From assembly GCA_001828855.1 (NCBI GenBank), contig MHZT01000044.1, positions 62,001 through 126,000 of the forward strand: a stretch of DNA of 64,000 nt, given 5' to 3'. Positions 1 through 64,000 of this stretch are shown here, in pieces. Each line of letters opens with the position of its first letter. Within the stretch, counting starts at the first letter, position 1. This DNA comes from Rhodobacterales bacterium RIFCSPHIGHO2_02_FULL_62_130. GTDB taxonomy: Bacteria; Pseudomonadota; Alphaproteobacteria; Rhodobacterales; Rhodobacteraceae. The notes beneath the pieces are model-generated. The model worked only from the letters and a program-made list of their open reading frames with translations. It had not been told where the DNA came from and did not search any database. Both the position numbers and the translations under genes were made by a program.

Positions 1-593
1 GTCTGGCCGATCTGAAAACCCGCTATGACATGGGGTTTTCGCCGCTGCGCGAGGCGCTGAACCGGCTTCAGGCCGAACGGCTGGTGGTGGCCGAGGCCTT
101 GCGCGGCTTTAAGGTGGCGGGGCTTTCGGTGGCGGAATTGCAGGATGCCACCCGCACACGCATCATGATCGAATCGCAGGCGCTGCAAATGGCGATTGCG
201 CGCGGCGATGATGCCTGGGGCGCAAAGATTGTCGGCGCGCTTTATGCCCTGAAGGCGCAGGCGGCGCGAAGCGGGGCTGACAAGGACGTGTGGGAGCTTG
301 AAGCCCGCCACCACGCCTTTCACCGCGCGTTGTTGGAGGCCTGCGGGTCTGACTGGCTGCTGGAGTTTTTCGAACGCCTTTACGCCGCGACCGAGCGGTA
401 TCGGATTCCGATTTTGATTGAGTCGGACGTGCCGACGGGGCGCGATATTCAGGCCGAACACACAGCCTTGGCCGAGGCGGCAATCGGACGAAATGCGGAC
501 TTGGCGGTGGACCTGCTGCGCGATCATTACACCCGCACGGCGGATACCATTCTTGGCCTGATGGATGCGCCCAAGCCAAAGCGGCGGAAGTAA
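1..593 (+). CDS. GntR-family transcriptional regulator with FCD domain (5' end missing)
   Basis: The reading frame is open from the first base (first whole codon at 3) to a TAA at 591-593, so the N-terminus lies outside the window; about 196 residues are visible. The start of the visible part (LADLKTRYDMGFSPLREALN, then RL..ERLV) is the recognition helix of a GntR winged helix-turn-helix, of which only the first part is missing. The rest is an all-helical FCD ligand domain with the spaced histidines (ARHHAFHRAL, then LLRDHYTRT) that bind metal or a carboxylate effector in this family. Such regulators usually control a neighbouring catabolic operon, which here would lie to the left of the window. 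The effector cannot be told. The internal ATG at base 30 is not a credible start because it would remove the DNA-binding helix. Confidence 0.9.
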   Translation, partial: LADLKTRYDMGFSPLREALNRLQAERLVVAEALRGFKVAGLSVAELQDATRTRIMIESQALQMAIARGDDAWGAKIVGALYALKAQAARSGADKDVWELEARHHAFHRALLEACGSDWLLEFFERLYAATERYRIPILIESDVPTGRDIQAEHTALAEAAIGRNADLAVDLLRDHYTRTADTILGLMDAPKPKRRK

Positions 594-599
594 AGGCGC

Positions 600-629
600 C
601 CTGACGCGACCTTTACGGGCCGCGTCAGG
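600..629. terminator. Hairpin between convergent genes (possible bidirectional terminator)
   Basis: CCTGACGCG at 600-608 and CGCGTCAGG at 621-629 form a perfect 9-bp stem around a 12-nt loop. It sits between the convergent GntR and katG stop codons. There is no strong T run on either side, so termination strength is uncertain. Confidence 0.45.
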
Positions 630-641
630 ACAGTCTTGGGG

Positions 642-2867
<2,226 letters not shown>

Positions 2868-2969
2868 TCATGGCTGCGAATGCTTGAAATCAGACATGGG
2901 CGCCCTGTGCCATTGGCAGCCCGATGCTGTCTTGGCATGTGTCTAGCAAAATCCGGCGATTAGTTTAAG

Positions 2970-3001
2970 TTGTATTTACTGATTGTAACGATAAGATACA
3001 A
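2970..3001. promoter_or_regulatory. Candidate OxyR operator in the katG-oxyR intergenic region
   Basis: TTGTAT (2970-2975) and ATACAA (2996-3001) form an inverted repeat with a 20-nt AT-rich spacer in the 148-nt gap between divergent katG and oxyR. It ends two bases before the oxyR ATG, so OxyR bound here could repress its own gene while activating katG. The match to a known OxyR consensus was not tested. Confidence 0.45.
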
Positions 3002-3003
3002 TT

Positions 3004-3945
3004 ATGATAAACCTGACCCTGAAACAGTTCCGCTATTTCGAAGCCTTGGCCCGCCATGGCCATTTTGGCCGCGCCGCCGAGACGTGTTCCATTTCGCAGC
3101 CCGCCCTGTCGATGCAGATCAAGGAAATGGAAGAAATGCTGGGAACCGAGCTGTTCGAGCGCGGGTCAAGGCAGGTTCGTCTGACCAATTTCGGCGAAGA
3201 CCTTGCCCTTCGGGTGCGATCGATCCTGCGCGCGGTGGATGAATTGGAGGATCTTGCCCGTGCCTCGCAGGATCAGTTCGCAGGAAGGTTGCGGATCGGG
3301 GTGATCCCGACGATTGCGCCCTATCTCTTGCCCACGATCATCGGCAACCTGACGCGGATGAATGCCGATCTGGATATTCATGTGCGCGAAACCGTGACGC
3401 CGAAACTGCTTGAAGAACTGGCAGAGGGGCGGCTGGACACGGCCATTGTGGCCCTGCCGGTATCAGAACCGTCACTGACCGAGGTTGCGCTGTTCTCGGA
3501 AGATTTCGTGCTGGTGCGCCCCGGTGAAGATGAGGGCAAACCCGTGCCGAGTCGTGAAAGCCTGCGCGAGATGCGGCTTTTGCTTCTGGAAGAAGGGCAT
3601 TGCTTTCGCGATCAGGCGCTTTCGTTCTGCAACATTCATTCGGCTTTGCCGCGGGAACTGCTGGATGGCAGTTCACTGACAACACTGGTGCAGATGGTCG
3701 GCGCAGGAATCGGTGTGACGCTGATCCCTGAAATGGCGGTGGCGGTGGAAACGCGGTCGGCGCATGTCTCGGTCGCGCGGTTCCACGGGCTGCAACCGTC
3801 GCGGCGGATCGGGATGATCTGGCGCAAGACCAGCCCGCTGGCCAAGCAATTGCTGCAAATATCCGAGGTGGTGCGGCAATCCGCCGAGTCCTTACGCGAT
3901 CAGCATCAGAATTCCCTGCACGCAACCGCGCAATTGCCCGTTTAA
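3004..3945 (+). CDS. oxyR: LysR-type hydrogen peroxide sensor OxyR
   Basis: This 313-residue LysR protein has an N-terminal helix-turn-helix (HFGRAAETCSISQPALSMQIKEME within residues 20-43, quoted only to place it) and a two-lobed effector domain. The peroxide-sensing pair is present: EEGHCFRDQALSFCN places cysteines at about residues 200 and 209, matching Cys199 and Cys208 of E. coli OxyR that form the regulatory disulfide. It is divergent from katG, its expected target. No good Shine-Dalgarno sequence precedes the ATG; the upstream bases are AT-rich and overlap the candidate operator. Confidence 0.95.
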   Translation: MINLTLKQFRYFEALARHGHFGRAAETCSISQPALSMQIKEMEEMLGTELFERGSRQVRLTNFGEDLALRVRSILRAVDELEDLARASQDQFAGRLRIGVIPTIAPYLLPTIIGNLTRMNADLDIHVRETVTPKLLEELAEGRLDTAIVALPVSEPSLTEVALFSEDFVLVRPGEDEGKPVPSRESLREMRLLLLEEGHCFRDQALSFCNIHSALPRELLDGSSLTTLVQMVGAGIGVTLIPEMAVAVETRSAHVSVARFHGLQPSRRIGMIWRKTSPLAKQLLQISEVVRQSAESLRDQHQNSLHATAQLPV

Positions 3946-4053
3946 TAGGCATTTGCAGGCTTAAATTCAGCGCACCCGCCGTCAATTGCTACAATTGGCT
4001 AGAGCCGCGCCCTGCCCTGTGGGACATACAAAGCCTGCCGTGAAGGAATAAAC

Positions 4054-7000
4054 ATGTCCATTCTTGCCAGCGTCCACCACCTGACCCATTACAAATATGA
4101 TCGGCCCGTCACGCTTGGCCCGCAGGTGATCCGCCTGCGCCCAGCGCCGCACAGCCGCACGCGGGTGGTGTCACATTCGCTGAAGGTGACGCCTGCGAAC
4201 CATTTCGTGAACTATCAGCAAGACCCCTATGGCAACTGGCTGGCGCGTTATGTCTTTCCTGATCCGGTGACGGAATTGCGGATCGAGGTCGATATGACCG
4301 CCGATATGACGGTCTATAACCCCTTTGATTTCTTTGTGGAAACCAGCGCCGAGACTTGGCCCTTCGACTACCCCGCCGAGATTGCCGATGATCTGGTGAT
4401 CTATCGCAAATGCGAGGCACCGGGTCCGCTGCTGCAACGGTTCCTAGAGAGCGTGCCGCGTGATCCCCTGCGGACTATCGACTTTATCGTCGGGCTGAAC
4501 GCGCGCTTGGCGCAACAGATCGGCTATGTCATCCGCATGGAACCCGGCGTGCAGACGCCCGAGGAAACCTTGGGGCTGGCCAAGGGATCGTGCCGCGATA
4601 CGTCGTGGCTTCTGGTGCAGGCGCTGCGGCATCTGGGCTTTGCGGCGCGGTTTGTGTCGGGCTATCTGATTCAGCTGAAACCCGATCTGGTGGCCATCGA
4701 CGGCCCTGCTGGCACCGCGCATGATTTCACCGATCTGCACGCATGGTGCGAGGTTTATCTGCCCGGTGCAGGCTGGATCGGGCTTGACCCCACCTCGGGC
4801 TTGCTGACGGGCGAAAGCCACATTCCGCTGTCGGCCACCCCGCATTACAGCAACGCCGCCCCGATTTCTGGGGTGGCCAGCTATGCCGAGGTCAGCTTTG
4901 ATTTTGACATGACGGTGACGCGCAGCGCCGAACATCCGCGCATCACCAAACCGTTTTCCGAAGCCGCTTGGGCCGATCTGAACGCGCTGGGGCATCAGGT
5001 GGATGCGGCGCTTGCCAAGGGCGATGTGCGCCTGACCATGGGCGGAGAGCCGACCTTTATCTCGATCGACGATTTCGAGGCGGGTGAGTGGAACACCGAT
5101 GCTGTCGGCCCCACCAAGCGCGTCTTTGCCGATGCGCTGATCCGGCGGCTACAGGCCAAATTCGCGCCGGGCGGTTTTCTGCATTACGGGCAGGGCAAGT
5201 GGTATCCGGGCGAAAGCCTGCCACGCTGGACGTTTTCGCTGTATTGGCGCCGCGATGGCAAGCCGATCTGGCACAACCCCGATCTGATCGCGCCGGAACT
5301 GGCCACAGGGGCCACGCCCGAGCAGGCGACTGCGCTGCTGCAAACCATCGCCGAAACACTGGGCCTGCCCGCCGAAAACGTCACCCCCGCCTATGAAGAC
5401 CCCGCCGAATGGATCGTCAAGGAAGGCAACCTGCCGGAAAACGTCACGCCGCAAAACTCGCATCTGAAAGACCCCGAGGAACGCAACCGCATTGCCCGCG
5501 TCTTTGCGCGCGGGCTGACCGAACCTTCGGGCTTTGTGCTGCCGGTTCAACGCTGGCAATCCAAGGCCGCGCAGACTTGGGTTTCCGAGAAATGGGCGCT
5601 GCGGCGCGGGCATCTGTTTCTGGTGCCGGGGGATAGCCCTGTGGGGTATCGCCTGCCGCTGGGCGCGCTGCCCTATGTCAAGCCCGCCGACTACCCGCAT
5701 GTCCACCCCTCTGATCCGTTTGAGGATCGCGGCCCGCTGCCCGAATACGCGCCCGACGCTCCGGCGCAGCACCGGCAGGAAAAATCGGCCTTCACCGCAT
5801 CCGAGGCCACCCAAGACCGCCGCGAACAGGTGATCTCCGAGGTGGCAGGCACCGTGCGCACCGCGATTTCTGTGGAACCCCGCGACGGGCGGCTGTGTGT
5901 GTTCATGCCGCCGGTGGAAAAGGTGGAAGATTATCTGGAACTGGTCGCCGCCGCCGAGGCCGCCGCCAAGCTACACGGCCTGCCCGTGCATATCGAAGGG
6001 TACGGCCCACCCAACGATCCGCGCCTGAACGTGATCCGCGTCGCCCCCGATCCGGGGGTGATCGAGGTGAACATCCACCCCGCGCATAACTGGTCCGAGG
6101 TCGTCTCCACCACCGAGGCCGTCTATGAAGAGGCTCGCCAGTTGCGGCTGGGTGCTGACAAATTCATGATCGACGGCAAGCATACCGGCACGGGCGGTGG
6201 CAATCATGTGGTGGTGGGCGGCATCACCCCCGCCGACAGCCCGTTCCTCCGCCGTCCCGATCTGCTGGCCAGCCTGATCCTGTATTGGCAGCGCCATCCC
6301 AGCCTGTCTTACCTGTTTTCAGGACTGTTCATCGGCCCCACCTCTCAGGCCCCGCGCATAGACGAGGCGCGGATGGACAGCCTTTACGAGTTGGAAATCG
6401 CGCTGGCGCAAATTCCGCACCCCGACAAAGGCGCGCCGCCGCCGTGGCTGGTGGACCGTCTGCTGCGCAACCTGCTGGTCGATGTGACCGGCAACACCCA
6501 CCGCGCCGAGATCTGTATCGACAAGCTGTATTCCCCCGATGGCCCGACAGGCCGCCTTGGTCTGGTCGAATTCCGCGGTTTTGAAATGCCGCCGAACCCA
6601 AGGATGAGCCTTGCCCAACAACTGCTGATCCGCGCCATCATTGCGCGGATGTGGGCCGCACCGCTGCAGGGCAATCTGACGCGCTGGGGCACCACGCTGG
6701 CTGACCGGTTCATGCTGCCGCATTTTGTCTGGGCGGATTTTCTGGATGTGCTGACCGATCTGCGCCAGCACGGCTTTGATCTGAACCAAGAATGGTTCAA
6801 GGCGCAGGCCGAATTCCGCTTTCCCTTCTGTGGCGAAGTCTCGGTTGAAGGTGTCACGCTTGAGTTGCGTCAGGCGCTGGAGCCGTGGCACGTGCTGGGC
6901 GAAACCGGCGCGATTGGCGGGACGGTGCGCTATACTGACAGCTCGGTTGAACGCTTGCAGGCAAAGCTGACGGCGGGCGATCCGGGGCGGTATACCGTTA

Positions 7001-7365
7001 CCTGCAACCAGCGCAGCCTGCCGATGCAGGCGGTCGGCGCGGGGGTTGCGGTAGCGGGCGTGCGCTATAAGGCGTGGCAGCCGCCGCTTGCACTGCATCC
7101 GGTGCTGCCGGTGAACGCGCCGCTGACCTTTGACATTTACGATACGTGGAACGGGCGGGCTTTGGGCGGTTGCACCTATCACGTCGCGCACCCCGGCGGA
7201 CGCAATTACGATACCTTCCCCGTCAACAGTAACGAAGCCGAAGCACGACGCCTTGCCCGCTTTGAACCGCGCGGTCATACTGCGGGGTTCTATGAACCCG
7301 CATCCGAAACCCCGCACCCCGAGTTCCCCATGACCCTCGACCTGCGCCGCGCGCCGCGGCAGTGA
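4054..7365 (+). CDS. Transglutaminase-like protein with DUF2126 (large form)
   Basis: This 1103-residue protein begins with the bacterial transglutaminase N-terminal domain and a papain-like transglutaminase core. The catalytic triad is visible: Cys in [15 protein letters not shown], His in [12 protein letters not shown], and Asp in WIGLDPTSG. The remaining roughly 800 residues match the DUF2126 family and contain conserved stretches such as [12 protein letters not shown] and [16 protein letters not shown]. Proteins of this family usually sit beside circularly permuted ATP-grasp and alpha-E proteins, as here, in clusters predicted to make or edit peptide tags. A ribosome site AAGGAA precedes the ATG. 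The next gene begins at its stop codon, so the three genes 4054-10642 form an operon. The substrate is unknown. Confidence 0.9.
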
Positions 7366-9758
7366 TGCCAAAGACGGCCCATTCAACGGCAGTCGATACC
7401 CAGCTTTTTGCGCGGTATCGGCCCCTGCCGGCTGTGACGGACGAGTTGGTCGATGCCAGCGGTGCGATGCGTCCCGCTTGGGCGGGGCTGATTTCGCATA
7501 TGTCCGGCATGACCGCCTCCGAGATTGCCGACGCCTTTGCGCGCGGTGATCAGCATCTTGCCGACACAGGGGTTTTCTTTCGCAGATATGGGGATACCGG
7601 AGGGGCCGCGCGGGACTGGCCCTTCAGTCCTGTGCCGATCATTTTGCACGACACGGAATGGCGCGACATCGCATCGGGCCTGATCCAGCGTGCCGATCTG
7701 CTGGAGCAGGTGGTGGCAGATCTTTACGGCGAAAACCGTCTGGTGGCCCAAGGCCATTTGCCCGCCAGCCTGATCGCGCAAAGCCCGGAATGGTTGCGCC
7801 CCTTGGTGGGGGTTCGGCCAAGGTCGGGTCATTTTCTACACTTCATGGCCTTCGAGATTGGCCGTGGGCCGGATGGTCGCTGGTGGGTTTTGGCGGACCG
7901 CACCGATGCGCCATCGGGGGCAGGCTTTGCGCTTGAAAACCGCGTCGCTGCCACCCGCGTCTTTCCAGAGCTTTATGGCCGCACGAATGTTCACCGGCTT
8001 GCGGGCTTCTTCAGGTCTTACCGCGACGCGCTGGAGAAACTGCGCGGCAGCCTTAGCTCTGGCGTTGGCATTCTGACCCCCGGCCCACTGACCGATACCT
8101 ATTACGAACAGGCCTATATCGCCCGTTATCTGGGCCTGACCTTGCTGGAAGGTGACGATCTGACGGTGGAAAACGGGCGCTTGCATGTCCGCACCGTGGA
8201 AGGGCTGACGCCTGTGGATGTGCTATGGCGGCGCATGGATGGCATCTGGGCCGACCCTCTGGAACTGCGCGAGGACAGCCAGCTTGGCACGCCCGGACTG
8301 ATTTCGGCGGTGCGGCAAGGCAATGTTTCCATGGTCAACGGCTTGGGGGTGGGTGTGCTGGAAACACAGGCGCTGATGGCGTTTCTGCCCAAGATAGCCC
8401 AGATCCTGACCGGTAAGGACTTGCTGATCCCCAATGTTGCAACGTGGTGGTGCGGGCAAGAGGCCGAACTGGCCCATGTGCGCGCCAATGCCGACCGCAT
8501 GATGATCGGTCCCGCTTTGGCCACACGGATGCCGTTTGAGACCACCGCCCCCCATTCCGTGGCGGGCCGGATGCGCGGGGCAGATGGGGCGGATCTGCAT
8601 GCATGGCTGACCGAAAATGCGGGCGACCTTGTGGGCAAAGAACTGGCCACACTTTCCACCACACCTGTCTATGAAAATGGCGCTTTGGTGCCGCGCCCGA
8701 TGACTCTGCGCGTGTTTCTGGCCCGCACGCCAGAGGGATGGCAGGTTATGCCGGGCGGCTTTGCCCGTATCGGGGCCAGCAGCGATACAACGGCTGTTTC
8801 AATGCGCCAGGGTGGCGCGGTCGCCGATGTCTGGGTCGTCAGTGATGCCCCTGTCGAAGCTGTCACCATGTTGGACACCCCGACCGCCGCTTTCCTGCGC
8901 CCCAAGGCCGGACCGCTTCCCAGCCGTGCTGCTGACAATCTGTTCTGGCTGGGCCGCTATGTGGAACGCACCGAGGGCCTGCTGCGCCTTGTGCGGGCCT
9001 ATCACAGCCGCCTTGACGAAGCCGCGACAGAACCGCTTCTGGCCACCATCCGCGCAAGGCTGAAAACCTATGGCGTGGACGCGCTTGAGGCATTTCCGAA
9101 AGGGCTGACAGCCACTCTGGCCTCAGCGGTCTATAGCGCGAGCCAAATCCGTGACCGATTCAGCGTAGATGGTTGGGCCGCGCTGAAAGATATGGAAAAG
9201 TCGATGGCGCGGATTGCCAAGACTGCCGAACCGGGCAGCGACGCGGCCTTGGTGATGAGCGTGATGCTTCGCAAGATCGCCGGCTTCTCTGGCTTGGTGC
9301 ATGAGAACATGTATCGCACGGCCGGATGGCAATTCCTGACCATCGGGCGTTCACTGGAGCGCGCCGCCATGATGACCGATCTTTTGGCCGCCGTGGCAGA
9401 CCCGCACTCGCCCGATGGCGGTCTTGATCTGGCCATCGAGGTTGGCGACAGCATCATGTCGCACCGTCAGCGTTATGGCGTCTTTACCAGCCGCGAAAGC
9501 GTCATAGACCTGCTGGCGCTGGATGAAACCAACCCGCGGTCAGTCCGCTTTCATCTGGATGTGATCCGCAAGCGGGTGGACGATCTTGCGGGCCTGAGAC
9601 CGCTTGACCAGATGTGGAATTTTGCGGCGCAAGTCTCGGCGTTACGCGCGGACATCACCGCGCAATCCGTGAGCAGCCTTGATACCAAGGCGATATCGCG
9701 GCTTCATGCCGATATCCTGACCCTGTCGACAGGGCTGCATGCGACCTTTATGCAGTAA
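7365..9758 (+). CDS. Circularly permuted ATP-grasp domain fused to alpha-E domain
   Basis: This protein of about 797 residues joins two modules that many genomes encode separately. The N-terminal part (roughly residues 1-480) is a circularly permuted type 2 ATP-grasp enzyme (DUF404/407, COG2308), predicted to ligate a carboxylate to an amine. The C-terminal part (from about PLPSRAADNLFWLGRYVERT) is the helical alpha-E domain (DUF403, COG2307). The ATG at 7365 shares its first base with the preceding TGA, so translation is coupled; a GTG one codon earlier is an alternative start. Its position between two transglutaminase-like proteins supports a joint role in peptide ligation and cleavage. Confidence 0.88.
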   Translation: MPKTAHSTAVDTQLFARYRPLPAVTDELVDASGAMRPAWAGLISHMSGMTASEIADAFARGDQHLADTGVFFRRYGDTGGAARDWPFSPVPIILHDTEWRDIASGLIQRADLLEQVVADLYGENRLVAQGHLPASLIAQSPEWLRPLVGVRPRSGHFLHFMAFEIGRGPDGRWWVLADRTDAPSGAGFALENRVAATRVFPELYGRTNVHRLAGFFRSYRDALEKLRGSLSSGVGILTPGPLTDTYYEQAYIARYLGLTLLEGDDLTVENGRLHVRTVEGLTPVDVLWRRMDGIWADPLELREDSQLGTPGLISAVRQGNVSMVNGLGVGVLETQALMAFLPKIAQILTGKDLLIPNVATWWCGQEAELAHVRANADRMMIGPALATRMPFETTAPHSVAGRMRGADGADLHAWLTENAGDLVGKELATLSTTPVYENGALVPRPMTLRVFLARTPEGWQVMPGGFARIGASSDTTAVSMRQGGAVADVWVVSDAPVEAVTMLDTPTAAFLRPKAGPLPSRAADNLFWLGRYVERTEGLLRLVRAYHSRLDEAATEPLLATIRARLKTYGVDALEAFPKGLTATLASAVYSASQIRDRFSVDGWAALKDMEKSMARIAKTAEPGSDAALVMSVMLRKIAGFSGLVHENMYRTAGWQFLTIGRSLERAAMMTDLLAAVADPHSPDGGLDLAIEVGDSIMSHRQRYGVFTSRESVIDLLALDETNPRSVRFHLDVIRKRVDDLAGLRPLDQMWNFAAQVSALRADITAQSVSSLDTKAISRLHADILTLSTGLHATFMQ

Positions 9759-9766
9759 GGCGCCCG

Positions 9767-10642
9767 ATGAAATACGACGTAAAAATCTGCATCTCTTATG
9801 ACTATGATCGCCCTGCGGTCGGTGGACGCCACCTTGTCTGCCTGATGCCGCAGGATCTGGACCATACGCAACAGATCACCTCCGCCACTTTGCACATCAC
9901 GCCTGACCCTGCCGAACGGCTGGATCGAAGGGATTTCTTCGGCAATCACCTGACCGAGTTCAGCTTTCGCGGTCCGCATGATCGTGTGATGCTGACCCTG
10001 ACAGCGCAGCTTTGGCGGGCAGACGCCCCCCACTGTCTTGGCCCATCTGCCAGCCTGACCGATCTGCCCCGCCAGTTGGCGCTCTGCCGTGATGTCGGCC
10101 CGCAATCGCCGCTGCATTTTCTGGCCGCCTCGACCCGCGTTCCCCGCGATGCCGATATGGCCGCGTTTGCCCGCAGCTACGTCGGTCCCGATGCTACGGT
10201 GGCCGAGACTGTGCTGGCCTTGGGGAACGCGCTGCATACTCATATGACCTTTGATGCGACCGCAACCACCGTGGACACCCCCGCAGCCGAAGCCTTCGCC
10301 AAGCGTCGGGGGGTGTGTCAGGATTTCTCGCATATCATGATCGCCTGCCTGCGCTCCTTGGGGATTCCCGCGGGCTATGTCAGCGGCCTGCTGCGGACGC
10401 TGCCGCCGCCCGGCAAACCCCGGCTGGAAGGGTCGGACGCGATGCACGCCTGGGTCCGCGCTTGGTGTGGCGAGACGGCTGGCTGGCTTGAGTTTGATCC
10501 GACCAACGCCAGCCTGGCCAGGGGCGATCATATTGTCGTGGCATACGGACGTGACTATTCCGATGTCGCTCCGGTCAAAGGCATGATGCGAACCTCTGGC
10601 AGCCAGAAAAGCCAGCAAGCGGTTGATGTGATCCCGCTTTAG
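9767..10642 (+). CDS. Transglutaminase-like cysteine peptidase family protein
   Basis: The 291-residue product has the bacterial transglutaminase N-terminal beta domain followed by a transglutaminase core. The triad is clear: Cys in RRGVCQDFSHIMIACL, His in DAMHAWVRAW, and Asp in WLEFDPTN. It follows the ATP-grasp/alpha-E gene after 8 bases and closes the three-gene operon. In related clusters the transglutaminase-like proteins are thought to act as peptidases or amidases on the product of the ATP-grasp ligase. An Anbu-type proteasome-like peptidase, often found with such genes, is not encoded here. Confidence 0.9.
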   Translation: MKYDVKICISYDYDRPAVGGRHLVCLMPQDLDHTQQITSATLHITPDPAERLDRRDFFGNHLTEFSFRGPHDRVMLTLTAQLWRADAPHCLGPSASLTDLPRQLALCRDVGPQSPLHFLAASTRVPRDADMAAFARSYVGPDATVAETVLALGNALHTHMTFDATATTVDTPAAEAFAKRRGVCQDFSHIMIACLRSLGIPAGYVSGLLRTLPPPGKPRLEGSDAMHAWVRAWCGETAGWLEFDPTNASLARGDHIVVAYGRDYSDVAPVKGMMRTSGSQKSQQAVDVIPL

Positions 10643-10780
10643 CAAGACGTCCTTGGCGCCAAAACGGCTGGCCGCTGCACGGCTTTCCCAAGTGACCTCA
10701 ACAGTTTGAACCTTACAAAGGGTGCCGCTTTTGGTTTGGCCATTGCCCAACCTTGGCACGGGCAAAAGATTCAGCTTTAC

Positions 10781-10810
10781 GCTTCACAACTTTTTTTATA
10801 TTTGTAAAGC
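10781..10810. promoter_or_regulatory. Candidate operator ahead of the sugar operon
   Basis: GCTTCACAAC (10781-10790) and TTTGTAAAGC (10801-10810) form an inverted repeat, 8 of 10 matching, around a 10-nt A/T spacer. It lies 16 bases before the ATG of the first gene of the operon, whose own RpiR regulator is encoded at 15422. The strong ribosome site AGGGGGA follows at 10814-10820. Confidence 0.45.
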
Positions 10811-10825
10811 AATAGGGGGAATCAC

Positions 10826-11851
10826 ATGCTTGGACGTCGCTTTGCTACGCGCATCAATTCGTTTGCTTCTAACGCTTCGGAGTATTGGCCGACGCTGACC
10901 GGCAAGCCCTCGCTGATCCAGATGGTGCAGCGTGCGGCAACAGTCGATGGCCTGACCGAACTGGACCTGAACTACCCCGACCACATCGGCGACAACCCCG
11001 TTGAAACCGCCCGCGCGGTGCGTGATTGCGGGCTGGCGATCAGTGGTCTGGCGATGCGCTATTACACCAATCCGGGGTTCAAGCGCGGCGCGTTCACCAA
11101 CCCCGACGCCACCGTGCGCCGCGAAGCGATTGACCTGACCAAGCGCGGGATTGATGCGGCCCGTGCGATGGGCGCGCCGATTATGACGCTGTGGCTGGGG
11201 CAGGACGGCTATGATTATGCCTTCCAATGTGACTATCCCGCACTGTGGGCCGCCGAGATTGAAGGCATCGCCGAAGTCGCCGCGCATGACCCCGACTGCA
11301 TGATTTCAATAGAATATAAGCCAAACGAACCAAGGTCTTATTCGGTTCTGCCTGATGCCACCACGACGCTGCTGGCGATCAAAGAGGTGGGCGCGGCGAA
11401 CCTTGGCGTGACCATTGATTTCGCCCATGCGCTTTATGCCAACGAACAGCCCGCCTTTGCTGCGGCGCTGATCCTGCGCCATTCGAAGCTGCTGGGGCTG
11501 CACCTGAACGACGGCTATGCCAAGCGCGATGACGGGTTGATGGTGGGCGCGGTTCACGAACAGGCCACGCTGGAACTGCTGCGCGAGGTGCATCGCGGCG
11601 GCTTTGATGGCGCGATCTATTTCGACACTTTCCCCGACGCATCCGGCCTTGATCCGGTCGCGGAATGTGGCGCGAACATCCGCACCGTGAAACGGATGCT
11701 GGCCGCTGTTGCGCGGATGGAAGGTGACAACCGCCTTGCCACCGCGCAGGGCCAGCAAGACCCCGTTGTGGCGCAAGAAATCGCACGGCTTGCTTTGGCG
11801 GGGGCAACGGCAGCGGCATATACTTTACACAATTATATGAACTCGTGTTGA
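10826..11851 (+). CDS. Sugar phosphate isomerase/epimerase family protein (xylose-isomerase-like TIM barrel)
   Basis: This 341-residue protein has the features of the AP-endonuclease-2/xylose isomerase-like TIM barrel. Candidate metal and acid-base positions are visible: Glu in MISIEYKPNEP, Asp-His in NLGVTIDFAHAL, His in LLGLHLNDGY, and the terminal Asp in AIYFDTFPD. It probably interconverts a keto- and aldo-sugar or epimerises a sugar, and would work with the kinase at 16286. It is the first gene of the operon, 16 bases ahead of the binding-protein gene. The sugar cannot be named from the sequence. Confidence 0.85.
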   Translation: MLGRRFATRINSFASNASEYWPTLTGKPSLIQMVQRAATVDGLTELDLNYPDHIGDNPVETARAVRDCGLAISGLAMRYYTNPGFKRGAFTNPDATVRREAIDLTKRGIDAARAMGAPIMTLWLGQDGYDYAFQCDYPALWAAEIEGIAEVAAHDPDCMISIEYKPNEPRSYSVLPDATTTLLAIKEVGAANLGVTIDFAHALYANEQPAFAAALILRHSKLLGLHLNDGYAKRDDGLMVGAVHEQATLELLREVHRGGFDGAIYFDTFPDASGLDPVAECGANIRTVKRMLAAVARMEGDNRLATAQGQQDPVVAQEIARLALAGATAAAYTLHNYMNSC

Positions 11852-11867
11852 AATAGGGAGGAAACCA

Positions 11868-12917
11868 ATGCAACACTTTCTGAAATCGACCCTCGTGGTC
11901 GGCGCATTTGCGCTGTCGCTTGGCATGGCGCAGGCGCAGGATTTGGCCCCGCTGAATTCGGACAGCGAACCGGATCGGATGGATTGGTCGGAACTTGACG
12001 CCAAATTCGGCACGCTGCCTGCGCCGGCGGCTGGCACCAAGGTTGGCGGTGTGTCCAAGACCTTGACCAACGAATACTGGCGCTCGCTGGGCCAAGGCTA
12101 TCAGAACGTGGCCGACAAACTGGGTCTGGAATTTGTCTATCAGGCCGCCCAGAACGAAGGCGACCAGTTGGGCCAGCTTTCCACCGCTGAAAACCTGATC
12201 ACCCAAGGCTTTGCCGCGCTGCTGTTCTCGCCGCAGACCGATGCGAACCTGATCCCTGCGGTGGAAAAGGCCAAAGCGGCTGGCATCCCCGTGCTGAACG
12301 TGAATGATGCGGTGATCCCGTCGGCGGAACACTATGTCGGCAACGTGCAGAAGGGCAACGGCGTGAACGTCGCGCAGTGGTTCATCGACAACCGCCCTGA
12401 CGGTGGCAAAGTCGCTGTGATCGAAGGCCAGCCAGGCGTTTACGCCGCAGGTCAGCGCACCGCCGGTTTCACCGAAACCATCAATGCCAGCGGCAAGTTT
12501 GAAGTCGTGGCGTCGGTTCCGGCCAACTGGTCGCGGGAAGAGGCGTTCAATGCGGCTTCGACGATCCTGCAGCAATACCCCGACCTGATCGGTTTCTATG
12601 CCAACAACGACGGCATGGCTTTGGGTGTGGTCGAGGCTGTGAAGGCCGCGGGCAAGCAAGACAGCGTAGCCGTGTTCGGCACCGATGGCGTGTCGGATGC
12701 CTATGCGGCGATCAAGGCCGGCGATCTGACCGGCACCGTGGACAGCTTCCCCGTGCTGACCGGCGAGATTGCGATGGAAGTGGCGCTGCGCTTGCTGGCT
12801 GGGCAAGAGCTGCCGCGCGTGGTTGCAACCCCGCAGGCGCTGATCACCAAAGACAATGTCGACACCTATGCCACCTCTGACATCGCGGCGCTGCGCGCTG
12901 CCCTGTTGGCGAAGTAA
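11868..12917 (+). CDS. Sugar ABC transporter periplasmic binding protein (RbsB-like)
   Basis: The 349-residue precursor starts with a signal peptide ending near GMAQAQDL. The rest is a type 1 periplasmic binding fold of the ribose/galactose class, with repeated elements such as QNEGDQLGQLSTAENLI and IGFYANNDGMALGVV. It would capture a monosaccharide for the ATPase and permease that follow. A near-ideal ribosome site GGGAGGAA precedes the ATG. A strong hairpin follows the stop, as expected for a binding protein made in excess over its membrane partners. Confidence 0.93.
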   Translation: MQHFLKSTLVVGAFALSLGMAQAQDLAPLNSDSEPDRMDWSELDAKFGTLPAPAAGTKVGGVSKTLTNEYWRSLGQGYQNVADKLGLEFVYQAAQNEGDQLGQLSTAENLITQGFAALLFSPQTDANLIPAVEKAKAAGIPVLNVNDAVIPSAEHYVGNVQKGNGVNVAQWFIDNRPDGGKVAVIEGQPGVYAAGQRTAGFTETINASGKFEVVASVPANWSREEAFNAASTILQQYPDLIGFYANNDGMALGVVEAVKAAGKQDSVAVFGTDGVSDAYAAIKAGDLTGTVDSFPVLTGEIAMEVALRLLAGQELPRVVATPQALITKDNVDTYATSDIAALRAALLAK

Positions 12918-12925
12918 GGCAACCC

Positions 12926-12963
12926 GCGTCCTGCCACCGCTCCCGTGGCAGGACGCCCCTTTT
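12926..12963 (+). terminator. Intercistronic hairpin after the binding-protein gene
   Basis: GCGTCCTGCCAC (12926-12937) pairs perfectly with GTGGCAGGACGC (12945-12956) over a 7-nt loop and is followed after three C residues by four T residues. It may partly terminate or stabilise the transcript end, raising binding-protein levels relative to the ATPase and permease. Confidence 0.7.
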
Positions 12964-12975
12964 CTGGATGTCCCG

Positions 12976-14457
12976 ATGATTCCGCGTCTTGGCCTTTCAG
13001 GCATCACCAAATCCTATGGCGCGTTGCAGGTCTTGCATGGCGTGTCGCTGACGGTCCTGCCCGGTGAGGTGCATGGGTTGCTGGGCGAGAACGGCGCAGG
13101 CAAATCGACGATGCTGAACATCCTGTCGGGCGTGATCGCCCGCGATGGCGGCACGATCCAGATTGATGGCGCGCCGGTGCAGATCACCAGCCCCCGCGAT
13201 GCGACGGCGGCAGGAATCGCGATGATCCATCAGGAATTGCAGCAGGTTCCCGAACTGTCTGTTGCCCAGAATATATATCTTGGCGCTGCACTGCGCCGTG
13301 CCGGTGGTCTTGTCGTTGATCGTGCCGCGCAAGAGGCCGAGGCCCGCCGTCTGCTGGCCCCCCTTGATGCCACCATCGACGTGACCGCCCCGATCCGTTC
13401 CTTGCGTGTGGCGCAGCGCCAGGTTGTCGAGATTGCCAAGGCCCTGCGCGCCAATGCAAAGATCATTGCGATGGATGAACCGACATCCTCGCTGACCCCC
13501 AAGGAATTTGAACGTCTGGTTCAGGTGATCCAGACCCTGACCGCGCAGGGCGTTTCCGTCATCTATGTCAGTCACAAGATGGACGAGGTGTTCCGGCTGT
13601 GCCAGCAGGCGACGATCCTGCGCGATGGCCGCCTGATTACCCAAGTGCCAATCCCGCAAACCCCCGTTGCCCAAGTCATCGAAACCATGGTCGGGCGCGA
13701 ATTGGCCCATGCCAGCCACCGCAGCTTTGCCACCGACAAGGTGCTGATGCGGGTGCAGGCGCTGACGCGCGGCGCGGCCGTGGTGGATGCCAGCTTTGAT
13801 CTGCACGCGGGTGAGGTTCTGGGGATTGCCGGTCTGGTCGGATCGGGCCGGACCGAGTTGATGCGGCTTTTGGCAGGCGTGGACCCTGCCGATGCTGGCA
13901 CGATTGACGTGAACGGCCAGACCCCCGGCACCGGCCCGCGCGCCCGTATCCGTGCGGGGCTTGGCCTTGTGCCGGAAGAACGCAAGCGCGACGGCATCAT
14001 CCGTCACCGCCCCGTCACCAGCAACATCGGCCTGCCCGCCATGCGCCGCTTTTCACGGTTTGGCATCATCCGCAAAGCCTTTTTGAAGGCCCGCGCGGAA
14101 ACCTTGATGCAAGAAGTCCGCCTGCGCCCCTTCGACGTGACGCGGCCCATCGGCAGCTTTTCGGGTGGCAACCAGCAAAAGGCGATCATCGGCCGCTGGC
14201 TTGCCACCGACACGCAGATCTTCCTGTTTGATGAGCCGACCCGTGGCATCGACGTGGGCGCCAAGGCCGAAATCTATGACCTGATCGAGAAACTGGCCGC
14301 CGAAGGTCGCGCGGTGATCGTGGTGTCCTCGGAACTGCCCGAGGTGATCCGTGTATCCGACCGCGTTCTGGTCATGCGCGAAGGCCGGATCAGCGCCACG
14401 CTTGGCCCGCAAGAGATCACCGAGGCGAATATCGCCCGCAACGCCATTCCCGCCTGA
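12976..14457 (+). CDS. Sugar ABC transporter ATP-binding protein, two-domain (RbsA-like)
   Basis: This 493-residue protein contains two ATPase domains in tandem, as in RbsA, MglA and XylG. The first has Walker A GENGAGKST and the second has the degenerate GLVGSGRTEL typical of the family. The second signature motif is FSGGNQQKAIIGRWL with Walker B FLFDEPTRGIDVG. I chose the ATG at 12976 because MIPRLGLSGITKSYG is the usual beginning; upstream in-frame codons overlap the hairpin and binding-protein end. It energises import with the permease at 14468. Confidence 0.95.
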   Translation: MIPRLGLSGITKSYGALQVLHGVSLTVLPGEVHGLLGENGAGKSTMLNILSGVIARDGGTIQIDGAPVQITSPRDATAAGIAMIHQELQQVPELSVAQNIYLGAALRRAGGLVVDRAAQEAEARRLLAPLDATIDVTAPIRSLRVAQRQVVEIAKALRANAKIIAMDEPTSSLTPKEFERLVQVIQTLTAQGVSVIYVSHKMDEVFRLCQQATILRDGRLITQVPIPQTPVAQVIETMVGRELAHASHRSFATDKVLMRVQALTRGAAVVDASFDLHAGEVLGIAGLVGSGRTELMRLLAGVDPADAGTIDVNGQTPGTGPRARIRAGLGLVPEERKRDGIIRHRPVTSNIGLPAMRRFSRFGIIRKAFLKARAETLMQEVRLRPFDVTRPIGSFSGGNQQKAIIGRWLATDTQIFLFDEPTRGIDVGAKAEIYDLIEKLAAEGRAVIVVSSELPEVIRVSDRVLVMREGRISATLGPQEITEANIARNAIPA

Positions 14458-14467
14458 TGAGGTTCCC

Positions 14468-15421
14468 ATGACCCGCTTTCCCCTTTTGTCCCGCATCCGT
14501 TTCCGTGACGCTGGCACCCTGTTGGGCCTTGTCCTGATCAGCCTAGTCTTTGCCGTGCAATCGGATGTGTTCCTGACACAACCCAACCTTATCAACATCC
14601 TGCAACAATCCGCGATCAACGCCTGCATCGCCTTGGGGATGACCTTGGTTATCATCTCGGGCGGGATTGATCTGTCGGTCGGGCCGGTGGCGGCGCTTTC
14701 GGCGGTGCTGGGGGCGGCAATGCTGGTGGCCGGAGTGCCGGTGCCTTTGGCGATTGCGGGGGCGCTGGCCACGGGGGTGGTCTGCGGCTTTGTCAACGGT
14801 GCGCTGATTGCCTGGGGTGGCCTGCAACCCTTTATCGTCACACTGGGCGGGCTGTCGCTGTATCGGGCGCTGGCGCTGATCTATACGGGTGGGCAGCCGA
14901 TTTTTGGCCTGCCCGACGGGTTCCGCGCCTTTACCAACGGCAGCTTGGCGGGTGTGCCAAATCCTGTGGTGATCGTCGCGGTTCTGGCTCTAGGCGCTTG
15001 GATAATCCTGAACAAAACCCCGCTGGGTGAATATTTCATGGCCGTTGGCGGCAATCCCGAAGCCGCACGGATTGCCGGTGTGCCGGTCACGCTGACCAAA
15101 CTGGCCGCCTACATGATATCGGGCCTGATGGCTGCTGTCGCCGCGATGGTGCTGATCGGGCGTCTTGGTGCTGCCGAACCCACGCTGGGAACCCTGTGGG
15201 AACTGGACGCCATCGCTGCTGCCGCCATTGGCGGGGCCAGTCTGATGGGAGGGCGGGGCAGCATCCTTGGCACGTTGATCGGCTGCATCATCCTTGGCAC
15301 CCTGCGCAACGGCCTTACGCTTTTGAACGTCCAAGCCTTCTATCAGTTGCTTGCCACCGGTATCATCATCATTGTCGCAATGCTGATTGATAAGGCCACG
15401 AGTGGCAAACAGGGGGGCTGA
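14468..15421 (+). CDS. Sugar ABC transporter permease (RbsC-like)
   Basis: The 317-residue product is a polytopic inner-membrane protein of the RbsC/XylH family with about ten hydrophobic segments. It shows the family motif SGGIDLSVGPVAAL near residue 70 and a conserved GGxSLxGGRGSxxGT element near the C-terminus. The start at 14468 follows the ATPase stop by ten bases. It forms the membrane channel of the importer encoded at 11868-14457. Confidence 0.93.
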   Translation: MTRFPLLSRIRFRDAGTLLGLVLISLVFAVQSDVFLTQPNLINILQQSAINACIALGMTLVIISGGIDLSVGPVAALSAVLGAAMLVAGVPVPLAIAGALATGVVCGFVNGALIAWGGLQPFIVTLGGLSLYRALALIYTGGQPIFGLPDGFRAFTNGSLAGVPNPVVIVAVLALGAWIILNKTPLGEYFMAVGGNPEAARIAGVPVTLTKLAAYMISGLMAAVAAMVLIGRLGAAEPTLGTLWELDAIAAAAIGGASLMGGRGSILGTLIGCIILGTLRNGLTLLNVQAFYQLLATGIIIIVAMLIDKATSGKQGG

Positions 15422-16276
15422 ATGGGCGATCCAAGGGCTGTAGGCGCACAAATCCGGATGAAACTTCCCAGCCTGACGCCGCTGGAAGGCAAGGTTGCGG
15501 CGGATATTCTTGCCCGCAAGGACATCACCGAGTCCATGCCGCTGCGCGAGGTTGCGGAAGGCTCGGGTGTGTCGGATGCGATGGTGGTCAAGGTTGCCAA
15601 AAAGCTGGGCTTTGCCGGATTTCGGGAATTCCGTCAGGGGCTTGTGGACTACTACAACTCGGACACCGCCGCCCTTCATTCCGAGATTTCGGCAGAGGAT
15701 ACCGCAGGCGAAATCGTGCAAAAGGTGTTTCGCACCGCGATGCAGGCGCTTGAGGAAACCTTTGCAATTCTGGACCTTGAGGCGTTTGAACGCGCCGCCG
15801 ATTTCCTGCACCGCGCGAAACAGCGCGATTTCTATGGGCTTGGCGGATCGGCCCAAATCGCCCGCGATGTCAGTCATAAATTCTTGCGGATCGGCATCCG
15901 GTCTCAAGTGTTTGACGATGCCCATATGATGATGATGTCGGCGGCCCTGCTTGGCCCCGATGATGTGGCGATCGCGTTTTCGCATTCGGGCAGCACCTCG
16001 GCTGTGATCGACGCCATTGAGTTGGCCCGCAAGAGCGGCGCCCGCACCATTGCGGTCACGAATTACCCTGACAGCCCCGTGGCCAAACTGGTCGATGTGG
16101 TGCTGTGCTCCACCGCGCAAAACTCGCCGTTGCTGGGTGAAAATGCCACGGCGCGGATTGCCCAGTTGAACCTGCTGGACGCACTTTTTGTCGCCACAGC
16201 CCAGCGTGATCGCAAGACCGCAGATCTGAACCTTGGCCGCACCATGCGGGCTGTGCAATCGAAACGAAAACTGTAA
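15422..16276 (+). CDS. MurR/RpiR-family transcriptional regulator
   Basis: This 284-residue protein has the RpiR architecture: an N-terminal helix-turn-helix (LREVAEGSGVSDAMVVKVAKK) and a C-terminal SIS sugar-phosphate-binding domain (YGLGGSAQIARD, and AIAFSHSGSTSAVIDAI). The ATG directly follows the permease stop codon. It most likely senses a phosphorylated intermediate made by the neighbouring kinase and controls this operon, perhaps through the inverted repeat at 10781-10810. Confidence 0.93.
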   Translation: MGDPRAVGAQIRMKLPSLTPLEGKVAADILARKDITESMPLREVAEGSGVSDAMVVKVAKKLGFAGFREFRQGLVDYYNSDTAALHSEISAEDTAGEIVQKVFRTAMQALEETFAILDLEAFERAADFLHRAKQRDFYGLGGSAQIARDVSHKFLRIGIRSQVFDDAHMMMMSAALLGPDDVAIAFSHSGSTSAVIDAIELARKSGARTIAVTNYPDSPVAKLVDVVLCSTAQNSPLLGENATARIAQLNLLDALFVATAQRDRKTADLNLGRTMRAVQSKRKL

Positions 16277-16285
16277 GAGGCCGCT

Positions 16286-17149
16286 GTGACCGATCCCGTC
16301 GTTCTTGTTGTTGGAAGCCTTCACTATGATATCATGGTGGAATCCAGCACTTTGCCACGCAAGGACGAAACCGCCATCGGGTCGCGTTGGTATCCGAAAT
16401 TCGGTGGCAAAGGCGGCAATCAGGCGGTCGCCGCGCAAAAGGGCGGGGCCGTTGCGCGGATGTGCGGGGCGGTGGGCCGCGATGACTTTGGCCGCTTTTT
16501 GCGCGAAAACCTGCGGGCGGGCGGGGTGGATGACCGCTTTGTTGCCGATGTGGACGGGGCCAGATCAGGGATGAGCGTGGCGATTATGGATGCGGCGGGG
16601 GATTATGCTGCCACCATCGTTTCTGGCGCGAACCTGCTGATTTCCATTGATACGCTGCAGGATGCCGCGCTGTGGGACGGCGTGGCCATGCTGGTGCTGC
16701 AAAACGAAGTGCCGGAATCTGTCAATCTTGCCGCAGCTACACAGGCGCGCGCGCGCGGTATCCCCACGCTGCTGAATGCGGCCCCTTACCGCCCGATGTC
16801 GCCCGAGTTCTGCGCCTTGGTCGATATTCTGGTCGTCAACTCGGTCGAGGCTGAACAGATGGGGGCGGATGCGGTGTGCTGCCTGCATTCTGCTGCCGAT
16901 GCGGCCCGCAAGCTGGCTGCACAATTTGCAGCCGTGATAGTAACTGCAGGGGCGCAAGGGTTGGCGGCCTGGACCGACACCGACGAGGTACTTTCGATCC
17001 CCGCGCAAAAGGTCAAAGTGGTCAGCTCTCATGGCGCCGGAGATGCCTTTATCGGGGCATTGGCCAACCACCTTGCACGGGGAGACGGTTTTGACTCTGC
17101 AGCGCGCGCTGCCTCGGCCGCCGCTGCGCGTCATGTTGCAGGGCTGTAG
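16286..17149 (+). CDS. PfkB-family carbohydrate kinase (ribokinase-like)
   Basis: The 287-residue product is a ribokinase-fold sugar kinase. It has the PfkB N-terminal signature FGGKGGNQAVAAQKGG and the C-terminal active-site motif SHGAGDAFIGAL, with the catalytic aspartate in GAGD. Translation starts at a GTG nine bases after the RpiR stop. It probably phosphorylates the imported or isomerised sugar. Its length is close to ribokinase, but ribose cannot be assumed because of the accompanying isomerase/epimerase. Confidence 0.92.
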   Translation: MTDPVVLVVGSLHYDIMVESSTLPRKDETAIGSRWYPKFGGKGGNQAVAAQKGGAVARMCGAVGRDDFGRFLRENLRAGGVDDRFVADVDGARSGMSVAIMDAAGDYAATIVSGANLLISIDTLQDAALWDGVAMLVLQNEVPESVNLAAATQARARGIPTLLNAAPYRPMSPEFCALVDILVVNSVEAEQMGADAVCCLHSAADAARKLAAQFAAVIVTAGAQGLAAWTDTDEVLSIPAQKVKVVSSHGAGDAFIGALANHLARGDGFDSAARAASAAAARHVAGL

Positions 17150-17156
17150 CGGGCCG

Positions 17157-17981
17157 CTACCAAACGGCCTCGCCCTGCATTGTCAGCACACCTGCTTCTG
17201 ACAGCACCGCAAGCTGCATCTGCGCGTCATCCTCTTGCAATCCGATCCGCAGCACCTGCGACCCCGCAGCCGGATTGATCCCGCGATAGCGAAACCTGCG
17301 CGGCAGGGCTTGCCGGTGGACGGCGGCAAGGTTCAGCATAAGCGTCGCCTGCAACGGGCCATGAATAACAAGCCCCGCGTAATGCTCGACCTGCCGGGCA
17401 TAGCCTTGATCGTAATGAATACGGTGGCCGTTGAAGGTCACTGCGGAATAGCGAAACAGCAAGACCGGATCAATCGGCACCTGCCATTCCCGATCAAAGT
17501 GCTGAACCGCACTTGGGGCAGAAACAGGTGCCGAGGCCGTTGCTGCCGGACGGTAGACAAGATTCTGAATCTCGCGGATCGCAACACCTCGGGGTGTTCG
17601 GTAGTCATGCTCCACCGCAACAAAACACAGCGCGCCAGTTCTTCCAGTTTTCCACAGGATTTCGCGGATGGTCGAAATCTTTTGCACCGGATCGTCCGGC
17701 AAAAGCGGCTCCAGAAATGTCACTTCACCCCCCGCCCACATCCGGCGCGGCAACGGAATTGGCGGCAAGAAACCACCTTTGGCGGCATGACCATCTGCGC
17801 CAAGGCCAGACATCGGCGTGATTTGCGGACATAGGCACCAATGCAGGCCGGGTGCCACGGGGGCTTCGGCCAGAAACGGGGCAAGTGTGGTCACATAGCT
17901 GTCGATCAGGCGGGGGCTGATCTGGTCAGGCGAGGCGATTTCCTGTCGCCCGATCCAAGCGGTGTAGTCTTGTCCCGTCAT
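17157..17981 (-). CDS. MaoC/FAS1-like dehydratase (mesaconyl-C4-CoA hydratase-like)
   Basis: This 274-residue protein belongs to the HTD2/FAS1-like hot-dog dehydratases. The C-terminal half holds the hydratase signature with Asp and His (RYSAVTFNGHRIHYDQGYA). The N-terminal half is a second, inactive-looking hot-dog domain. Relatives hydrate enoyl-CoA substrates, including mesaconyl-C4-CoA. Its start overlaps the stop of the CoA transferase gene by four bases (ATGA), so the two are translationally coupled and probably act on the same CoA ester. The exact substrate is inference. Confidence 0.85.
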   Translation of the reverse strand: MTGQDYTAWIGRQEIASPDQISPRLIDSYVTTLAPFLAEAPVAPGLHWCLCPQITPMSGLGADGHAAKGGFLPPIPLPRRMWAGGEVTFLEPLLPDDPVQKISTIREILWKTGRTGALCFVAVEHDYRTPRGVAIREIQNLVYRPAATASAPVSAPSAVQHFDREWQVPIDPVLLFRYSAVTFNGHRIHYDQGYARQVEHYAGLVIHGPLQATLMLNLAAVHRQALPRRFRYRGINPAAGSQVLRIGLQEDDAQMQLAVLSEAGVLTMQGEAVW

Positions 17982-19099
17982 TGCCCGAACTCTGCACGAA
18001 TGGAGTCTGTATCCGCGCCCAAAGCTGGAACAGCACCGGGATCAAAGCTGGCGTCGCGCCCTGCTGGACGCGGCAAAGTAACACGCGCACCATCTTCCAG
18101 CGTCACACTTATCCGGCGCAAGGCAGGGTGCGCGCCAAGATCCCGAAGCGCCGTATAGCGCGCCCAAGCCACGCCGGCCGCACCCAGCAATTCGATCATC
18201 TCTGCCACAGGTAGGCCAGCAAACAGCGGTTCAAGTTCCGCATCCAGCGCGGTGCGGTTGGCGACGCGCAAAGGGTTTGTGGCGAAGGCCGCGCGGGAAC
18301 ACAGATCGGGGCGCTGCAGCACGCCTTCACACAACCGACGCCATTCGTCATTGTTCTGGACAGCCACGATCACGGTGCCATCCTGACAGGCGAAGGGCCG
18401 ATAGGGGTAGATTGAGGCATGGGCCAAGCCATAGCGTGCTGTCTCGATCCCCGCGTGTTCAAAATGCAGCAAAGGCACCGCCATCCAATCCGCCATGCCA
18501 TCAAACATCGCAATCTCGATAACCTTGCCGCGCCCGCTGCGTCCGCGTTCGATCAATGCTTCCAGAATTGCGGCATGGGCGTTCATGCCAGTGGCAATAT
18601 CTGCCGCCGACACCCCGACCTTGCTGGGCATTTCCGGCGTGCCGGTCACAGAGCATAGCCCGCTTTCGGCCTGCACCAGCATGTCATAGGCGCGCATCTG
18701 CGCGTAGGATGTGTCCCCGCCATATCCTTGAATCGAAACGGCAATAAGGCGGGGAAACGCAGCGGCGATATGTTCGGACGAAAGCCCCATACGGTCCATC
18801 GCTCCGGGGGCTAGATTCTGCACCAGCACATCGGCACGACGCAATAATGCGTGCAGCAAGGCCAGATCTGCGGGTGCTTTCAGATTCAGCGCAGCACTTT
18901 GCTTGCCGCGATTGAGCCAGACGAAATAGGCCGAACTGCCCTGCACAGACCGATCATAATGTCGCGCAGTTTCACCGGTGGGCCGTTCTATCTTGATCAC
19001 GCGAGCGCCCGCATCGGCCAACCGCACCGTGCAAAGAGGGGCCGCAACCGCCTGCTCGATTGCCACAACCAGCACCCCTGAAAGCGCGCCCTCAGACAT
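17978..19099 (-). CDS. CaiB/BaiF-family CoA transferase
   Basis: The 373-residue product is a class III CoA transferase. It has the family N-terminus (GVLVVAIEQAVAAPLCTVRLADAGARVIKIE is the region, residues 8-37), the catalytic aspartate region, and the conserved FVWLNRGKQSAALNLK stretch. It would move CoA from a donor such as succinyl-CoA to a carboxylic acid. It lies between the acyl-CoA dehydrogenase and the MaoC-like hydratase in one minus-strand operon, suggesting activation, desaturation and hydration of one acid. Its ATG overlaps the end of the small remnant ORF upstream by eight bases. Confidence 0.92.
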   Translation of the reverse strand: MSEGALSGVLVVAIEQAVAAPLCTVRLADAGARVIKIERPTGETARHYDRSVQGSSAYFVWLNRGKQSAALNLKAPADLALLHALLRRADVLVQNLAPGAMDRMGLSSEHIAAAFPRLIAVSIQGYGGDTSYAQMRAYDMLVQAESGLCSVTGTPEMPSKVGVSAADIATGMNAHAAILEALIERGRSGRGKVIEIAMFDGMADWMAVPLLHFEHAGIETARYGLAHASIYPYRPFACQDGTVIVAVQNNDEWRRLCEGVLQRPDLCSRAAFATNPLRVANRTALDAELEPLFAGLPVAEMIELLGAAGVAWARYTALRDLGAHPALRRISVTLEDGARVTLPRPAGRDASFDPGAVPALGADTDSIRAEFGQ

Positions 19100-19265
19100 T
19101 GCCCTGCACGCCTGAACGCGCCTGCACTCCGGGTTTCAGCCGCTCATCTGGGCCATAATCTTCGGCTGGATGAAAGAACAGATAAGGGGTTTCGACCGCC
19201 AGATCCTTCATGGCACCGTTGAAGGATTTCGGTTCGGGATAGGCGTAAACGATCAGAACTTGCAT
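19092..19265 (-). pseudogene. NAD(P)H-dependent oxidoreductase remnant with internal deletion (57 codons)
   Basis: An intact 57-codon frame begins MQVLIVYAYPEPKSFNGAMK, the typical first beta strand and flavin loop of MdaB/YwrO-type NAD(P)H oxidoreductases, which are about 200-250 residues long. After residue 26 it jumps to PYLFFHPAEDYGPDERLKPG, which I read as the C-terminal tail of the same family. The whole catalytic middle is absent, so an in-frame deletion is likely. The frame is still open, starts nine bases after the acyl-CoA dehydrogenase gene and overlaps the CoA transferase start, so it may still be translated and couple the two genes. The C-terminal assignment is from memory. Confidence 0.6.
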
Positions 19266-19274
19266 GGGTGAACC

Positions 19275-20435
19275 TTAGTAGGACCGAGGCAGGCCAAGCA
19301 CATGCTCGGCCAGATAGGACAGGATCAGGTTGGTCGAGATCGGCGCGACTTGATACAGCCGCGTCTCGCGGAATTTGCGCTCGATGTCGTATTCCTCGGC
19401 AAACCCAAAGCCGCCGTGGGTCTGGATGCAGGCATTGGCGGCCTCAAAACTGGCATCGGCGGCAAGCATTTTGGCCATGTTCGCCTCGGCCCCCGGATTG
19501 GCACCGGATTCGTAGAGCCGCAGTGCCTCGCGCACCATCAGCTCGGCGGCACGCATATTGGCATAGGCCTTGGCAATCGGAAACTGCACTCCCTGATTCT
19601 GGCCAATGGGGCGACCGAATACGATGCGATCCTTGGCATAGCTGGTGGCCTTGTCGATGAACCACTTGGCATCCCCCACACATTCGGCAGCGATCAGGAT
19701 GCGCTCGGCATTCATACCGGAGAGGATATAGCGAAAGCCCTTGCCCTCATCGCCAATGAGGTTCGCGGCAGGCACGCGCAGATTGTCAAAGAACACTTCC
19801 GTCGTGGCATGATTCATCATGGTGCGGATCGGGCGGATCGTCAGCCCGTTGCCGCGCGCGTCACGCATATCCACAAGGATCACCGACAGCCCGTCGGTTT
19901 TCTTCATGCCCTCGCGCAGCGGCGTGGTACGCGCCAAAAGCAGCATCAGGTCGGAATGTTCTGCGCGGCTGGTCCAGATTTTCTGGCCGTTGATGACGTA
20001 GTGGTCGCCCTCGCGCCGTGCTGTGGTTTTCAACGCGCCGGTGTCGGTGCCGCTGGACGGTTCTGTGACGCCAAAGGCCTGAAGCCGCAACCGCCCCGCC
20101 GCGATCTCGGGCAGATAGGCCTGCTTTTGCGCGTCCGATCCATGCCGCAGCAGGGTTCCCATCGTATACATCTGGGCGTGGCACGCCCCACCGTTGCACC
20201 CTGCCCGCTGCATTTCCTGCAACACAGCCGCCGCCGCCGAAAGCGGCAGCCCCGATCCGCCATAAGCCTCGGGGATCAGCACCGAAAGCCAGCCTGCCTC
20301 GGTCAGCGCATCGACGAAGGCCTGCGGGTAGGCCATGTCCCGATCCAAGGCGCGCCAATAGCTGCCAGAAAACCGGGCGCATAGCTTGGCAACGGCCTCG
20401 CGGATTTCGGGATAGGTTTCGGGTTCGGCAGTCAT
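19275..20435 (-). CDS. Acyl-CoA dehydrogenase family protein
   Basis: This 386-residue flavoprotein has the acyl-CoA dehydrogenase fold with helical N- and C-terminal domains. Visible signatures include FGVTEPSSGTDTGALKTTA (substrate/FAD loop) and QTHGGFGFAEEYDIERKFRE near the C-terminus. A candidate catalytic base lies in this C-terminal helix region. It is the first gene of the minus-strand operon that continues with the oxidoreductase remnant, a CoA transferase and a hydratase. It likely introduces a double bond into the acyl-CoA made by the CoA transferase. Confidence 0.93.
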   Translation of the reverse strand: MTAEPETYPEIREAVAKLCARFSGSYWRALDRDMAYPQAFVDALTEAGWLSVLIPEAYGGSGLPLSAAAAVLQEMQRAGCNGGACHAQMYTMGTLLRHGSDAQKQAYLPEIAAGRLRLQAFGVTEPSSGTDTGALKTTARREGDHYVINGQKIWTSRAEHSDLMLLLARTTPLREGMKKTDGLSVILVDMRDARGNGLTIRPIRTMMNHATTEVFFDNLRVPAANLIGDEGKGFRYILSGMNAERILIAAECVGDAKWFIDKATSYAKDRIVFGRPIGQNQGVQFPIAKAYANMRAAELMVREALRLYESGANPGAEANMAKMLAADASFEAANACIQTHGGFGFAEEYDIERKFRETRLYQVAPISTNLILSYLAEHVLGLPRSY

Positions 20436-20522
20436 GGCATCTCCGGCAGTGTTGCGCCCTTGTTAGGCACCTGAAAGGCATAACGACAACAACAAGTCGG
20501 CTAGATCAGTTATGCCGAAAAT

Positions 20523-21482
20523 TTATCGCTTGGGCGCGACAACCTCGTCTTGCAGCAAAAGGCGGCCAGACCAAATCCCGCTTCCGACCAAATCTGCTGC
20601 CGTGGCGGTGATGGTTGCCGCAGCAAAGCGGGCAAGCCGCGGGGCCGCGCGGTCCGACGGATATGTCAGCATCAAACGCCGCAATGGAACCGGATCGGTG
20701 ATCGGAGCATAGGTCAACAGACCGCTGGCGATTTCCTCATGGATCGGGGCCAGCGGCAGGATGGTCAGGCCATGACCGCTTTTCACCAGATTTTTCAGGG
20801 TCGAATAGCTGTCAGCTTCGACCTGCACATCCAGCCGAATACCCCGTTCGCGCGCACAATCTTCCAGAATGTTACGAAGCCCGTGGCCCGTGCTGGGCAA
20901 AAGCAGCTTGCGATCTGCCATGCTGTCAAAGGCCACCGGACGATCCGGATGCAACGCAGATCCTGCCGGACCGATCAGATAAAGGATTTCCTCCAGCAAG
21001 GATTGCGATCGAAGCGACCGCAGAGGGCGGGATTCGAACAAGATTGCCACATCTATTTCGCCCCGATGCAGCCAATCCAGCAGATAGCCGGAATAGGCGC
21101 TGACAATGCGGATGGTTGCATCGGGATGGCGCGCACGAAACGCCGAAACCAGCGGCACCGACAGGATATCCGACACGGTGGGCGGCATGCCGATGGACAC
21201 ATGCCCCCGCAATGGCGCGTCCTCATCCGCGACCGATGTGCGGATTTCTTCAAGCTCGCCCATGATGCGATAGGCGTGACGCAGCACCTCTTGGCCAGCC
21301 TCTGTCACCACCATGCCGCGACCATGGCGGTCAAACAGGCGAATGCCAAGCTCGTCCTCCAGCATCCTGACCTGTCGGCTGAGTGCGGGTTGCGCGATCC
21401 GCAACCGGTCCGCCGCTTTGGACAGGCTGCCCAATTCGGAAACATGAATGATGGTGCGAAGCTGTGAGATATCCATTCCCAT
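20523..21482 (-). CDS. LysR-family transcriptional regulator
   Basis: The 319-residue product has a LysR helix-turn-helix (LSKAADRLRIAQPALSRQVR) and a two-lobed effector domain. It is divergent from the operon starting at 21575 and lies 87 bases downstream of the acyl-CoA dehydrogenase start. It is therefore placed to control both the plus-strand decarboxylase/PxpABC operon and the minus-strand CoA operon. There are two possible ATG starts two codons apart; the upstream one is given. The inducer is unknown. Confidence 0.92.
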   Translation of the reverse strand: MGMDISQLRTIIHVSELGSLSKAADRLRIAQPALSRQVRMLEDELGIRLFDRHGRGMVVTEAGQEVLRHAYRIMGELEEIRTSVADEDAPLRGHVSIGMPPTVSDILSVPLVSAFRARHPDATIRIVSAYSGYLLDWLHRGEIDVAILFESRPLRSLRSQSLLEEILYLIGPAGSALHPDRPVAFDSMADRKLLLPSTGHGLRNILEDCARERGIRLDVQVEADSYSTLKNLVKSGHGLTILPLAPIHEEIASGLLTYAPITDPVPLRRLMLTYPSDRAAPRLARFAAATITATAADLVGSGIWSGRLLLQDEVVAPKR

Positions 21483-21574
21483 ACAATACCGGCATAGCTG
21501 ATAAAGAAAATGGCTTGACGATATTTGTTTCGTGAAAGGCTAGGCAGGCAGGACAAGATGCTTGGAGGATGCCT

Positions 21575-22111
21575 GTGACCCAAACCCTGCCCGCACGCGA
21601 TCTGGCCGTGGACTGGCCTGTCGCCTTGTATGTCACGCTAAAAGAGGCGAGCGTTGGGCTGATGGCCTATGTGCCGGATGCAGGCCATTCTACACTGATC
21701 AATCTGTTCGGCGCAGACAAAGACGTTGCCACCAATGTGCTGACCACCGAAGAAGAGGGCATCGCGATTGCTGCGGGGGCTTGGCTGGGAGGCATGCGCT
21801 CGGTTGTGCTGATGCAATCTTCGGGTGTCGGCAATTGCATCAACATGCTGTCGCTGCCAGTGCAAACCCGCATGCCGCTTTTGATGCTGGTCACGATGCG
21901 GGGGGAATGGGACGAATTCAACCCGTGGCAAGTGCCGATGGGCCGCGCCACCCAAGCCGCGCTTGAAGCGATTGGCGTGACCGTACTGCGTGCCGAAACC
22001 GGAGACGATCTGGTGGAAACCGTGGCACAGGCCGTCACCATGGCGTTCGACGCCGACCAGCAAATTGCTGTGCTGATCGGCCAGCGGCTGTTGGGCAAGA
22101 AGAAATGGTAA
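21575..22111 (+). CDS. TPP-dependent decarboxylase, alpha subunit (sulfopyruvate/phosphonopyruvate decarboxylase-like)
   Basis: This 178-residue protein is the PYR domain of a split thiamine diphosphate decarboxylase of the ComD type. The cofactor-activating glutamate lies in TTEEEGIAIAAGAWLGG. A perfect GGAGG ends six bases before the GTG at 21575, which I therefore prefer; the ATG at 21569 touches GGAGG and is too close. The partner beta subunit follows with an overlap. ComDE-type enzymes decarboxylate 3-sulfopyruvate, but here the neighbours (aldehyde dehydrogenase, FAD oxidase, PxpABC) suggest another 2-oxo acid. Confidence 0.87.
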   Translation: MTQTLPARDLAVDWPVALYVTLKEASVGLMAYVPDAGHSTLINLFGADKDVATNVLTTEEEGIAIAAGAWLGGMRSVVLMQSSGVGNCINMLSLPVQTRMPLLMLVTMRGEWDEFNPWQVPMGRATQAALEAIGVTVLRAETGDDLVETVAQAVTMAFDADQQIAVLIGQRLLGKKKW

Positions 22112-22701
22112 ACGCGATGGAAAAGACAATGAACCGCCGCGATGCCGTGGCAAAGCTTTTGGCTGCCCGTGATGGCGCGCTTGTGGTCACGGGCCTTGGA
22201 TCACCTTCTTATGATGTGCATGCAGCCGGGGACCGAGACGACAATTATTATCTGTGGGGGGCAATGGGCGGGGCGGCCTTGGTCGGGCTTGGTCTGGCGC
22301 AGGCGCAACCGGCCAAACGGATCATGGTGATCACCGGCGACGGCGAGCAACTGATGGCCTTTGGCGCGTTGGCGACGATTTCGGTGGCCGCGCCCAAGAA
22401 CCTCGACATTATCGTGCTGGACAACCAGCACTTCGGTGAAACCGGCATGCAAACCAGCCATACCGGGCGCGGCATTGATCTGCACAGCATCGCCGCCGCT
22501 TGCGGGTTTACGCAAACCGCCTGCCTGCGTGATCTGGCCGAGGTAGACGCGCTGTGCGAAACATTGCGCCAAGCCAGCACAGGCCCGCGCCTGTTCGTGC
22601 TGAAAATCACCGCCGAGAACCTGCCGCGTTCATTGCCGCCGCGCGATGCGACCTTCGTCAAGACACGCTTTCGGGCGCATCTTGGCCTTTCCCCCTGCTA
22701 A
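22105..22701 (+). CDS. TPP-dependent decarboxylase, beta subunit (ComE-like)
   Basis: The product of up to 198 residues is the PP domain that completes the split decarboxylase. It has the thiamine diphosphate/Mg motif beginning GDGEQLMAFGAL and ending near IIVLDNQHFGE. It overlaps the alpha-subunit stop. No start has a strong ribosome site; the ATG at 22129 (MNRRDAVAKLL) is an alternative that would match the usual N-terminus of the family. Together the subunits should convert a 2-oxo acid to an aldehyde, the substrate for the next gene. Confidence 0.87.
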   Translation: MVNAMEKTMNRRDAVAKLLAARDGALVVTGLGSPSYDVHAAGDRDDNYYLWGAMGGAALVGLGLAQAQPAKRIMVITGDGEQLMAFGALATISVAAPKNLDIIVLDNQHFGETGMQTSHTGRGIDLHSIAAACGFTQTACLRDLAEVDALCETLRQASTGPRLFVLKITAENLPRSLPPRDATFVKTRFRAHLGLSPC

Positions 22702-22707
22702 GGTGCG

Positions 22708-24183
22708 ATGATGTCCTTGATCCAGTTCCACAACATCATCGGCGGGCAGGAACAGACCGCCCGCGCCAGCTTTGAAAGCTATGATCCCTACACAGGCAAG
22801 CCTTGGGCGCTGATCCCCGCCGATGGTGTGGCCGAAGTGGATCAGGCCGTTGCGGCGGCAAAGGCGGCGTTCCGCTCAAAGGATTGGGCGGGGCTGACCG
22901 CAACGGCGCGGGGCAAATTGCTGAACCGCCTTGCCGATCTGATATTGCAGAATGCCGAACGTATTGCCGCGATCGAAACCCGTGACAATGGCAAACTCTT
23001 GTCCGAGATGACCACACAGTTGCGTTATATCCCCGAATGGTTCCGCTATTTCGGAGGGCTGTGCGACAAGATCGAGGGCGCGGTTCTGCCCATCGACAAG
23101 GCGAATATGTTTGCCTTCACGCGGCGCGAGCCTTTGGGCGTGATTGCCGCCATCGTGCCGTGGAACTCTCCGCTGCTGTTGCTGACGTGGAAACTGGCCC
23201 CGCTGTTGGCTGCGGGCAATACCGTGGTGATCAAGCCCTCAGAACATGCTGCTGCCTCGACACTGGAATTTGTGAAACTGTTCGCGCAGGCGGGCTTTCC
23301 GGCAGGAGTGGTCAATACGGTGACCGGCCTGCCACTGGAGGTGGGCGCACCTTTGGTCACGCATCCTGATGTGGCGAAAGTGGCCTTTACCGGAGGGGAA
23401 CCGGGCGGTCTGGCGGTTTATCAGGCTGCAGCGGCACAGATGAAGACGGTCACGCTGGAACTGGGCGGCAAATCGGCCAATATCATCTTTGACGATGCCG
23501 ATGTGGACAATGCCGTGAAGGGTGCAGTCTCTGGTATCTTTGCGGCTTCGGGGCAGACCTGCATCGCGGGGTCGCGGCTGTTGGTGCATCGGTCGATCCA
23601 TGATCGGGTGGTCGACGGGTTGGTCGATCTGGCAAAAACCGCCCGGATCGGTGATCCGTCACAGATGACAACGCAGGTCGGGCCGATCACAACCCAAAAC
23701 CAGCGTGACAAGGTGCTGTCCTACTTGGGCATCGCGCGCGCCGAAGGGGCAACGGCTGTTCTGGGTGGCGGCACGCCAGCAGGGCTTGGTGACGGATGGT
23801 TTGTCGAGCCGACGATCTTTACCAGCGTCAACAACCAGATGCGGATTGCCCGCGAAGAGGTATTTGGCCCTGTGCTGTCCGTCATCCCGTTTGATGACGA
23901 AGAGCAGGCCTTTGCCATCGCCAATGACAGCCCCTATGGGCTTGCCGCCGGAATCTGGACGCAAAATATCGGGCGGGCCTTGCGGGGCGCTGCGGCGATG
24001 GAGGCTGGCACGGTATGGGTCAACACCTACCGCGCTGTCAGCTATATGGCACCTTTTGGCGGCTACAAGCGCAGCGGGATCGGGCGGGAAAGCGGGCAAG
24101 AGGCGATCGACGCCTATCTTCAAACCAAGACGGTCTGGATTGACATGCTGGGTCAGACCGCCAACCCGTTTGTGATCCGCTAG
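22708..24183 (+). CDS. Aldehyde dehydrogenase family protein
   Basis: This 491-residue NAD(P)-dependent enzyme has the standard aldehyde dehydrogenase motifs: the catalytic asparagine in IVPWNSPLLLL, the glutamate in TLELGGKSANIIF, and the nucleophilic cysteine in ASGQTCIAGSRLL. Instead of the usual FTGST, the cofactor loop reads AFTGGEPGG. It follows the two decarboxylase subunits and probably oxidises their aldehyde product to a carboxylic acid. Two adjacent ATG codons are possible starts; AAGG is better spaced for the second. Confidence 0.95.
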   Translation: MMSLIQFHNIIGGQEQTARASFESYDPYTGKPWALIPADGVAEVDQAVAAAKAAFRSKDWAGLTATARGKLLNRLADLILQNAERIAAIETRDNGKLLSEMTTQLRYIPEWFRYFGGLCDKIEGAVLPIDKANMFAFTRREPLGVIAAIVPWNSPLLLLTWKLAPLLAAGNTVVIKPSEHAAASTLEFVKLFAQAGFPAGVVNTVTGLPLEVGAPLVTHPDVAKVAFTGGEPGGLAVYQAAAAQMKTVTLELGGKSANIIFDDADVDNAVKGAVSGIFAASGQTCIAGSRLLVHRSIHDRVVDGLVDLAKTARIGDPSQMTTQVGPITTQNQRDKVLSYLGIARAEGATAVLGGGTPAGLGDGWFVEPTIFTSVNNQMRIAREEVFGPVLSVIPFDDEEQAFAIANDSPYGLAAGIWTQNIGRALRGAAAMEAGTVWVNTYRAVSYMAPFGGYKRSGIGRESGQEAIDAYLQTKTVWIDMLGQTANPFVIR

Positions 24184-24184
24184 C

Positions 24185-25351
24185 ATGACATCCGAACGGG
24201 TTGTCATTGTCGGCGGCGCGATCATGGGCAGCTTTGCCGCTTGGTCGTTGCGACAGCAGGGCTTTGCCGGAAGCATTACGGTTGTTGAAAAAGACCCCAG
24301 CTATCGCCTTTGTTCGACCGCACTGTCAGCAGCCTCGATCCGCACGCAGTTCGGTACGCCGATCAACGTGCAACTCAGCCTTTACGGCGTCGATTTCTTT
24401 CGCAACATCACCCGCCATTTCGGCACGGGCGCGGACATTGCCTATAAGGAAAACGGCTATCTGATCCTTGGAGGGCCGGACACAGTTGCAGCAAGGCAGG
24501 CAGGGGTTGCGATGCAACGGGCCGAAGGGGCTGACATTATAGCCCTTTCGCCGGATGAGTTGACCCAGCGCTTTCCCAAGATGCGGTTCGAAGGCGTGGG
24601 CATCGGCACCTTTGGCCAGACGGGCGACGGCTGGTTCGATGCGTGGTCCTTGCTTGCGTTGGTGCGCCGCGCCGCCCGCGCCTTGGGGGTCAGCTATGTC
24701 GATGCCGAAGCAAGCGGCCTACGCATCGCGGGCGGACAGGTGATTGGGGTAATGCTGGCCTCGGGTGACGTGCTGCCGTGTGACTGGTGCGTGAATGCGG
24801 CGGGTCCGGCCTCGGCCAAGCTGGTCAAAGCGATTGGCATCGATTTGCCCGTAACGCCCCGCAAGCGCACGGTTTTCAGCTTTCGCGCACCGATTTCGCC
24901 GAACGGGTTTCCGATGCTGTTTGACACGTCAGGCATATGGGTGCGCCCCGAAGGCACGGGCTTTATCGGTGGTATCCAACCGCCTGCCGATCAGGACCCC
25001 GACGCGACCGGAGATTTCGAACCGCACCATCACTTGATGCAAGATCCGTTCTGGTCCCTGTTGGCGGCGCGTATCCCCGCTATGGAAACCCTGCGTCTGG
25101 AACGGGCATGGGCAGGACATTACGAGGTGAATGCGCTCGATCATAACGGCATTCTTGGCCCGCATGACCTGTTGCAAAACCTGATCTTCAGCACCGGCTT
25201 TTCCGGTCATGGCGTGATGCACGCCCCTGCTGCGGGCAGGGCGGTGGCAGAATGGATCACCGGAGGAGGGTTCAAAACGCTTGATGTCAGCGCGCTGGGC
25301 TGGAACCGTATCCGCGACAAGCAACCGATGCCAGAAACTGTGGTCTATTGA
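24185..25351 (+). CDS. FAD-dependent oxidoreductase of the DAO family
   Basis: The 388-residue product has an N-terminal FAD-binding Rossmann motif (VVIVGGAIMGSFAAWSL) and the amine/amino-acid oxidase domain seen in sarcosine oxidase beta subunits and D-amino-acid dehydrogenases. The C-terminal FSTGFSGHGVMHAPAAGRAVA element is the second FAD-contact region. It begins one base after the aldehyde dehydrogenase stop. In this operon it could oxidise the amino acid released by PxpABC to the 2-oxo acid used by the decarboxylase; that order is inference. Confidence 0.9.
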   Translation: MTSERVVIVGGAIMGSFAAWSLRQQGFAGSITVVEKDPSYRLCSTALSAASIRTQFGTPINVQLSLYGVDFFRNITRHFGTGADIAYKENGYLILGGPDTVAARQAGVAMQRAEGADIIALSPDELTQRFPKMRFEGVGIGTFGQTGDGWFDAWSLLALVRRAARALGVSYVDAEASGLRIAGGQVIGVMLASGDVLPCDWCVNAAGPASAKLVKAIGIDLPVTPRKRTVFSFRAPISPNGFPMLFDTSGIWVRPEGTGFIGGIQPPADQDPDATGDFEPHHHLMQDPFWSLLAARIPAMETLRLERAWAGHYEVNALDHNGILGPHDLLQNLIFSTGFSGHGVMHAPAAGRAVAEWITGGGFKTLDVSALGWNRIRDKQPMPETVVY

Positions 25352-25364
25352 AGGAGAGCGGAAC

Positions 25365-26141
25365 ATGAGATTTTCCGGCAAAGTCGCAATCATTACAGGC
25401 GGCGCGCGCGGCATAGGACGGGCCTGCGCCGAACGGTTCTTGTCCGAAGGCGCACAGGTAGCGATTGCAGATGTTGACGTGGACCAACTTGTCAAGACCG
25501 CCGCCGAACTGGGTGGGCCAGACCGTGTGCTTGCCGTGACCACAGATGTGGCACAGAAAGATCAGGTTGACAGGCTGGTGGCGCAGACCGTCGCGGCCTT
25601 TGGCCGGCTGGATGTCATGGTCAACAATGCTGGCATCGCACAGGTCAAGGATTACCTCGACATCACGCCCGAAGATTTTGACCGCGTTCTGGGCATCAAT
25701 CTGAAAGGCGTCTTTCTGGGTATTCAGGCTGCCGCCCGCCAGATGATCGCGCAGGGCCAAGGCGGAGTCATCGTCAATATGTCCTCGATCAACTCGGGTC
25801 TGGCCAACCCGAACCTTGCGACCTATGCAATTTCCAAGGCGGGCATCAATCAGGCCACCAGCACCGCCGCCGTGGCTTTTGCCCCCCATAACATCAGGGT
25901 TTGCGGCGTTGGTCCCGGCACGATTGCGACAGAAATGATCGAGGGCGCTTTCACGAAACGCGCCGGAGGCAATGACATCATCCTGTCGCGCACCCCCATC
26001 GGTCGCCTTGGCCGCCCCGAAGAAATCGCCTCGGTCGTGGCGTTTCTGGCGTCAGACGATGCGTCGTATTTCACCGGTGAGACGATCTATCCCGACGGGG
26101 GCCGCCGCATCCTGAACTACACTGTTCCGGTGAAAGGCTAG
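25365..26141 (+). CDS. SDR-family oxidoreductase
   Basis: This 258-residue classical short-chain dehydrogenase has the cofactor motif TGGARGIG, the NNAG motif, and the catalytic Ser with Tyr-x-x-x-Lys (YAISK). The ATG at 25365 follows a strong AAGGAGAG that overlaps the preceding stop; longer in-frame starts lie inside the upstream gene. It could oxidise a hydroxyacyl-CoA or hydroxy acid in the same pathway. The acidic residue after the second strand (ADVDVDQL) suggests preference for NAD. Confidence 0.93.
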   Translation: MRFSGKVAIITGGARGIGRACAERFLSEGAQVAIADVDVDQLVKTAAELGGPDRVLAVTTDVAQKDQVDRLVAQTVAAFGRLDVMVNNAGIAQVKDYLDITPEDFDRVLGINLKGVFLGIQAAARQMIAQGQGGVIVNMSSINSGLANPNLATYAISKAGINQATSTAAVAFAPHNIRVCGVGPGTIATEMIEGAFTKRAGGNDIILSRTPIGRLGRPEEIASVVAFLASDDASYFTGETIYPDGGRRILNYTVPVKG

Positions 26142-26144
26142 GCC

Positions 26145-26597
26145 ATGACAGACCGGTTCAACAAGTTGCACCACCTTTGCATCGTCGTGCATGATATCGA
26201 CAAGGCGCAGGCCTATTACGAATCCATCGGCATTGCGCCTTGGGAAAGCTATCCGCCGCTGGCCGAATATGAAGAGTTGGAGGTGCCAAGCCCTGAAGGC
26301 TTCCGGACGATGCAATACCGCATCTGCAATCTGCCGAATGTGCAGTTTCAACTCTGCCAGCCCAGCAACAACCCCAGCCCGCAGCGACAGTTCCTTGACG
26401 CCAAAGGCGAGGGCGTTTTCCACATCGGCTTCGAGGTGCCAGACGCCGACAAAGCCGAAGCACAGGCACTGGCAGATGGGCTAAGGGTAAAGATGCGCGG
26501 GCGACGTGCAAACCGCAGCGGCTTCACCTATTATGACACCGCAGAGGGTGCGGGGGTGGTCTTGTTGACCCGCGCAACGGGGCAAGCGGGAAAGTAA
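26145..26597 (+). CDS. VOC-family protein (glyoxalase/epimerase-like)
   Basis: The 150-residue product has the paired beta-alpha-beta-beta-beta units of the vicinal oxygen chelate superfamily. A first metal-ligand histidine is in FNKLHHLCIVVHDIDKA, a glutamine/glutamate in the middle, and another histidine in GVFHIGFEVPDA. Family members include methylmalonyl-CoA epimerase and glyoxalases, so an epimerase role in the CoA pathway is possible but not shown. It lies between the SDR and pxpA. Confidence 0.88.
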   Translation: MTDRFNKLHHLCIVVHDIDKAQAYYESIGIAPWESYPPLAEYEELEVPSPEGFRTMQYRICNLPNVQFQLCQPSNNPSPQRQFLDAKGEGVFHIGFEVPDADKAEAQALADGLRVKMRGRRANRSGFTYYDTAEGAGVVLLTRATGQAGK

Positions 26598-26602
26598 GAC
26601 AC

Positions 26603-27364
26603 ATGACGCAGATCGACCTCAATTCCGATTTGGGCGAGGGGTATGGCCCTTGGTCTATGGGCGACGATGCGGCGATGCTGGCTGTCGTCACCAGCGCCAA
26701 CATCGCTTGCGGGGGTCATGCCAGCGACCCCGAGACGATGTATCAAACGCTGCAGCTTGCGGCGCAGCGCGGGGTGAGTGTTGGCGCGCATCCGGGCTAT
26801 AATGATCCGCTTGGATTTGGCCGCCGCGTTATCCCGATGGCCCCTGTCGAGATCGGTCGCATGATTGTGGCCCAGATCGGTGCGCTGCAGGCCATGGCGA
26901 CACTTGCAGGCACCCGCGTCGCCTATGTCAAACCGCATGGCGCGCTTGGAAATCTGGCGGCGGCGGATCACGACGTGGCAAAGGCGGTTGTGGCAGCCGT
27001 GCAGGCGCTGTCGCCCGATCTGGCAATCCTTGCGATTTCCGGCACGGCACTGGAACAGGCTGCCCGCAGCGCCCGCGCCAGCGTCTACTCCGAGATTTTT
27101 GCCGACCGCGCCTATCTGGCGAACGGGCAACTGGTGCCACGATCCCGCGCCGGAGCTGTGATCCATGACGCCGAAACCGCCGTGGCGCGGCTTTTGGGGT
27201 TTATGCAGACCGGTCGCATGCCCGTGCTGGATGGCGATCCGATCCCGCTTGCAGCGCAGTCTATCTGCGTGCATGGCGACAGCCCGAATGCGGTGCAGAT
27301 GGCGCAACTGATCCGCGCACGCTTGACAGCGGAAGGCATCGGCCTTGTGCCTTTCCTCGGCTAG
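26603..27364 (+). CDS. pxpA: 5-oxoprolinase subunit A (LamB/YcsF family)
   Basis: This 253-residue protein starts with the signature IDLNSDLGEGYGPW of PxpA and contains SANIACGGHASDP and YVKPHGALGN. In bacteria PxpA, PxpB and PxpC form an ATP-dependent 5-oxoprolinase that opens the lactam ring of pyroglutamate. The three genes follow each other here almost without gaps. Their location in a catabolic operon, rather than alone as a housekeeping repair unit, suggests a related lactam or cyclic amide as substrate. Confidence 0.95.
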   Translation: MTQIDLNSDLGEGYGPWSMGDDAAMLAVVTSANIACGGHASDPETMYQTLQLAAQRGVSVGAHPGYNDPLGFGRRVIPMAPVEIGRMIVAQIGALQAMATLAGTRVAYVKPHGALGNLAAADHDVAKAVVAAVQALSPDLAILAISGTALEQAARSARASVYSEIFADRAYLANGQLVPRSRAGAVIHDAETAVARLLGFMQTGRMPVLDGDPIPLAAQSICVHGDSPNAVQMAQLIRARLTAEGIGLVPFLG

Positions 27365-27367
27365 CCG

Positions 27368-28042
27368 ATGATTACGTTTCGCCCCGTTGCAGACCATGCC
27401 ATTTTGGTCGATTTCGCCGACACCCTGTCGGATGCTGCACATGCAGCGGTGCTGCACCTTGACCAAGCCCTTGCGGCCCGTCCCTGCGCTGGCTTCCGCG
27501 AGGCGATACCGGCTTTTGTCAACTTGCTGGTCGATTTCGACCCTCTGATCACCGATCACCGCGCGGTCGAGACACATCTGCGCGGCTTGCTGGACCACCC
27601 CGCCGCCGCCACGTCGCTGCCCGCCCAACGCGAGGTTCTGGTCTGCTATGACGATGATCTGGCCCCCGATCTTGCTTCTGTGGCCCGAATGACCGGCCTT
27701 TCAACCGAGACCGTTATCAACGCCCATCTGGCGGGCGATTATGCGGTGTTCCTTTACGGCTTTGCGCCCGGTTATGCCTATCTTGGCGGTGTGCCAAAGC
27801 CGATCCAACTGGATCGCAAACCGGCGGCGGTGCGCGGAGTGGCGGCAGGAAGCGTCATCATCGCGGGGCCGCAATGCCTTGTCACTACGCTGACAATGCC
27901 AACCGGCTGGTGGATCATCGGGCGATCCCCTACACAAATTCTGACGGGTGACCCAGAGCGGCCCTTCTTGTTCGATGTCGGTGACAAAGTGCGGTTCCGC
28001 AGGATCACCCGCGCCGAGTTTGCCTCAGGCGGAGGCGCATAG
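27368..28042 (+). CDS. pxpB: 5-oxoprolinase subunit B (allophanate hydrolase subunit 1-like)
   Basis: The 224-residue product belongs to the KipI/PxpB family. The conserved GFAPGYAYLGGVP stretch and the ending region IITGPQ-like (VIIAGPQCLVTT) are visible. It lies three bases after pxpA and abuts pxpC. It should form a complex with PxpC and act with PxpA in ATP-dependent ring opening. Confidence 0.94.
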   Translation: MITFRPVADHAILVDFADTLSDAAHAAVLHLDQALAARPCAGFREAIPAFVNLLVDFDPLITDHRAVETHLRGLLDHPAAATSLPAQREVLVCYDDDLAPDLASVARMTGLSTETVINAHLAGDYAVFLYGFAPGYAYLGGVPKPIQLDRKPAAVRGVAAGSVIIAGPQCLVTTLTMPTGWWIIGRSPTQILTGDPERPFLFDVGDKVRFRRITRAEFASGGGA

Positions 28043-28996
28043 ATGGCAGATGCCGTTTTCAAAACCGTTTTCGCCGGACCCCATGCGTCGATTCAAGACG
28101 GCGGAAGGCGTGGGCTGATGCGGTTTGGCGTGCCGGCCTCGGGTCCGATGGATCGCAAATCCTTTGCTTTGGCCAACCTTGCCTTGGGCAAGGACGCAGA
28201 CGCCGCGGGGATTGAAATCTCGATGGGCGGGCTGGTGCTGGACTGTGTGTCGGGGGCCACGACGCTTGCGATTGCGGGCGGGGGCTTCATCGTTGAACGG
28301 GACGGGGCAAGGCTGGGATCATGGTCAACCCTGCCGATCCGTGCCGGGCAAAAGCTGACCATCCGGCCCGGCCCATGGGGCAGCTGGACATATCTTGCCT
28401 TTGCCGGAAAGCTGACCGCGACACAGTGGCTGGGAAGTGCCGCCACGCATGCCTTGTCAGGTTTCGGCGGGGGCAAGCTGACAACGGGGCAAGAGATCAC
28501 CATCACGGATGCCATACAGCACAGTGACGCCATCACTGCCATCGCCTGCCCTATCTGGGCGCGACCGCGCCAGCACCTGCATGTGGTCCTTGGGCCGCAG
28601 GACCGCTATTTCAGCGCTGCTGCCCTGCAAGCACTGCTGACCGAGCCATTTTACCTGACCTCGGCCTATGATCGCATGGGCCTGCGTCTGCGCGGCCCCT
28701 CGCTTGCCCCGGATGCGGCACTCAGCATTCCCTCCGAGGCTATCCTGCGCGGATCTGTGCAAGTCTCGGGGGATGGGGTGCCGACGGTGCTGTTGTCAGA
28801 CCACCAGACGACCGGTGGCTATCCCAAGATTGCGACCGTCCTCGCGGATGATCTTGATGGCTTCGTGCAGTTGCGGACAAATGATGCTGTGGCTTTCAAA
28901 GCCATAACTGCACCGCAGGCCGTTCAATTGGCCCGCACCCGCGCTGCGGCAATTGCCACAGTCTATGCCAAAGTGCGTGACCTTGCCGGGCGATAG
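28043..28996 (+). CDS. pxpC: 5-oxoprolinase subunit C (biotin-dependent carboxyltransferase/KipA family)
   Basis: This 317-residue protein has the PxpC/KipA signatures near the N-terminus (QDGGRRGLMRFGVPASGPMD) and near the C-terminus (LLSDHQTTGGYPKIATV). It starts directly at the end of pxpB. It is the last gene of the plus-strand operon 21575-28996, six bases from the convergent repressor gene. Confidence 0.94.
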   Translation: MADAVFKTVFAGPHASIQDGGRRGLMRFGVPASGPMDRKSFALANLALGKDADAAGIEISMGGLVLDCVSGATTLAIAGGGFIVERDGARLGSWSTLPIRAGQKLTIRPGPWGSWTYLAFAGKLTATQWLGSAATHALSGFGGGKLTTGQEITITDAIQHSDAITAIACPIWARPRQHLHVVLGPQDRYFSAAALQALLTEPFYLTSAYDRMGLRLRGPSLAPDAALSIPSEAILRGSVQVSGDGVPTVLLSDHQTTGGYPKIATVLADDLDGFVQLRTNDAVAFKAITAPQAVQLARTRAAAIATVYAKVRDLAGR

Positions 28997-29002
28997 GATG
29001 CC

Positions 29003-29335
29003 TCAGGCGACTTGCCGACAAAACGCCTGACGCAGCGATTGGATGACCGGCACGATATCATGCCGCGCCAACCCGTAGACCACGCTTTTGCCTTCCCGAT
29101 GCGCCTGCACGAACCCTTCGGCCCGCAACCGCATAAGCTGCTGCGAAACTGCGGCCTGCGGTTCGTGCAGCGCCTCGGACAGCTGGGATACGCACATGGT
29201 GCGGTCCAGCAGATAGCACAAAATCTGAAGGCGTCCGACATGGGACAGCGCCTTCAGCAATGCCACCGCACGCGCGGCAGCCTCGGGATCGTTGCCCTTT
29301 GGGTCGAACCCGTCGGGGACAGCCGCATCTGTCAC
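29003..29335 (-). CDS. sqrR: ArsR-family repressor of the SqrR/BigR persulfide-sensor type
   Basis: This 110-residue winged-helix repressor has the ArsR core (LSEALHEPQAAVSQQLMRLR). It carries cysteines at residues 40 (LQILCYLL) and 106 (RQAFCRQ), corresponding to Cys41 and Cys107 that form the polysulfide bridge in Rhodobacter SqrR; BigR has the same pair. A third cysteine is at 48. The GTG at 29335 overlaps the preceding gene's TGA (GTGA), which fixes the start. As last gene of an operon with sulfide:quinone oxidoreductase it very likely derepresses this region when persulfides form. Longer frames upstream cross the DUF2892 gene and are unlikely. Confidence 0.9.
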   Translation of the reverse strand: MTDAAVPDGFDPKGNDPEAAARAVALLKALSHVGRLQILCYLLDRTMCVSQLSEALHEPQAAVSQQLMRLRAEGFVQAHREGKSVVYGLARHDIVPVIQSLRQAFCRQVA

Positions 29336-29535
29336 TTGAAGGCACAGCCCGATTTGATGCCGAACAGCTTGAACACCGCAGCGGCAGGGCAGACGCCGGT
29401 GATCGACGACTGGATCAGGTTTGCGCCGATGAATACCGTGAACCACACAAACAGCGGCGAGACAAAGGTTGTCAGCACTACCGACAACAGCACCATGCAG
29501 CCAGCGAACAAGAATACGGAACGGTCGAGGGTCAT
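29332..29535 (-). CDS. YgaP-like DUF2892 small membrane protein
   Basis: The 67-residue protein has two hydrophobic segments (around residues 8-24 and 27-45) and a cysteine-containing tail (GVCPAAAVFKLFGIKSGC). This is the DUF2892 membrane module found in YgaP and in many rhodanese or sulfide-oxidation operons. It sits between the sulfide:quinone oxidoreductase and the SqrR-type repressor and is translationally coupled to the latter. A role in handling sulfane sulfur at the membrane is likely from context only. Confidence 0.87.
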   Translation of the reverse strand: MTLDRSVFLFAGCMVLLSVVLTTFVSPLFVWFTVFIGANLIQSSITGVCPAAAVFKLFGIKSGCAFK

Positions 29536-29595
29536 TTCAGTTTCCTTTCAGAGAGGGTGCCGGAGACAATTGCCTCCGGCGCAGGGACCAAAGGA

Positions 29596-30882
29596 TCAGC
29601 CTTTGGTGGTTTCTTTCAGCTTGTCGATGCCAAGCACCTTGAGCGCCAGAGACTCGTAGAAGGGTTCCGAGACGCCCTTACGCAGTTTTCGCATGAAGTA
29701 TTTTTCAAAGCCGATCTTGGCGACATGCACCCACTTGCCGCTGGACGACCAGTTGACGTTGCGCGGCGGGATCTGCGGCTGCGCGACAAAGGCAATGCCC
29801 CCGTCACCGAAATCGGCCAGACAAACCGCGTTCCAGCTTCCGACCTGATCCGGTTCCTGGCCGCGCACCAAAGCGCCGATGTTATGCGCCGTGGCTGTGA
29901 CCATCGATTCAATCATGAAGCCGGTTTTCGGCACGCCGCAGGGAACCGGAGTCGGCCCCATCGGCGGAATGGCCACGCAGACGCCCACTGCGAAGATGTT
30001 CTTGAAGGTCGGGTTGCGCTGATGCTTGTCCACGATGGTGAAGCCGCGCGGATTGCTCAGGCCAGCGATCCCCGACACCGGCTTGATGCCACGGAACGCC
30101 GGAAGCATCATGGAAAACGCAAAGGGCAGCTCCTTTTCGGCCTTCACGCTGCCATCGTCGTTGATTTCTTCGACGAACATCTTGCCTTCTTCGACCTTCT
30201 TCACGCGGGTCGAGGTCAGCCATTTGATGTGCTTGCCGCGCATTTCGGATTCAAGCAGACCCTTGGTATCGCCCACCCCGTCAAGCCCCAGATGCCCGAC
30301 ATAGGGTTCCGAGGTGACAAAGGTCATCGGCACACGGTCGCGCACCTTGGCGCGGCGCAGGGCGGTTTCAAGGATGAACAGGAATTCATAGGCAGGGCCG
30401 AAACAGCTTGCCCCCTGCGCCGCACCGATGATGACCGGACCAGGGTTTTTCACCAGTTGTTCAAACACTTCACGCGCCTTTTCGGCGTGATCGATGTGGC
30501 AGACCGATTGGGTAAAGCCGCCATGCGGACCAAAGCCTTCGATCTCGTCAAAGGCCAGTTCCGGCCCTGTGGCGATCACAAGGTAATCATAGCTGACCGA
30601 CTGGCCGTCCACCAAAGCGATGCGGTTTTCTTCGGGGTGCAGCTTTTCTGCGGCAACCGGAATAAAGTTGATCCCCTTTTTGGCCATGGTCGGGGCCAGA
30701 TCAACGGTGATCTCTTCGCGGTCACGCCAGCCCACGGCAATCCACGGGTTCGACGGCACGAAGTGATAGATCGGATCTTTGGTCACCACCGTGATGGTGT
30801 CCTCCTTTCGCAACTGCTCGCGCAGTTCATAGGCCATTATGGCCCCGCCCAGCCCCGCCCCCAATACTACGACATGTGCCAT
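29596..30882 (-). CDS. sqr: Sulfide:quinone oxidoreductase
   Basis: This 428-residue flavoprotein has the N-terminal FAD motif VVVLGAGLGGAIMAYEL and the type I SQR layout. Cysteines at residues 128 (QSVCHID), 160 (GASCFGP) and 354 (NAVCLADFG) match the three redox-active cysteines of Acidithiobacillus SQR. It oxidises sulfide to polysulfide or persulfide and passes electrons to quinone at the inner membrane; the C-terminal amphipathic helices (around 390-420) fit membrane attachment. It follows the outer-membrane channel gene by 66 bases, within the minus-strand operon. Confidence 0.93.
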   Translation of the reverse strand: MAHVVVLGAGLGGAIMAYELREQLRKEDTITVVTKDPIYHFVPSNPWIAVGWRDREEITVDLAPTMAKKGINFIPVAAEKLHPEENRIALVDGQSVSYDYLVIATGPELAFDEIEGFGPHGGFTQSVCHIDHAEKAREVFEQLVKNPGPVIIGAAQGASCFGPAYEFLFILETALRRAKVRDRVPMTFVTSEPYVGHLGLDGVGDTKGLLESEMRGKHIKWLTSTRVKKVEEGKMFVEEINDDGSVKAEKELPFAFSMMLPAFRGIKPVSGIAGLSNPRGFTIVDKHQRNPTFKNIFAVGVCVAIPPMGPTPVPCGVPKTGFMIESMVTATAHNIGALVRGQEPDQVGSWNAVCLADFGDGGIAFVAQPQIPPRNVNWSSSGKWVHVAKIGFEKYFMRKLRKGVSEPFYESLALKVLGIDKLKETTKG

Positions 30883-30948
30883 CTTGGTTTTCCTCCCCTA
30901 AATTGCGTTGCTTTGGTGCGGCAGCTTCTGACCCCGCGCCAAATATGT

Positions 30949-32304
30949 TCAGTTCGTTCCCACACCCTCGGCGGTTGCCACCGACAGCCTGATAAAGTTC
31001 AGCGCGCGGTTGCGATTGGCCGCAGCCAGCCCGCCGCGTGCATCCAGCAGCATCCGCTCGGCATCCAGAACGGCCAGGAAATTGCCCTCGCCGATCTCGA
31101 AACTGGACCGCGCCAGATCAAGCGTGTCTTTGGAAATGCCCAGCAGCCGCGATTGTGCGGCCATGCTGCGCCCGTCGCGGGCATAGGCCGCCAGCGCCGT
31201 CTGCACCTCTTCCACCGCCCGCAGCACCGCTGCCTGCCACGCCAGATGCGCCTGACGCGCGCGGCTTTCGGATGCCGAAAGATTGGCCTTCAGCGCGCCG
31301 CCCGCAAAGATCGGCAGGCTAAGGGATGGGCCAAACGACCACGTTTCCGACGCAGCCCCGCCGCCGATGGACACCGATTTGATCATGCCGCCCAAAGACA
31401 GCGACGGGAACAATTCGGCCTTGGCCACACCCACCGCCGCAGAGGCCGCAGCAAGGTTACGCTCGGCCGCAATGATGTCGGGGCGCTTGCGGATCACCTC
31501 GGCAGGCACGCCGACTTGGGCGCGAAAACGCGGCACGGGTTGCGCCGCACCGCGCGACAGGTCGGCGGCAATCGCTGTCGTCCCCTGCCCGGTTAGCGTC
31601 GCCAGACGGTTCAGCGCAGCGGCATAGCCCACCTCAAGCGCGGGCAGTTCAGCCTCGGCCACAGCCACCAACTGATCAGCCTGCAAGGTATCAAGCTTGG
31701 TCGCAGCCCCGCTCTCTAGCGAAGACTGGATCATGTCGCGGGTCTTCTGGCGGCTTTGCAGGCTTTGGCGGGTCAGGGCCATGCGTTCCTGATAATAGCG
31801 CAAGTCCACATAGGTTTCGGCAACCGCCCCCGTCAGCACGATGCGCGCCACTTCGCTGCTGGCATAGGCCGCATCCAGCCGGGCGCGCGCCGCTATACGG
31901 CCCGATTGCACCTTGCCGAACAGATCCAGCGTCCAGCCAGTCTCAAGACTGGCTGTTTCCAGCGATGCCGCCCCGGCGCCGGTCATGTCACCGCGTCCGG
32001 CCATGCCCGACGCCTGCACCTGCGGTAGCCCCGCCGCTCCTGCGCCGGTAACGCCTGCGCGGGCCTCCGTCACACGCTCGACGGCCTGTTTCACGTCAAG
32101 GTTCTGCGCCAGCCCCGTGGCGATCAGCCGATCCAGCACAGGGTCTTTGAAGGCCAGCCACCATTTCTGCGCGGCAGGTGCCTGCTCGGCGGCGCCCGCA
32201 TCGGCAAAGGCCGCAGGTGTGGCCGCTGTGGGGGCCTGATAGTCGCCTGTTGCAACACAGGCGGCCAGCAGAGGTGTGACAAGCAGGGTCAGATAGCGGC
32301 TCAT
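30949..32304 (-). CDS. RND efflux outer-membrane channel lipoprotein (NodT family)
   Basis: The 451-residue product is a TolC-like outer-membrane factor. The N-terminus MSRYLTLLVTPLLAACVATG contains a lipobox ending in AAC, so it should be a lipoprotein. Two repeats of long helices follow, with family motifs such as LPSLSLGG-type (ELFPSLSLGGMI) and VPAEVIRKRPDI. It overlaps the RND pump stop by four bases and completes a tripartite exporter with the pump and adaptor. Confidence 0.93.
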   Translation of the reverse strand: MSRYLTLLVTPLLAACVATGDYQAPTAATPAAFADAGAAEQAPAAQKWWLAFKDPVLDRLIATGLAQNLDVKQAVERVTEARAGVTGAGAAGLPQVQASGMAGRGDMTGAGAASLETASLETGWTLDLFGKVQSGRIAARARLDAAYASSEVARIVLTGAVAETYVDLRYYQERMALTRQSLQSRQKTRDMIQSSLESGAATKLDTLQADQLVAVAEAELPALEVGYAAALNRLATLTGQGTTAIAADLSRGAAQPVPRFRAQVGVPAEVIRKRPDIIAAERNLAAASAAVGVAKAELFPSLSLGGMIKSVSIGGGAASETWSFGPSLSLPIFAGGALKANLSASESRARQAHLAWQAAVLRAVEEVQTALAAYARDGRSMAAQSRLLGISKDTLDLARSSFEIGEGNFLAVLDAERMLLDARGGLAAANRNRALNFIRLSVATAEGVGTN

Positions 32305-35300
32305 GTGCGGAACACCCGATAGATGGCAGGGATGACAAGGACCGTCAGCAGGGTCGAGGTCAGCAGCCCGAACAGCAAGGAAATCGCCAGCCCTTGGAAA
32401 ATCGGGTCGGTCAGGATCACTACGGCCCCGATCATCGCGGCCACTGCTGTCAGGAAGATCGGCTTGAAGCGGATGGTTCCGGCGCGGATCAGCGACTCAA
32501 CCGTCACCGCGCCTTCGCCACGGATAAAGTCCACCAGCAGGATCGAGTTCCGAACGATAATCCCCGCCAAGGCGATGAACCCGATCATCGAGGTGGCCGA
32601 GAAGGGCGCGCCGAACAGCCAGTGCCCCGCCATGATGCCAAGGAAGGTCAGCGGGATCGGTGTCAGGATCACCAGCGGCAGTTTGAACGAGCCGAACTGT
32701 GCCACCACAAGGATATAGATCCCCAGCAGCGCCACCCCAAAGGCCGCACCCATATCGCGGAACGTCACCCATGTGACCTCCCATTCGCCATCCCACAGCA
32801 GGGTGGTTTTGGTTTCGTCATCCGGCTGGCCATGCAGCGAGATTTCGGGCGCGCCCTCTACGCCTTTCAGCGCATCGGCAACCGCCAGCATCCCGTAAAG
32901 CGGGGCTTCGAACGCGCCGGCCAATTCGCCTGTCACCATTTCAGCCGCACGGCCATTGTGACGGAAGATCGGGAAAGACGCGGCTTCTTCGGAAATCCGC
33001 ACCACGTCGCCCAGTTCCACCACACCGCGCGCGCCCGGCAGGGTATTGGCGGGAATGGGGGTCGTCAGGAACCGTTCATCCAGCACGCGGTCGCCCTTGG
33101 CCCGCTGGATCATCAGCGGGATCGGATAGCGCCCCTCGCCACGATGGGAATAGCCCACGGTCTGACCAGAGTTCAGCAAGGCCATGGTGTCGAACACGTC
33201 CTGTTCCTGCACCCCGAAAAACTCCAGATCGTCGGTAGAGATCGTCGCCCGCAACCGCCGCGCCTGTTCGCCATAGCTGTTGTCCACATCGACGATGAAC
33301 GGCACCGACCGGAAAGCATCTTCCACCAGCTTTGCAGCCGCACGACGCGAGGCGGCATCGGGACCATAAACCTCGGCCAGCAGGGTCGAGATCACCGGCG
33401 GGCCGGGCGGCGGTTCCACCACCTTGATCGAGGTGCCGACAGGGGCCACCACAGCCTGCAACCGCGCGCGCAGATCCAGCGCGATGTCGTGGCTGCTGCG
33501 GTCCCGCTCGCCCTTGGGCGTCAGGTTGATCGCCACTTCACCCAGTTGGGCCTCTTGGCGCAGATAGGTATGGCGCACCAAGCCGTTGAAGTTGAACGGT
33601 GCTGCCGTGCCGGAATGGGTCTGGATCGAGGTCACCTCCTCCAACTCCATCGCAATCGCCGCCACATCCTGCGCCACACGGTCGGTCGCTTCGGTCGAGG
33701 CACCTTCTGGCAGATCGATCATCACCGACAGTTCGGATTTATTGTCGAAGGGCAGCAGTTTGACCGTGACATCCTTGGTGCCAAGCAAACCAAGCGAGCC
33801 AAAGGACAGCACCGCCGAGATGATCAGAAACATCAGGCTACGCTTTTTGGTGGCCAGCAGCGGGGTAGCAACGGCCTGATAGGCCCGCTCCATCCAGCCG
33901 CCCTGCTTGGCGTCATGACCGCCATAGGTGTCGTCGTGACCATGGGCTGACATATCCGCCTTGCCTGCGATCTTGACCATCAGCCAAGGCGTGATGATCA
34001 CGGCCACGAAGAACGAGAAGATCATCGCGGCGCTGGCATTGGCCGGAATGGGCGACATATACGGCCCCATCAGACCGCTGACGAACAGCATCGGCAGCAG
34101 CGCGGCCACCACGGTCAGCGTGGCCACAATCGTGGGGTTGCCCACTTCGGACACGGCGTCGATGGCGGCTTCGGCCCGCCCGCGCCCGTCCTTCATTGCC
34201 CAGTGGCGGGCAATGTTTTCGATCACCACGATGGCGTCATCGACAAGGATACCGATTGAGAAGATCAGCGCGAACAGCGACACGCGGTTCAGCGTGTAAC
34301 CCATGATCCAAGCCGCAAACAGCGTCAGAAGGATGGTCACAGGGATCACGATGGCCACCACCATCGCCTCGCGCCAGCCAATCGCAAGGAACACCAGCGC
34401 GATGATCGACACAGTTGCCAGCCCAAGGTGGAACAACAGCTCGTTCGCCTTTTCGTTGGCGGTTTCGCCGTAATCGCGGGTGATGGTCAACTTGACGCTA
34501 TCGGGAATGATGCTGCCTTCGACAGCCTCGATCCGGTGCAGCGCGGCCTCGGCCACCACCACAGCATTCGCGCCTGCCCGCTTGGCCACAGCCAGCGTCA
34601 CTGCGGGGCTGCGTGTCACGCTGCCATCTTCGGCGCGTTCGGAATGGGCGACCATATGCGCCGAGGTATCGGCCACAAAAGACACATCCGCCACGTCGGC
34701 CACATAGACCGGACGGCCATCGCGGGTGGTCAGCAACAGGTTCGCCACCTCGGCCGGAGCGGTCAGTGTGCCACCGGCAACAAGATCAATCTCTTGGCCC
34801 TGATCGCGCAATTTTCCGGTGTTCAGCGTACGGTTGGCCTGCGCGACCTTGCCCGCCAATTGCTGCAACGTGACCCCATACAACGCCAGCCGATCCGGAT
34901 CGGGCGCAATGCGGATCACCTCGTTTGCCGCGCCAACCAGATAGGTCAAACCAACGTCGTCGGTCTTGGCCACTTCGGCCTGAAGTGCGCGCGCGATGCG
35001 GGTCAGGTCATTCGCCCCGACGGTCTGACCGGGTGCCGACGAAAGCGTCACCGTCAGGATCGCCACATCATCAATGCCACGCCCCACGATCAGCGGTTCG
35101 GGGATACCCACCGGCAACCGATCCAGATTGGCGCGGATTTTGTCATGCACGCGCAGGATTGCGTCTTCGGCCTTGGTGCCAACCGCAAAGCGCGCCATCA
35201 CCAGCGCCCCATCGTCGCGGGTGTTGGAGTAGACGTGTTCGACGCCATTGATGCCCTTGACGATCACCTCAAGCGGTTCTGTCACCAGCTTGACCGCATC

Positions 35301-35504
35301 TTCAGCCTTCAGACCGGGGGCCATGACGTGAATATCCACCATCGGCACGGAAATCTGCGGCTCTTCCTCACGCGGCAAGGCGCCAAGCGCGACAAGCCCT
35401 GCGGCCAGTGCCGCAAGGATGAAAAGCGGGGTCAGCGACGAGGCGATAAAGGCTTTGGTCAGACGACCGGCAATGCCCAAAGGGCCGGATTTGAACTTAC
35501 TCAT
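32301..35504 (-). CDS. RND-family efflux transporter permease
   Basis: This 1067-residue protein has the AcrB-type architecture: twelve membrane segments and two large periplasmic loops. The proton-relay aspartates are in TM4 (SIGILVDDAIVVIENIAR). The VDD form and length fit drug or organic-compound pumps rather than the heavy-metal class. The ATG at 35504 is preferred because GGAG lies seven bases ahead; another ATG two codons earlier is closer to the same site. It overlaps the adaptor gene, so the tripartite system is co-translated. The substrate may be a sulfur-stress product given the operon partners, but that is inference. Confidence 0.94.
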   Translation of the reverse strand: MSKFKSGPLGIAGRLTKAFIASSLTPLFILAALAAGLVALGALPREEEPQISVPMVDIHVMAPGLKAEDAVKLVTEPLEVIVKGINGVEHVYSNTRDDGALVMARFAVGTKAEDAILRVHDKIRANLDRLPVGIPEPLIVGRGIDDVAILTVTLSSAPGQTVGANDLTRIARALQAEVAKTDDVGLTYLVGAANEVIRIAPDPDRLALYGVTLQQLAGKVAQANRTLNTGKLRDQGQEIDLVAGGTLTAPAEVANLLLTTRDGRPVYVADVADVSFVADTSAHMVAHSERAEDGSVTRSPAVTLAVAKRAGANAVVVAEAALHRIEAVEGSIIPDSVKLTITRDYGETANEKANELLFHLGLATVSIIALVFLAIGWREAMVVAIVIPVTILLTLFAAWIMGYTLNRVSLFALIFSIGILVDDAIVVIENIARHWAMKDGRGRAEAAIDAVSEVGNPTIVATLTVVAALLPMLFVSGLMGPYMSPIPANASAAMIFSFFVAVIITPWLMVKIAGKADMSAHGHDDTYGGHDAKQGGWMERAYQAVATPLLATKKRSLMFLIISAVLSFGSLGLLGTKDVTVKLLPFDNKSELSVMIDLPEGASTEATDRVAQDVAAIAMELEEVTSIQTHSGTAAPFNFNGLVRHTYLRQEAQLGEVAINLTPKGERDRSSHDIALDLRARLQAVVAPVGTSIKVVEPPPGPPVISTLLAEVYGPDAASRRAAAKLVEDAFRSVPFIVDVDNSYGEQARRLRATISTDDLEFFGVQEQDVFDTMALLNSGQTVGYSHRGEGRYPIPLMIQRAKGDRVLDERFLTTPIPANTLPGARGVVELGDVVRISEEAASFPIFRHNGRAAEMVTGELAGAFEAPLYGMLAVADALKGVEGAPEISLHGQPDDETKTTLLWDGEWEVTWVTFRDMGAAFGVALLGIYILVVAQFGSFKLPLVILTPIPLTFLGIMAGHWLFGAPFSATSMIGFIALAGIIVRNSILLVDFIRGEGAVTVESLIRAGTIRFKPIFLTAVAAMIGAVVILTDPIFQGLAISLLFGLLTSTLLTVLVIPAIYRVFRT

Positions 35505-36489
35505 TGCCATGCTCCGCGGCAGCAGGTGCCTGCGCCATCACGCGATCCCCGGCCACAAGACCTGACAGAATCTCGACCATCGGCACGCCATCAATCTCTT
35601 GCGCCTCGCCGGGAACCACGGCGCGCATCACTGTGCCTGCAGCCCCTTCAATCGCCACGAAATCAAGACCGCTGCGGGTTACAACTGCCGTTGCCGGAAC
35701 CATCAGGCCTTGGTGCGTACCGACGGGCAGGCGCACCAGAACGCGGGCGTCGATGAACTGGTCTGACAGACCCGTCACCTCTACATCCGCTACAACGCGG
35801 CCATTTTCGATGAGTGGATAAACTTTGGCCAAGCGCCCGCTGGCCGCTGCGCCATCGATCAGGATGGTATCGCCTTCATGCAGCGCGGTCGCGTGGCGCT
35901 CTGGCACAGCAAGGCGCAGGAAGGTGCCGCCCACGCTAAGCGTCGCCACCGGCTCTCCGGGCATCACGACAGCACCTTGCGACACGGGCGCATCCAGCAC
36001 CCGCCCCGCCGCAGGGGCCAATACTTTGCCCTCGGTCTGGGATTGCTGCACCAGTTCAGCCTGAGCATCCAGCGCCGCGATCTGGCCCGCAAGCACATCC
36101 ACCTGAGTCCGCAACGCATCAAGCCGCTGCACCGTCGTCACACCCTGCTTCAGTAAATCCTCGCCGCGCTTCAGCTCCAGCTTGGCATTGTCCAACTGCG
36201 CCGAAACGGCCTGTTGCTGCGCGGCAATCGCGGCAATCTGGAAGCCCAACTTTTCATCGACAATTGTGGCCAGCAACTGGCCCTCGGTCACGACATCGCC
36301 TTCGCTGACGGCCAGTTCAACCAAAGTGCCCCCGATCCGCGCCCTTGCAGGGACGCGATCCCGCGCCTCGATCCGGCCATAGACGGCCTTCCACTCGGTC
36401 ACCTCGACAGGCACAATCGCTATGGTTTCGGCAAGGGCGCTGCTGGCCATCAGGCCCAGAAAGACAGAAGTTAGGACACGGCGGTGCAT
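35497..36489 (-). CDS. RND efflux periplasmic adaptor (membrane fusion protein)
   Basis: The 330-residue product starts with a signal peptide (MHRRVLTSVFLGLMASSALA) and has the adaptor layout: lipoyl-like halves (LVELAVSEGDVVTEGQLLATI and KVLAPAAGRVLD), a coiled-coil hairpin between them, and a beta-barrel domain. It links the RND pump to the outer-membrane channel. It is the first gene of the six-gene minus-strand operon; a 24-bp operator-like site ends 37 bases upstream of its ATG. Confidence 0.93.
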   Translation of the reverse strand: MHRRVLTSVFLGLMASSALAETIAIVPVEVTEWKAVYGRIEARDRVPARARIGGTLVELAVSEGDVVTEGQLLATIVDEKLGFQIAAIAAQQQAVSAQLDNAKLELKRGEDLLKQGVTTVQRLDALRTQVDVLAGQIAALDAQAELVQQSQTEGKVLAPAAGRVLDAPVSQGAVVMPGEPVATLSVGGTFLRLAVPERHATALHEGDTILIDGAAASGRLAKVYPLIENGRVVADVEVTGLSDQFIDARVLVRLPVGTHQGLMVPATAVVTRSGLDFVAIEGAAGTVMRAVVPGEAQEIDGVPMVEILSGLVAGDRVMAQAPAAAEHGNE

Positions 36490-36525
36490 TTTGATTCCCC
36501 GGCTATTTTGCTACATCATATTGTT

Positions 36526-36549
36526 ACATTCATATATGTAAATATGTTT
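36526..36549 (+). promoter_or_regulatory. Candidate SqrR/BigR-type operator, copy 1 (RND-SQR operon)
   Basis: The 24 bases beginning ACATTCATATATGTAAATAT match a second site at 39791-39814 (other strand) at 23 of 24 positions. The site includes a perfect inverted repeat TTACAT-N6-ATGTAA at 36524-36541. The core ATTC-N8-AAAT is one base off the ATTC-N8-GAAT arrangement I recall for SqrR. It lies in the 81-base gap between devA and the adaptor gene, at promoter distance from the adaptor start. Confidence 0.75.
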
Positions 36550-36570
36550 TCGATGGATGGCCGAAAATCG

Positions 36571-37257
36571 TTACCGATCCGCAACAATCCGGCCGTCTTC
36601 CAGCGTGATAATCCGGTCGGCCATCTCTAGAATCCGGTTGTCATGCGTGACCATCACCGTGGTGGTCCCGCGCATGGCACCCAGCTTTTTCAGCATCGCC
36701 ACCACCGTCATGCCACTTTCCCGATCAAGTGCAGCGGTCGGTTCGTCCGCGAAGATCACTTCGGGATTTCCAACCAAAGCCCGCGCCACAGCAACGCGCT
36801 GCTTTTGTCCGCCCGACAGATTGGCGGGCAGATAGTCCAGCCTGTCTCCAAGGCCCAAAAGCGTCAGCGCATGCTGCGCCGCGCGATAGTTTTGCTGCGG
36901 ATCACCATAGCTATGCACCTGCAAGCCCATCAGCACGTTCTGTAACGCGGTCAGGCTGCCATGCAGGTTATGGGCCTGAAAAATAAAGCCAAGCCGCCGC
37001 CGCAGATCTTCCGATACCGCAGGAGCAGCCCCCTTCAGTTCATGGCCCAGCAGCCGGACCGATCCGTCCTGAACATCGCGCAGGCACCCCATCAGCGTCA
37101 AAACTGTGGTCTTGCCAGAGCCTGATGGCCCCATCAGCACCGTCAGACTTCCACGTTTTATGGTGAAGCTAACATCGAAAATCGCCTGCTTGCGGGCCTC
37201 GCCGATCCCGAAAGAGTGGTTCAGGCCGGCGACCGAGATGGGGAAATCATCGCTCAT
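36571..37257 (-). CDS. devA: ABC exporter ATP-binding protein (DevA-like)
   Basis: This 228-residue ATPase has Walker A GPSGSGKTT, signature LSGGQKQRVAVARAL, and Walker B VIFADEPTAALD. It belongs to the MacB/LolD/DevA group that works with FtsX-like permeases. The ATG at 37257 is nine bases after the devC stop; the upstream in-frame extension lies in devC. With devB and devC it forms a DevBCA-type exporter, known from cyanobacterial glycolipid export and widely found in proteobacteria with other, mostly unknown substrates. Confidence 0.92.
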   Translation of the reverse strand: MSDDFPISVAGLNHSFGIGEARKQAIFDVSFTIKRGSLTVLMGPSGSGKTTVLTLMGCLRDVQDGSVRLLGHELKGAAPAVSEDLRRRLGFIFQAHNLHGSLTALQNVLMGLQVHSYGDPQQNYRAAQHALTLLGLGDRLDYLPANLSGGQKQRVAVARALVGNPEVIFADEPTAALDRESGMTVVAMLKKLGAMRGTTTVMVTHDNRILEMADRIITLEDGRIVADR

Positions 37258-37265
37258 GCCGCCCC

Positions 37266-38438
37266 CTAGAACAGATCGGCAGGATCGGCGTTCGCCAACC
37301 GCCGCGTGGCAATCGCGCCCGAAACCGAACAAGCCACCAGTGTGCCGAAAAACACCATCCCCGCCATCGCAGGCGTCATCGCAAGGGGCAAAGTCGTGGC
37401 CGCTTTCATGCCAGCCAACAGGCCCGTCGCCACCACAAGACCGGGGACAAAGCCCAGAACAGCCAGAATCAGCGCCTCTTCAAACACGATTCCAAGGAAG
37501 AATCGCTGCCGATAGCCCATCGCCTTGAAGGTCGCATATTCGCTCAGGTGGTCGGCCACATCGGTGGACAGCACCTGATAGACAATCACAATGCCGACCA
37601 AAATCCCGATAATCACCCCGAAGCCAAAGATGATCCCCGTCGGGCGGCGGGTTTGCTGATAGCTTAGATCGTCCTGACCAGCCTGTTCATAGGAGCGTAT
37701 CCGCAAGGACTTGTCCGAAATCAGATCCCGCAACCGTGCGGCAACCACATCGGGGTCGGCTCCGGCGCGAAGATGCAGCAATATATGGTCGGGAGCCGCC
37801 GATTTCCGTGCCGGAAACAGGGTCAGAAAGGTCTGGTCCGAAACCATCATATACCCGTCACCCCCAAAGCCACCGCCGCCCGCAAAGGTGTCGTAAAGTG
37901 TCAGGGTCTTGCCCGAGACCTCGAACGAAATCGGGCTTTGCGGCCGGATCGCCGCCGCCTCGTCGCGTGGCAAGCCACGGCTATACATATCCAGAATGCC
38001 CGAGTTTTGCAGTTGCAGCGTCGCAGCCTTGCGCGCCATCGCCTCGGACAGAAACGCAGGCAGCGTCGGATCAACGCCAAAGGTGGTCAGCCCCAGCGTC
38101 TTTTCGCCACGCGCCCAACTGACATTGCCCACAAAGATGCCAGCGCCACCCGTCACATCCGGATCGGCCAGCGCCTGAAACAGCCATTGCCGCGCAACAT
38201 TCGCTCCTTCGGTCATCGAATTGGCATCCGAGGCCGAAATCATCACATCAGCCTGAAAAAACCCGTAAGGCTTTAGCGTGGCGACGGCCATCGAGTTCAT
38301 GATGCCCAACTGCACGAACACCAGCACATTGGCAAAGGCCACCCCCGCCAGCGCAGCCGCAAAACGGGTGCGATTATGGCTCAGTTGCAGCCAACCGATC
38401 GGCAAACGACCAAACAGCCATTGCAACAGGCGGGTCAC
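37266..38438 (-). CDS. devC: ABC exporter permease (DevC-like, FtsX domain)
   Basis: The 390-residue protein has one N-terminal membrane helix, a large extracytoplasmic domain (about residues 45-270) and three C-terminal helices, the MacB/FtsX/DevC arrangement. The start RLLQWLFGRLPIGWLQLSHN is typical of DevC. It overlaps the devB stop by four bases and is followed by devA. It should couple ATP hydrolysis by DevA to export via DevB and an outer-membrane channel. Confidence 0.92.
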   Translation of the reverse strand: MTRLLQWLFGRLPIGWLQLSHNRTRFAAALAGVAFANVLVFVQLGIMNSMAVATLKPYGFFQADVMISASDANSMTEGANVARQWLFQALADPDVTGGAGIFVGNVSWARGEKTLGLTTFGVDPTLPAFLSEAMARKAATLQLQNSGILDMYSRGLPRDEAAAIRPQSPISFEVSGKTLTLYDTFAGGGGFGGDGYMMVSDQTFLTLFPARKSAAPDHILLHLRAGADPDVVAARLRDLISDKSLRIRSYEQAGQDDLSYQQTRRPTGIIFGFGVIIGILVGIVIVYQVLSTDVADHLSEYATFKAMGYRQRFFLGIVFEEALILAVLGFVPGLVVATGLLAGMKAATTLPLAMTPAMAGMVFFGTLVACSVSGAIATRRLANADPADLF

Positions 38439-39676
38439 GGTGTGACCTTTGCGCGCGTGTCGATCCGCGCAACGACTTCCAGATTGGTAAACCGTGCCGC
38501 TATGGCTGATGAACTTGCATCCAACCCGATCATCACATTGATCACGCGCGCATCGGTGTTGGCGGCAGTATCATCCGAAACCAAGCCCTGCCGTCCCACC
38601 GTCAAGCCGATTGACTGCACCTTGCCCTGCAGGGTCCGCCCCAAGGCACCCGCCACCAGCTCGACGGGCTGACCAATGGCGACGGAGGCGATGCGGTCCT
38701 GATAAATCTCGGCCTCGGCCATCATGTGATCGGTGTCACCCATATCCATGATGCCCGCCACGGGTGGACGCTCTCCGGCGCGGGCATGCAGATCAAGCAC
38801 CACCCCGCTGATCGGAGCCAGCACCGCCGCGCGGGTCAGATCATTCAGGGCGCGGGCCTGATCTGCTTCGGCAGCTTCAAGGTTGCGGGTGGCGACGATG
38901 ACATCGGGCTGCTGGTCAACCTCGGCACTGGCAAAGCGGGCCAGCGTGGCTTGCGCCTTTTGCACCGCCAGATCAGCCTGTCTTGCAGCGGCCTTCGCGG
39001 CATCAAAGGCCGCTTGGGTTGTAACACCGCGCTCGAACAGTTCAGCTTCGCGCTGAAGCTGGGTCTTGGCTTCGGCCGCGGCAGATTCAGCCTGACGCAC
39101 CCCCGCTCGCGCCTCGTCTAACGAGTTCTGCACCGCCGCCCGCGTCTGCACCAAGGCCGCTTGCCGCACTGCGACATTGGCCTTGGCCAACAACGCAGCG
39201 CTTTCCAACTGGCCCTGATTGTCCAGTCGCGCCACCACATCGCCCTTTTGCACCTTGTCGCCGATCGCCACCAGAATCTCGGCAATCCGCGCATCGCCAG
39301 CGCCATAGGGCGGGGCCACGACAGAGACATCGCCCTGCGGCATAAGTCGGGCCAGACCGACCACATCGCTGGCCTGCATTGTCTCGACCATCTCTTTCGG
39401 CAGCGTAATCTCGGGCGGCAATGCAATCGGTGTGGTCGCTCCGCCACCAGGTTGCAATCCGGTCAGAGCATAGAATTTCTGCAAGGCGGGCGGCTGGAAA
39501 TACATCCCTATGACAGCCCCCGAGAACATGAATACCGGGATCAGCAGCACCAGCAAATAGCGCGGACGGAATCGCAGGCGGCGGGTCGATGCCACCGGCA
39601 TATCAACATCGCGCCGGATCACTTCAAGCGGAAGATCGTTGTCAGATTGGCCAGTCACGTCACGCTCCACTTGCAT
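38435..39676 (-). CDS. devB: HlyD/DevB-type membrane fusion protein of ABC exporter
   Basis: This 413-residue adaptor has one membrane helix near residues 38-58, a lipoyl half-motif, a long alanine-rich coiled-coil hairpin (about residues 160-270) and a beta-barrel end. It is the first gene of devBCA and overlaps devC. No outer-membrane factor is encoded in this operon, so the NodT-type channel of the adjacent RND operon or a chromosomal TolC may serve it. The 201-base gap to divergent sulP contains the second operator-like site. Confidence 0.9.
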   Translation of the reverse strand: MQVERDVTGQSDNDLPLEVIRRDVDMPVASTRRLRFRPRYLLVLLIPVFMFSGAVIGMYFQPPALQKFYALTGLQPGGGATTPIALPPEITLPKEMVETMQASDVVGLARLMPQGDVSVVAPPYGAGDARIAEILVAIGDKVQKGDVVARLDNQGQLESAALLAKANVAVRQAALVQTRAAVQNSLDEARAGVRQAESAAAEAKTQLQREAELFERGVTTQAAFDAAKAAARQADLAVQKAQATLARFASAEVDQQPDVIVATRNLEAAEADQARALNDLTRAAVLAPISGVVLDLHARAGERPPVAGIMDMGDTDHMMAEAEIYQDRIASVAIGQPVELVAGALGRTLQGKVQSIGLTVGRQGLVSDDTAANTDARVINVMIGLDASSSAIAARFTNLEVVARIDTRAKVTP

Positions 39677-39790
39677 GGCGCAAGACGCGCCGCCCCGAGG
39701 ATTGTATCACGGTCCAGCGCACTGGCCGTGATCTGGATCATAGAAGTCCCGTCCGGTGGCTTTGACAAAGCGCCTTATCAGAAATCCGCC

Positions 39791-39814
39791 AAACATATTT
39801 ACATTTATGAATGT
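39791..39814 (-). promoter_or_regulatory. Candidate SqrR/BigR-type operator, copy 2 (devBCA and sulP)
   Basis: Read on the minus strand, the site contains ACATTCATAAATGTAAATAT and differs from copy 1 (36526-36549) at one of 24 positions. A flanking inverted repeat TTACAT (39799-39804) and ATGTAA (39821-39826) extends it. It lies 115 bases before devB and 63 bases before sulP, between the divergent genes, so one site could control both. Confidence 0.75.
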
Positions 39815-39877
39815 TTATATATGTAAGGTCAAGCCCGCCCGCATTTGCGCGGCACCTTCGCTATTCAGGACACCGCC

Positions 39878-41629
39878 ATGCCCCCCCGCGCCCTTGCCGC
39901 CTACTTTCCCATCCTTGACTGGGGGCGGCGCTATGACCGCCACGCTTTGTCCAACGATCTGATTGCAGCCCTGATCGTCACGATCATGCTGATTCCTCAG
40001 TCTTTGGCCTATGCCTTGCTGGCCGGACTCCCCCCCGAGATGGGGCTTTATGCCTCGATCGCACCGATCCTGCTTTATGCGATCTTCGGCAGTTCGCGGG
40101 TGCTGGCAGTTGGACCGGTGGCCGTTGTGTCACTGATGACCGCTGCCGCTGTCGGCAATATCGCCGAGCAAGGCACCGCAGGCTATATCACTGCCTCACT
40201 GACGCTGGCCTTCCTTTCAGGCGCGATATTGCTGGTTATGGGGCTGTTCCGGCTTGGTTTTATTGCGAATTTCCTGTCGCATCCGGTGATTGCGGGATTC
40301 ATCACCGCGTCGGGCGTGCTGATCGCGGCAAGCCAGTTGGCCAGCCTGCTTGGCATCAAGGCCGAGGGCCACAACCTGCCGGAATTGGGTGCATCGCTGT
40401 GGCAGAACCTGCCCATGATCAACCCGATCACGGTGGCCATCGGGCTTTTGGGCCTGACGTTTCTGATATGGGTCCGCAAGGGCATGAAACCTGCGCTGCG
40501 TCGGCTCGGCTTGGGGCCGCGCATGGCGGATGTGCTGACCAAGGCCGGACCTGTGCTGGCGGTTGTCGTCTCGACCGCCGTGGTTTGGGCCTTGGGTCTG
40601 GCCGACAAAGGGGTGGCGATTGTCGGCAATGTGCCACAAAGCCTGCCACCGCTTACCCTGCCCGGCTTTGATCTGGCCCTGATCAAGGATCTGCTTTTGC
40701 CTGCCCTTCTGATTTCGGTGATCGGCTTTGTCGAGTCGGTCTCGGTCGCTCAGACACTTGCGGCGAAAAAACGCCAGCGCATTCTGCCGGATCAGGAATT
40801 GATCGGGTTGGGGGCCGCCAACCTTGCCTCATCCTTGACGGGTGGATTCCCGGTGACAGGCGGGTTCGCGCGTTCGGTGGTGAATTTTGATGCGGGTGCC
40901 GAAACCCCTGCCGCCGGAGCTTTCACCGCGCTTGGCCTTGCCATAGCCGCCGTGGCGCTGACCCCGCTGATCTTCTTCCTGCCCAAAGCAACGCTGGCAG
41001 CGACCATCATTGTTGCCGTTCTTAGCCTTGTCGACTTCAGTATCCTGCGAAAAACATGGGCCTATTCCAAAGCCGACTTTGCCGCCGTTGCCGCCACCAT
41101 CAGCCTGACCCTGATCGCGGGTGTCGAGGTTGGCGTCTCGGCCGGGGTGATCCTGTCGCTCGCGCTGTTCCTGTTCAAAACATCGCGCCCGCATGTGGCC
41201 GAGGTGGGCTTGCTGCAAGGCACCCAGCATTTCCGCAACATCCTGCGCTATCCGGTGCTGACCGACCCCAGCCTGTTGACCCTGCGCGTCGACGAAAGCC
41301 TGTATTTCGCCAATAGCCGCTATCTGGAAGATTACATCCACGCCCGCGTGACAGGCGACACCGCATTGAAAAACGTGATCCTGCTGTGTTCGGCGGTGAA
41401 CGAGATCGATATGAGTGCGCTTGAATCTCTGGAAACCATCAACATCCGTCTTAAGGAAATGGGCATCCAGTTCCATCTTTCCGAAGTGAAAGGTCCGGTG
41501 ATGGACCGGCTGCAAACCACGCATTTCCTGACCGACCTGACCGGAAAAGTCTTTCTGTCCCAGTATGAAGCGATGCAGGTTCTTGCGCCCGTCCTGATGG
41601 CAACTGCTGTGCCGCTGGCACGGGGTTAA
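39878..41629 (+). CDS. SulP-family anion permease with STAS domain
   Basis: This 583-residue transporter has the SulP membrane domain (about 12-14 helices, with the conserved TAAFPVTGGFARS-like region SLTGGFPVTGGFARSVVNFD) and a C-terminal cytoplasmic STAS domain from about residue 460 (VDESLYFANSRYLED). SulP proteins move sulfate, bicarbonate or other anions. The ATG at 39878 fits the usual N-terminus (YFPILDWGRRY); an upstream TTG would add eleven residues. Its position opposite devBCA, with the shared operator, suggests a link to sulfur metabolism, for instance sulfate or sulfite transport after sulfide oxidation. Confidence 0.92.
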   Translation: MPPRALAAYFPILDWGRRYDRHALSNDLIAALIVTIMLIPQSLAYALLAGLPPEMGLYASIAPILLYAIFGSSRVLAVGPVAVVSLMTAAAVGNIAEQGTAGYITASLTLAFLSGAILLVMGLFRLGFIANFLSHPVIAGFITASGVLIAASQLASLLGIKAEGHNLPELGASLWQNLPMINPITVAIGLLGLTFLIWVRKGMKPALRRLGLGPRMADVLTKAGPVLAVVVSTAVVWALGLADKGVAIVGNVPQSLPPLTLPGFDLALIKDLLLPALLISVIGFVESVSVAQTLAAKKRQRILPDQELIGLGAANLASSLTGGFPVTGGFARSVVNFDAGAETPAAGAFTALGLAIAAVALTPLIFFLPKATLAATIIVAVLSLVDFSILRKTWAYSKADFAAVAATISLTLIAGVEVGVSAGVILSLALFLFKTSRPHVAEVGLLQGTQHFRNILRYPVLTDPSLLTLRVDESLYFANSRYLEDYIHARVTGDTALKNVILLCSAVNEIDMSALESLETINIRLKEMGIQFHLSEVKGPVMDRLQTTHFLTDLTGKVFLSQYEAMQVLAPVLMATAVPLARG

Positions 41630-41651
41630 GGTGACAGCCAGCCAGTCTTGG

Positions 41652-41678
41652 CCGGATCAACGGATCAGGCCGATCCGG
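41652..41678 (+). terminator. Inverted repeat after sulP (weak terminator candidate)
   Basis: CCGGATC (41652-41658) and GATCCGG (41672-41678) form a 7-bp stem with a 13-nt loop, and outer AGTCTT/AAGACT arms can extend it imperfectly. There is no T run, so its function as terminator is uncertain. Confidence 0.3.
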
Positions 41679-41770
41679 TTGGAAAAGACTCGCCGCCTTA
41701 ACGTCTTGCGCTAGTTCGGCGATAGCGGGCTGTTTTCGGCCTGTGCCGGGATGATGTGAAGGGTCGGACA

Positions 41771-43294
41771 ATGCGCCTAATTCTTGTACTGGGCGACCAG
41801 TTGTCAGACGATCTCTCGGCGCTGCGTGATGCGGATTTTTCCCGCGATATTGTGGTCATGGCCGAGGTTATGGCCGAAGGCACCTATGTGCCGCACCATC
41901 CACAGAAGATTGCCTTGGTGCTGACTGCGATGCGGAAATTTGCTGCAAGTTTGCAGGCGCGAGGCGTTCGTGTCGCCTACTCGCGGCTGGACGATCCTGA
42001 GACCGGTCCCTCTCTGCCTGCAGAACTGATCCGTCGGATGGCCGAAACCGGTGCGGACGAGGTTGTTGTGACAATGCCGGGCGACTGGCGGTTGCTTTCG
42101 ACATTGCAGGCGTTGCCGCTGCCGCTGCGCGTTTTGCCCGACGACCGCTTTATATGTGCGCCCGAGGTCTTTGCCGCTTGGGCTGCATCCCGCAAGTCAT
42201 TGCGGATGGAATGGTTCTACCGCGACATGCGCCGCAGGACAGGGCTTTTGATGGACGGGGCAGAGCCTGCCGGTGGGCAGTGGAATTTCGACCATGACAA
42301 TCGCAAACCCGCACAGCCGGATTTGCTGCGCGCAGCCCCGTTGCGCTTTGCGCCCGATGCCGAAACCGAAGCCGTTCTTGCAATGGTTGCGGCCTGTTTT
42401 CCCACCCATTTCGGGCGTTTGCGCCCGTTTCACTGGCCGACCGACCGCACGCAGGCTCTTGAGGCGCTGGACCATTTCATCACCCACAGCCTGCCGCGCT
42501 TTGGCGATGAACAGGATGCAATGCTGGAAAGCGACCCGTTTCTAAGCCATTCCCTTCTGTCGGCCAGCCTGAACATTGGCCTTCTGGCCCCGTTGGAGGT
42601 CTGCATGCGTGCCGAAGCGGCCTACAGATCGGGGGCCGCGCCCCTGCCTGCTGTCGAAGGGTTCATCCGCCAGATTATCGGCTGGCGGGAATATGTGCGC
42701 GGCATCTGGGCTTTGAAGGGACCGGCCTATCTGACCCAGAACGCGTTGAACCACAGTGCCGCCTTGCCGCCTGCCTATTGGGGCGCGCCAACCAAGATGA
42801 ACTGCCTGTCCAAAGCGGTTGGCCAGACCCGTGATCTTGCCTATGCCCACCATATCCAGCGGTTGATGGTGACCGGCAATTTTGCACTTCTGGCCGGCGT
42901 GGACCCTGCAGCGGTGCATGAATGGTATCTTGCCGTCTATATCGATGCGTTCGAATGGGTCGAAGCACCCAATACGCTTGGCATGAGTCAATTTGCCGAT
43001 GGCGGGCTTTTGGGGTCAAAGCCCTATGTCTCGTCCGGTGCCTATATCGACCGGATGTCGGATTATTGCAGCGGCTGCCATTATCGCGTGAAAGACCGGA
43101 CCGGACCCAAAGCCTGCCCGTTCAACCCGCTTTACTGGCATTTCCTTGACCGGCATCGCGCACGGTTTGCCTCCAATCCCCGCATGGCGCAGATGTATCG
43201 GACATGGGATAAAATGGACGCGACCCACCGCGCCACAGTGCTGGCGGATGCAACAGCAATATTGGCACGTCTGTCGGCAAATGAAGTGGTCTAG
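41771..43294 (+). CDS. phrB: Iron-sulfur bacterial (6-4) photolyase/cryptochrome (PhrB-like, FeS-BCP)
   Basis: The 507-residue protein matches the DUF1063/FeS-BCP photolyases that repair UV (6-4) photoproducts with light. Cysteines at residues 345 (MNCLSK), 433 and 436 (YCSGCHY) and 449 (KACPFN) match the four [4Fe-4S] ligands of Agrobacterium PhrB (350, 438, 441, 454) with a constant offset of five. The N-terminal antenna domain starts LILVLGDQLS. I chose the ATG at 41771; a GTG five codons upstream is possible. It stands alone between sulP and the LacI-type island. Confidence 0.94.
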   Translation: MRLILVLGDQLSDDLSALRDADFSRDIVVMAEVMAEGTYVPHHPQKIALVLTAMRKFAASLQARGVRVAYSRLDDPETGPSLPAELIRRMAETGADEVVVTMPGDWRLLSTLQALPLPLRVLPDDRFICAPEVFAAWAASRKSLRMEWFYRDMRRRTGLLMDGAEPAGGQWNFDHDNRKPAQPDLLRAAPLRFAPDAETEAVLAMVAACFPTHFGRLRPFHWPTDRTQALEALDHFITHSLPRFGDEQDAMLESDPFLSHSLLSASLNIGLLAPLEVCMRAEAAYRSGAAPLPAVEGFIRQIIGWREYVRGIWALKGPAYLTQNALNHSAALPPAYWGAPTKMNCLSKAVGQTRDLAYAHHIQRLMVTGNFALLAGVDPAAVHEWYLAVYIDAFEWVEAPNTLGMSQFADGGLLGSKPYVSSGAYIDRMSDYCSGCHYRVKDRTGPKACPFNPLYWHFLDRHRARFASNPRMAQMYRTWDKMDATHRATVLADATAILARLSANEVV

Positions 43295-43393
43295 CGGCAC
43301 TCGCCAGTCACGGTTTCGCCGGAGGTGGACCGCAACTGGCCAGTGACCGCACCGCAAGGGTCTTGTCGATCAACCGCTTTGCGAAATTTATGC

Positions 43394-43409
43394 TTGCATA
43401 CGTATTCTA
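43394..43409. promoter_or_regulatory. Candidate LacI-type operator, site 1
   Basis: TTGCATACGTATTCTA follows the palindrome TTGCAWWCGWWTGCAA with two mismatches in the right half and the CG centre typical of LacI-family operators. It lies 93 bases before the first NTF2-like gene. Confidence 0.6.
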
Positions 43410-43502
43410 TCGCGGTCAGTTCTATTGGGGTCAATATACACTTCGGGTCAAGGCAGGGCCGAGTCGCTGCCAATGATCCGGAACAAGCGGCAGGAGAGAG
43501 CC

Positions 43503-44666
43503 ATGGCAGAAAAGAATGACAGCGCGAAACCGATTGCGGAACTGACACCCGCGCGCTCAGGGAAAGTGATGCAGGTCGAGCGGCACGATTACCCCGATCT
43601 GGCCCCCGTGAACCGCAAACGCGCCCAGCCGATGCGCGGCTTTGACGAGGTTTACACCGATATCGTGGATTACATCGTGCGCTGCACCCACAAGATCTGG
43701 GACGAACGCGACATCGGCCTGATCTATTCGCATTACACCCATAACTGCGTTCTGTATGGCACGACCGGCACGCTTTACACGCGCGAGGAGGTGGTGCGCG
43801 ATACGATTCAGCGACTGGTTTCCTTCCCGGAACGGCGGGGAATGGCGACTCAGGTGATCTGGAAGGGTAACGAGGATGACGGGTTTTACACCTCGCATCT
43901 GGTCACCGGAACCGGCCGCCATACCCAGAACGGCCACCTTGGCGCACCGACGGGGCGGATGTTCACGTCGCGCACTGTGGCCGACTGCATGATCTATGAA
44001 AACAAGATCTACCGCGAATGGGTTGTGGCCGACACCACCGCGATCCTTCAGCAACTGGGGCTGGATGTGCAGGCCTATGCCCAGCGCATTGCCACAGCAA
44101 GCTTTGACAAAGGCCTTGTTTCACTGGACATTGGCGAGAACCGCCACATGATCGGCCAATATCCCCCCGAGGCCGAGGCCGATCTTTCGCTGGCCTCGAC
44201 CGAAACCGAGCGGCACACGCTGCGCTGGATGCATGATGTCTATAATCGCAAGATGCTTGGCACGATTGCATCGGTATGCGCCCCGACCGTGCAGTATCAC
44301 GGACCGCTGATGACCGAACTTTACGGCGTGGCTTCGGTAATCCACCAGACGCTTGGGTTGATCGGGTCGCTGCCAGACGCAGCCTTCACACCGCAACATA
44401 TCTGCTCGAACCCTTGTGAAGAGGGCGGCGAAAAGGTGGCGGTCCGCTGGATCATGGAGGGCCACCATCTGGGCTATGGCATTCTGAACCATCTGGGTGC
44501 GCCGACCGGCAAACGGGTGCAGGTTATGGGGATCAGCCATTTCCACTACAAGAACGGCAAGATCGTGGACGAATGGCGCACATACGACGAGGCGTCGATG
44601 CTGGTGCAGGTCAAGTTGGCGCAGATGGCCGACCGCAAGGCCGCAGCCCTGACCGCACCCAACTGA
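43503..44666 (+). CDS. NTF2/SnoaL-like double-domain protein (paralog of 59251-60219)
   Basis: This 387-residue protein contains two NTF2/SnoaL-like cone-shaped domains (about residues 45-190 and 215-375). The repeated pattern is a helix with IW.E..I (KIWDERDIGLIYSHYT), a stretch ending RT.ADC..Y, and a final EW motif (IYREWVVADT; KIVDEWRTYDEASM). Such folds serve as small-molecule isomerases, hydrolases or binding proteins; the function here is unknown. Ribosome site AGGAGAG precedes the ATG at 43503. It has its own operator-like site upstream and a strong terminator downstream. A paralog at the other end of the island has the same kind of operator. Confidence 0.85.
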   Translation: MAEKNDSAKPIAELTPARSGKVMQVERHDYPDLAPVNRKRAQPMRGFDEVYTDIVDYIVRCTHKIWDERDIGLIYSHYTHNCVLYGTTGTLYTREEVVRDTIQRLVSFPERRGMATQVIWKGNEDDGFYTSHLVTGTGRHTQNGHLGAPTGRMFTSRTVADCMIYENKIYREWVVADTTAILQQLGLDVQAYAQRIATASFDKGLVSLDIGENRHMIGQYPPEAEADLSLASTETERHTLRWMHDVYNRKMLGTIASVCAPTVQYHGPLMTELYGVASVIHQTLGLIGSLPDAAFTPQHICSNPCEEGGEKVAVRWIMEGHHLGYGILNHLGAPTGKRVQVMGISHFHYKNGKIVDEWRTYDEASMLVQVKLAQMADRKAAALTAPN

Positions 44667-44686
44667 TCTGTCACGCCCTCGCAAAG

Positions 44687-44721
44687 CCCGATCCGCTACC
44701 CAGCGGGTCGGGTTCTTTTTT
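44687..44721 (+). terminator. Rho-independent terminator after the first NTF2-like gene
   Basis: CCCGATCCGCT (44687-44697) pairs with AGCGGGTCGGG (44702-44712), with one G-U pair and a 4-nt loop, followed by TTCTTTTTT. This is the most canonical terminator in the window. Confidence 0.9.
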
Positions 44722-44761
44722 GACTCTTTGGGAAAAGCGACATTCCACCAGCACATAATAA

Positions 44762-44777
44762 TTGCAATCGTATGCAA
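44762..44777. promoter_or_regulatory. Candidate LacI-type operator, site 2
   Basis: TTGCAATCGTATGCAA is an almost perfect 16-bp palindrome with a central CG. The identical 16-mer is found at 60279-60294. It lies 96 bases before the ABC binding-protein gene, just after the terminator of the previous gene. Confidence 0.8.
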
Positions 44778-44873
44778 AGAGTGTTTAGCTTCCGAAACGG
44801 AATGGGCAATCCTTCGCCCGCGCTAAAACCCGATCAAAAGCCGGGACCGGCAACACCAACACAGGGGTGCAAG

Positions 44874-46130
44874 ATGAAGATGAATTTGACCAAGACTGTC
44901 GCTGCAGGCGCCGTAAGCATTGCGGCCTTGATTGCAGGCGGCGGGGCGGCTTTTGCCGAGTGCGCGATTCAGGGGGCGGGATCGGTCCGCATTCTGTCCA
45001 ACGACTTCGAAGCGCTGCGTGTGGTGAATGATGCCGCAGCCACTTGTGCGACCGATACCGTCGCCATCACCGCCAACGCGACGGCGGAACACAAGAACAT
45101 CCAGGGTCCGGCACTGACGGCCAATCCGGCGGAATATACCGTAGCGGTGGTTGCCAACAACTCGATCGTGCCGCTGCTGAATGACGGGCTGATTCGCCCG
45201 CTGGATGATCTGGTCGCACAATATGGTGCCTCGCTGCAGCCGAACCAACTGATCAAGATCGACGGCAAGGTGATGGCGATTGCGTTCATGGGCAACGGCC
45301 AGCACCTGTTCTACCGCAAGGACATTCTGGAAAAAGCCGGGCTGGACGTGCCGACATCCTATGAAGACATTCTGGCAGACGCACAGGTCATCAAGGACAT
45401 GGGCCTGATGGAATACCCGCTGGCCGCTTCGAACAAACCGGGCTGGGATCTGGCGGCTGAGTTCGTGAATATGTATCTTGGCACCGGTGCTGAGTTCTTT
45501 GCAGCCGGAGCGGCCGATCTTGCGATCGACAACGACAGCGGTCGCAAAGTCTTGGAAACCATGCGCGCCATGACAGCGTTCATGAACCCCGATTACCTGA
45601 CCTATGACGCGAACGAATTGAACAAGGTCTGGGATGCGGGCAACGTCGCCTTCATGCAACAGTGGGGCTCGCTGGCCGGTGCTACCATCGATCCGGCAAC
45701 CGCGAACCCCGAAGTTGCCGCCAATACCGGCTTTGCCGCAGCCCCGACCATCGGCGGCGGCACCACTCCGGCAGCGGCGCTGTGGTGGGACGGCTTTACC
45801 ATCGCACAGAACATCTCGGACGAGGACGCCGCCGCGTCCTTCCAAGCGATGGTGCATGGCATCAGCCCCGAAACAGTGGCAGCCCATCCCGATGCCGCAA
45901 CCTGGCTGGTGGCTGGCTATACCCCCGGCCCGGCGGCTGTTGGCGTGATCGGCAATGCGACGGGCGGAGCCAAGGCTTATCCGATGCAGCCCTATATGGG
46001 CCTGCTGCATACCGCCCTGTCGGCAGAGCTTGCGGACTTTATCGCTGGCAAGGAAGACGCGGATCAGGCGCTGAAAGACGTGAAAGCGGCCTATGACACC
46101 GCAGCCATGGAAGGCGGCTTCCTGAAGTAA
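44874..46130 (+). CDS. ABC transporter substrate-binding protein (family 1, MalE/UgpB-like)
   Basis: The 418-residue precursor has a signal peptide (LTKTVAAGAVSIAALIAGGGAAFA) and the two-lobed fold of family 1 solute-binding proteins, usually for carbohydrates or polyols. Recognisable regions include GQHLFYRKDILEKAGLDVP and VAFMQQWGSLAGA. The ATG at 44874 gives a typical signal peptide; the longer frame would add 34 non-signal residues. It is followed by a terminator-like hairpin and then by the permease genes. The ligand is unknown, and the island's enzymes suggest it is not a simple sugar. Confidence 0.92.
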   Translation: MKMNLTKTVAAGAVSIAALIAGGGAAFAECAIQGAGSVRILSNDFEALRVVNDAAATCATDTVAITANATAEHKNIQGPALTANPAEYTVAVVANNSIVPLLNDGLIRPLDDLVAQYGASLQPNQLIKIDGKVMAIAFMGNGQHLFYRKDILEKAGLDVPTSYEDILADAQVIKDMGLMEYPLAASNKPGWDLAAEFVNMYLGTGAEFFAAGAADLAIDNDSGRKVLETMRAMTAFMNPDYLTYDANELNKVWDAGNVAFMQQWGSLAGATIDPATANPEVAANTGFAAAPTIGGGTTPAAALWWDGFTIAQNISDEDAAASFQAMVHGISPETVAAHPDAATWLVAGYTPGPAAVGVIGNATGGAKAYPMQPYMGLLHTALSAELADFIAGKEDADQALKDVKAAYDTAAMEGGFLK

Positions 46131-46142
46131 CCTCCCCAGCCT

Positions 46143-46175
46143 TGCCCGGCCGCGTCAGGTGGCCGGGCATTTTTT
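46143..46175 (+). terminator. Intercistronic terminator after the binding-protein gene
   Basis: TGCCCGGCC (46143-46151) pairs perfectly with GGCCGGGCA (46161-46169) over a 9-nt loop and is followed by six T residues. It probably stops part of the transcripts and keeps permease levels below the binding protein. Confidence 0.88.
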
Positions 46176-46232
46176 CTTGCGAGCCGCCACGTTTGCCCTG
46201 AACACGGGGCGAAAGGACGCTTTGCGTTCACC

Positions 46233-46260
46233 CGGCCCTCCTCGAACGGCCCTCCTCGAA
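46233..46260 (+). repeat. Perfect tandem duplication of a 14-mer before the permease gene
   Basis: CGGCCCTCCTCGAA occurs twice head-to-tail (46233-46246 and 46247-46260), ending 13 bases before the permease ATG. Each copy contains CCTCCT, which could pair with a Shine-Dalgarno sequence. Confidence 0.85.
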
Positions 46261-46273
46261 CTGGATCGCCCCG

Positions 46274-47305
46274 ATGCCGCATCGCACCTTCTTTGCATTC
46301 ATCTTCCCTTCCATCCTTGCCATGCTGCTGTTCATCACGTTGCCGATCATTTCGGTGGCCATGCAGTCGCTTTTTGTTGAGCATCCCGCCGTCGTGACCG
46401 AGGTCGAGAATTGCGGCCCGTTTGGCTGCACGACCGAAACCAAGGTCGATACCGAAGCCATGGCCAAGCTGAAGGCAGATCAGCCGATGGGGGCTTTCGC
46501 GGGATTCTCCAACTATCTGAACCACAACCATCTGGCGGTGGATGATCTGCGCGCGATTTTCGGCGATAACCGTGGCATTGGCGATATCGTCGCCCGCGTG
46601 ATGAACCTGCCGTTTTACCGCGCGCTGGCCTTCACGCTGACCTATTGCTTTTTCGTCACCCCCTTTGCGATGGCCTTGGGCTTTTTCATCGCGCTGGCGG
46701 TGAACACCATGCCAAAGCTGCTGAAGGGTCCGGCGATTTTCGTCTCGATCCTGCCGATGATCATCACGCCTTTGGTGGGATCACTGATCCTTGCGTGGAT
46801 GTTCAACCCGGCAGGCATTTTCGGCGCGACGCTACAATCCCTGACCGGAGACCCGACGCTGTCTCTGCGCGCCTCGCCGGTGCTGACATGGATCGTCATC
46901 CTGACCTACGGTGTCTGGACCAACGGGCCGTTCTCATTTGTGGTGTTCTATGCGGGCCTGCAAACCGTGCCGAAAGACACGCTGGAGTCGGCGCGGATCG
47001 ACGGAGCAACGCGCTGGCAGGCGACGCGCTTTGTCATCATCCCCCACCTGATGCCTTTGGCAACCTTTGTGGCGCTGGTGCAGTTGATGGATAACTTCCG
47101 CGTCTTTGAACCCATTGTCGGCTTTTCGGCCGAGGCCAATGCAACTTCGCTGAGTTGGCTGGTGTTCAACGATCTGGTCAGTCAGGACAGCCAGCAGTTC
47201 GGATCTGCCGCAGCGACCTCGGTCATCACCATTGTCGGCGTCTTGATCCTGTTGACTCCTGTCCTGATCCGCACATGGCGCGATTTTAACCGGAAGGCGG
47301 TGTAA
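46274..47305 (+). CDS. Carbohydrate-type ABC transporter permease (MalF/UgpA-like)
   Basis: This 343-residue permease has six to seven membrane segments and an enlarged periplasmic loop between the first two (about residues 35-95). The EAA coupling motif is ESARIDGATRWQATRFVIIP. It pairs with the permease at 47307 and the ATPase at 48180. The start is preceded by a tandem repeat rather than a clear ribosome site. Confidence 0.93.
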   Translation: MPHRTFFAFIFPSILAMLLFITLPIISVAMQSLFVEHPAVVTEVENCGPFGCTTETKVDTEAMAKLKADQPMGAFAGFSNYLNHNHLAVDDLRAIFGDNRGIGDIVARVMNLPFYRALAFTLTYCFFVTPFAMALGFFIALAVNTMPKLLKGPAIFVSILPMIITPLVGSLILAWMFNPAGIFGATLQSLTGDPTLSLRASPVLTWIVILTYGVWTNGPFSFVVFYAGLQTVPKDTLESARIDGATRWQATRFVIIPHLMPLATFVALVQLMDNFRVFEPIVGFSAEANATSLSWLVFNDLVSQDSQQFGSAAATSVITIVGVLILLTPVLIRTWRDFNRKAV

Positions 47306-47306
47306 G

Positions 47307-48176
47307 ATGAATGGTCAACCTTTGGGCCTGAAAACCCTGACAACCGCCTTTCTGACCCTCTGGCTTCTGGCTGCCGTATTCCCGTTTGCGTGGACGGTCT
47401 GGGGCAGCTTCAAGGTTGAGGCCGATTTCTTCTCGCGCCAATCGTGGTGGTTTGCCATCGAAGGCGTCCGCACCGTGCAGCAAACCGGCGGCACCTTCAC
47501 GCTGGCCGGCTATGAAGGCGCTTGGGTGCAGAACGAATTCTGGAAAGCCGCGATCAACACCCTGATCGTGACGCTGTCGGTCACGACGATCTCGTTGGTG
47601 GTGGGGACGCTTGGCGGTTATGCGCTGGCAAGATCGGGCCACCGCTATGCGTTCTGGATTCTGATTGCGGCGCTGGTGTTCCGTGCCATGCCGCATATCA
47701 CGCTGGTGTCGGGTTATCTGCTGCCGTTCTTCCAGTTGAACATCTGGGGCTATCTGCCCACCACCATCATCGTGCTGGTCGCAATCAACCAGCCCTTCAC
47801 CCTGTGGATGCTGCACAGCTTTTTCCTGTCGATCCCCAAGGATCTGGACGAAAGCGCACTGGTCGATGGCTGCACAAGGTTTCAGGCTTTCCGCATGGTC
47901 ATCATCCCCGTGATGTGGCCGGGTGTGATCACGACCGGCCTGTTCAGCTTTTTGCTGGGATATAACGACTTCGCGGTCACCTCGATGCTGCTGCGTCAGG
48001 AAAACCAGACCATGATCCCGAAAATCGCCTCCTTCCTTGGGTCCATCCAGAACGAAGGCAATGTGATGTTCGCTGTTGCCGCCGTTGTGTCGGCGACGGT
48101 CCCGCTCTTCATCCTCGTTCTTTTCTTCCAACGGCAGATTGTATCCGGCCTGACCGCCGGCGCCGTGAAAGGGTAA
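47307..48176 (+). CDS. Carbohydrate-type ABC transporter permease (MalG/UgpE-like)
   Basis: The 289-residue product has six predicted membrane segments and the EAA coupling loop DESALVDGCTRFQAFRMVII. It begins one base after the stop of its partner permease and is followed by the ATPase gene after three bases. It forms the second half of the heterodimeric channel. Confidence 0.94.
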   Translation: MNGQPLGLKTLTTAFLTLWLLAAVFPFAWTVWGSFKVEADFFSRQSWWFAIEGVRTVQQTGGTFTLAGYEGAWVQNEFWKAAINTLIVTLSVTTISLVVGTLGGYALARSGHRYAFWILIAALVFRAMPHITLVSGYLLPFFQLNIWGYLPTTIIVLVAINQPFTLWMLHSFFLSIPKDLDESALVDGCTRFQAFRMVIIPVMWPGVITTGLFSFLLGYNDFAVTSMLLRQENQTMIPKIASFLGSIQNEGNVMFAVAAVVSATVPLFILVLFFQRQIVSGLTAGAVKG

Positions 48177-48179
48177 ATC

Positions 48180-49229
48180 ATGGCACAAATCCGCCTCGTC
48201 AATGTCTGCAAACGCTGGGGCGCCTATGTGGGCGTCGATAACTTCAACCTTGAAATCGCAGACTCCGAATTTCTGGTTCTGCTGGGGCCATCGGGCTGTG
48301 GCAAGACAACAACCATGCGGATGATCGCAGGGCTTGAGGAGTTGACCTCGGGCGAAATCTGGATCGGGGACAAGATGGTCAACCGGCTGGAGCCGAAAGA
48401 CCGCGATATCTCGATGGTGTTCCAAAGCTACGGGCTTTACCCGAACCTGTCGGTCTATGAAAACATCCGCTTTCCGCTGCGGGTCCGCAATATTCCCAAG
48501 GCCGAGCACCATGAACGGGTGATGCGGGCATCGGATATGGTGGAACTGGGGCCGTTCCTTGACCGCCGCCCCGCCGCCCTGTCAGGCGGCCAGCGTCAGC
48601 GGGTGGCCTTGGCGCGCGCCATCGTGCGCGAGCCGAACGCCTTTCTGATGGACGAACCGCTGTCCAACCTTGACGCCAAGCTACGTGTCTCGACACGGGC
48701 GCAGATCAAGAACCTGCACCACACCCTGAAAACCACCACGATCTATGTCACCCATGACCAGATCGAGGCGATGACGCTGGCCGACCGTGTGGTGGTGATG
48801 AATCACGGCGTTGTGCAGCAGCTTGGCACCCCGACCGAAATTTACGACCGCCCCGCCAACACCTTTGTCGCAAGCTTTATCGGATCGCCGGCGATGAACC
48901 TGATTGCGGGTGAGGTTGTGGACGGCACCTTCCACGCCGAGGGGATGCAGATTGCAGGGCTGCGCGCGGTGGCCGGGCCTGTCACACTGGGCTTTCGGGC
49001 CGAGGATGCGCGGGTCGTCCACGAGGGCGGCGAAATCACTGCGCCCGTCTATTCGATGGAGCTTTTGGGCGATGCAACGCTGGTCTCGGTGCGGATCGGC
49101 ACAGCCCTTGTGGCGGTGCGTGCGCCCAAGGATTTCCGCATCGAGATCGGCGCGTCGATCCGCATGGCGGTCCCCCACGCCGCTGTCCACCTTTTTGACC
49201 ATGCCACTGGCGCAAGGCTTGATGTATGA
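48180..49229 (+). CDS. ABC transporter ATP-binding protein (MalK/UgpC family)
   Basis: This 349-residue ATPase has Walker A GPSGCGKTT, signature LSGGQRQRVALARAI, Walker B FLMDEPLSNLD and a C-terminal TOBE-like domain (about residues 240-349). It energises the importer encoded just upstream. In UgpC/MalK proteins the C-terminal domain can also receive regulatory signals. Confidence 0.95.
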   Translation: MAQIRLVNVCKRWGAYVGVDNFNLEIADSEFLVLLGPSGCGKTTTMRMIAGLEELTSGEIWIGDKMVNRLEPKDRDISMVFQSYGLYPNLSVYENIRFPLRVRNIPKAEHHERVMRASDMVELGPFLDRRPAALSGGQRQRVALARAIVREPNAFLMDEPLSNLDAKLRVSTRAQIKNLHHTLKTTTIYVTHDQIEAMTLADRVVVMNHGVVQQLGTPTEIYDRPANTFVASFIGSPAMNLIAGEVVDGTFHAEGMQIAGLRAVAGPVTLGFRAEDARVVHEGGEITAPVYSMELLGDATLVSVRIGTALVAVRAPKDFRIEIGASIRMAVPHAAVHLFDHATGARLDV

Positions 49230-49289
49230 AAGGGTTGCCCGCCCCAGCGGCTTTGTCGCAAATTGGGTGCGGGCATAGGGAGAGTTCGG

Positions 49290-50309
49290 TTGGCCAATGA
49301 GAAAGTCACATCGCTGGAGGTTGCCGCCTTGGCAGGTGTCAGCCAATCTGCGGTCAGCCGCGTTTTCACGCCCGGCTCCTCGGTAAGCCAGAAAACCGCC
49401 GACAAGGTGCGTGCTGCGGCGGCCCAGCTTGGCTATCGCCCCAATGTGCTGGCGCGATCACTCAAATCCGGCAAAAGCCGGATCATTGGCTTGGTCGTGG
49501 CCTATCTGGAGAACTACTTCTACCCCGAAATGGTAGAGCGGCTTTCGACCGAATTGCAGAAGGTCGGCTATCATGTGCTGATCTTTCTTGCGCCTGTAGC
49601 TTCGGTCAATGTGGATCAGGTCATTCGGGAAATTCTTGATTATCAAGTGGATGGCATTGTGATGGCCTCGGTCTCGATGTCATCCGAACTGGCAGCACGC
49701 TGTGCGGCCACGGGGATTCCGGTTGTTCTGTTCAACCGCGCCCACGCCGACAAGAATCTGTCCTCTGTCACCTCGGACAACTTTGCGGGCGGCAAGGCGC
49801 TGGCGGATTACCTCTGCTCGCTCGGGCATCAGCGCATCGCCTATATTGCCGGTTTCGCTGGCGCCTCGACCCAAGCTGACCGTGAGGCGGGGTTTCGTGC
49901 AGGGCTGGCCGAGGCAGGGCAAGAATTATTCGCCCGCGCTGATGGCAATTTCGACTATGCCACCGCTCAGGCCGCCGCGCGCGAGTTGTTTGCCACCTCA
50001 CGCCGCCCCGATGCGGTTTTTGTCGCCAATGACCATATGGCCTTTGCGGTAATGGATGTGCTGCGCTTCGAACTGGGGCTGCGCGTGCCAGAGGATGTTT
50101 CCGTTGTGGGCTTTGACGATGTGCCGCCCGCCGCATGGCCTGCCTATAACCTGACGACCTTCCGCCAGCGGGTTGACCAGATGGTCGCCGAAACCGTCAC
50201 CATGTTGACCACTTGGATCGCAGCCGACCAGCCCGAAGTTGCCCGCGTGGTGCTGTCAGGCGAGTTGGTGATCCGTGGCTCGACCCGCCGCCATGGAACC
50301 ACCCGATGA
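49290..50309 (+). CDS. LacI-family transcriptional regulator (likely controller of the island)
   Basis: The 339-residue protein has an N-terminal LacI helix-turn-helix (SLEVAALAGVSQSAVSRVF) with hinge (YRPNVLARSLKSGKS) and a periplasmic-binding-protein-like effector domain. The start is probably the TTG at 49290, which has GGGAGAG at a suitable distance; a TTG nine codons earlier is less likely. It follows the importer genes and overlaps the small gene at 50306 by four bases. The CG-centred palindromes at 43394, 44762, 53256, 53427 and 60279 fit the operator type of this family, so I infer it controls all these units. Confidence 0.92.
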   Translation: MANEKVTSLEVAALAGVSQSAVSRVFTPGSSVSQKTADKVRAAAAQLGYRPNVLARSLKSGKSRIIGLVVAYLENYFYPEMVERLSTELQKVGYHVLIFLAPVASVNVDQVIREILDYQVDGIVMASVSMSSELAARCAATGIPVVLFNRAHADKNLSSVTSDNFAGGKALADYLCSLGHQRIAYIAGFAGASTQADREAGFRAGLAEAGQELFARADGNFDYATAQAAARELFATSRRPDAVFVANDHMAFAVMDVLRFELGLRVPEDVSVVGFDDVPPAAWPAYNLTTFRQRVDQMVAETVTMLTTWIAADQPEVARVVLSGELVIRGSTRRHGTTR

Positions 50310-50449
50310 CCGAAGCCGATTTCCGCGCCCGCCTTGCAGCCTTGGGAATAGAACTTGATGCTCATGCCTTTGCCGCAGCCTTCAAGGGCGCGCAGCATTT
50401 GCGGGCCGAGGTTGCCAAGATTGACGCCTATCTGGCCGCAAAAGCATGA
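50306..50449 (+). CDS. Small AtzG/GatC-like accessory protein
   Basis: This 47-residue protein (starting MTEADFRARLAALGIELDAH) is mostly helical. Its size, position and ATGA overlaps with both neighbours resemble AtzG, the small subunit that stabilises the AtzE amidase in the cyanuric acid pathway, and GatC of GatCAB. Sequence similarity to the DUF4089 (AtzG) pattern is modest, so the assignment rests mainly on gene order. Confidence 0.65.
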   Translation: MTEADFRARLAALGIELDAHAFAAAFKGAQHLRAEVAKIDAYLAAKA

Positions 50450-51804
50450 CCGATCCGGCCGATTATTCGATTCCCGAAGCCGCCTTGGCGCTGCGCGAAG
50501 GCAGATTGACTGCGCGGCAACTGGTGACTGCTGCGCTGGACCGGATCGCGCAGCGCAACGACCGGCTACACGCCTTCACCCATCTGAACCCTGATGCTCT
50601 GGCCGAAGCTGACCGCGCCGATGCCATGCTGGCCGCAGGTGCTGCCCCCCCCTTGTGCGGGATTCCGGTTGCCGTGAAAGACCTGATTGACGTGGGCGGA
50701 CTGCCTGCCACCAGTGGCTCTGCCGTGCTGTCGGGGCGGATTGCCGCCGCGGATGCCGATGCCGTAGCGCAGTTGCGCGCACAAGGCGCTGTGATCCTTG
50801 GCAAACTTGCCACCTATGAATTCGCCATGGTCGGCCCCGACCTGAACTTGCCCGATCCGCCCGCCCGCAATCCATGGAATTTGAACCATATCACCGGCGG
50901 ATCGTCCTCGGGGTCGGCCAGTGCTGTGGCAGGGGGGCTTGTGCGGTTGGCCCTTGGCACCGATACCGGCGGCTCTATCCGAAGCCCCTCGGCCTATTGC
51001 GGCTGCGTCGGGCTGAAACCCAGTTATGACCGCGTTTCCCGTGCCGGAGCCTTCCCCCTCTCGCCCGCGCTGGATCACACCGGCCCGCTGGCCGCAACGG
51101 TCGAAGAGGCCGCGCTTGCCCTTGACGCGATGACAGCAGCGCCGAACGATTGGCGCCCCGCCAGCGCCCGCCTTGATCGCGGCGCAGAGGGCTTGCGGAT
51201 CGGCTATGCCCGCGACTGGTTCGCGCAAGACCTACAGGCAAGCCCCGCCCTGATCCGCGCCATGGACGATGCCGCCGCCAGCTTTTCCATGCTTGGGGCC
51301 AGTATCACCCCAGTATCGCTACCCGACTACGGCATGTTCGAGGCCGCTGGCTCGGTCATTCTGCATGCCGAGGCGCTGGCCGAACACCTGTCACTGATCC
51401 GCGACCACCTGCCGCGTTATGGCCGGCCCGTGCTGCAATGCCTTGCCTTCGGAACCGCGGTCGATGCCGAAGATGTTCAGCGCGCCCGTATGGCGCAAGC
51501 CTGCCTGACCCAAGACATGCTGGCGGCGATGGCACCTTTTGATCTGGTGATTACGGCCACCACACTGACCCCTGCCCTGCCTTTCTCGGCCTTCGACGGG
51601 GAAAAGGCCGTCTGGACGCCGATGCGGACCATCCCTTTCAACGTCACAGGCCAACCGGTGCTGTCGGTTCCGGTGGGCTTTGACGGCGATCTGCCGCTGG
51701 GGATGCAGATTATCGGGCGCAGGGGCGACGAAGACCTGATTTGCGCCGCCGGTAATGCCTTTGAGCGGGCGACAGACCATTCGGTCCAGCGCCCGCCGCT
51801 TTGA
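50446..51804 (+). CDS. Amidase signature family enzyme (AtzE/GatA-like)
   Basis: The 452-residue enzyme has the amidase signature catalytic set: Lys in VAVKDLIDVGG, and the Ser region GGSSSGSASAVAGG followed by LGTDTGGSIRSPSAYCG. It should hydrolyse an amide or carbamate. It overlaps the small AtzG-like gene upstream and lies in the LacI/importer operon, so it probably acts on the imported compound or a close product. It converges on the HisD-like gene with a strong hairpin between them. Confidence 0.92.
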   Translation: MTDPADYSIPEAALALREGRLTARQLVTAALDRIAQRNDRLHAFTHLNPDALAEADRADAMLAAGAAPPLCGIPVAVKDLIDVGGLPATSGSAVLSGRIAAADADAVAQLRAQGAVILGKLATYEFAMVGPDLNLPDPPARNPWNLNHITGGSSSGSASAVAGGLVRLALGTDTGGSIRSPSAYCGCVGLKPSYDRVSRAGAFPLSPALDHTGPLAATVEEAALALDAMTAAPNDWRPASARLDRGAEGLRIGYARDWFAQDLQASPALIRAMDDAAASFSMLGASITPVSLPDYGMFEAAGSVILHAEALAEHLSLIRDHLPRYGRPVLQCLAFGTAVDAEDVQRARMAQACLTQDMLAAMAPFDLVITATTLTPALPFSAFDGEKAVWTPMRTIPFNVTGQPVLSVPVGFDGDLPLGMQIIGRRGDEDLICAAGNAFERATDHSVQRPPL

Positions 51805-51852
51805 TTTCCTCTTGGCTCGAGCTTAGCTGACATAACCACATTGGCCTGCCGA

Positions 51853-51879
51853 TGCGGTCAGGGGCTGGCCCTGACCGCA
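51853..51879. terminator. Bidirectional hairpin between amidase and HisD-like gene
   Basis: TGCGGTCAGGG (51853-51863) pairs perfectly with CCCTGACCGCA (51869-51879) over a 5-nt loop in the 97-base gap between convergent genes. T runs are lacking. Confidence 0.6.
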
Positions 51880-51901
51880 GGTTCAAGATTAGCCGCGCAG
51901 G

Positions 51902-53197
51902 TTAGCGCACCTGCATCCGGTCCAGCCGCAATTGTGCCGCGCGGCGGTGGCCTTCCAGGCCTTCGCTTGCGGCTTGGCGGGCGGCAGGCGGAGCAACTGC
52001 CTCGACCCCATGCGGCTCAAGCCATTGATGGGTAGCGATTTTCACATAGGCCCCCACCCATAGCCCGCCTGTATAGCGCCCTGCGGCCATCGTGGGCAAA
52101 GTATGATTGGTGCCGGAACATTTGTCGGAATAGACCACGCTGGCAAGTTCGCCGATGAACAGCGACCCGTAATTCCGCAGCTTTTTGGCAAAGCCATGTG
52201 GATCGGCAGTATGGACCTGCAAATGCTCGGCGGCGATGAAATCCGAATAGGCGATCATCGCGGCCTCGTCTTCGCACACCGCAATCTCGCCATAATCGCG
52301 CCATGCAGGGGCTGCGACATGGGCGGTCGATAGAGTGGCAAGCTGCTTTTCAACCTCGGCCACCACGGCTTCGGCCAAGGGGCGGTGCGTTGTGATCAGG
52401 CCAACCCGCGTGCGAACATCATGTTCAGCCTGTGCCAGAAGGTCGGTTGCGATCATTTCGGCATCGCCGGTCGCGTCGGCAAGGATGTAGATCTCGGACG
52501 GCCCTGCAAGCTGATCGATCCCTACCGGACCGAACACCTGCCGCTTTGCCTCGTTCACAAAAGCATTGCCCGGCCCCATGATCTTCATCACAGCAGGCAC
52601 GGTTTCGGTGCCATAGGCCATCGCCGCAATCGCCTGTGCGCCGCCGATGCGGAAAATCCGGTCCGCTCCCGACAGGTGACAACCCGCAACCATAGCGATA
52701 TGCGCGTTGGGCGGCAGACAAGCGATCACCTCGGACACTCCGGCAACCTTGGCCGGAACGATGGTCATGATCGGGGCCGACAACAACGGGAACCGCCCGC
52801 CCGGCACATAGCAGCCGACACGGTCGATCGGAATCACCCGATGCCCCATGAACACCCCCGGAAGCGCCTCGATATCCAGAGGCAGAATCGTCGCAAGCTG
52901 CGCCTCGGCAAAGCGACGAACGTTGGCAATGGCGAATTCGGTGTCCTTGCGGGTCTGCGGATCAAGGGCCGCCACGGCAGCCTCGCGCTCGGCCTGCGTA
53001 ACTTCGAACACCTGCAGATCCGATTGGTCGAACTTGGCGGAATATTCCCGCACTGCAACATCACCACGGGTTTTTACATCGGCAAGGATCGTCGCAACCA
53101 GTTCGGCAACCGGCTTGTTGTCAGCATCGGCATTGCGGGTTGGAGCCTTGAGCCAAGCAACCTTGGCGGCGGGAAAGGGTTCTGGCAGATTTGACAT
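51902..53197 (-). CDS. Histidinol dehydrogenase-like enzyme, paralog 1
   Basis: This 431-residue protein has the HisD fold and all catalytic positions: Gln and His in LLAQAEHD (zinc), Glu-His in FIAAEHLQV, Asp in [14 protein letters not shown], and the late His in LEGHRRAAQ. HisD enzymes oxidise an alcohol to a carboxylate in two NAD-dependent steps. No histidine biosynthesis genes are nearby, and a second copy lies divergently, so another alcohol is likely; sulfopropanediol 3-dehydrogenase (HpsN) is a known relative with such a role. A LacI-type site lies 58 bases upstream of its start. Confidence 0.9.
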   Translation of the reverse strand: MSNLPEPFPAAKVAWLKAPTRNADADNKPVAELVATILADVKTRGDVAVREYSAKFDQSDLQVFEVTQAEREAAVAALDPQTRKDTEFAIANVRRFAEAQLATILPLDIEALPGVFMGHRVIPIDRVGCYVPGGRFPLLSAPIMTIVPAKVAGVSEVIACLPPNAHIAMVAGCHLSGADRIFRIGGAQAIAAMAYGTETVPAVMKIMGPGNAFVNEAKRQVFGPVGIDQLAGPSEIYILADATGDAEMIATDLLAQAEHDVRTRVGLITTHRPLAEAVVAEVEKQLATLSTAHVAAPAWRDYGEIAVCEDEAAMIAYSDFIAAEHLQVHTADPHGFAKKLRNYGSLFIGELASVVYSDKCSGTNHTLPTMAAGRYTGGLWVGAYVKIATHQWLEPHGVEAVAPPAARQAASEGLEGHRRAAQLRLDRMQVR

Positions 53198-53255
53198 AGG
53201 ACGCTCCGTTCTGGCCTGTGTGCGGTATGACTATTGGGGCGGAATATATGGCATA

Positions 53256-53271
53256 ATGCATACGATTGCAA
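53256..53271. promoter_or_regulatory. Candidate LacI-type operator, site 3
   Basis: ATGCATACGATTGCAA differs at one base from the complement of sites 2 and 5. It lies between the divergent HisD-like genes, 58 bases before the minus-strand copy. Confidence 0.78.
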
Positions 53272-53426
53272 AGATAAGTTTGCCCAATCTCCAAAACGCC
53301 GACCCTTCAGCCAATTTATAACGGGAAAACAATCGCTTGTCGCGCCTTCTAGCGGCATACGTACAAATATTTCACTTAGCCCAGCACAAGACACTTGCCA
53401 TACCCTCGCAGTTTGCCCTATCCATG

Positions 53427-53442
53427 TTGCAAACGTATTCAA
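53427..53442. promoter_or_regulatory. Candidate LacI-type operator, site 4
   Basis: TTGCAAACGTATTCAA matches the CG-centred palindrome with one mismatch and resembles site 1. It ends 13 bases before the ATG of the plus-strand HisD-like gene, where a bound repressor would block transcription. Confidence 0.65.
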
Positions 53443-53455
53443 GCCGGGGGAAAAG

Positions 53456-54766
53456 ATGTCGGTGACTTGGCTGAAGCGCGGCAAGCCGGAAACAGAGCGC
53501 GCCGCCGATGACGCAAAGGTTCGGGCAACGGTGGAAACCGTTCTTGGCGATATCGAGACGCGCGGCGATGCAGCGGTGCGGGATTTGTCGGTGAAATTTG
53601 ACAAATATGACCCGCCCGCTTTCAGGCTGACCGCATCGGAAATCGAGTCTGCGATGGCCAAGGTCGCCCCGCGCGACATGGAAGATATCCGCTTTGCCCA
53701 GACCCAGATCCGGCGCTTTGCCGAAGCCCAGCGCGCCTCGATGACCGATATCGAGGTGGAAACCCTGCCCGGCGTCTTTCTGGGCCACCGCAATATTCCG
53801 GTACAATCGGTGGGTTGCTATGTGCCGGGCGGCAAGTTTCCCATGGTCGCCTCGGCGCATATGTCGGTATTGACTGCGGCTGTGGCAGGAGTTCCGCGCA
53901 TCATCGCCAGCGCGCCGCCGGTGAATGGCGCGCCGCATCCGGCGATTGTGGCTGCGATGGCGATGGGCGGCGCGCATGAAATCTATGTGATGGGCGGCAT
54001 GCAGGCGGTGGGGGCGATGGCCATCGGGACCGAAACCATCAAACCCGTGGATATGCTGGTCGGCCCCGGCAATGCCTATGTGGCCGAGGCCAAACGCCAG
54101 CTTTATGGCCGCGTCGGCATCGACCTGTTCGCAGGCCCGACCGAAACGATGGTGATCGCGGATGATACGGTGGATGCCGAGCTATGCGCGACCGACCTGC
54201 TGGGACAGGCCGAACACGGCTACAACTCGCCCGCGGTGCTGCTGACCAATTCGCGCAAACTGGCCGAAGCGACCTTGCTGGAAATCGACCGCCTGCTGGA
54301 AATCCTGCCCACTGCGGCAACGGCGGGCGTAAGTTGGGCCGATTACGGCGAGGTGATCCTGTGCGACAGCTATGACGAGATGCTGGCCGTCGCCAATGAC
54401 ATCGCGTCCGAGCATGTGCAGGTGATGACCGACCGCGATGACTGGTTCCTTGAGAACATGCACAGCTATGGCGCGCTTTTCCTTGGCCCGCGCACCAATG
54501 TCGCCAACGGCGATAAGGTGATTGGCACCAACCACACGCTGCCCACCAAAAAGGCAGGGCGCTATACCGGCGGATTGTGGGTTGGCAAGTTTCTGAAAAC
54601 CCACAGCTATCAGCGCGTTGTCACCGACGAGGCGGCGGCATTGGTGGGTGAATACGGCAGTCGGCTGTGCATGCTGGAAGGCTTTGTCGGCCATGCCGAA
54701 CAGTGCAACATCCGCGTGCGCCGCTATGGCCACAAGAATATCCCCTACGGAGCTGCCGCAGAATGA
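53456..54766 (+). CDS. Histidinol dehydrogenase-like enzyme, paralog 2 (HpsN-like)
   Basis: The 436-residue protein again retains the HisD catalytic residues: [31 protein letters not shown] and the late His in [12 protein letters not shown]. The substrate loop reads AGPTETMV where paralog 1 and HisD have AGPSE. From memory the C-terminal region ([20 protein letters not shown]) resembles sulfopropanediol 3-dehydrogenase of marine Rhodobacteraceae. The ATG at 53456 follows a GGGGGAAAAG ribosome site. It is the first gene of a plus-strand operon through 59172 and overlaps the SDR gene. Confidence 0.9.
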
Positions 54767-55527
54767 CCCTGCCCCGCACCCCATCGTTCCGGCTGGATGG
54801 TCGTCGCGCCTTGGTGGCGGGGGCATCTTCGGGCATCGGCGCCGCCTGCGCCGTAGCCTTGGCCGAGCAAGGTGCCGAGGTTACCCTATGCGCCCGCCGC
54901 GGGACCGAGTTGGCGGCACTTGCAGCCGAAATGACAGCGGCGGGGATGCGGGCGCGCACGCTGACGCTGGACATCACCGATCTGACTGCCACCGAGGCGG
55001 CTCTGGCAGCCCTTCCTGCGTATGACGTTCTGGTCAATTCCGCCGGGATCGCGCGCCATTCGCCCGCGATCGAGACCAGGCCCGAGGATTTCGATCTTGC
55101 CGCCAATCTCAACTTTCGCGCCGCATATTTCCTGACCCGCACCGTTGCGGCGCGGCTGATCGCCGAGGGCAAGACCGGCAGCCTGATCAATATCTCAAGC
55201 CAGATGGCCCATGTCGGCGGCATTGACCGCGCTGTTTATGCCGCCACCAAACACGCAGTCGAAGGCATGACCAAAAGTATGGCGATCGAATGGGGTCCAC
55301 ATGGCATCCGCGTCAACACTATCGCCCCCACCTTCATCCGGACGCCGCTCACCGAAGTTACCTTCGCAAACCCCGACCGCGCCGCGTGGATCGCCAGCAA
55401 GATCAAACTGGGCCGCGTTGGCGAGGTGACCGACATCATGGGGGCGGTGGCGTTGCTTGCCTCGGATGCGGGCAGCCTGATCACCGGAACCTCTTTGCTT
55501 ATCGATGGCGGCTGGACCGCAGATTGA
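54763..55527 (+). CDS. SDR-family oxidoreductase
   Basis: This 254-residue classical short-chain dehydrogenase has the cofactor motif [16 protein letters not shown], and the catalytic Ser with YAATK. An arginine pair after the second strand (CARRGTE) suggests NADP use. It overlaps the HisD-like gene by four bases, the same pairing as HisD/SDR modules for diol oxidation. It may make or epimerise the alcohol used by the HisD-like enzyme. Confidence 0.93.
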
Positions 55528-55556
55528 CCAAAACTGACTAACCCCAAAGGTGCCAC

Positions 55557-56525
55557 ATGACTCCTGCCGAAATGGAAGCCCGTATCGTCCGCTATGGCGA
55601 TCTGCGCCCCTGCAAGACCGCGTTCATTGACGCGCATACTCCCGGATCGAACCGGAAAGAGAACTTCACCATCATCGGCGGCGGCGTGTCGGAATCCCCT
55701 GACCAGCACGTTCATATCGTTGACACCCCCGGCTTCAACATCGGGGCGGCTGGGCAGCCTCCGGGGTGCCGCAACTCGTTGCACACCCACCGCACCGCCG
55801 AGGTGTTCTTCGTGCTGAAAGGCCGCTGGAGGTTCTTCTGGGGCCGTTGGGGAACAGCCGGAGAATTTGTGGCCGAGGAAGGTGATATCTTCAACATCCC
55901 GACCGGCATTTTCCGCGCCTTTGAGAATATCGGCACCGATTACGGGATGATCATGGCCATCCTTGGCGGGGATGACGCTGGTGGCGGCGTGGTCTGGGCG
56001 CCGCAGGTCATCACCGATGCCAAGGATTACGGGCTGGTACTGGGCAAGAACGGCAAGCTTTACGACACCAAACAGGGCCAAAGCCTGCCCGAAGGCGTGC
56101 CGCCCATGCCGCTGTTGACGGATGAGGAACTCAAAGCCTTCCCCGAACCCACCACCGCCGAGGTGATCCCGAATTGTGTGGCCCGCTATTGGGACCTGAT
56201 GGCGCTGTCGGATCGCCAGCCCGCCAAGGTGATCGGCGCCGAAGGCAAACTGCGCGACCGTCCGGGGTTCGAGGTTGAACTGCTGTCGCGCAACTCGATC
56301 CCCGACACGCCCTACACCCTGAACCAGCACGAGATTCTGATGCCGATGCGCGGCTATTGGCGTCTGTCTTGGGCGGATGGCTCGACCGTTCTGAACCCCG
56401 GCGATACGGCGGCGATCCCCCCCGGTCTGGAACACAGCCTTGCACCGTCTATGACAGGTGAATCCTCGCTCTATCGTGTTATCAGCACGAATGACCCCGC
56501 CGGCACCACCGGTCGCCTCCTGTAG
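55557..56525 (+). CDS. Double cupin-domain protein
   Basis: The 322-residue product contains two cupin units. The first (about residues 60-130) has metal-ligand-like His and Glu residues (LHTHRTAEVFFVLKGRWRFFWG, residues 77-98) and the closing element near DIFNIPTGIFRAF. The second (about 230-310) reads NQHEILMPMRGYWRL and ends GDTAAIPPGLEHSL. Such bicupins include dioxygenases, isomerases and lyases on aromatic or sugar acids. Its specific reaction is unknown. It lies 29 bases after the SDR gene in the same operon. Confidence 0.87.
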   Translation: MTPAEMEARIVRYGDLRPCKTAFIDAHTPGSNRKENFTIIGGGVSESPDQHVHIVDTPGFNIGAAGQPPGCRNSLHTHRTAEVFFVLKGRWRFFWGRWGTAGEFVAEEGDIFNIPTGIFRAFENIGTDYGMIMAILGGDDAGGGVVWAPQVITDAKDYGLVLGKNGKLYDTKQGQSLPEGVPPMPLLTDEELKAFPEPTTAEVIPNCVARYWDLMALSDRQPAKVIGAEGKLRDRPGFEVELLSRNSIPDTPYTLNQHEILMPMRGYWRLSWADGSTVLNPGDTAAIPPGLEHSLAPSMTGESSLYRVISTNDPAGTTGRLL

Positions 56526-56565
56526 GTCGGGGTTCACCCCGACTCCCGCCCTCAAAGGACTGCCC

Positions 56566-57687
56566 ATGACCCTTCTCGCAACGCATGTCGGCTCTCTCCC
56601 CCGCTCTCAGGACGTGGTGGATTTCCTCTTTGCCCGCGAAAAGGGCCAACCCTTTGATCCCGCCGCCTTCGATGCCTGCATGACGGCGGCGGTGGATGAA
56701 AATGTCCGTCGCCAGAAGGCGGCGGGCGTCGACATCGTCTCGGATGGCGAGGCATCGAAGATCAGCTACGCCACCTATGTCAAAGACCGCTACACCGGCT
56801 TTGACGGCGACAGCCCCCGCAACGCGCCCGCCGATCTGAAACTGTTCCCGACCTTCCTTGACCGTCTGGCCCGCGCCGGTGGCACGCCGAAATATGCCCG
56901 CCCGCAATGCGTGGGTCCGGTGGCCTCCAAGGGGCAGGGAGAGCTGCAAAAGGACATCGCCAACCTGAAAGGCGCGATGGCAAAGCACGGCGTTGATCGC
57001 GGCTTCATGAACGCAGCTTCGCCGGGTGTGATCGCCCTTTTTCTGCAAAACGCGCATTACCCCACCCGCGAGGCCTATCTTGAGGCTTTGGCCAACGCGA
57101 TGCGTGACGAATACCGCACCATCCTTGAGTCGGGTCTGGATCTACAACTCGATTGCCCCGATCTGGCGCTGTCGCGGCATATGCTGTTTGCCGATCTGTC
57201 GGATGCCGAATTCCTGAAGATCGCCGCCACCCACGTCGAAGCGCTGGAACATGCGCTCAAAGGGCTGCCGCAGGACCGCATCCGCCTGCATATCTGCTGG
57301 GGCAATTACGAAGGCCCGCATGTCTGCGACATTGATATGGCAAAGGTGTTCCCGCTGCTGATGAAGGTGCCAGCCACCTATCTGCTGTTCGAAACCGCCA
57401 ACCCCCGCCACGGCCATGAATGGACGGTGTTCCGCGACCGTGCTGCCGAAATCCCGCAGGACAAGGTGCTGATCCCCGGTGCGGTGGACACCACGACGAA
57501 CTTTGTCGAACATCCCGATCTGGTGGCGCAACGGCTGGAGCGTTTTACAAATATCCTTGGCCATGACCGCGTGATTGCCGGATCGGACTGCGGTTTCGGC
57601 ACCTTTGCCGGCTTTGGCGCGGTGGACCCCGAAATCGCATGGGCCAAGCTGGCGACCCTGAAGGAAGGCGCGCGGCGGGTGAAATGA
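56566..57687 (+). CDS. MetE C-terminal-like (cobalamin-independent methionine synthase II family) protein
   Basis: This 373-residue protein corresponds to the C-terminal catalytic barrel of MetE alone. It has the beginning THVGSLPRSQDVVDFLF and the zinc-site residues expected of the family: His and Cys in LHICWGNYEGPH, Glu in LLFETANPRHGHEW, and Cys in IAGSDCGFGTFAG. Stand-alone relatives occur in catabolic clusters and may act as thiol or methyl transferases or lyases rather than in methionine synthesis. The ATG at 56566 is used; the longer frame runs back into the cupin gene. Confidence 0.88.
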   Translation: MTLLATHVGSLPRSQDVVDFLFAREKGQPFDPAAFDACMTAAVDENVRRQKAAGVDIVSDGEASKISYATYVKDRYTGFDGDSPRNAPADLKLFPTFLDRLARAGGTPKYARPQCVGPVASKGQGELQKDIANLKGAMAKHGVDRGFMNAASPGVIALFLQNAHYPTREAYLEALANAMRDEYRTILESGLDLQLDCPDLALSRHMLFADLSDAEFLKIAATHVEALEHALKGLPQDRIRLHICWGNYEGPHVCDIDMAKVFPLLMKVPATYLLFETANPRHGHEWTVFRDRAAEIPQDKVLIPGAVDTTTNFVEHPDLVAQRLERFTNILGHDRVIAGSDCGFGTFAGFGAVDPEIAWAKLATLKEGARRVK

Positions 57688-58379
57688 CGCCGCTGCTGCT
57701 GATCCCCGGCATGATGTGCGACGCGCGGATGTGGGGCGGCCTGCCCGCCCTGCTGCATCCGCGCCCCGTCGCCCATTGCCTGCCGACCAAGGCCGAGACG
57801 ATGGCCGACCTTGCCGCCCTGATCCTGCGCGACGCACCAGACCGTTTTGCGCTGGCGGGGCTGTCGATGGGGGGCATCGTGGCGATGGAGGTGCTGCGCC
57901 AAGCCCCCGAACGGGTGGAACGGCTTGCCCTGCTGGACACCAACCCCCGCGCCGAGTTGCCCGAGGTTCAGACCCGCCGCGCCCCCCAGGTCGCCCGCGC
58001 CCTGTCGGGCCATCTGGATGCCGTGATCCGCGACGAGATGAAGCCGAATTATCTGGCCGATGGTCCCGACACGCAGCCGATCCTTGATCTGTGCATGGAA
58101 ATGGCGCTGTCGCTTGGCCCGCAGGTGTTCGCCCGCCAGTCGCGCGCCCTGCGCGACCGCCCCGACCAGACCGCAACGCTGGCCGCCTTTCGCGGTCCGG
58201 CACTGGTGCTGATGGGAGAGGGCGACCGACTTTGCCCGCTGGACCGCCACCAGCAGATGCACGCCTTGATGCCGCAATCGCGGCTTGCGATCATCCCGCG
58301 CGCCGGACATCTGCCCACATTGGAAAACCCCGCCGCCACCTTCGCCCATCTGCAAGACTGGCTGCTGCAACCGCGATAG
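57684..58379 (+). CDS. Alpha/beta-fold hydrolase
   Basis: The 231-residue enzyme has the hydrolase nucleophile elbow GLSMGG (LAGLSMGGIVAMEVL), an oxyanion-hole region at PGMMCDARMW, the acidic residue near LMGEGDRLCPLD and the late histidine in IPRAGHLPTLE. It overlaps the MetE-like gene by four bases. It may hydrolyse an ester or a carbon-carbon bond of an intermediate in this operon. Confidence 0.92.
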   Translation: MTPLLLIPGMMCDARMWGGLPALLHPRPVAHCLPTKAETMADLAALILRDAPDRFALAGLSMGGIVAMEVLRQAPERVERLALLDTNPRAELPEVQTRRAPQVARALSGHLDAVIRDEMKPNYLADGPDTQPILDLCMEMALSLGPQVFARQSRALRDRPDQTATLAAFRGPALVLMGEGDRLCPLDRHQQMHALMPQSRLAIIPRAGHLPTLENPAATFAHLQDWLLQPR

Positions 58380-58386
58380 GACCGCC

Positions 58387-59172
58387 ATGCCGATCACCGA
58401 TTTCCAAGCCCGTTTCGCCGCCGGTGGCAAAGCCGTCAACGGCTGGTGCGCCATGCCCTCGCCCGTCACCGCCGAGATCATGGGCCGTCAGGGCTTTGAC
58501 ATGATGACCGTCGATCTGCAGCACGGGTTGATCGACTACCAGATGGCGCTGACCATGCTTCAGGTCTTGCAAGGCCTGCCCGCCCCCGTTCTGGCCCGCT
58601 TGCCGTGGAATGAACCGGGGATCATGGCGAAATGCCTTGATGCCGGTTTTGCCGGTGTAATCTGCCCGATGGTCAACACGGTAGAGGACGCCCGCGCGCT
58701 GGTGCAATCGGCCCGCTATGCCCCGCTGGGCAGCCGGTCCTTCGGGCCGACGCGGGCGAATATGGTCTATGGCGCAGGCTATGCCAAAACCGCGAACAAC
58801 CGCATTCTGGTGCTGGCCATGATCGAAACGCGCGAGGCGCTGGGAAATCTGGATGCCATTCTGGCGGTGGGCGGCATTGACGGGGTCTATGTCGGTCCGT
58901 CGGATCTGGGCCTGTCGCTGGGCTATGAACCCACGCTGGACCCGTCGGCTCCCGAGGTGCTGGAGGCAATTGCCACCATCGCCACCCGCGCCAAGGCTGC
59001 TGGCCGGATCGCGGGCGTCCATACCGGATCGCCCGCCATGATCCGCCGCATGTTCGCGCAGGGCTTTGATTTTGCGTCTCTTCTGACGGATGCGCGGCTG
59101 TTTGCCTCGGCTGTGGCAACCGAGTTGGCAGCCGTGCATGATACAACAGCCGAGGTTGTGAAAGGGTATTAG
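58387..59172 (+). CDS. HpcH/HpaI-family aldolase (class II 2-oxo acid aldolase)
   Basis: This 261-residue barrel has the HpcH/HpaI motifs: TVDLQHGLIDY (acid/base histidine and aspartate), metal-binding Glu in AMIETREALGN and Asp in VYVGPSDLGLSLG. Members split 2-oxo-3-deoxy or 4-hydroxy-2-oxo acids into pyruvate and an aldehyde. It is the last gene of the plus-strand operon, which suggests that the pathway ends in pyruvate plus an aldehyde. Confidence 0.92.
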   Translation: MPITDFQARFAAGGKAVNGWCAMPSPVTAEIMGRQGFDMMTVDLQHGLIDYQMALTMLQVLQGLPAPVLARLPWNEPGIMAKCLDAGFAGVICPMVNTVEDARALVQSARYAPLGSRSFGPTRANMVYGAGYAKTANNRILVLAMIETREALGNLDAILAVGGIDGVYVGPSDLGLSLGYEPTLDPSAPEVLEAIATIATRAKAAGRIAGVHTGSPAMIRRMFAQGFDFASLLTDARLFASAVATELAAVHDTTAEVVKGY

Positions 59173-59189
59173 ACCGGTTTGCGCCGGTC
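59172..59189 (+). terminator. Short hairpin after the aldolase gene
   Basis: GACCGG (59172-59177) pairs with CCGGTC (59184-59189) with a 6-nt loop and two T residues after it; it begins at the last base of the aldolase stop codon. It is a weak terminator candidate. Confidence 0.4.
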
Positions 59190-59215
59190 TTGCGTCAGAT
59201 AATCACAACCGGCTT

Positions 59216-59242
59216 AAAAGCGCAGTCCGGTCAGGACTGCGC
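59216..59242 (-). terminator. Terminator of the second NTF2-like gene
   Basis: GCGCAGTCC (59220-59228) pairs perfectly with GGACTGCGC (59234-59242) over a 5-nt loop. Read on the minus strand it follows the NTF2-like stop codon and is followed by TTTT. Confidence 0.7.
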
Positions 59243-59250
59243 TGCGCCAA

Positions 59251-60219
59251 TCAACCCGCCTGCATTTCGATCTGCTTCCAGATCGCGATTTCATCTACCT
59301 GGGTGAATTCGCGCTGAATACCCCAAGGGCCAAAATCAACGTGGGTGATGCCCATCACATGAACCTCGGCACCAGTGGGGGCGCCAAAGCGGCCAAAGCC
59401 TTCGTGGCGGCCATCAAGGCTCCAGCGGACCGCAGCGCGGGGCTGCCGACCGGCTTCGTCGTTGCCAATCACATGATGCACGGTGAATTTTGCGCGCGGG
59501 AATGATGATCGCAGGCCCATCCATGCAGCCTCGGCAAAGCCCCAAGACCAACCTCCCTGACCGCCCGCATGTTCAATTCTGACCGCTCGGTCATATGTCT
59601 GGCCGATCACCGCAATGTCTTTCCGCATGATCCGGTTCAGGATATCGACCAGCTTGCCGCCCCATTCATTGTCATTTCCGCGCAATGTATAGGCACCAAC
59701 ACGATCCTGATCAGGGGTGAAAACCCGTTTTGCCGTGGCAGGACCGCCTTCGGCAGCGATCTGGCGGCGCACGAAGTCGCGCGGGTCATGGCCAAGCTGT
59801 TTGACGATGGAGCTGCTGTCAAACACCAGCCATTCATCATCGAACACGCCGTCCGTTACCGCACAATCCGCAATGCAGCGCGCGTAATAGCGCTTGCCAG
59901 ATGCCGGACCATAGATGCTGTCTCCGGTCTGCGTTCCGGTAATGACCGAGCGATGCGACGACAAGTAATGCTGGGTTTCTCCACCCGACCAGATCACATC
60001 TTCGGCGAAAATCTGCAAATCCGGAAAGGCGGCCATCTTGGCCAGTGTATCGTCGATCACGGCAGCGCAGCCCAGTTTCATCCCGCCAGCCCCCCGTACA
60101 ATGATATCGGGGGCATAACAGGACTCCAGCAGGGCAATCTGCCGATCCTCCCATATCTCTTTGGTAATACCGATAATGAAATGCGGAAAATCCCGCCATT
60201 TTGGGTCGAAGTTTTTCAC
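59251..60219 (-). CDS. NTF2/SnoaL-like double-domain protein (paralog of 43503-44666)
   Basis: The 322-residue protein has the same two-domain layout as the protein at 43503. Matching elements are EIWEDRQIALLESCYAP, RCIADCAVTDG, DEWLVFDSSSIVKQLG in the first domain, and the closing GAPTGAEVHVMGITHVDFGP in the second (the other copy has GAPTGKRVQVMGISHFHYKN). The function is unknown. It lies convergent to the aldolase gene and has operator site 5 upstream, so it belongs to the same predicted regulon. Confidence 0.85.
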   Translation of the reverse strand: MKNFDPKWRDFPHFIIGITKEIWEDRQIALLESCYAPDIIVRGAGGMKLGCAAVIDDTLAKMAAFPDLQIFAEDVIWSGGETQHYLSSHRSVITGTQTGDSIYGPASGKRYYARCIADCAVTDGVFDDEWLVFDSSSIVKQLGHDPRDFVRRQIAAEGGPATAKRVFTPDQDRVGAYTLRGNDNEWGGKLVDILNRIMRKDIAVIGQTYDRAVRIEHAGGQGGWSWGFAEAAWMGLRSSFPRAKFTVHHVIGNDEAGRQPRAAVRWSLDGRHEGFGRFGAPTGAEVHVMGITHVDFGPWGIQREFTQVDEIAIWKQIEMQAG

Positions 60220-60278
60220 GGGACTCTCCTGTCAACCGAAGGATTGCATCCAAGGGTATGGCTTGGGGTGATTCTTAT

Positions 60279-60294
60279 TTGCAATCGTATGCAA
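60279..60294. promoter_or_regulatory. Candidate LacI-type operator, site 5
   Basis: TTGCAATCGTATGCAA is identical to site 2 and lies 59 bases before the second NTF2-like gene on the minus strand. Confidence 0.8.
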
Positions 60295-60360
60295 AGACTG
60301 CAGAAACCTGCCACACCTAGCAACAGAATTCGCACAGATCAGACAAAAATGCCTGTTCGG

Positions 60361-61125
60361 TCACAGATCGTTCACGATTTCGACCTGAACTCCCACAGCC
60401 TCAATCGCACGGCGCAAAAGCAAGGGGAGGGAATCCGTCACGATCCGACCCACCTTTGCCATCGGACAAACCTCGAACACACCGGTACGGCCCATCTTGC
60501 TCGCATCGGCCAGCACGGTTACTTCGTCGGCTTGGGCGACCATAGCGCGCGCCACCTCGGCCTCTTGCGGATCGACATCAAAGATGCCCCGTTCAGAGAC
60601 GGCTGCCACCGTCAGGATCGCGCGCGCGGCCCGCAACTGGGCGATCTGGGCAACCGCCAATGGCCCGACGGTTTCACGCCCCGCCGCACGAAACTCACCA
60701 CCGATCAGCAAGACGCGATTGCCTTCGCCCTTTTCGCAAAGGGCCGCAATATCTGCTGAGTTTGTAATGATAATCAAACCTTTACGCTGCGCTATTTCTT
60801 CGGCCAGAATAAGAGTTGTGCTGCCCGTATCGATGAACAGACTATCCCCCGGCATCAGCCCCGATGCAACATGCCGCGCTATCGCACGCTTGGCAGCAAC
60901 CTGCTGGCGCATCCGGTCGTGGAACGGACCTTCATCCACGGCGCGCCCTGTCGCTGTAGCCCCGCCATGCACGCGGCGCAGCAAGCCCTGGCGGTCAAGC
61001 TTGGCCAGATCGCGCCGGATGGTTTCCCGAGACGCGGCAAATTGAAGGGCCAGCGCCTCGACCTCCAGCTTTTGACCAGAGCGGGCTTTGTGCAGGATGG
61101 CGTCTCGTCGCGCGCTTGGGGTCAT
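60361..61125 (-). CDS. DeoR/GlpR-family transcriptional regulator
   Basis: The 254-residue product has the DeoR helix-turn-helix (LQFAASRETIRRDLAKLDRQ, then GLLRRVHGGA) and the sugar-phosphate-sensing DeoRC domain (FIDTGSTTLILAEEI). It is divergent from the dehydrogenase/kinase operon at 61223, its probable target. By analogy with GlpR, the inducer would be a polyol or sugar phosphate made by the kinase at the window end. Confidence 0.93.
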   Translation of the reverse strand: MTPSARRDAILHKARSGQKLEVEALALQFAASRETIRRDLAKLDRQGLLRRVHGGATATGRAVDEGPFHDRMRQQVAAKRAIARHVASGLMPGDSLFIDTGSTTLILAEEIAQRKGLIIITNSADIAALCEKGEGNRVLLIGGEFRAAGRETVGPLAVAQIAQLRAARAILTVAAVSERGIFDVDPQEAEVARAMVAQADEVTVLADASKMGRTGVFEVCPMAKVGRIVTDSLPLLLRRAIEAVGVQVEIVNDL

Positions 61126-61222
61126 GATCTACCGTTCGGAATTATTATTGACTGTTCGGGCATATATCCCTACCCATAGCTATCAAGGCATGGATCAACC
61201 CTTGGGTCAACGAGGTGTAGGT

Positions 61223-62584
61223 GTGGAACGCTTCGATGTGGCGGTGATCGGCGCGGGCGTGACGGGCGTTGCCACCGCGCGACGACTGGCACTACAAGGA
61301 TGGCGGGTGATCTTGCTGGAAAAGGGTGCCGACATCCTGTCGGGTGCCAGCAAGGCCAACAGCGCGCTTTTGCACACAGGTTTTGATGCCCCCGAAGGCA
61401 GTCTTGAACTGCGCTGCATGCAGCAAGGCTATGCCGAATACACCGAGATCGCGGCATCCATGAACCTGCCGGTTCTGAAAACCGGCGCGATGGTTGTTGC
61501 ATGGACCGACGCGCAAGAGGCCGCCCTGCCCGAGATTCTGCGCGCGGCGCAGCGCAATGGCGTGGCCGATGTCCGCATGATTACGCCCACAGAAATTGCC
61601 GCGATCGAGCCGCAGCTTTCGCCAGATGCCCGCGCCGCCGTTCTGGTTCCCGGCGAATATGTGATCGACCCTTGGTCGCCCTTTCACGGCTACGCCCGCC
61701 AGATTCTGGCCACAGGTAGTAAAATCTGGCGAAAGGCCGAGGTGATCGCGGGCCGCTTCGATGGCCAGCACTGGGCGCTTGAAACCACCGCGGGCAACTG
61801 CCTTGCCCGCCATGTGGTCAATTGCGCGGGGCTGTTCGGCGACCGGATTGATGCGCTGCTTCTGGGCCGCACCGATTTCACCATCAAACCACGCAAAGGC
61901 CAGTTTGTAGTGTTTGACAAGGCCGCGGGGCGCCTGTTGCACTCGATCGTTCTGCCGGTGCCGGATGCCCGCACCAAGGGCGTGGTTCTGACACCGACCA
62001 TCTTTGGCAATTTGCTGGTCGGCCCCACCGCCGAGGAAACCGAAGATCGCAGCCGCGCCACCGTGACCCGCACGGAATTGCAGATGTTGCTGGATCGCGC
62101 CGTGGCCCTGTTGCCCGCGCTGCGCGATATGCCGGTAACCGCAACCTATGCGGGCCTGCGCCCCGCAACCGAGTTCAAGGAATACCGTATCCGCCACGAA
62201 CCGGACTGCAATTGGGTGACGGTCGGCGGGATCAGATCGACCGGCCTGACCGCCTCTCTGGGCATAGCCCGCCACGTGGCGGATTTGCTGGGTGCAGGGC
62301 AAGATGCCATGCCCGTTGCAGCACCGCAGATGCCCAATCTGGCCGAGCATCTGTCGCGCGACTGGCAAAGCGCCGGTTATGGCGAGATCGTCTGCCATTG
62401 CGAGTTGGTCACCCGTCGTGAGATCGAGGCCGCGCTGTCCGGCCCGTTTCCGGCAGGCGATTTTGGCGGACTCAAACGCCGGACCCGCTGTGCGATGGGC
62501 CGCTGTCAGGGCTTCAACTGCATGGGCCGGATTGCCGAATTGACGCGGGGGCGCCTTTGCCCCGACATCGCGGTGACGCCATGA
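61223..62584 (+). CDS. GlpA-like FAD-dependent dehydrogenase with C-terminal BFD [2Fe-2S] domain
   Basis: This 453-residue flavoprotein has the FAD motif VAVIGAGVTGVATARRLAL and the DAO-type body of GlpA, the large subunit of anaerobic glycerol-3-phosphate dehydrogenase. The C-terminal 60 residues form a BFD-type iron-sulfur domain (VCHCELVTRREIEAAL, then CAMGRCQGFNC). I prefer the GTG at 61223, which has GAGG seven bases ahead; an ATG at 61190 lacks a spaced ribosome site. It overlaps the next flavoprotein gene. A GlpC-like membrane subunit was not seen before the window end. Confidence 0.88.
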   Translation: MERFDVAVIGAGVTGVATARRLALQGWRVILLEKGADILSGASKANSALLHTGFDAPEGSLELRCMQQGYAEYTEIAASMNLPVLKTGAMVVAWTDAQEAALPEILRAAQRNGVADVRMITPTEIAAIEPQLSPDARAAVLVPGEYVIDPWSPFHGYARQILATGSKIWRKAEVIAGRFDGQHWALETTAGNCLARHVVNCAGLFGDRIDALLLGRTDFTIKPRKGQFVVFDKAAGRLLHSIVLPVPDARTKGVVLTPTIFGNLLVGPTAEETEDRSRATVTRTELQMLLDRAVALLPALRDMPVTATYAGLRPATEFKEYRIRHEPDCNWVTVGGIRSTGLTASLGIARHVADLLGAGQDAMPVAAPQMPNLAEHLSRDWQSAGYGEIVCHCELVTRREIEAALSGPFPAGDFGGLKRRTRCAMGRCQGFNCMGRIAELTRGRLCPDIAVTP

Positions 62585-63789
62585 TTCAGGTTCTCATCAT
62601 AGGCGCGGGGCCAGCCGGTCTGGGCGCAGCAGCGGTTCTGGCACAAGCCGGGGCGCAGGTCACCGTGGTCGAGCGTCAATCACAGGCGGGCGGCGTGCCA
62701 CGCCTGTGCGGCCATTCCCCGTTTGGCATGCGCGAATTTCACCGGTTGATGACTGGCCAAACCTATACCCACCGGCTGATCGCAGAGGCGGTCGCTGCTG
62801 GGGCGCGGATCTTGCCGGACCATGCGGTGACAGCCATCGAGTCCGGCCCCACCGTGCGGGTCGCAACGCCACAAGGTGAAATCACGCTGACGCCTGACCG
62901 CATCCTGCTGGCCACAGGCGCACGTGAAGCCTCGCGGGCGGAACGGCTGCTGCCCGGAGAACGGCCGTTGGGAATCGTGACGACCGGCGCATTGCAGGAC
63001 TTGTGGTTTGCGCGCAAGGTTCTTCCCTTTCGACGTCCGGTCATTCTGGGCAGCGAATTGGTGGCTATGTCAGCCATCCTGACCTGCCGTCAGGCCGGTG
63101 CGCGCCCGCTTGCCGTGATTGAATCTTCTGACCGCCCTGTCTTGCCTGCGCCGCTCTGCTGGCTGCCCAAGGTGCTGGGCATCCCGATGCTATGCACGAC
63201 CCGGATCGAGGATATCGTCGCCAAGGATGGTCGGCTGTGCCAGTTGGTGCTGCGCAATGCCGCCGGACACGTGACGCAGATCGACTGTGACGGCCTGGTG
63301 CTGACCGGCAGCTTTCGCCCCGAATCCGGCCTTGCACGCCTGTGCGGCCTTGAAATTGATCCGGCAACCGGAGGTCCGGTCGTCGACCAGTCCGGCCGCA
63401 CCAGTCGGCCCGAGATTTTTGCCGCAGGCAATCTGCTGCGCGGGATCGAAACGGCGGGCCGTTGCTGGGCCGAAGGCCGTGCTGTCGCGCAGGCGCTGCT
63501 GGCCGATCTTCCGCCTGCGGTTTTGGAGATCTCTGTTCGCGCCGGTCAGGGCGTGCGCTATGTCATGCCGCAACGGCTGACGCCCGATGCAAGAGTTGCG
63601 CTGCCCGCGCTGCAAATCCGCCTTGACCGCCGCGCGCGTGGCACGCTGACGCTGACCGATGCGGCAGGCCGACGCCTTGCCTCATTCCAGACCGCCAGCG
63701 CACCAGAGCGCCGCTTGACGATTTCGCTTGCCGATTTGCGACTGCAAGATGCCGTCGGCCCTTTAACACTGGCGATGGAGCAGGACTGA
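62581..63789 (+). CDS. NAD(P)/FAD-dependent oxidoreductase (GlpB/HcnB-like partner)
   Basis: The 402-residue protein begins with a dinucleotide-binding motif (VLIIGAGPAGLGAAAVLAQAG) and has a second one in the middle (RPVILGSELVAMSAI). Paired with a GlpA-like BFD protein, it resembles split dehydrogenases of the HcnBC or octopine/opine oxidase type, in which this subunit carries a second flavin. It overlaps both neighbours (ATGA at its start, TGATG at its end), so the three genes are co-translated. Confidence 0.88.
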   Translation: MIQVLIIGAGPAGLGAAAVLAQAGAQVTVVERQSQAGGVPRLCGHSPFGMREFHRLMTGQTYTHRLIAEAVAAGARILPDHAVTAIESGPTVRVATPQGEITLTPDRILLATGAREASRAERLLPGERPLGIVTTGALQDLWFARKVLPFRRPVILGSELVAMSAILTCRQAGARPLAVIESSDRPVLPAPLCWLPKVLGIPMLCTTRIEDIVAKDGRLCQLVLRNAAGHVTQIDCDGLVLTGSFRPESGLARLCGLEIDPATGGPVVDQSGRTSRPEIFAAGNLLRGIETAGRCWAEGRAVAQALLADLPPAVLEISVRAGQGVRYVMPQRLTPDARVALPALQIRLDRRARGTLTLTDAAGRRLASFQTASAPERRLTISLADLRLQDAVGPLTLAMEQD

Positions 63790-64000
63790 TGCGGATCCTG
63801 GCTTTGGATCAGGGGACCACCTCGACCCGCCTGATGGCGGCGGATGCGTCGGGTCTGCATGGTCTGGGCCAGTTACGTCACCGCACCTGCTTTCCTTCGG
63901 CGGGTTGGGTTGAACAGGACCCGACCGAGATTTTGACAAACTGCAAGACATTGCTGGCGCAGGCCGGTGTGGCGGATGCCATTGCGCTTGCCAATCAGGG
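63789..64000 (+). CDS. FGGY-family carbohydrate kinase (3' end missing)
   Basis: Only the first 70 codons are in the window. They begin MRILALDQGTTSTRLMAADA, the phosphate-1 loop of FGGY kinases such as glycerol kinase, followed by GWVEQDPTEIL, also typical. The ATG shares its first base with the preceding TGA. With the GlpA-like and GlpB-like proteins and DeoR regulator, it suggests phosphorylation and then oxidation of a polyol. The substrate cannot be read from this fragment. Confidence 0.9.
   Translation, partial: MRILALDQGTTSTRLMAADASGLHGLGQLRHRTCFPSAGWVEQDPTEILTNCKTLLAQAGVADAIALANQ

Follow-up and report, generated by a model that had tools for sequence, protein, structure and literature searches.

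Do the five LacI-type palindromes scattered through a 17-kb gene island of the 64-kb window (the whole stretch of DNA analysed here) mark a single regulon, and is that regulon run by the LacI-family gene lying inside it? A first-pass annotation had read them this way, and our analysis supports its LacI-regulon interpretation: we hold it very probable that the island is a local LacI-family repressor regulon, with five operators in four intergenic regions run by the island's own LacI.

Searching the window with the pattern TTGCAWWCGWWTGCAA at up to three mismatches returned exactly five matches, at 43394, 44762, 53256, 53427 and 60279 (2, 0, 1, 1 and 0 mismatches, respectively), which confirmed every palindrome previously listed, including the identity of sites 2 and 5 (both TTGCAATCGTATGCAA). 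The shared consensus with a central CG held in part: the CG is present in 5/5 window sites, and only two of the five fit the consensus exactly, site 1 departing from it at two positions. By itself, the window count at up to three mismatches is unremarkable, as 15 of 100 shuffles reach five. What makes the palindrome signal strong is how few mismatches the sites have and how they are distributed over the whole genome. The sites are as follows, with counterparts given for the six relatives that have the closest LacI proteins (together with the window, seven islands).

43394..43409, operator 1, TTGCATACGTATTCTA: 2 mismatches; counterpart in 6/6 relatives with 1-2 mismatches; conservation block
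44762..44777, operator 2, TTGCAATCGTATGCAA: precedes the importer operon; counterpart with 0 mismatches in 6/6 relatives
53256..53271, operator 3, ATGCATACGATTGCAA: counterpart in 6/6 relatives with 1-3 mismatches
53427..53442, operator 4, TTGCAAACGTATTCAA: counterpart in 6/6 relatives with 1-2 mismatches
60279..60294, operator 5, TTGCAATCGTATGCAA: ~67 bp upstream of SnoaL-B; same sequence as operator 2

Across the organism's own genome (4,970,223 bases, 53 contigs), the palindrome does not recur at random: only four places match the 16-mer with at most one mismatch, and 4/4 are inside the island. Allowing two mismatches gave 13 places, five of them in the island, and the backwards control pattern gave two. 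Exactly two mismatches were found at nine places, of which one (site 1) is in the island, and site 1 is not findable by itself. From the density outside the island, the Poisson probability of at least five sites in 16.9 kb is ~1e-10. By a crude ORF scan that also counted antisense frames, six of the eight out-of-island two-mismatch places fell within an ORF of 120 codons or more and two were intergenic (L009 and L011).

The genes of the island are as follows.

43503..44666, plus strand, SnoaL-A, tandem SnoaL/NTF2-like: Pfam SnoaL in two stretches; 72-90% identity in 6/6 relatives
44874..46130, plus strand, ABC sugar-type solute-binding protein (SBP): profile against sugar-binding PDB proteins, best 62 bits
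46274..47305, plus strand, ABC permease 1: Pfam BPD_transp_1
47307..48176, plus strand, ABC permease 2: Pfam BPD_transp_1
48180..49229, plus strand, ABC ATPase, MalK-like: Pfam ABC_tran, OB_MalK
49263..50309, plus strand, LacI-family regulator, proposed repressor: Pfam LacI and Peripla_BP_3; exact start uncertain
50446..51804, plus strand, amidase: Pfam Amidase
51902..53197, minus strand, HisD-A, HpsN-like dehydrogenase: Pfam Histidinol_dh
53456..54766, plus strand, HisD-B, HpsN-like dehydrogenase: best-segment identity at least 82% in 80 loci
54763..55527, plus strand, SDR-family dehydrogenase: start overlaps the HisD-B stop
55557..56525, plus strand, cupin protein: Pfam Cupin_2; family alignment
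56566..57687, plus strand, MetE-like (cobalamin-independent synthase, catalytic domain): Pfam Meth_synt_2; family alignment
57684..58379, plus strand, alpha/beta hydrolase: Pfam Abhydrolase_6
58387..59172, plus strand, HpcH/HpaI aldolase: Pfam HpcH_HpaI; PDB hydroxyketoacid aldolases
59251..60219, minus strand, SnoaL-B, tandem SnoaL/NTF2-like: Pfam SnoaL in two stretches

With gene starts judged from ribosome-binding sites and homologues (SnoaL-A 43503, SBP 44874, HisD-A 53197 minus, HisD-B 53456, SnoaL-B 60219 minus), the site centres lie ~101, 104, 66, 21 and 67 bp upstream of these genes, respectively, which bears out the claimed promoter distance. At operator 3, the minus strand reads TTGCAA (a -35-like hexamer), 17 bp, TATATT, a promoter-like arrangement, and operator 4 is flanked by a -10-like CTATCC on one side and the start codon of HisD-B on the other. 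Terminator-like sites come after SnoaL-A (44685-44714) and directly 3' of SBP (46143-46169); promoter- and terminator-like scans were near chance overall (9 vs an average of 5.3 in shuffles, and 20 vs 15.4). A DNA loop joining operators 3 and 4 was considered and rejected, as their spacing ranges from 122 to 172 bp without a common helical phase in the seven islands. Past operator 5, the DeoR/GlpA-like (DeoR and FAD-oxidoreductase) genes at 60361-63789 have no site with up to three mismatches in the window beyond 60294 and were ruled out as members; if the downstream operon of the first-pass annotation meant these genes, that part of its reading has no site.

The LacI-family gene, correctly placed within the island by the annotation, encodes a Pfam LacI HTH followed by a periplasmic-binding-protein-like sensor (Peripla_BP_1/3/4), with recognition helix SQSAVSR and hinge ARSLKSG. 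Among 15 LacI-family HTH matches in the genome, SQSAVSR occurs solely in this protein. The helix is SQSAVSR in 80/85 loci with a LacI of at least 50% identity and SRSAVSR in the remaining five, and neither occurs in six loci with a LacI below 50% identity (counts in which some loci share one genome and one locus is the window itself). The hinge is ARAM in most orthologue loci, and the position that we take to be the intercalating residue of LacI is Leu in 16/85 and Met in 68/85, which we counted against the repressor reading. That the island LacI binds the palindromes is suggested by the co-occurrence and by its recognition helix, which none of the genome's other LacI-family matches shares.

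In the 6/6 relatives, counterparts of sites 1-4 lie ahead of the same genes and stand out while most flanking intergenic DNA diverges; site 5, together with SnoaL-B, belongs to this genome only among the seven compared, so that conservation of the upstream regions holds for four of the five proposed sites. SnoaL-B itself had no match at E 1e-40 in the six relatives and is accessory to this genome in that comparison; its model (pLDDT 89) has a SnoaL-type fold, both halves aligning to SnoaL/KSI-like chains, with SnoaL, ketosteroid-isomerase and epoxide-hydrolase-like matches. Over the 29 sites of the seven islands, the central C/G frequency is 0.98, and in the six relatives' genomes 17/18 sites at up to one mismatch fall in the island; their stretches also hold two unrelated-looking three-mismatch matches.

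More broadly, among 295 family genomes (phylogeny uncorrected), a site with at most one mismatch is present in 114/125 genomes that carry a LacI orthologue (best E < 1e-90) vs 48/170 without, and a looser cut (E 1e-60) gave 116/132 vs 46/163, likewise uncorrected. As 11 of the 125 orthologue genomes lack a site and 48 of the 170 others carry one, the motif is not exclusive. Among the 72 loci spanning 9 kb or more, a site accompanies 44/54 with a LacI of at least 50% identity vs 3/18 without. Around the 80 HisD-B loci, 82/87 sites lie between 350 bp upstream and 40 bp past an aligned cluster-gene start; of nine further site regions, seven show a cluster gene next to the palindrome and two (L139 and L146) do not, and a rearranged cluster in genome G001 has lone metE-like and cupin genes with one palindrome each. 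The cluster is present in many Rhodobacterales and some Rhizobiales.

Could these sites exist without the proposed regulator? That they are composition accidents or structural palindromes serving no regulator accords with a window count within chance (15/100 shuffles at up to three mismatches), but chance origin is ruled out by the genome-wide concentration in the island, conservation in 6/6 relatives and co-occurrence with LacI, and the pattern matches 322 times over the 295 genomes vs 24 times (a hand count) when reversed; the accident reading is refuted for practical purposes, and we give it next to no weight. A different LacI-family protein could instead own the palindromes, for example the regulator at C35:34862, whose helix SRSAVSR is close, with the island LacI binding elsewhere or sharing the sites. 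The 15 HTH matches leave room for this, SRSAVSR also appears in 5/85 orthologue loci, 48/170 genomes without the orthologue still carry a site, and in genome G018 a perfect site precedes an alpha-glucosidase-type operon, where it probably belongs to another LacI-family regulon. Against it, the palindromes and the orthologues of the island LacI tend to occur together, and the operator of the SRSAVSR regulator may, at a guess, be the palindrome TTGCAACCGGTTGCAA at C35:39055, ~4 kb away from its gene. We consider ownership by another LacI-family protein very unlikely.

A further alternative concerns what the regulon does: the island could serve the catabolism of DHPS (sulfopropanediol) through HpsN/HpsO-type enzymes that LacI controls. 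The best four PDB matches of both HisD-likes are DHPS dehydrogenases, ahead of HisD (nearest to HisD-A is the (R)-DHPS dehydrogenase 8wwe), and an SDR adjoins them, its nearest chains being 2-deoxy-D-gluconate 3-dehydrogenases, with HpsO (8wwf) in sixth place. In alignments, window HisD-A and HisD-B retain the catalytic Glu318-His319, zinc ligand Asp352 and Lys353, and Asp-Lys is kept in 94/94 readable sequences (two HisD-A are unreadable there). The available text of PMC11382572, however, gives His126, closing the 122-126 motif, as the sulfonate-recognition residue diagnostic of HpsN, and the aligned position is Leu in window HisD-A and Met in HisD-B, and, across the families, Met in 80/81 and Leu in 1/81 HisD-B and Leu in 15/15 HisD-A. 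Further, Pfam identified nothing that would degrade sulfolactate in the island genes submitted to it, and the hps cluster as named in the available part of PMC11382572 does not include SnoaL, cupin, MetE-like or aldolase genes. On the His126 test the DHPS pathway was rejected, and we judge the DHPS-locus reading highly improbable. A third HisD-superfamily gene (C3:230442, 38% identity to HisD-B) is likelier than the island HisD-likes to be the genome's housekeeping histidinol dehydrogenase.

Returning to a regulon under the island LacI, the sites, their specificity and conservation, the co-occurrence and the gene company are observed, whereas binding, repression, operon structure, effector and chemistry are inferred. 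On the best reading it covers a sugar-type importer, an amidase, a pair each of HisD-like and SnoaL-like genes, and an operon of SDR, cupin, MetE-like, hydrolase and aldolase genes. The LacI would bind the 16-bp site as a dimer and repress by covering the -35 box at operator 3, possibly likewise at operator 2, and the transcription start at operator 4. Its release, by a metabolite derived from the imported compound, would turn on five transcription units, namely SnoaL-A; the importer operon, to which lacI and the amidase probably belong; HisD-A; HisD-B together with the genes from SDR to aldolase; and the presumably recently gained SnoaL-B.

The island appears to import and degrade a compound; judging by the enzymes, this would be hydroxylated and probably anionic, and would be oxidised and in the end split by aldol cleavage. 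That it forms one predicted pathway, as the annotation had it, is drawn from co-regulation and recurrent gene company. Deducing the substrate from the SBP was dropped, as its profile matches generic sugar-binding proteins, including SmoF, at up to 62 bits (best 60 of 86 matches). The amidase scores under the cut-off of every NCBIfam model among 25 listed, and the cupin model (mean pLDDT 51.5) was excluded from the fold search. The regulon type is ordinary, and the pathway itself is one for which we found no description: none was recognised in titles and abstract starts of the papers listed from the open-licence PMC literature, a weak absence. We think it rather likely that this is an undescribed, widespread alphaproteobacterial pathway combining HpsN-like four-electron dehydrogenases that lack the sulfonate-reading His with tandem SnoaL, cupin and MetE-like proteins on a new substrate class, its operator carried along through gene reshuffling and recruitment (SnoaL-B). 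Genes whose usual names mislead ('histidinol dehydrogenase', 'ester cyclase', 'methionine synthase') become one testable unit, and since the proposed regulator, operator and gene list are defined, an inducer screen could reveal the cluster's substrate.

Non-phosphorylative sugar-acid pathways end in HpaI/KDG-type aldolases, and the island resembles them in its 2-deoxy-D-gluconate 3-dehydrogenase-like SDR, sugar-type importer, LacI regulator and hydroxyketoacid aldolase (or RraA in relatives); unlike them, it has no IlvD/enolase-family dehydratase identified among the genes given to Pfam, and the SnoaL proteins may take the place of the dehydratase. In the available text of PMC4052901, the LacI-family sugar regulons AglR and ThuR of Alphaproteobacteria have sites mostly 30-140 bp upstream, a range that includes 4/5 island sites (operator 4 is at ~21 bp), and share with the island an even palindrome with a central CG, a regulator gene inside the locus, and an ABC importer with catabolic genes. 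They differ from it, as described there, in that the island has HisD-like, SnoaL, cupin and MetE-like genes and five sites in four intergenic regions. DHPS catabolism by hpsN/hpsO/hpsP, as far as the accessible portions of PMC11382572 and PMC11131964 describe it, likewise pairs a HisD-superfamily dehydrogenase with a neighbouring SDR and includes a transporter and a regulator, whereas the island HisD-likes lack the His126 equivalent and are accompanied by many extra genes, and the island has a sugar-type ABC importer for uptake where C. pinatubonensis has an MFS system (PMC11382572).

The island, a catabolic gene cluster of about 17 kb (43394..60294), reads from left to right as SnoaL-A, a sugar-type ABC importer (binding protein, two permeases and ATPase), LacI (49263..50309, plus strand; the proposed repressor), an amidase, HisD-A (minus strand), HisD-B, an SDR, a cupin, a MetE-like protein, an alpha/beta hydrolase, an HpcH/HpaI aldolase and SnoaL-B (minus), followed by a DeoR-family gene (minus), a DAO-family oxidoreductase and a pyridine-nucleotide oxidoreductase. 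The first-pass annotation had proposed, from sequence alone, that five palindromes define a LacI regulon here, and a pattern search of the window bore out their positions, with exactly five matches to TTGCAWWCGWWTGCAA at up to 3 mismatches. Distances below run to gene starts that we placed with the help of ribosome-binding sites and homologues.

Proposed operators of the island (16 bp each), with mismatches to TTGCAWWCGWWTGCAA
43394, operator 1: 2 mismatches; ~101 bp upstream of SnoaL-A (43503..44666, plus), a tandem SnoaL/NTF2-like gene
44762, operator 2: 0 mismatches; ~104 bp upstream of the binding-protein gene (44874..46130, plus)
53256, operator 3: 1 mismatch; ~66 bp upstream of HisD-A (51902..53197, minus), an HpsN-like dehydrogenase
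53427, operator 4: 1 mismatch; ~21 bp upstream of HisD-B (53456..54766, plus), an HpsN-like dehydrogenase
60279, operator 5: 0 mismatches; ~67 bp upstream of SnoaL-B (59251..60219, minus), a tandem SnoaL/NTF2-like gene

Taken alone, the window count at 3 mismatches is unremarkable, being matched or exceeded in 15 of 100 shuffles. Genome-wide, the four sites with 0 or 1 mismatch are all inside the island, as is one of the nine with exactly 2, and a Poisson estimate whose rate is the density outside the island gives ~1e-10 for five sites in 16.9 kb. In the window search at up to 3 mismatches, no palindrome precedes the left neighbours (a SulP-type sulfate permease and a photolyase-related DPRP gene, 39845-43294), and no LacI-type site accompanies the right-hand genes (60361-63789), where the DeoR-family gene is divergent from the DAO/BFD and pyridine-nucleotide oxidoreductase genes, which we read as GlpA-like; these right-hand genes are probably regulated separately. 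Terminator-like sites lie between SnoaL-A and operator 2 (44685-44714) and directly after the binding-protein gene (46143-46169), but single sites are weak evidence because the count for the entire region is near the shuffle level (20 vs. 15.4).

The six genomes (G077, G202, G247, G283, G285, and G018) whose LacI proteins come closest, at 71-92% identity, out of 295 from the family, all have the island, and operators 1-4 are retained at the same genes in each, with 1-2, 0, 1-3, and 1-2 mismatches, respectively. In promoter-region alignments, conservation is mainly in blocks at the palindromes. Two extra 3-mismatch matches occur in the relatives' island stretches, and of the 18 sites that their whole genomes contain at 1 mismatch or fewer, 17 are in the island. 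SnoaL-B had no match in the six at E 1e-40, and it and operator 5 are confined to the window genome among the seven compared; downstream genes vary (at E 1e-15, MetE-like in 3/6, hydrolase in 5/6, aldolase in 4/6).

Across the 295 genomes (one per genus except one; LacI orthologue defined by a best E below 1e-90), 114 of 125 genomes with the orthologue carry one or more sites at 1 mismatch or fewer, vs. 48 of 170 without (Fisher 2e-29, a test that ignores relatedness). A cluster gene stood at the site in seven of nine further site regions read. In genome G001, metE-like and cupin genes lie away from the cluster, each preceded by a palindrome of its own (~130 bp before the aligned start for metE-like and ~68 bp for cupin), and in G197 a duplicate of the importer likewise has a separate site. 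Of the two exceptions, the L146 region yielded no cluster gene, and in G018 a perfect palindrome (L139 7672-7687, G018:C4) precedes an operon for an alpha-glucosidase and a maltose-type importer; that site probably belongs to another LacI-family protein, and nearly one operator may be common to both proteins there.

A scan with HisD-B found 578 relatives, of which we kept the best 80 loci (by title Rhodobacterales, some Rhizobiales, a few others), four being the same contigs as in the six-relative set. Among these 80, recurrent company comprises the importer, a further SnoaL gene, SDR, LacI, a SnoaL-B-like gene, cupin, MetE-like and hydrolase genes, with an RraA-type aldolase in 12; gene order mostly differs from the window's, and is nearer to it where HisD-A and the amidase are present. 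Sites with at most 1 mismatch fall between 350 bp upstream and 40 bp past an aligned cluster-gene start in 82 of 87 cases. Among loci of at least 9 kb (n = 72), such a site occurs in 44 of 54 with a LacI of at least 50% identity vs. 3 of 18 without; the three (L045, L055, L120) have a contig edge beside the cluster, and some of the ten LacI-bearing loci without a site have weaker ones. Separately, on Pararhizobium gei plasmid p2 (L137 10362-16066), a HisD-B homologue and SDR adjoin a different importer and LacI, with N-acyl homoserine lactonase-family and 3-hydroxyacyl-CoA dehydrogenase genes, so the HisD-SDR pair is found in other contexts too. The cluster on Octadecabacter arcticus plasmid pOA238_160 (L136 3894-22597), flanked on both sides by IS transposase genes and holding several 'ester cyclase'/NTF2-like genes, suggests mobility and SnoaL gene expansion.

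Of the 15 LacI-family HTH matches in the window's genome, only the island LacI, with hinge ARSL, carries the recognition helix SQSAVSR; the nearest helix is SRSAVSR at C35:34862. Among 85 loci with a LacI of at least 50% identity (some sharing a genome), 80 carry SQSAVSR and five SRSAVSR, and 68 have Met at the Leu place of the window's ARSL; six loci below 50% carry neither helix. A perfect palindrome, TTGCAACCGGTTGCAA, lies at C35:39055-39070 (L010), ~4 kb from the SRSAVSR gene and inside long frames in a crude ORF scan, and recurs in four of the six relatives (G077, G202, G247, and G285, with two); perhaps it is a sister operator, the helix Q-to-R change being paired with WW-to-CC in the site.

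Promoter-like elements lie at operators 3 and 4: on the minus strand, operator 3 has TTGCAA followed 17 bp on by TATATT, and operator 4 lies between a TTGCCA...CTATCC pair (read by eye, absent from the promoter scan list) and the HisD-B start codon. Operator 2 may overlap such elements too, though we read this with less confidence. These arrangements fit repression by RNA polymerase exclusion, in which LacI would keep polymerase off the promoters until a pathway metabolite, the presumed inducer, acts. Because lacI sits behind the importer genes, operator 2 would also make the circuit autoregulated.

The four PDB chains nearest to HisD-A and to HisD-B are sulfopropanediol (DHPS) dehydrogenases, with histidinol dehydrogenases behind. 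According to PMC11382572, the hallmark of CpHpsN, a DHPS dehydrogenase, is His126, which recognises the sulfonate. This position is Met in 80 of 81 HisD-B sequences, with Leu in the other, and Leu in all 15 HisD-A sequences, which argues against HpsN identity; Asp352-Lys353 is kept as in HpsN (94 of 94 readable sequences). Both enzymes likely perform a four-electron oxidation of alcohol to acid, and a third HisD-superfamily gene elsewhere in the genome is the likelier histidine-pathway enzyme. The SDR resembles 2-deoxy-D-gluconate dehydrogenases, the aldolase resembles hydroxyketoacid aldolases, and the SnoaL-B model (pLDDT 89) has two SnoaL-like halves; a pathway oxidising a hydroxylated compound and ending in aldol cleavage is suggested, for which we recognised no description in the literature searched.

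With sites concentrated in the island, conserved operators 1-4, and LacI co-occurrence, the first-pass observation and its main interpretation stand on sequence comparison: the palindromes mark a LacI regulon local to the island, one that does not take in the DeoR and FAD-oxidoreductase genes. Its palindromes have the central CG that, according to PMC4052901, is usual for LacI-family operators, and local LacI regulons are already known, this one being a further example.
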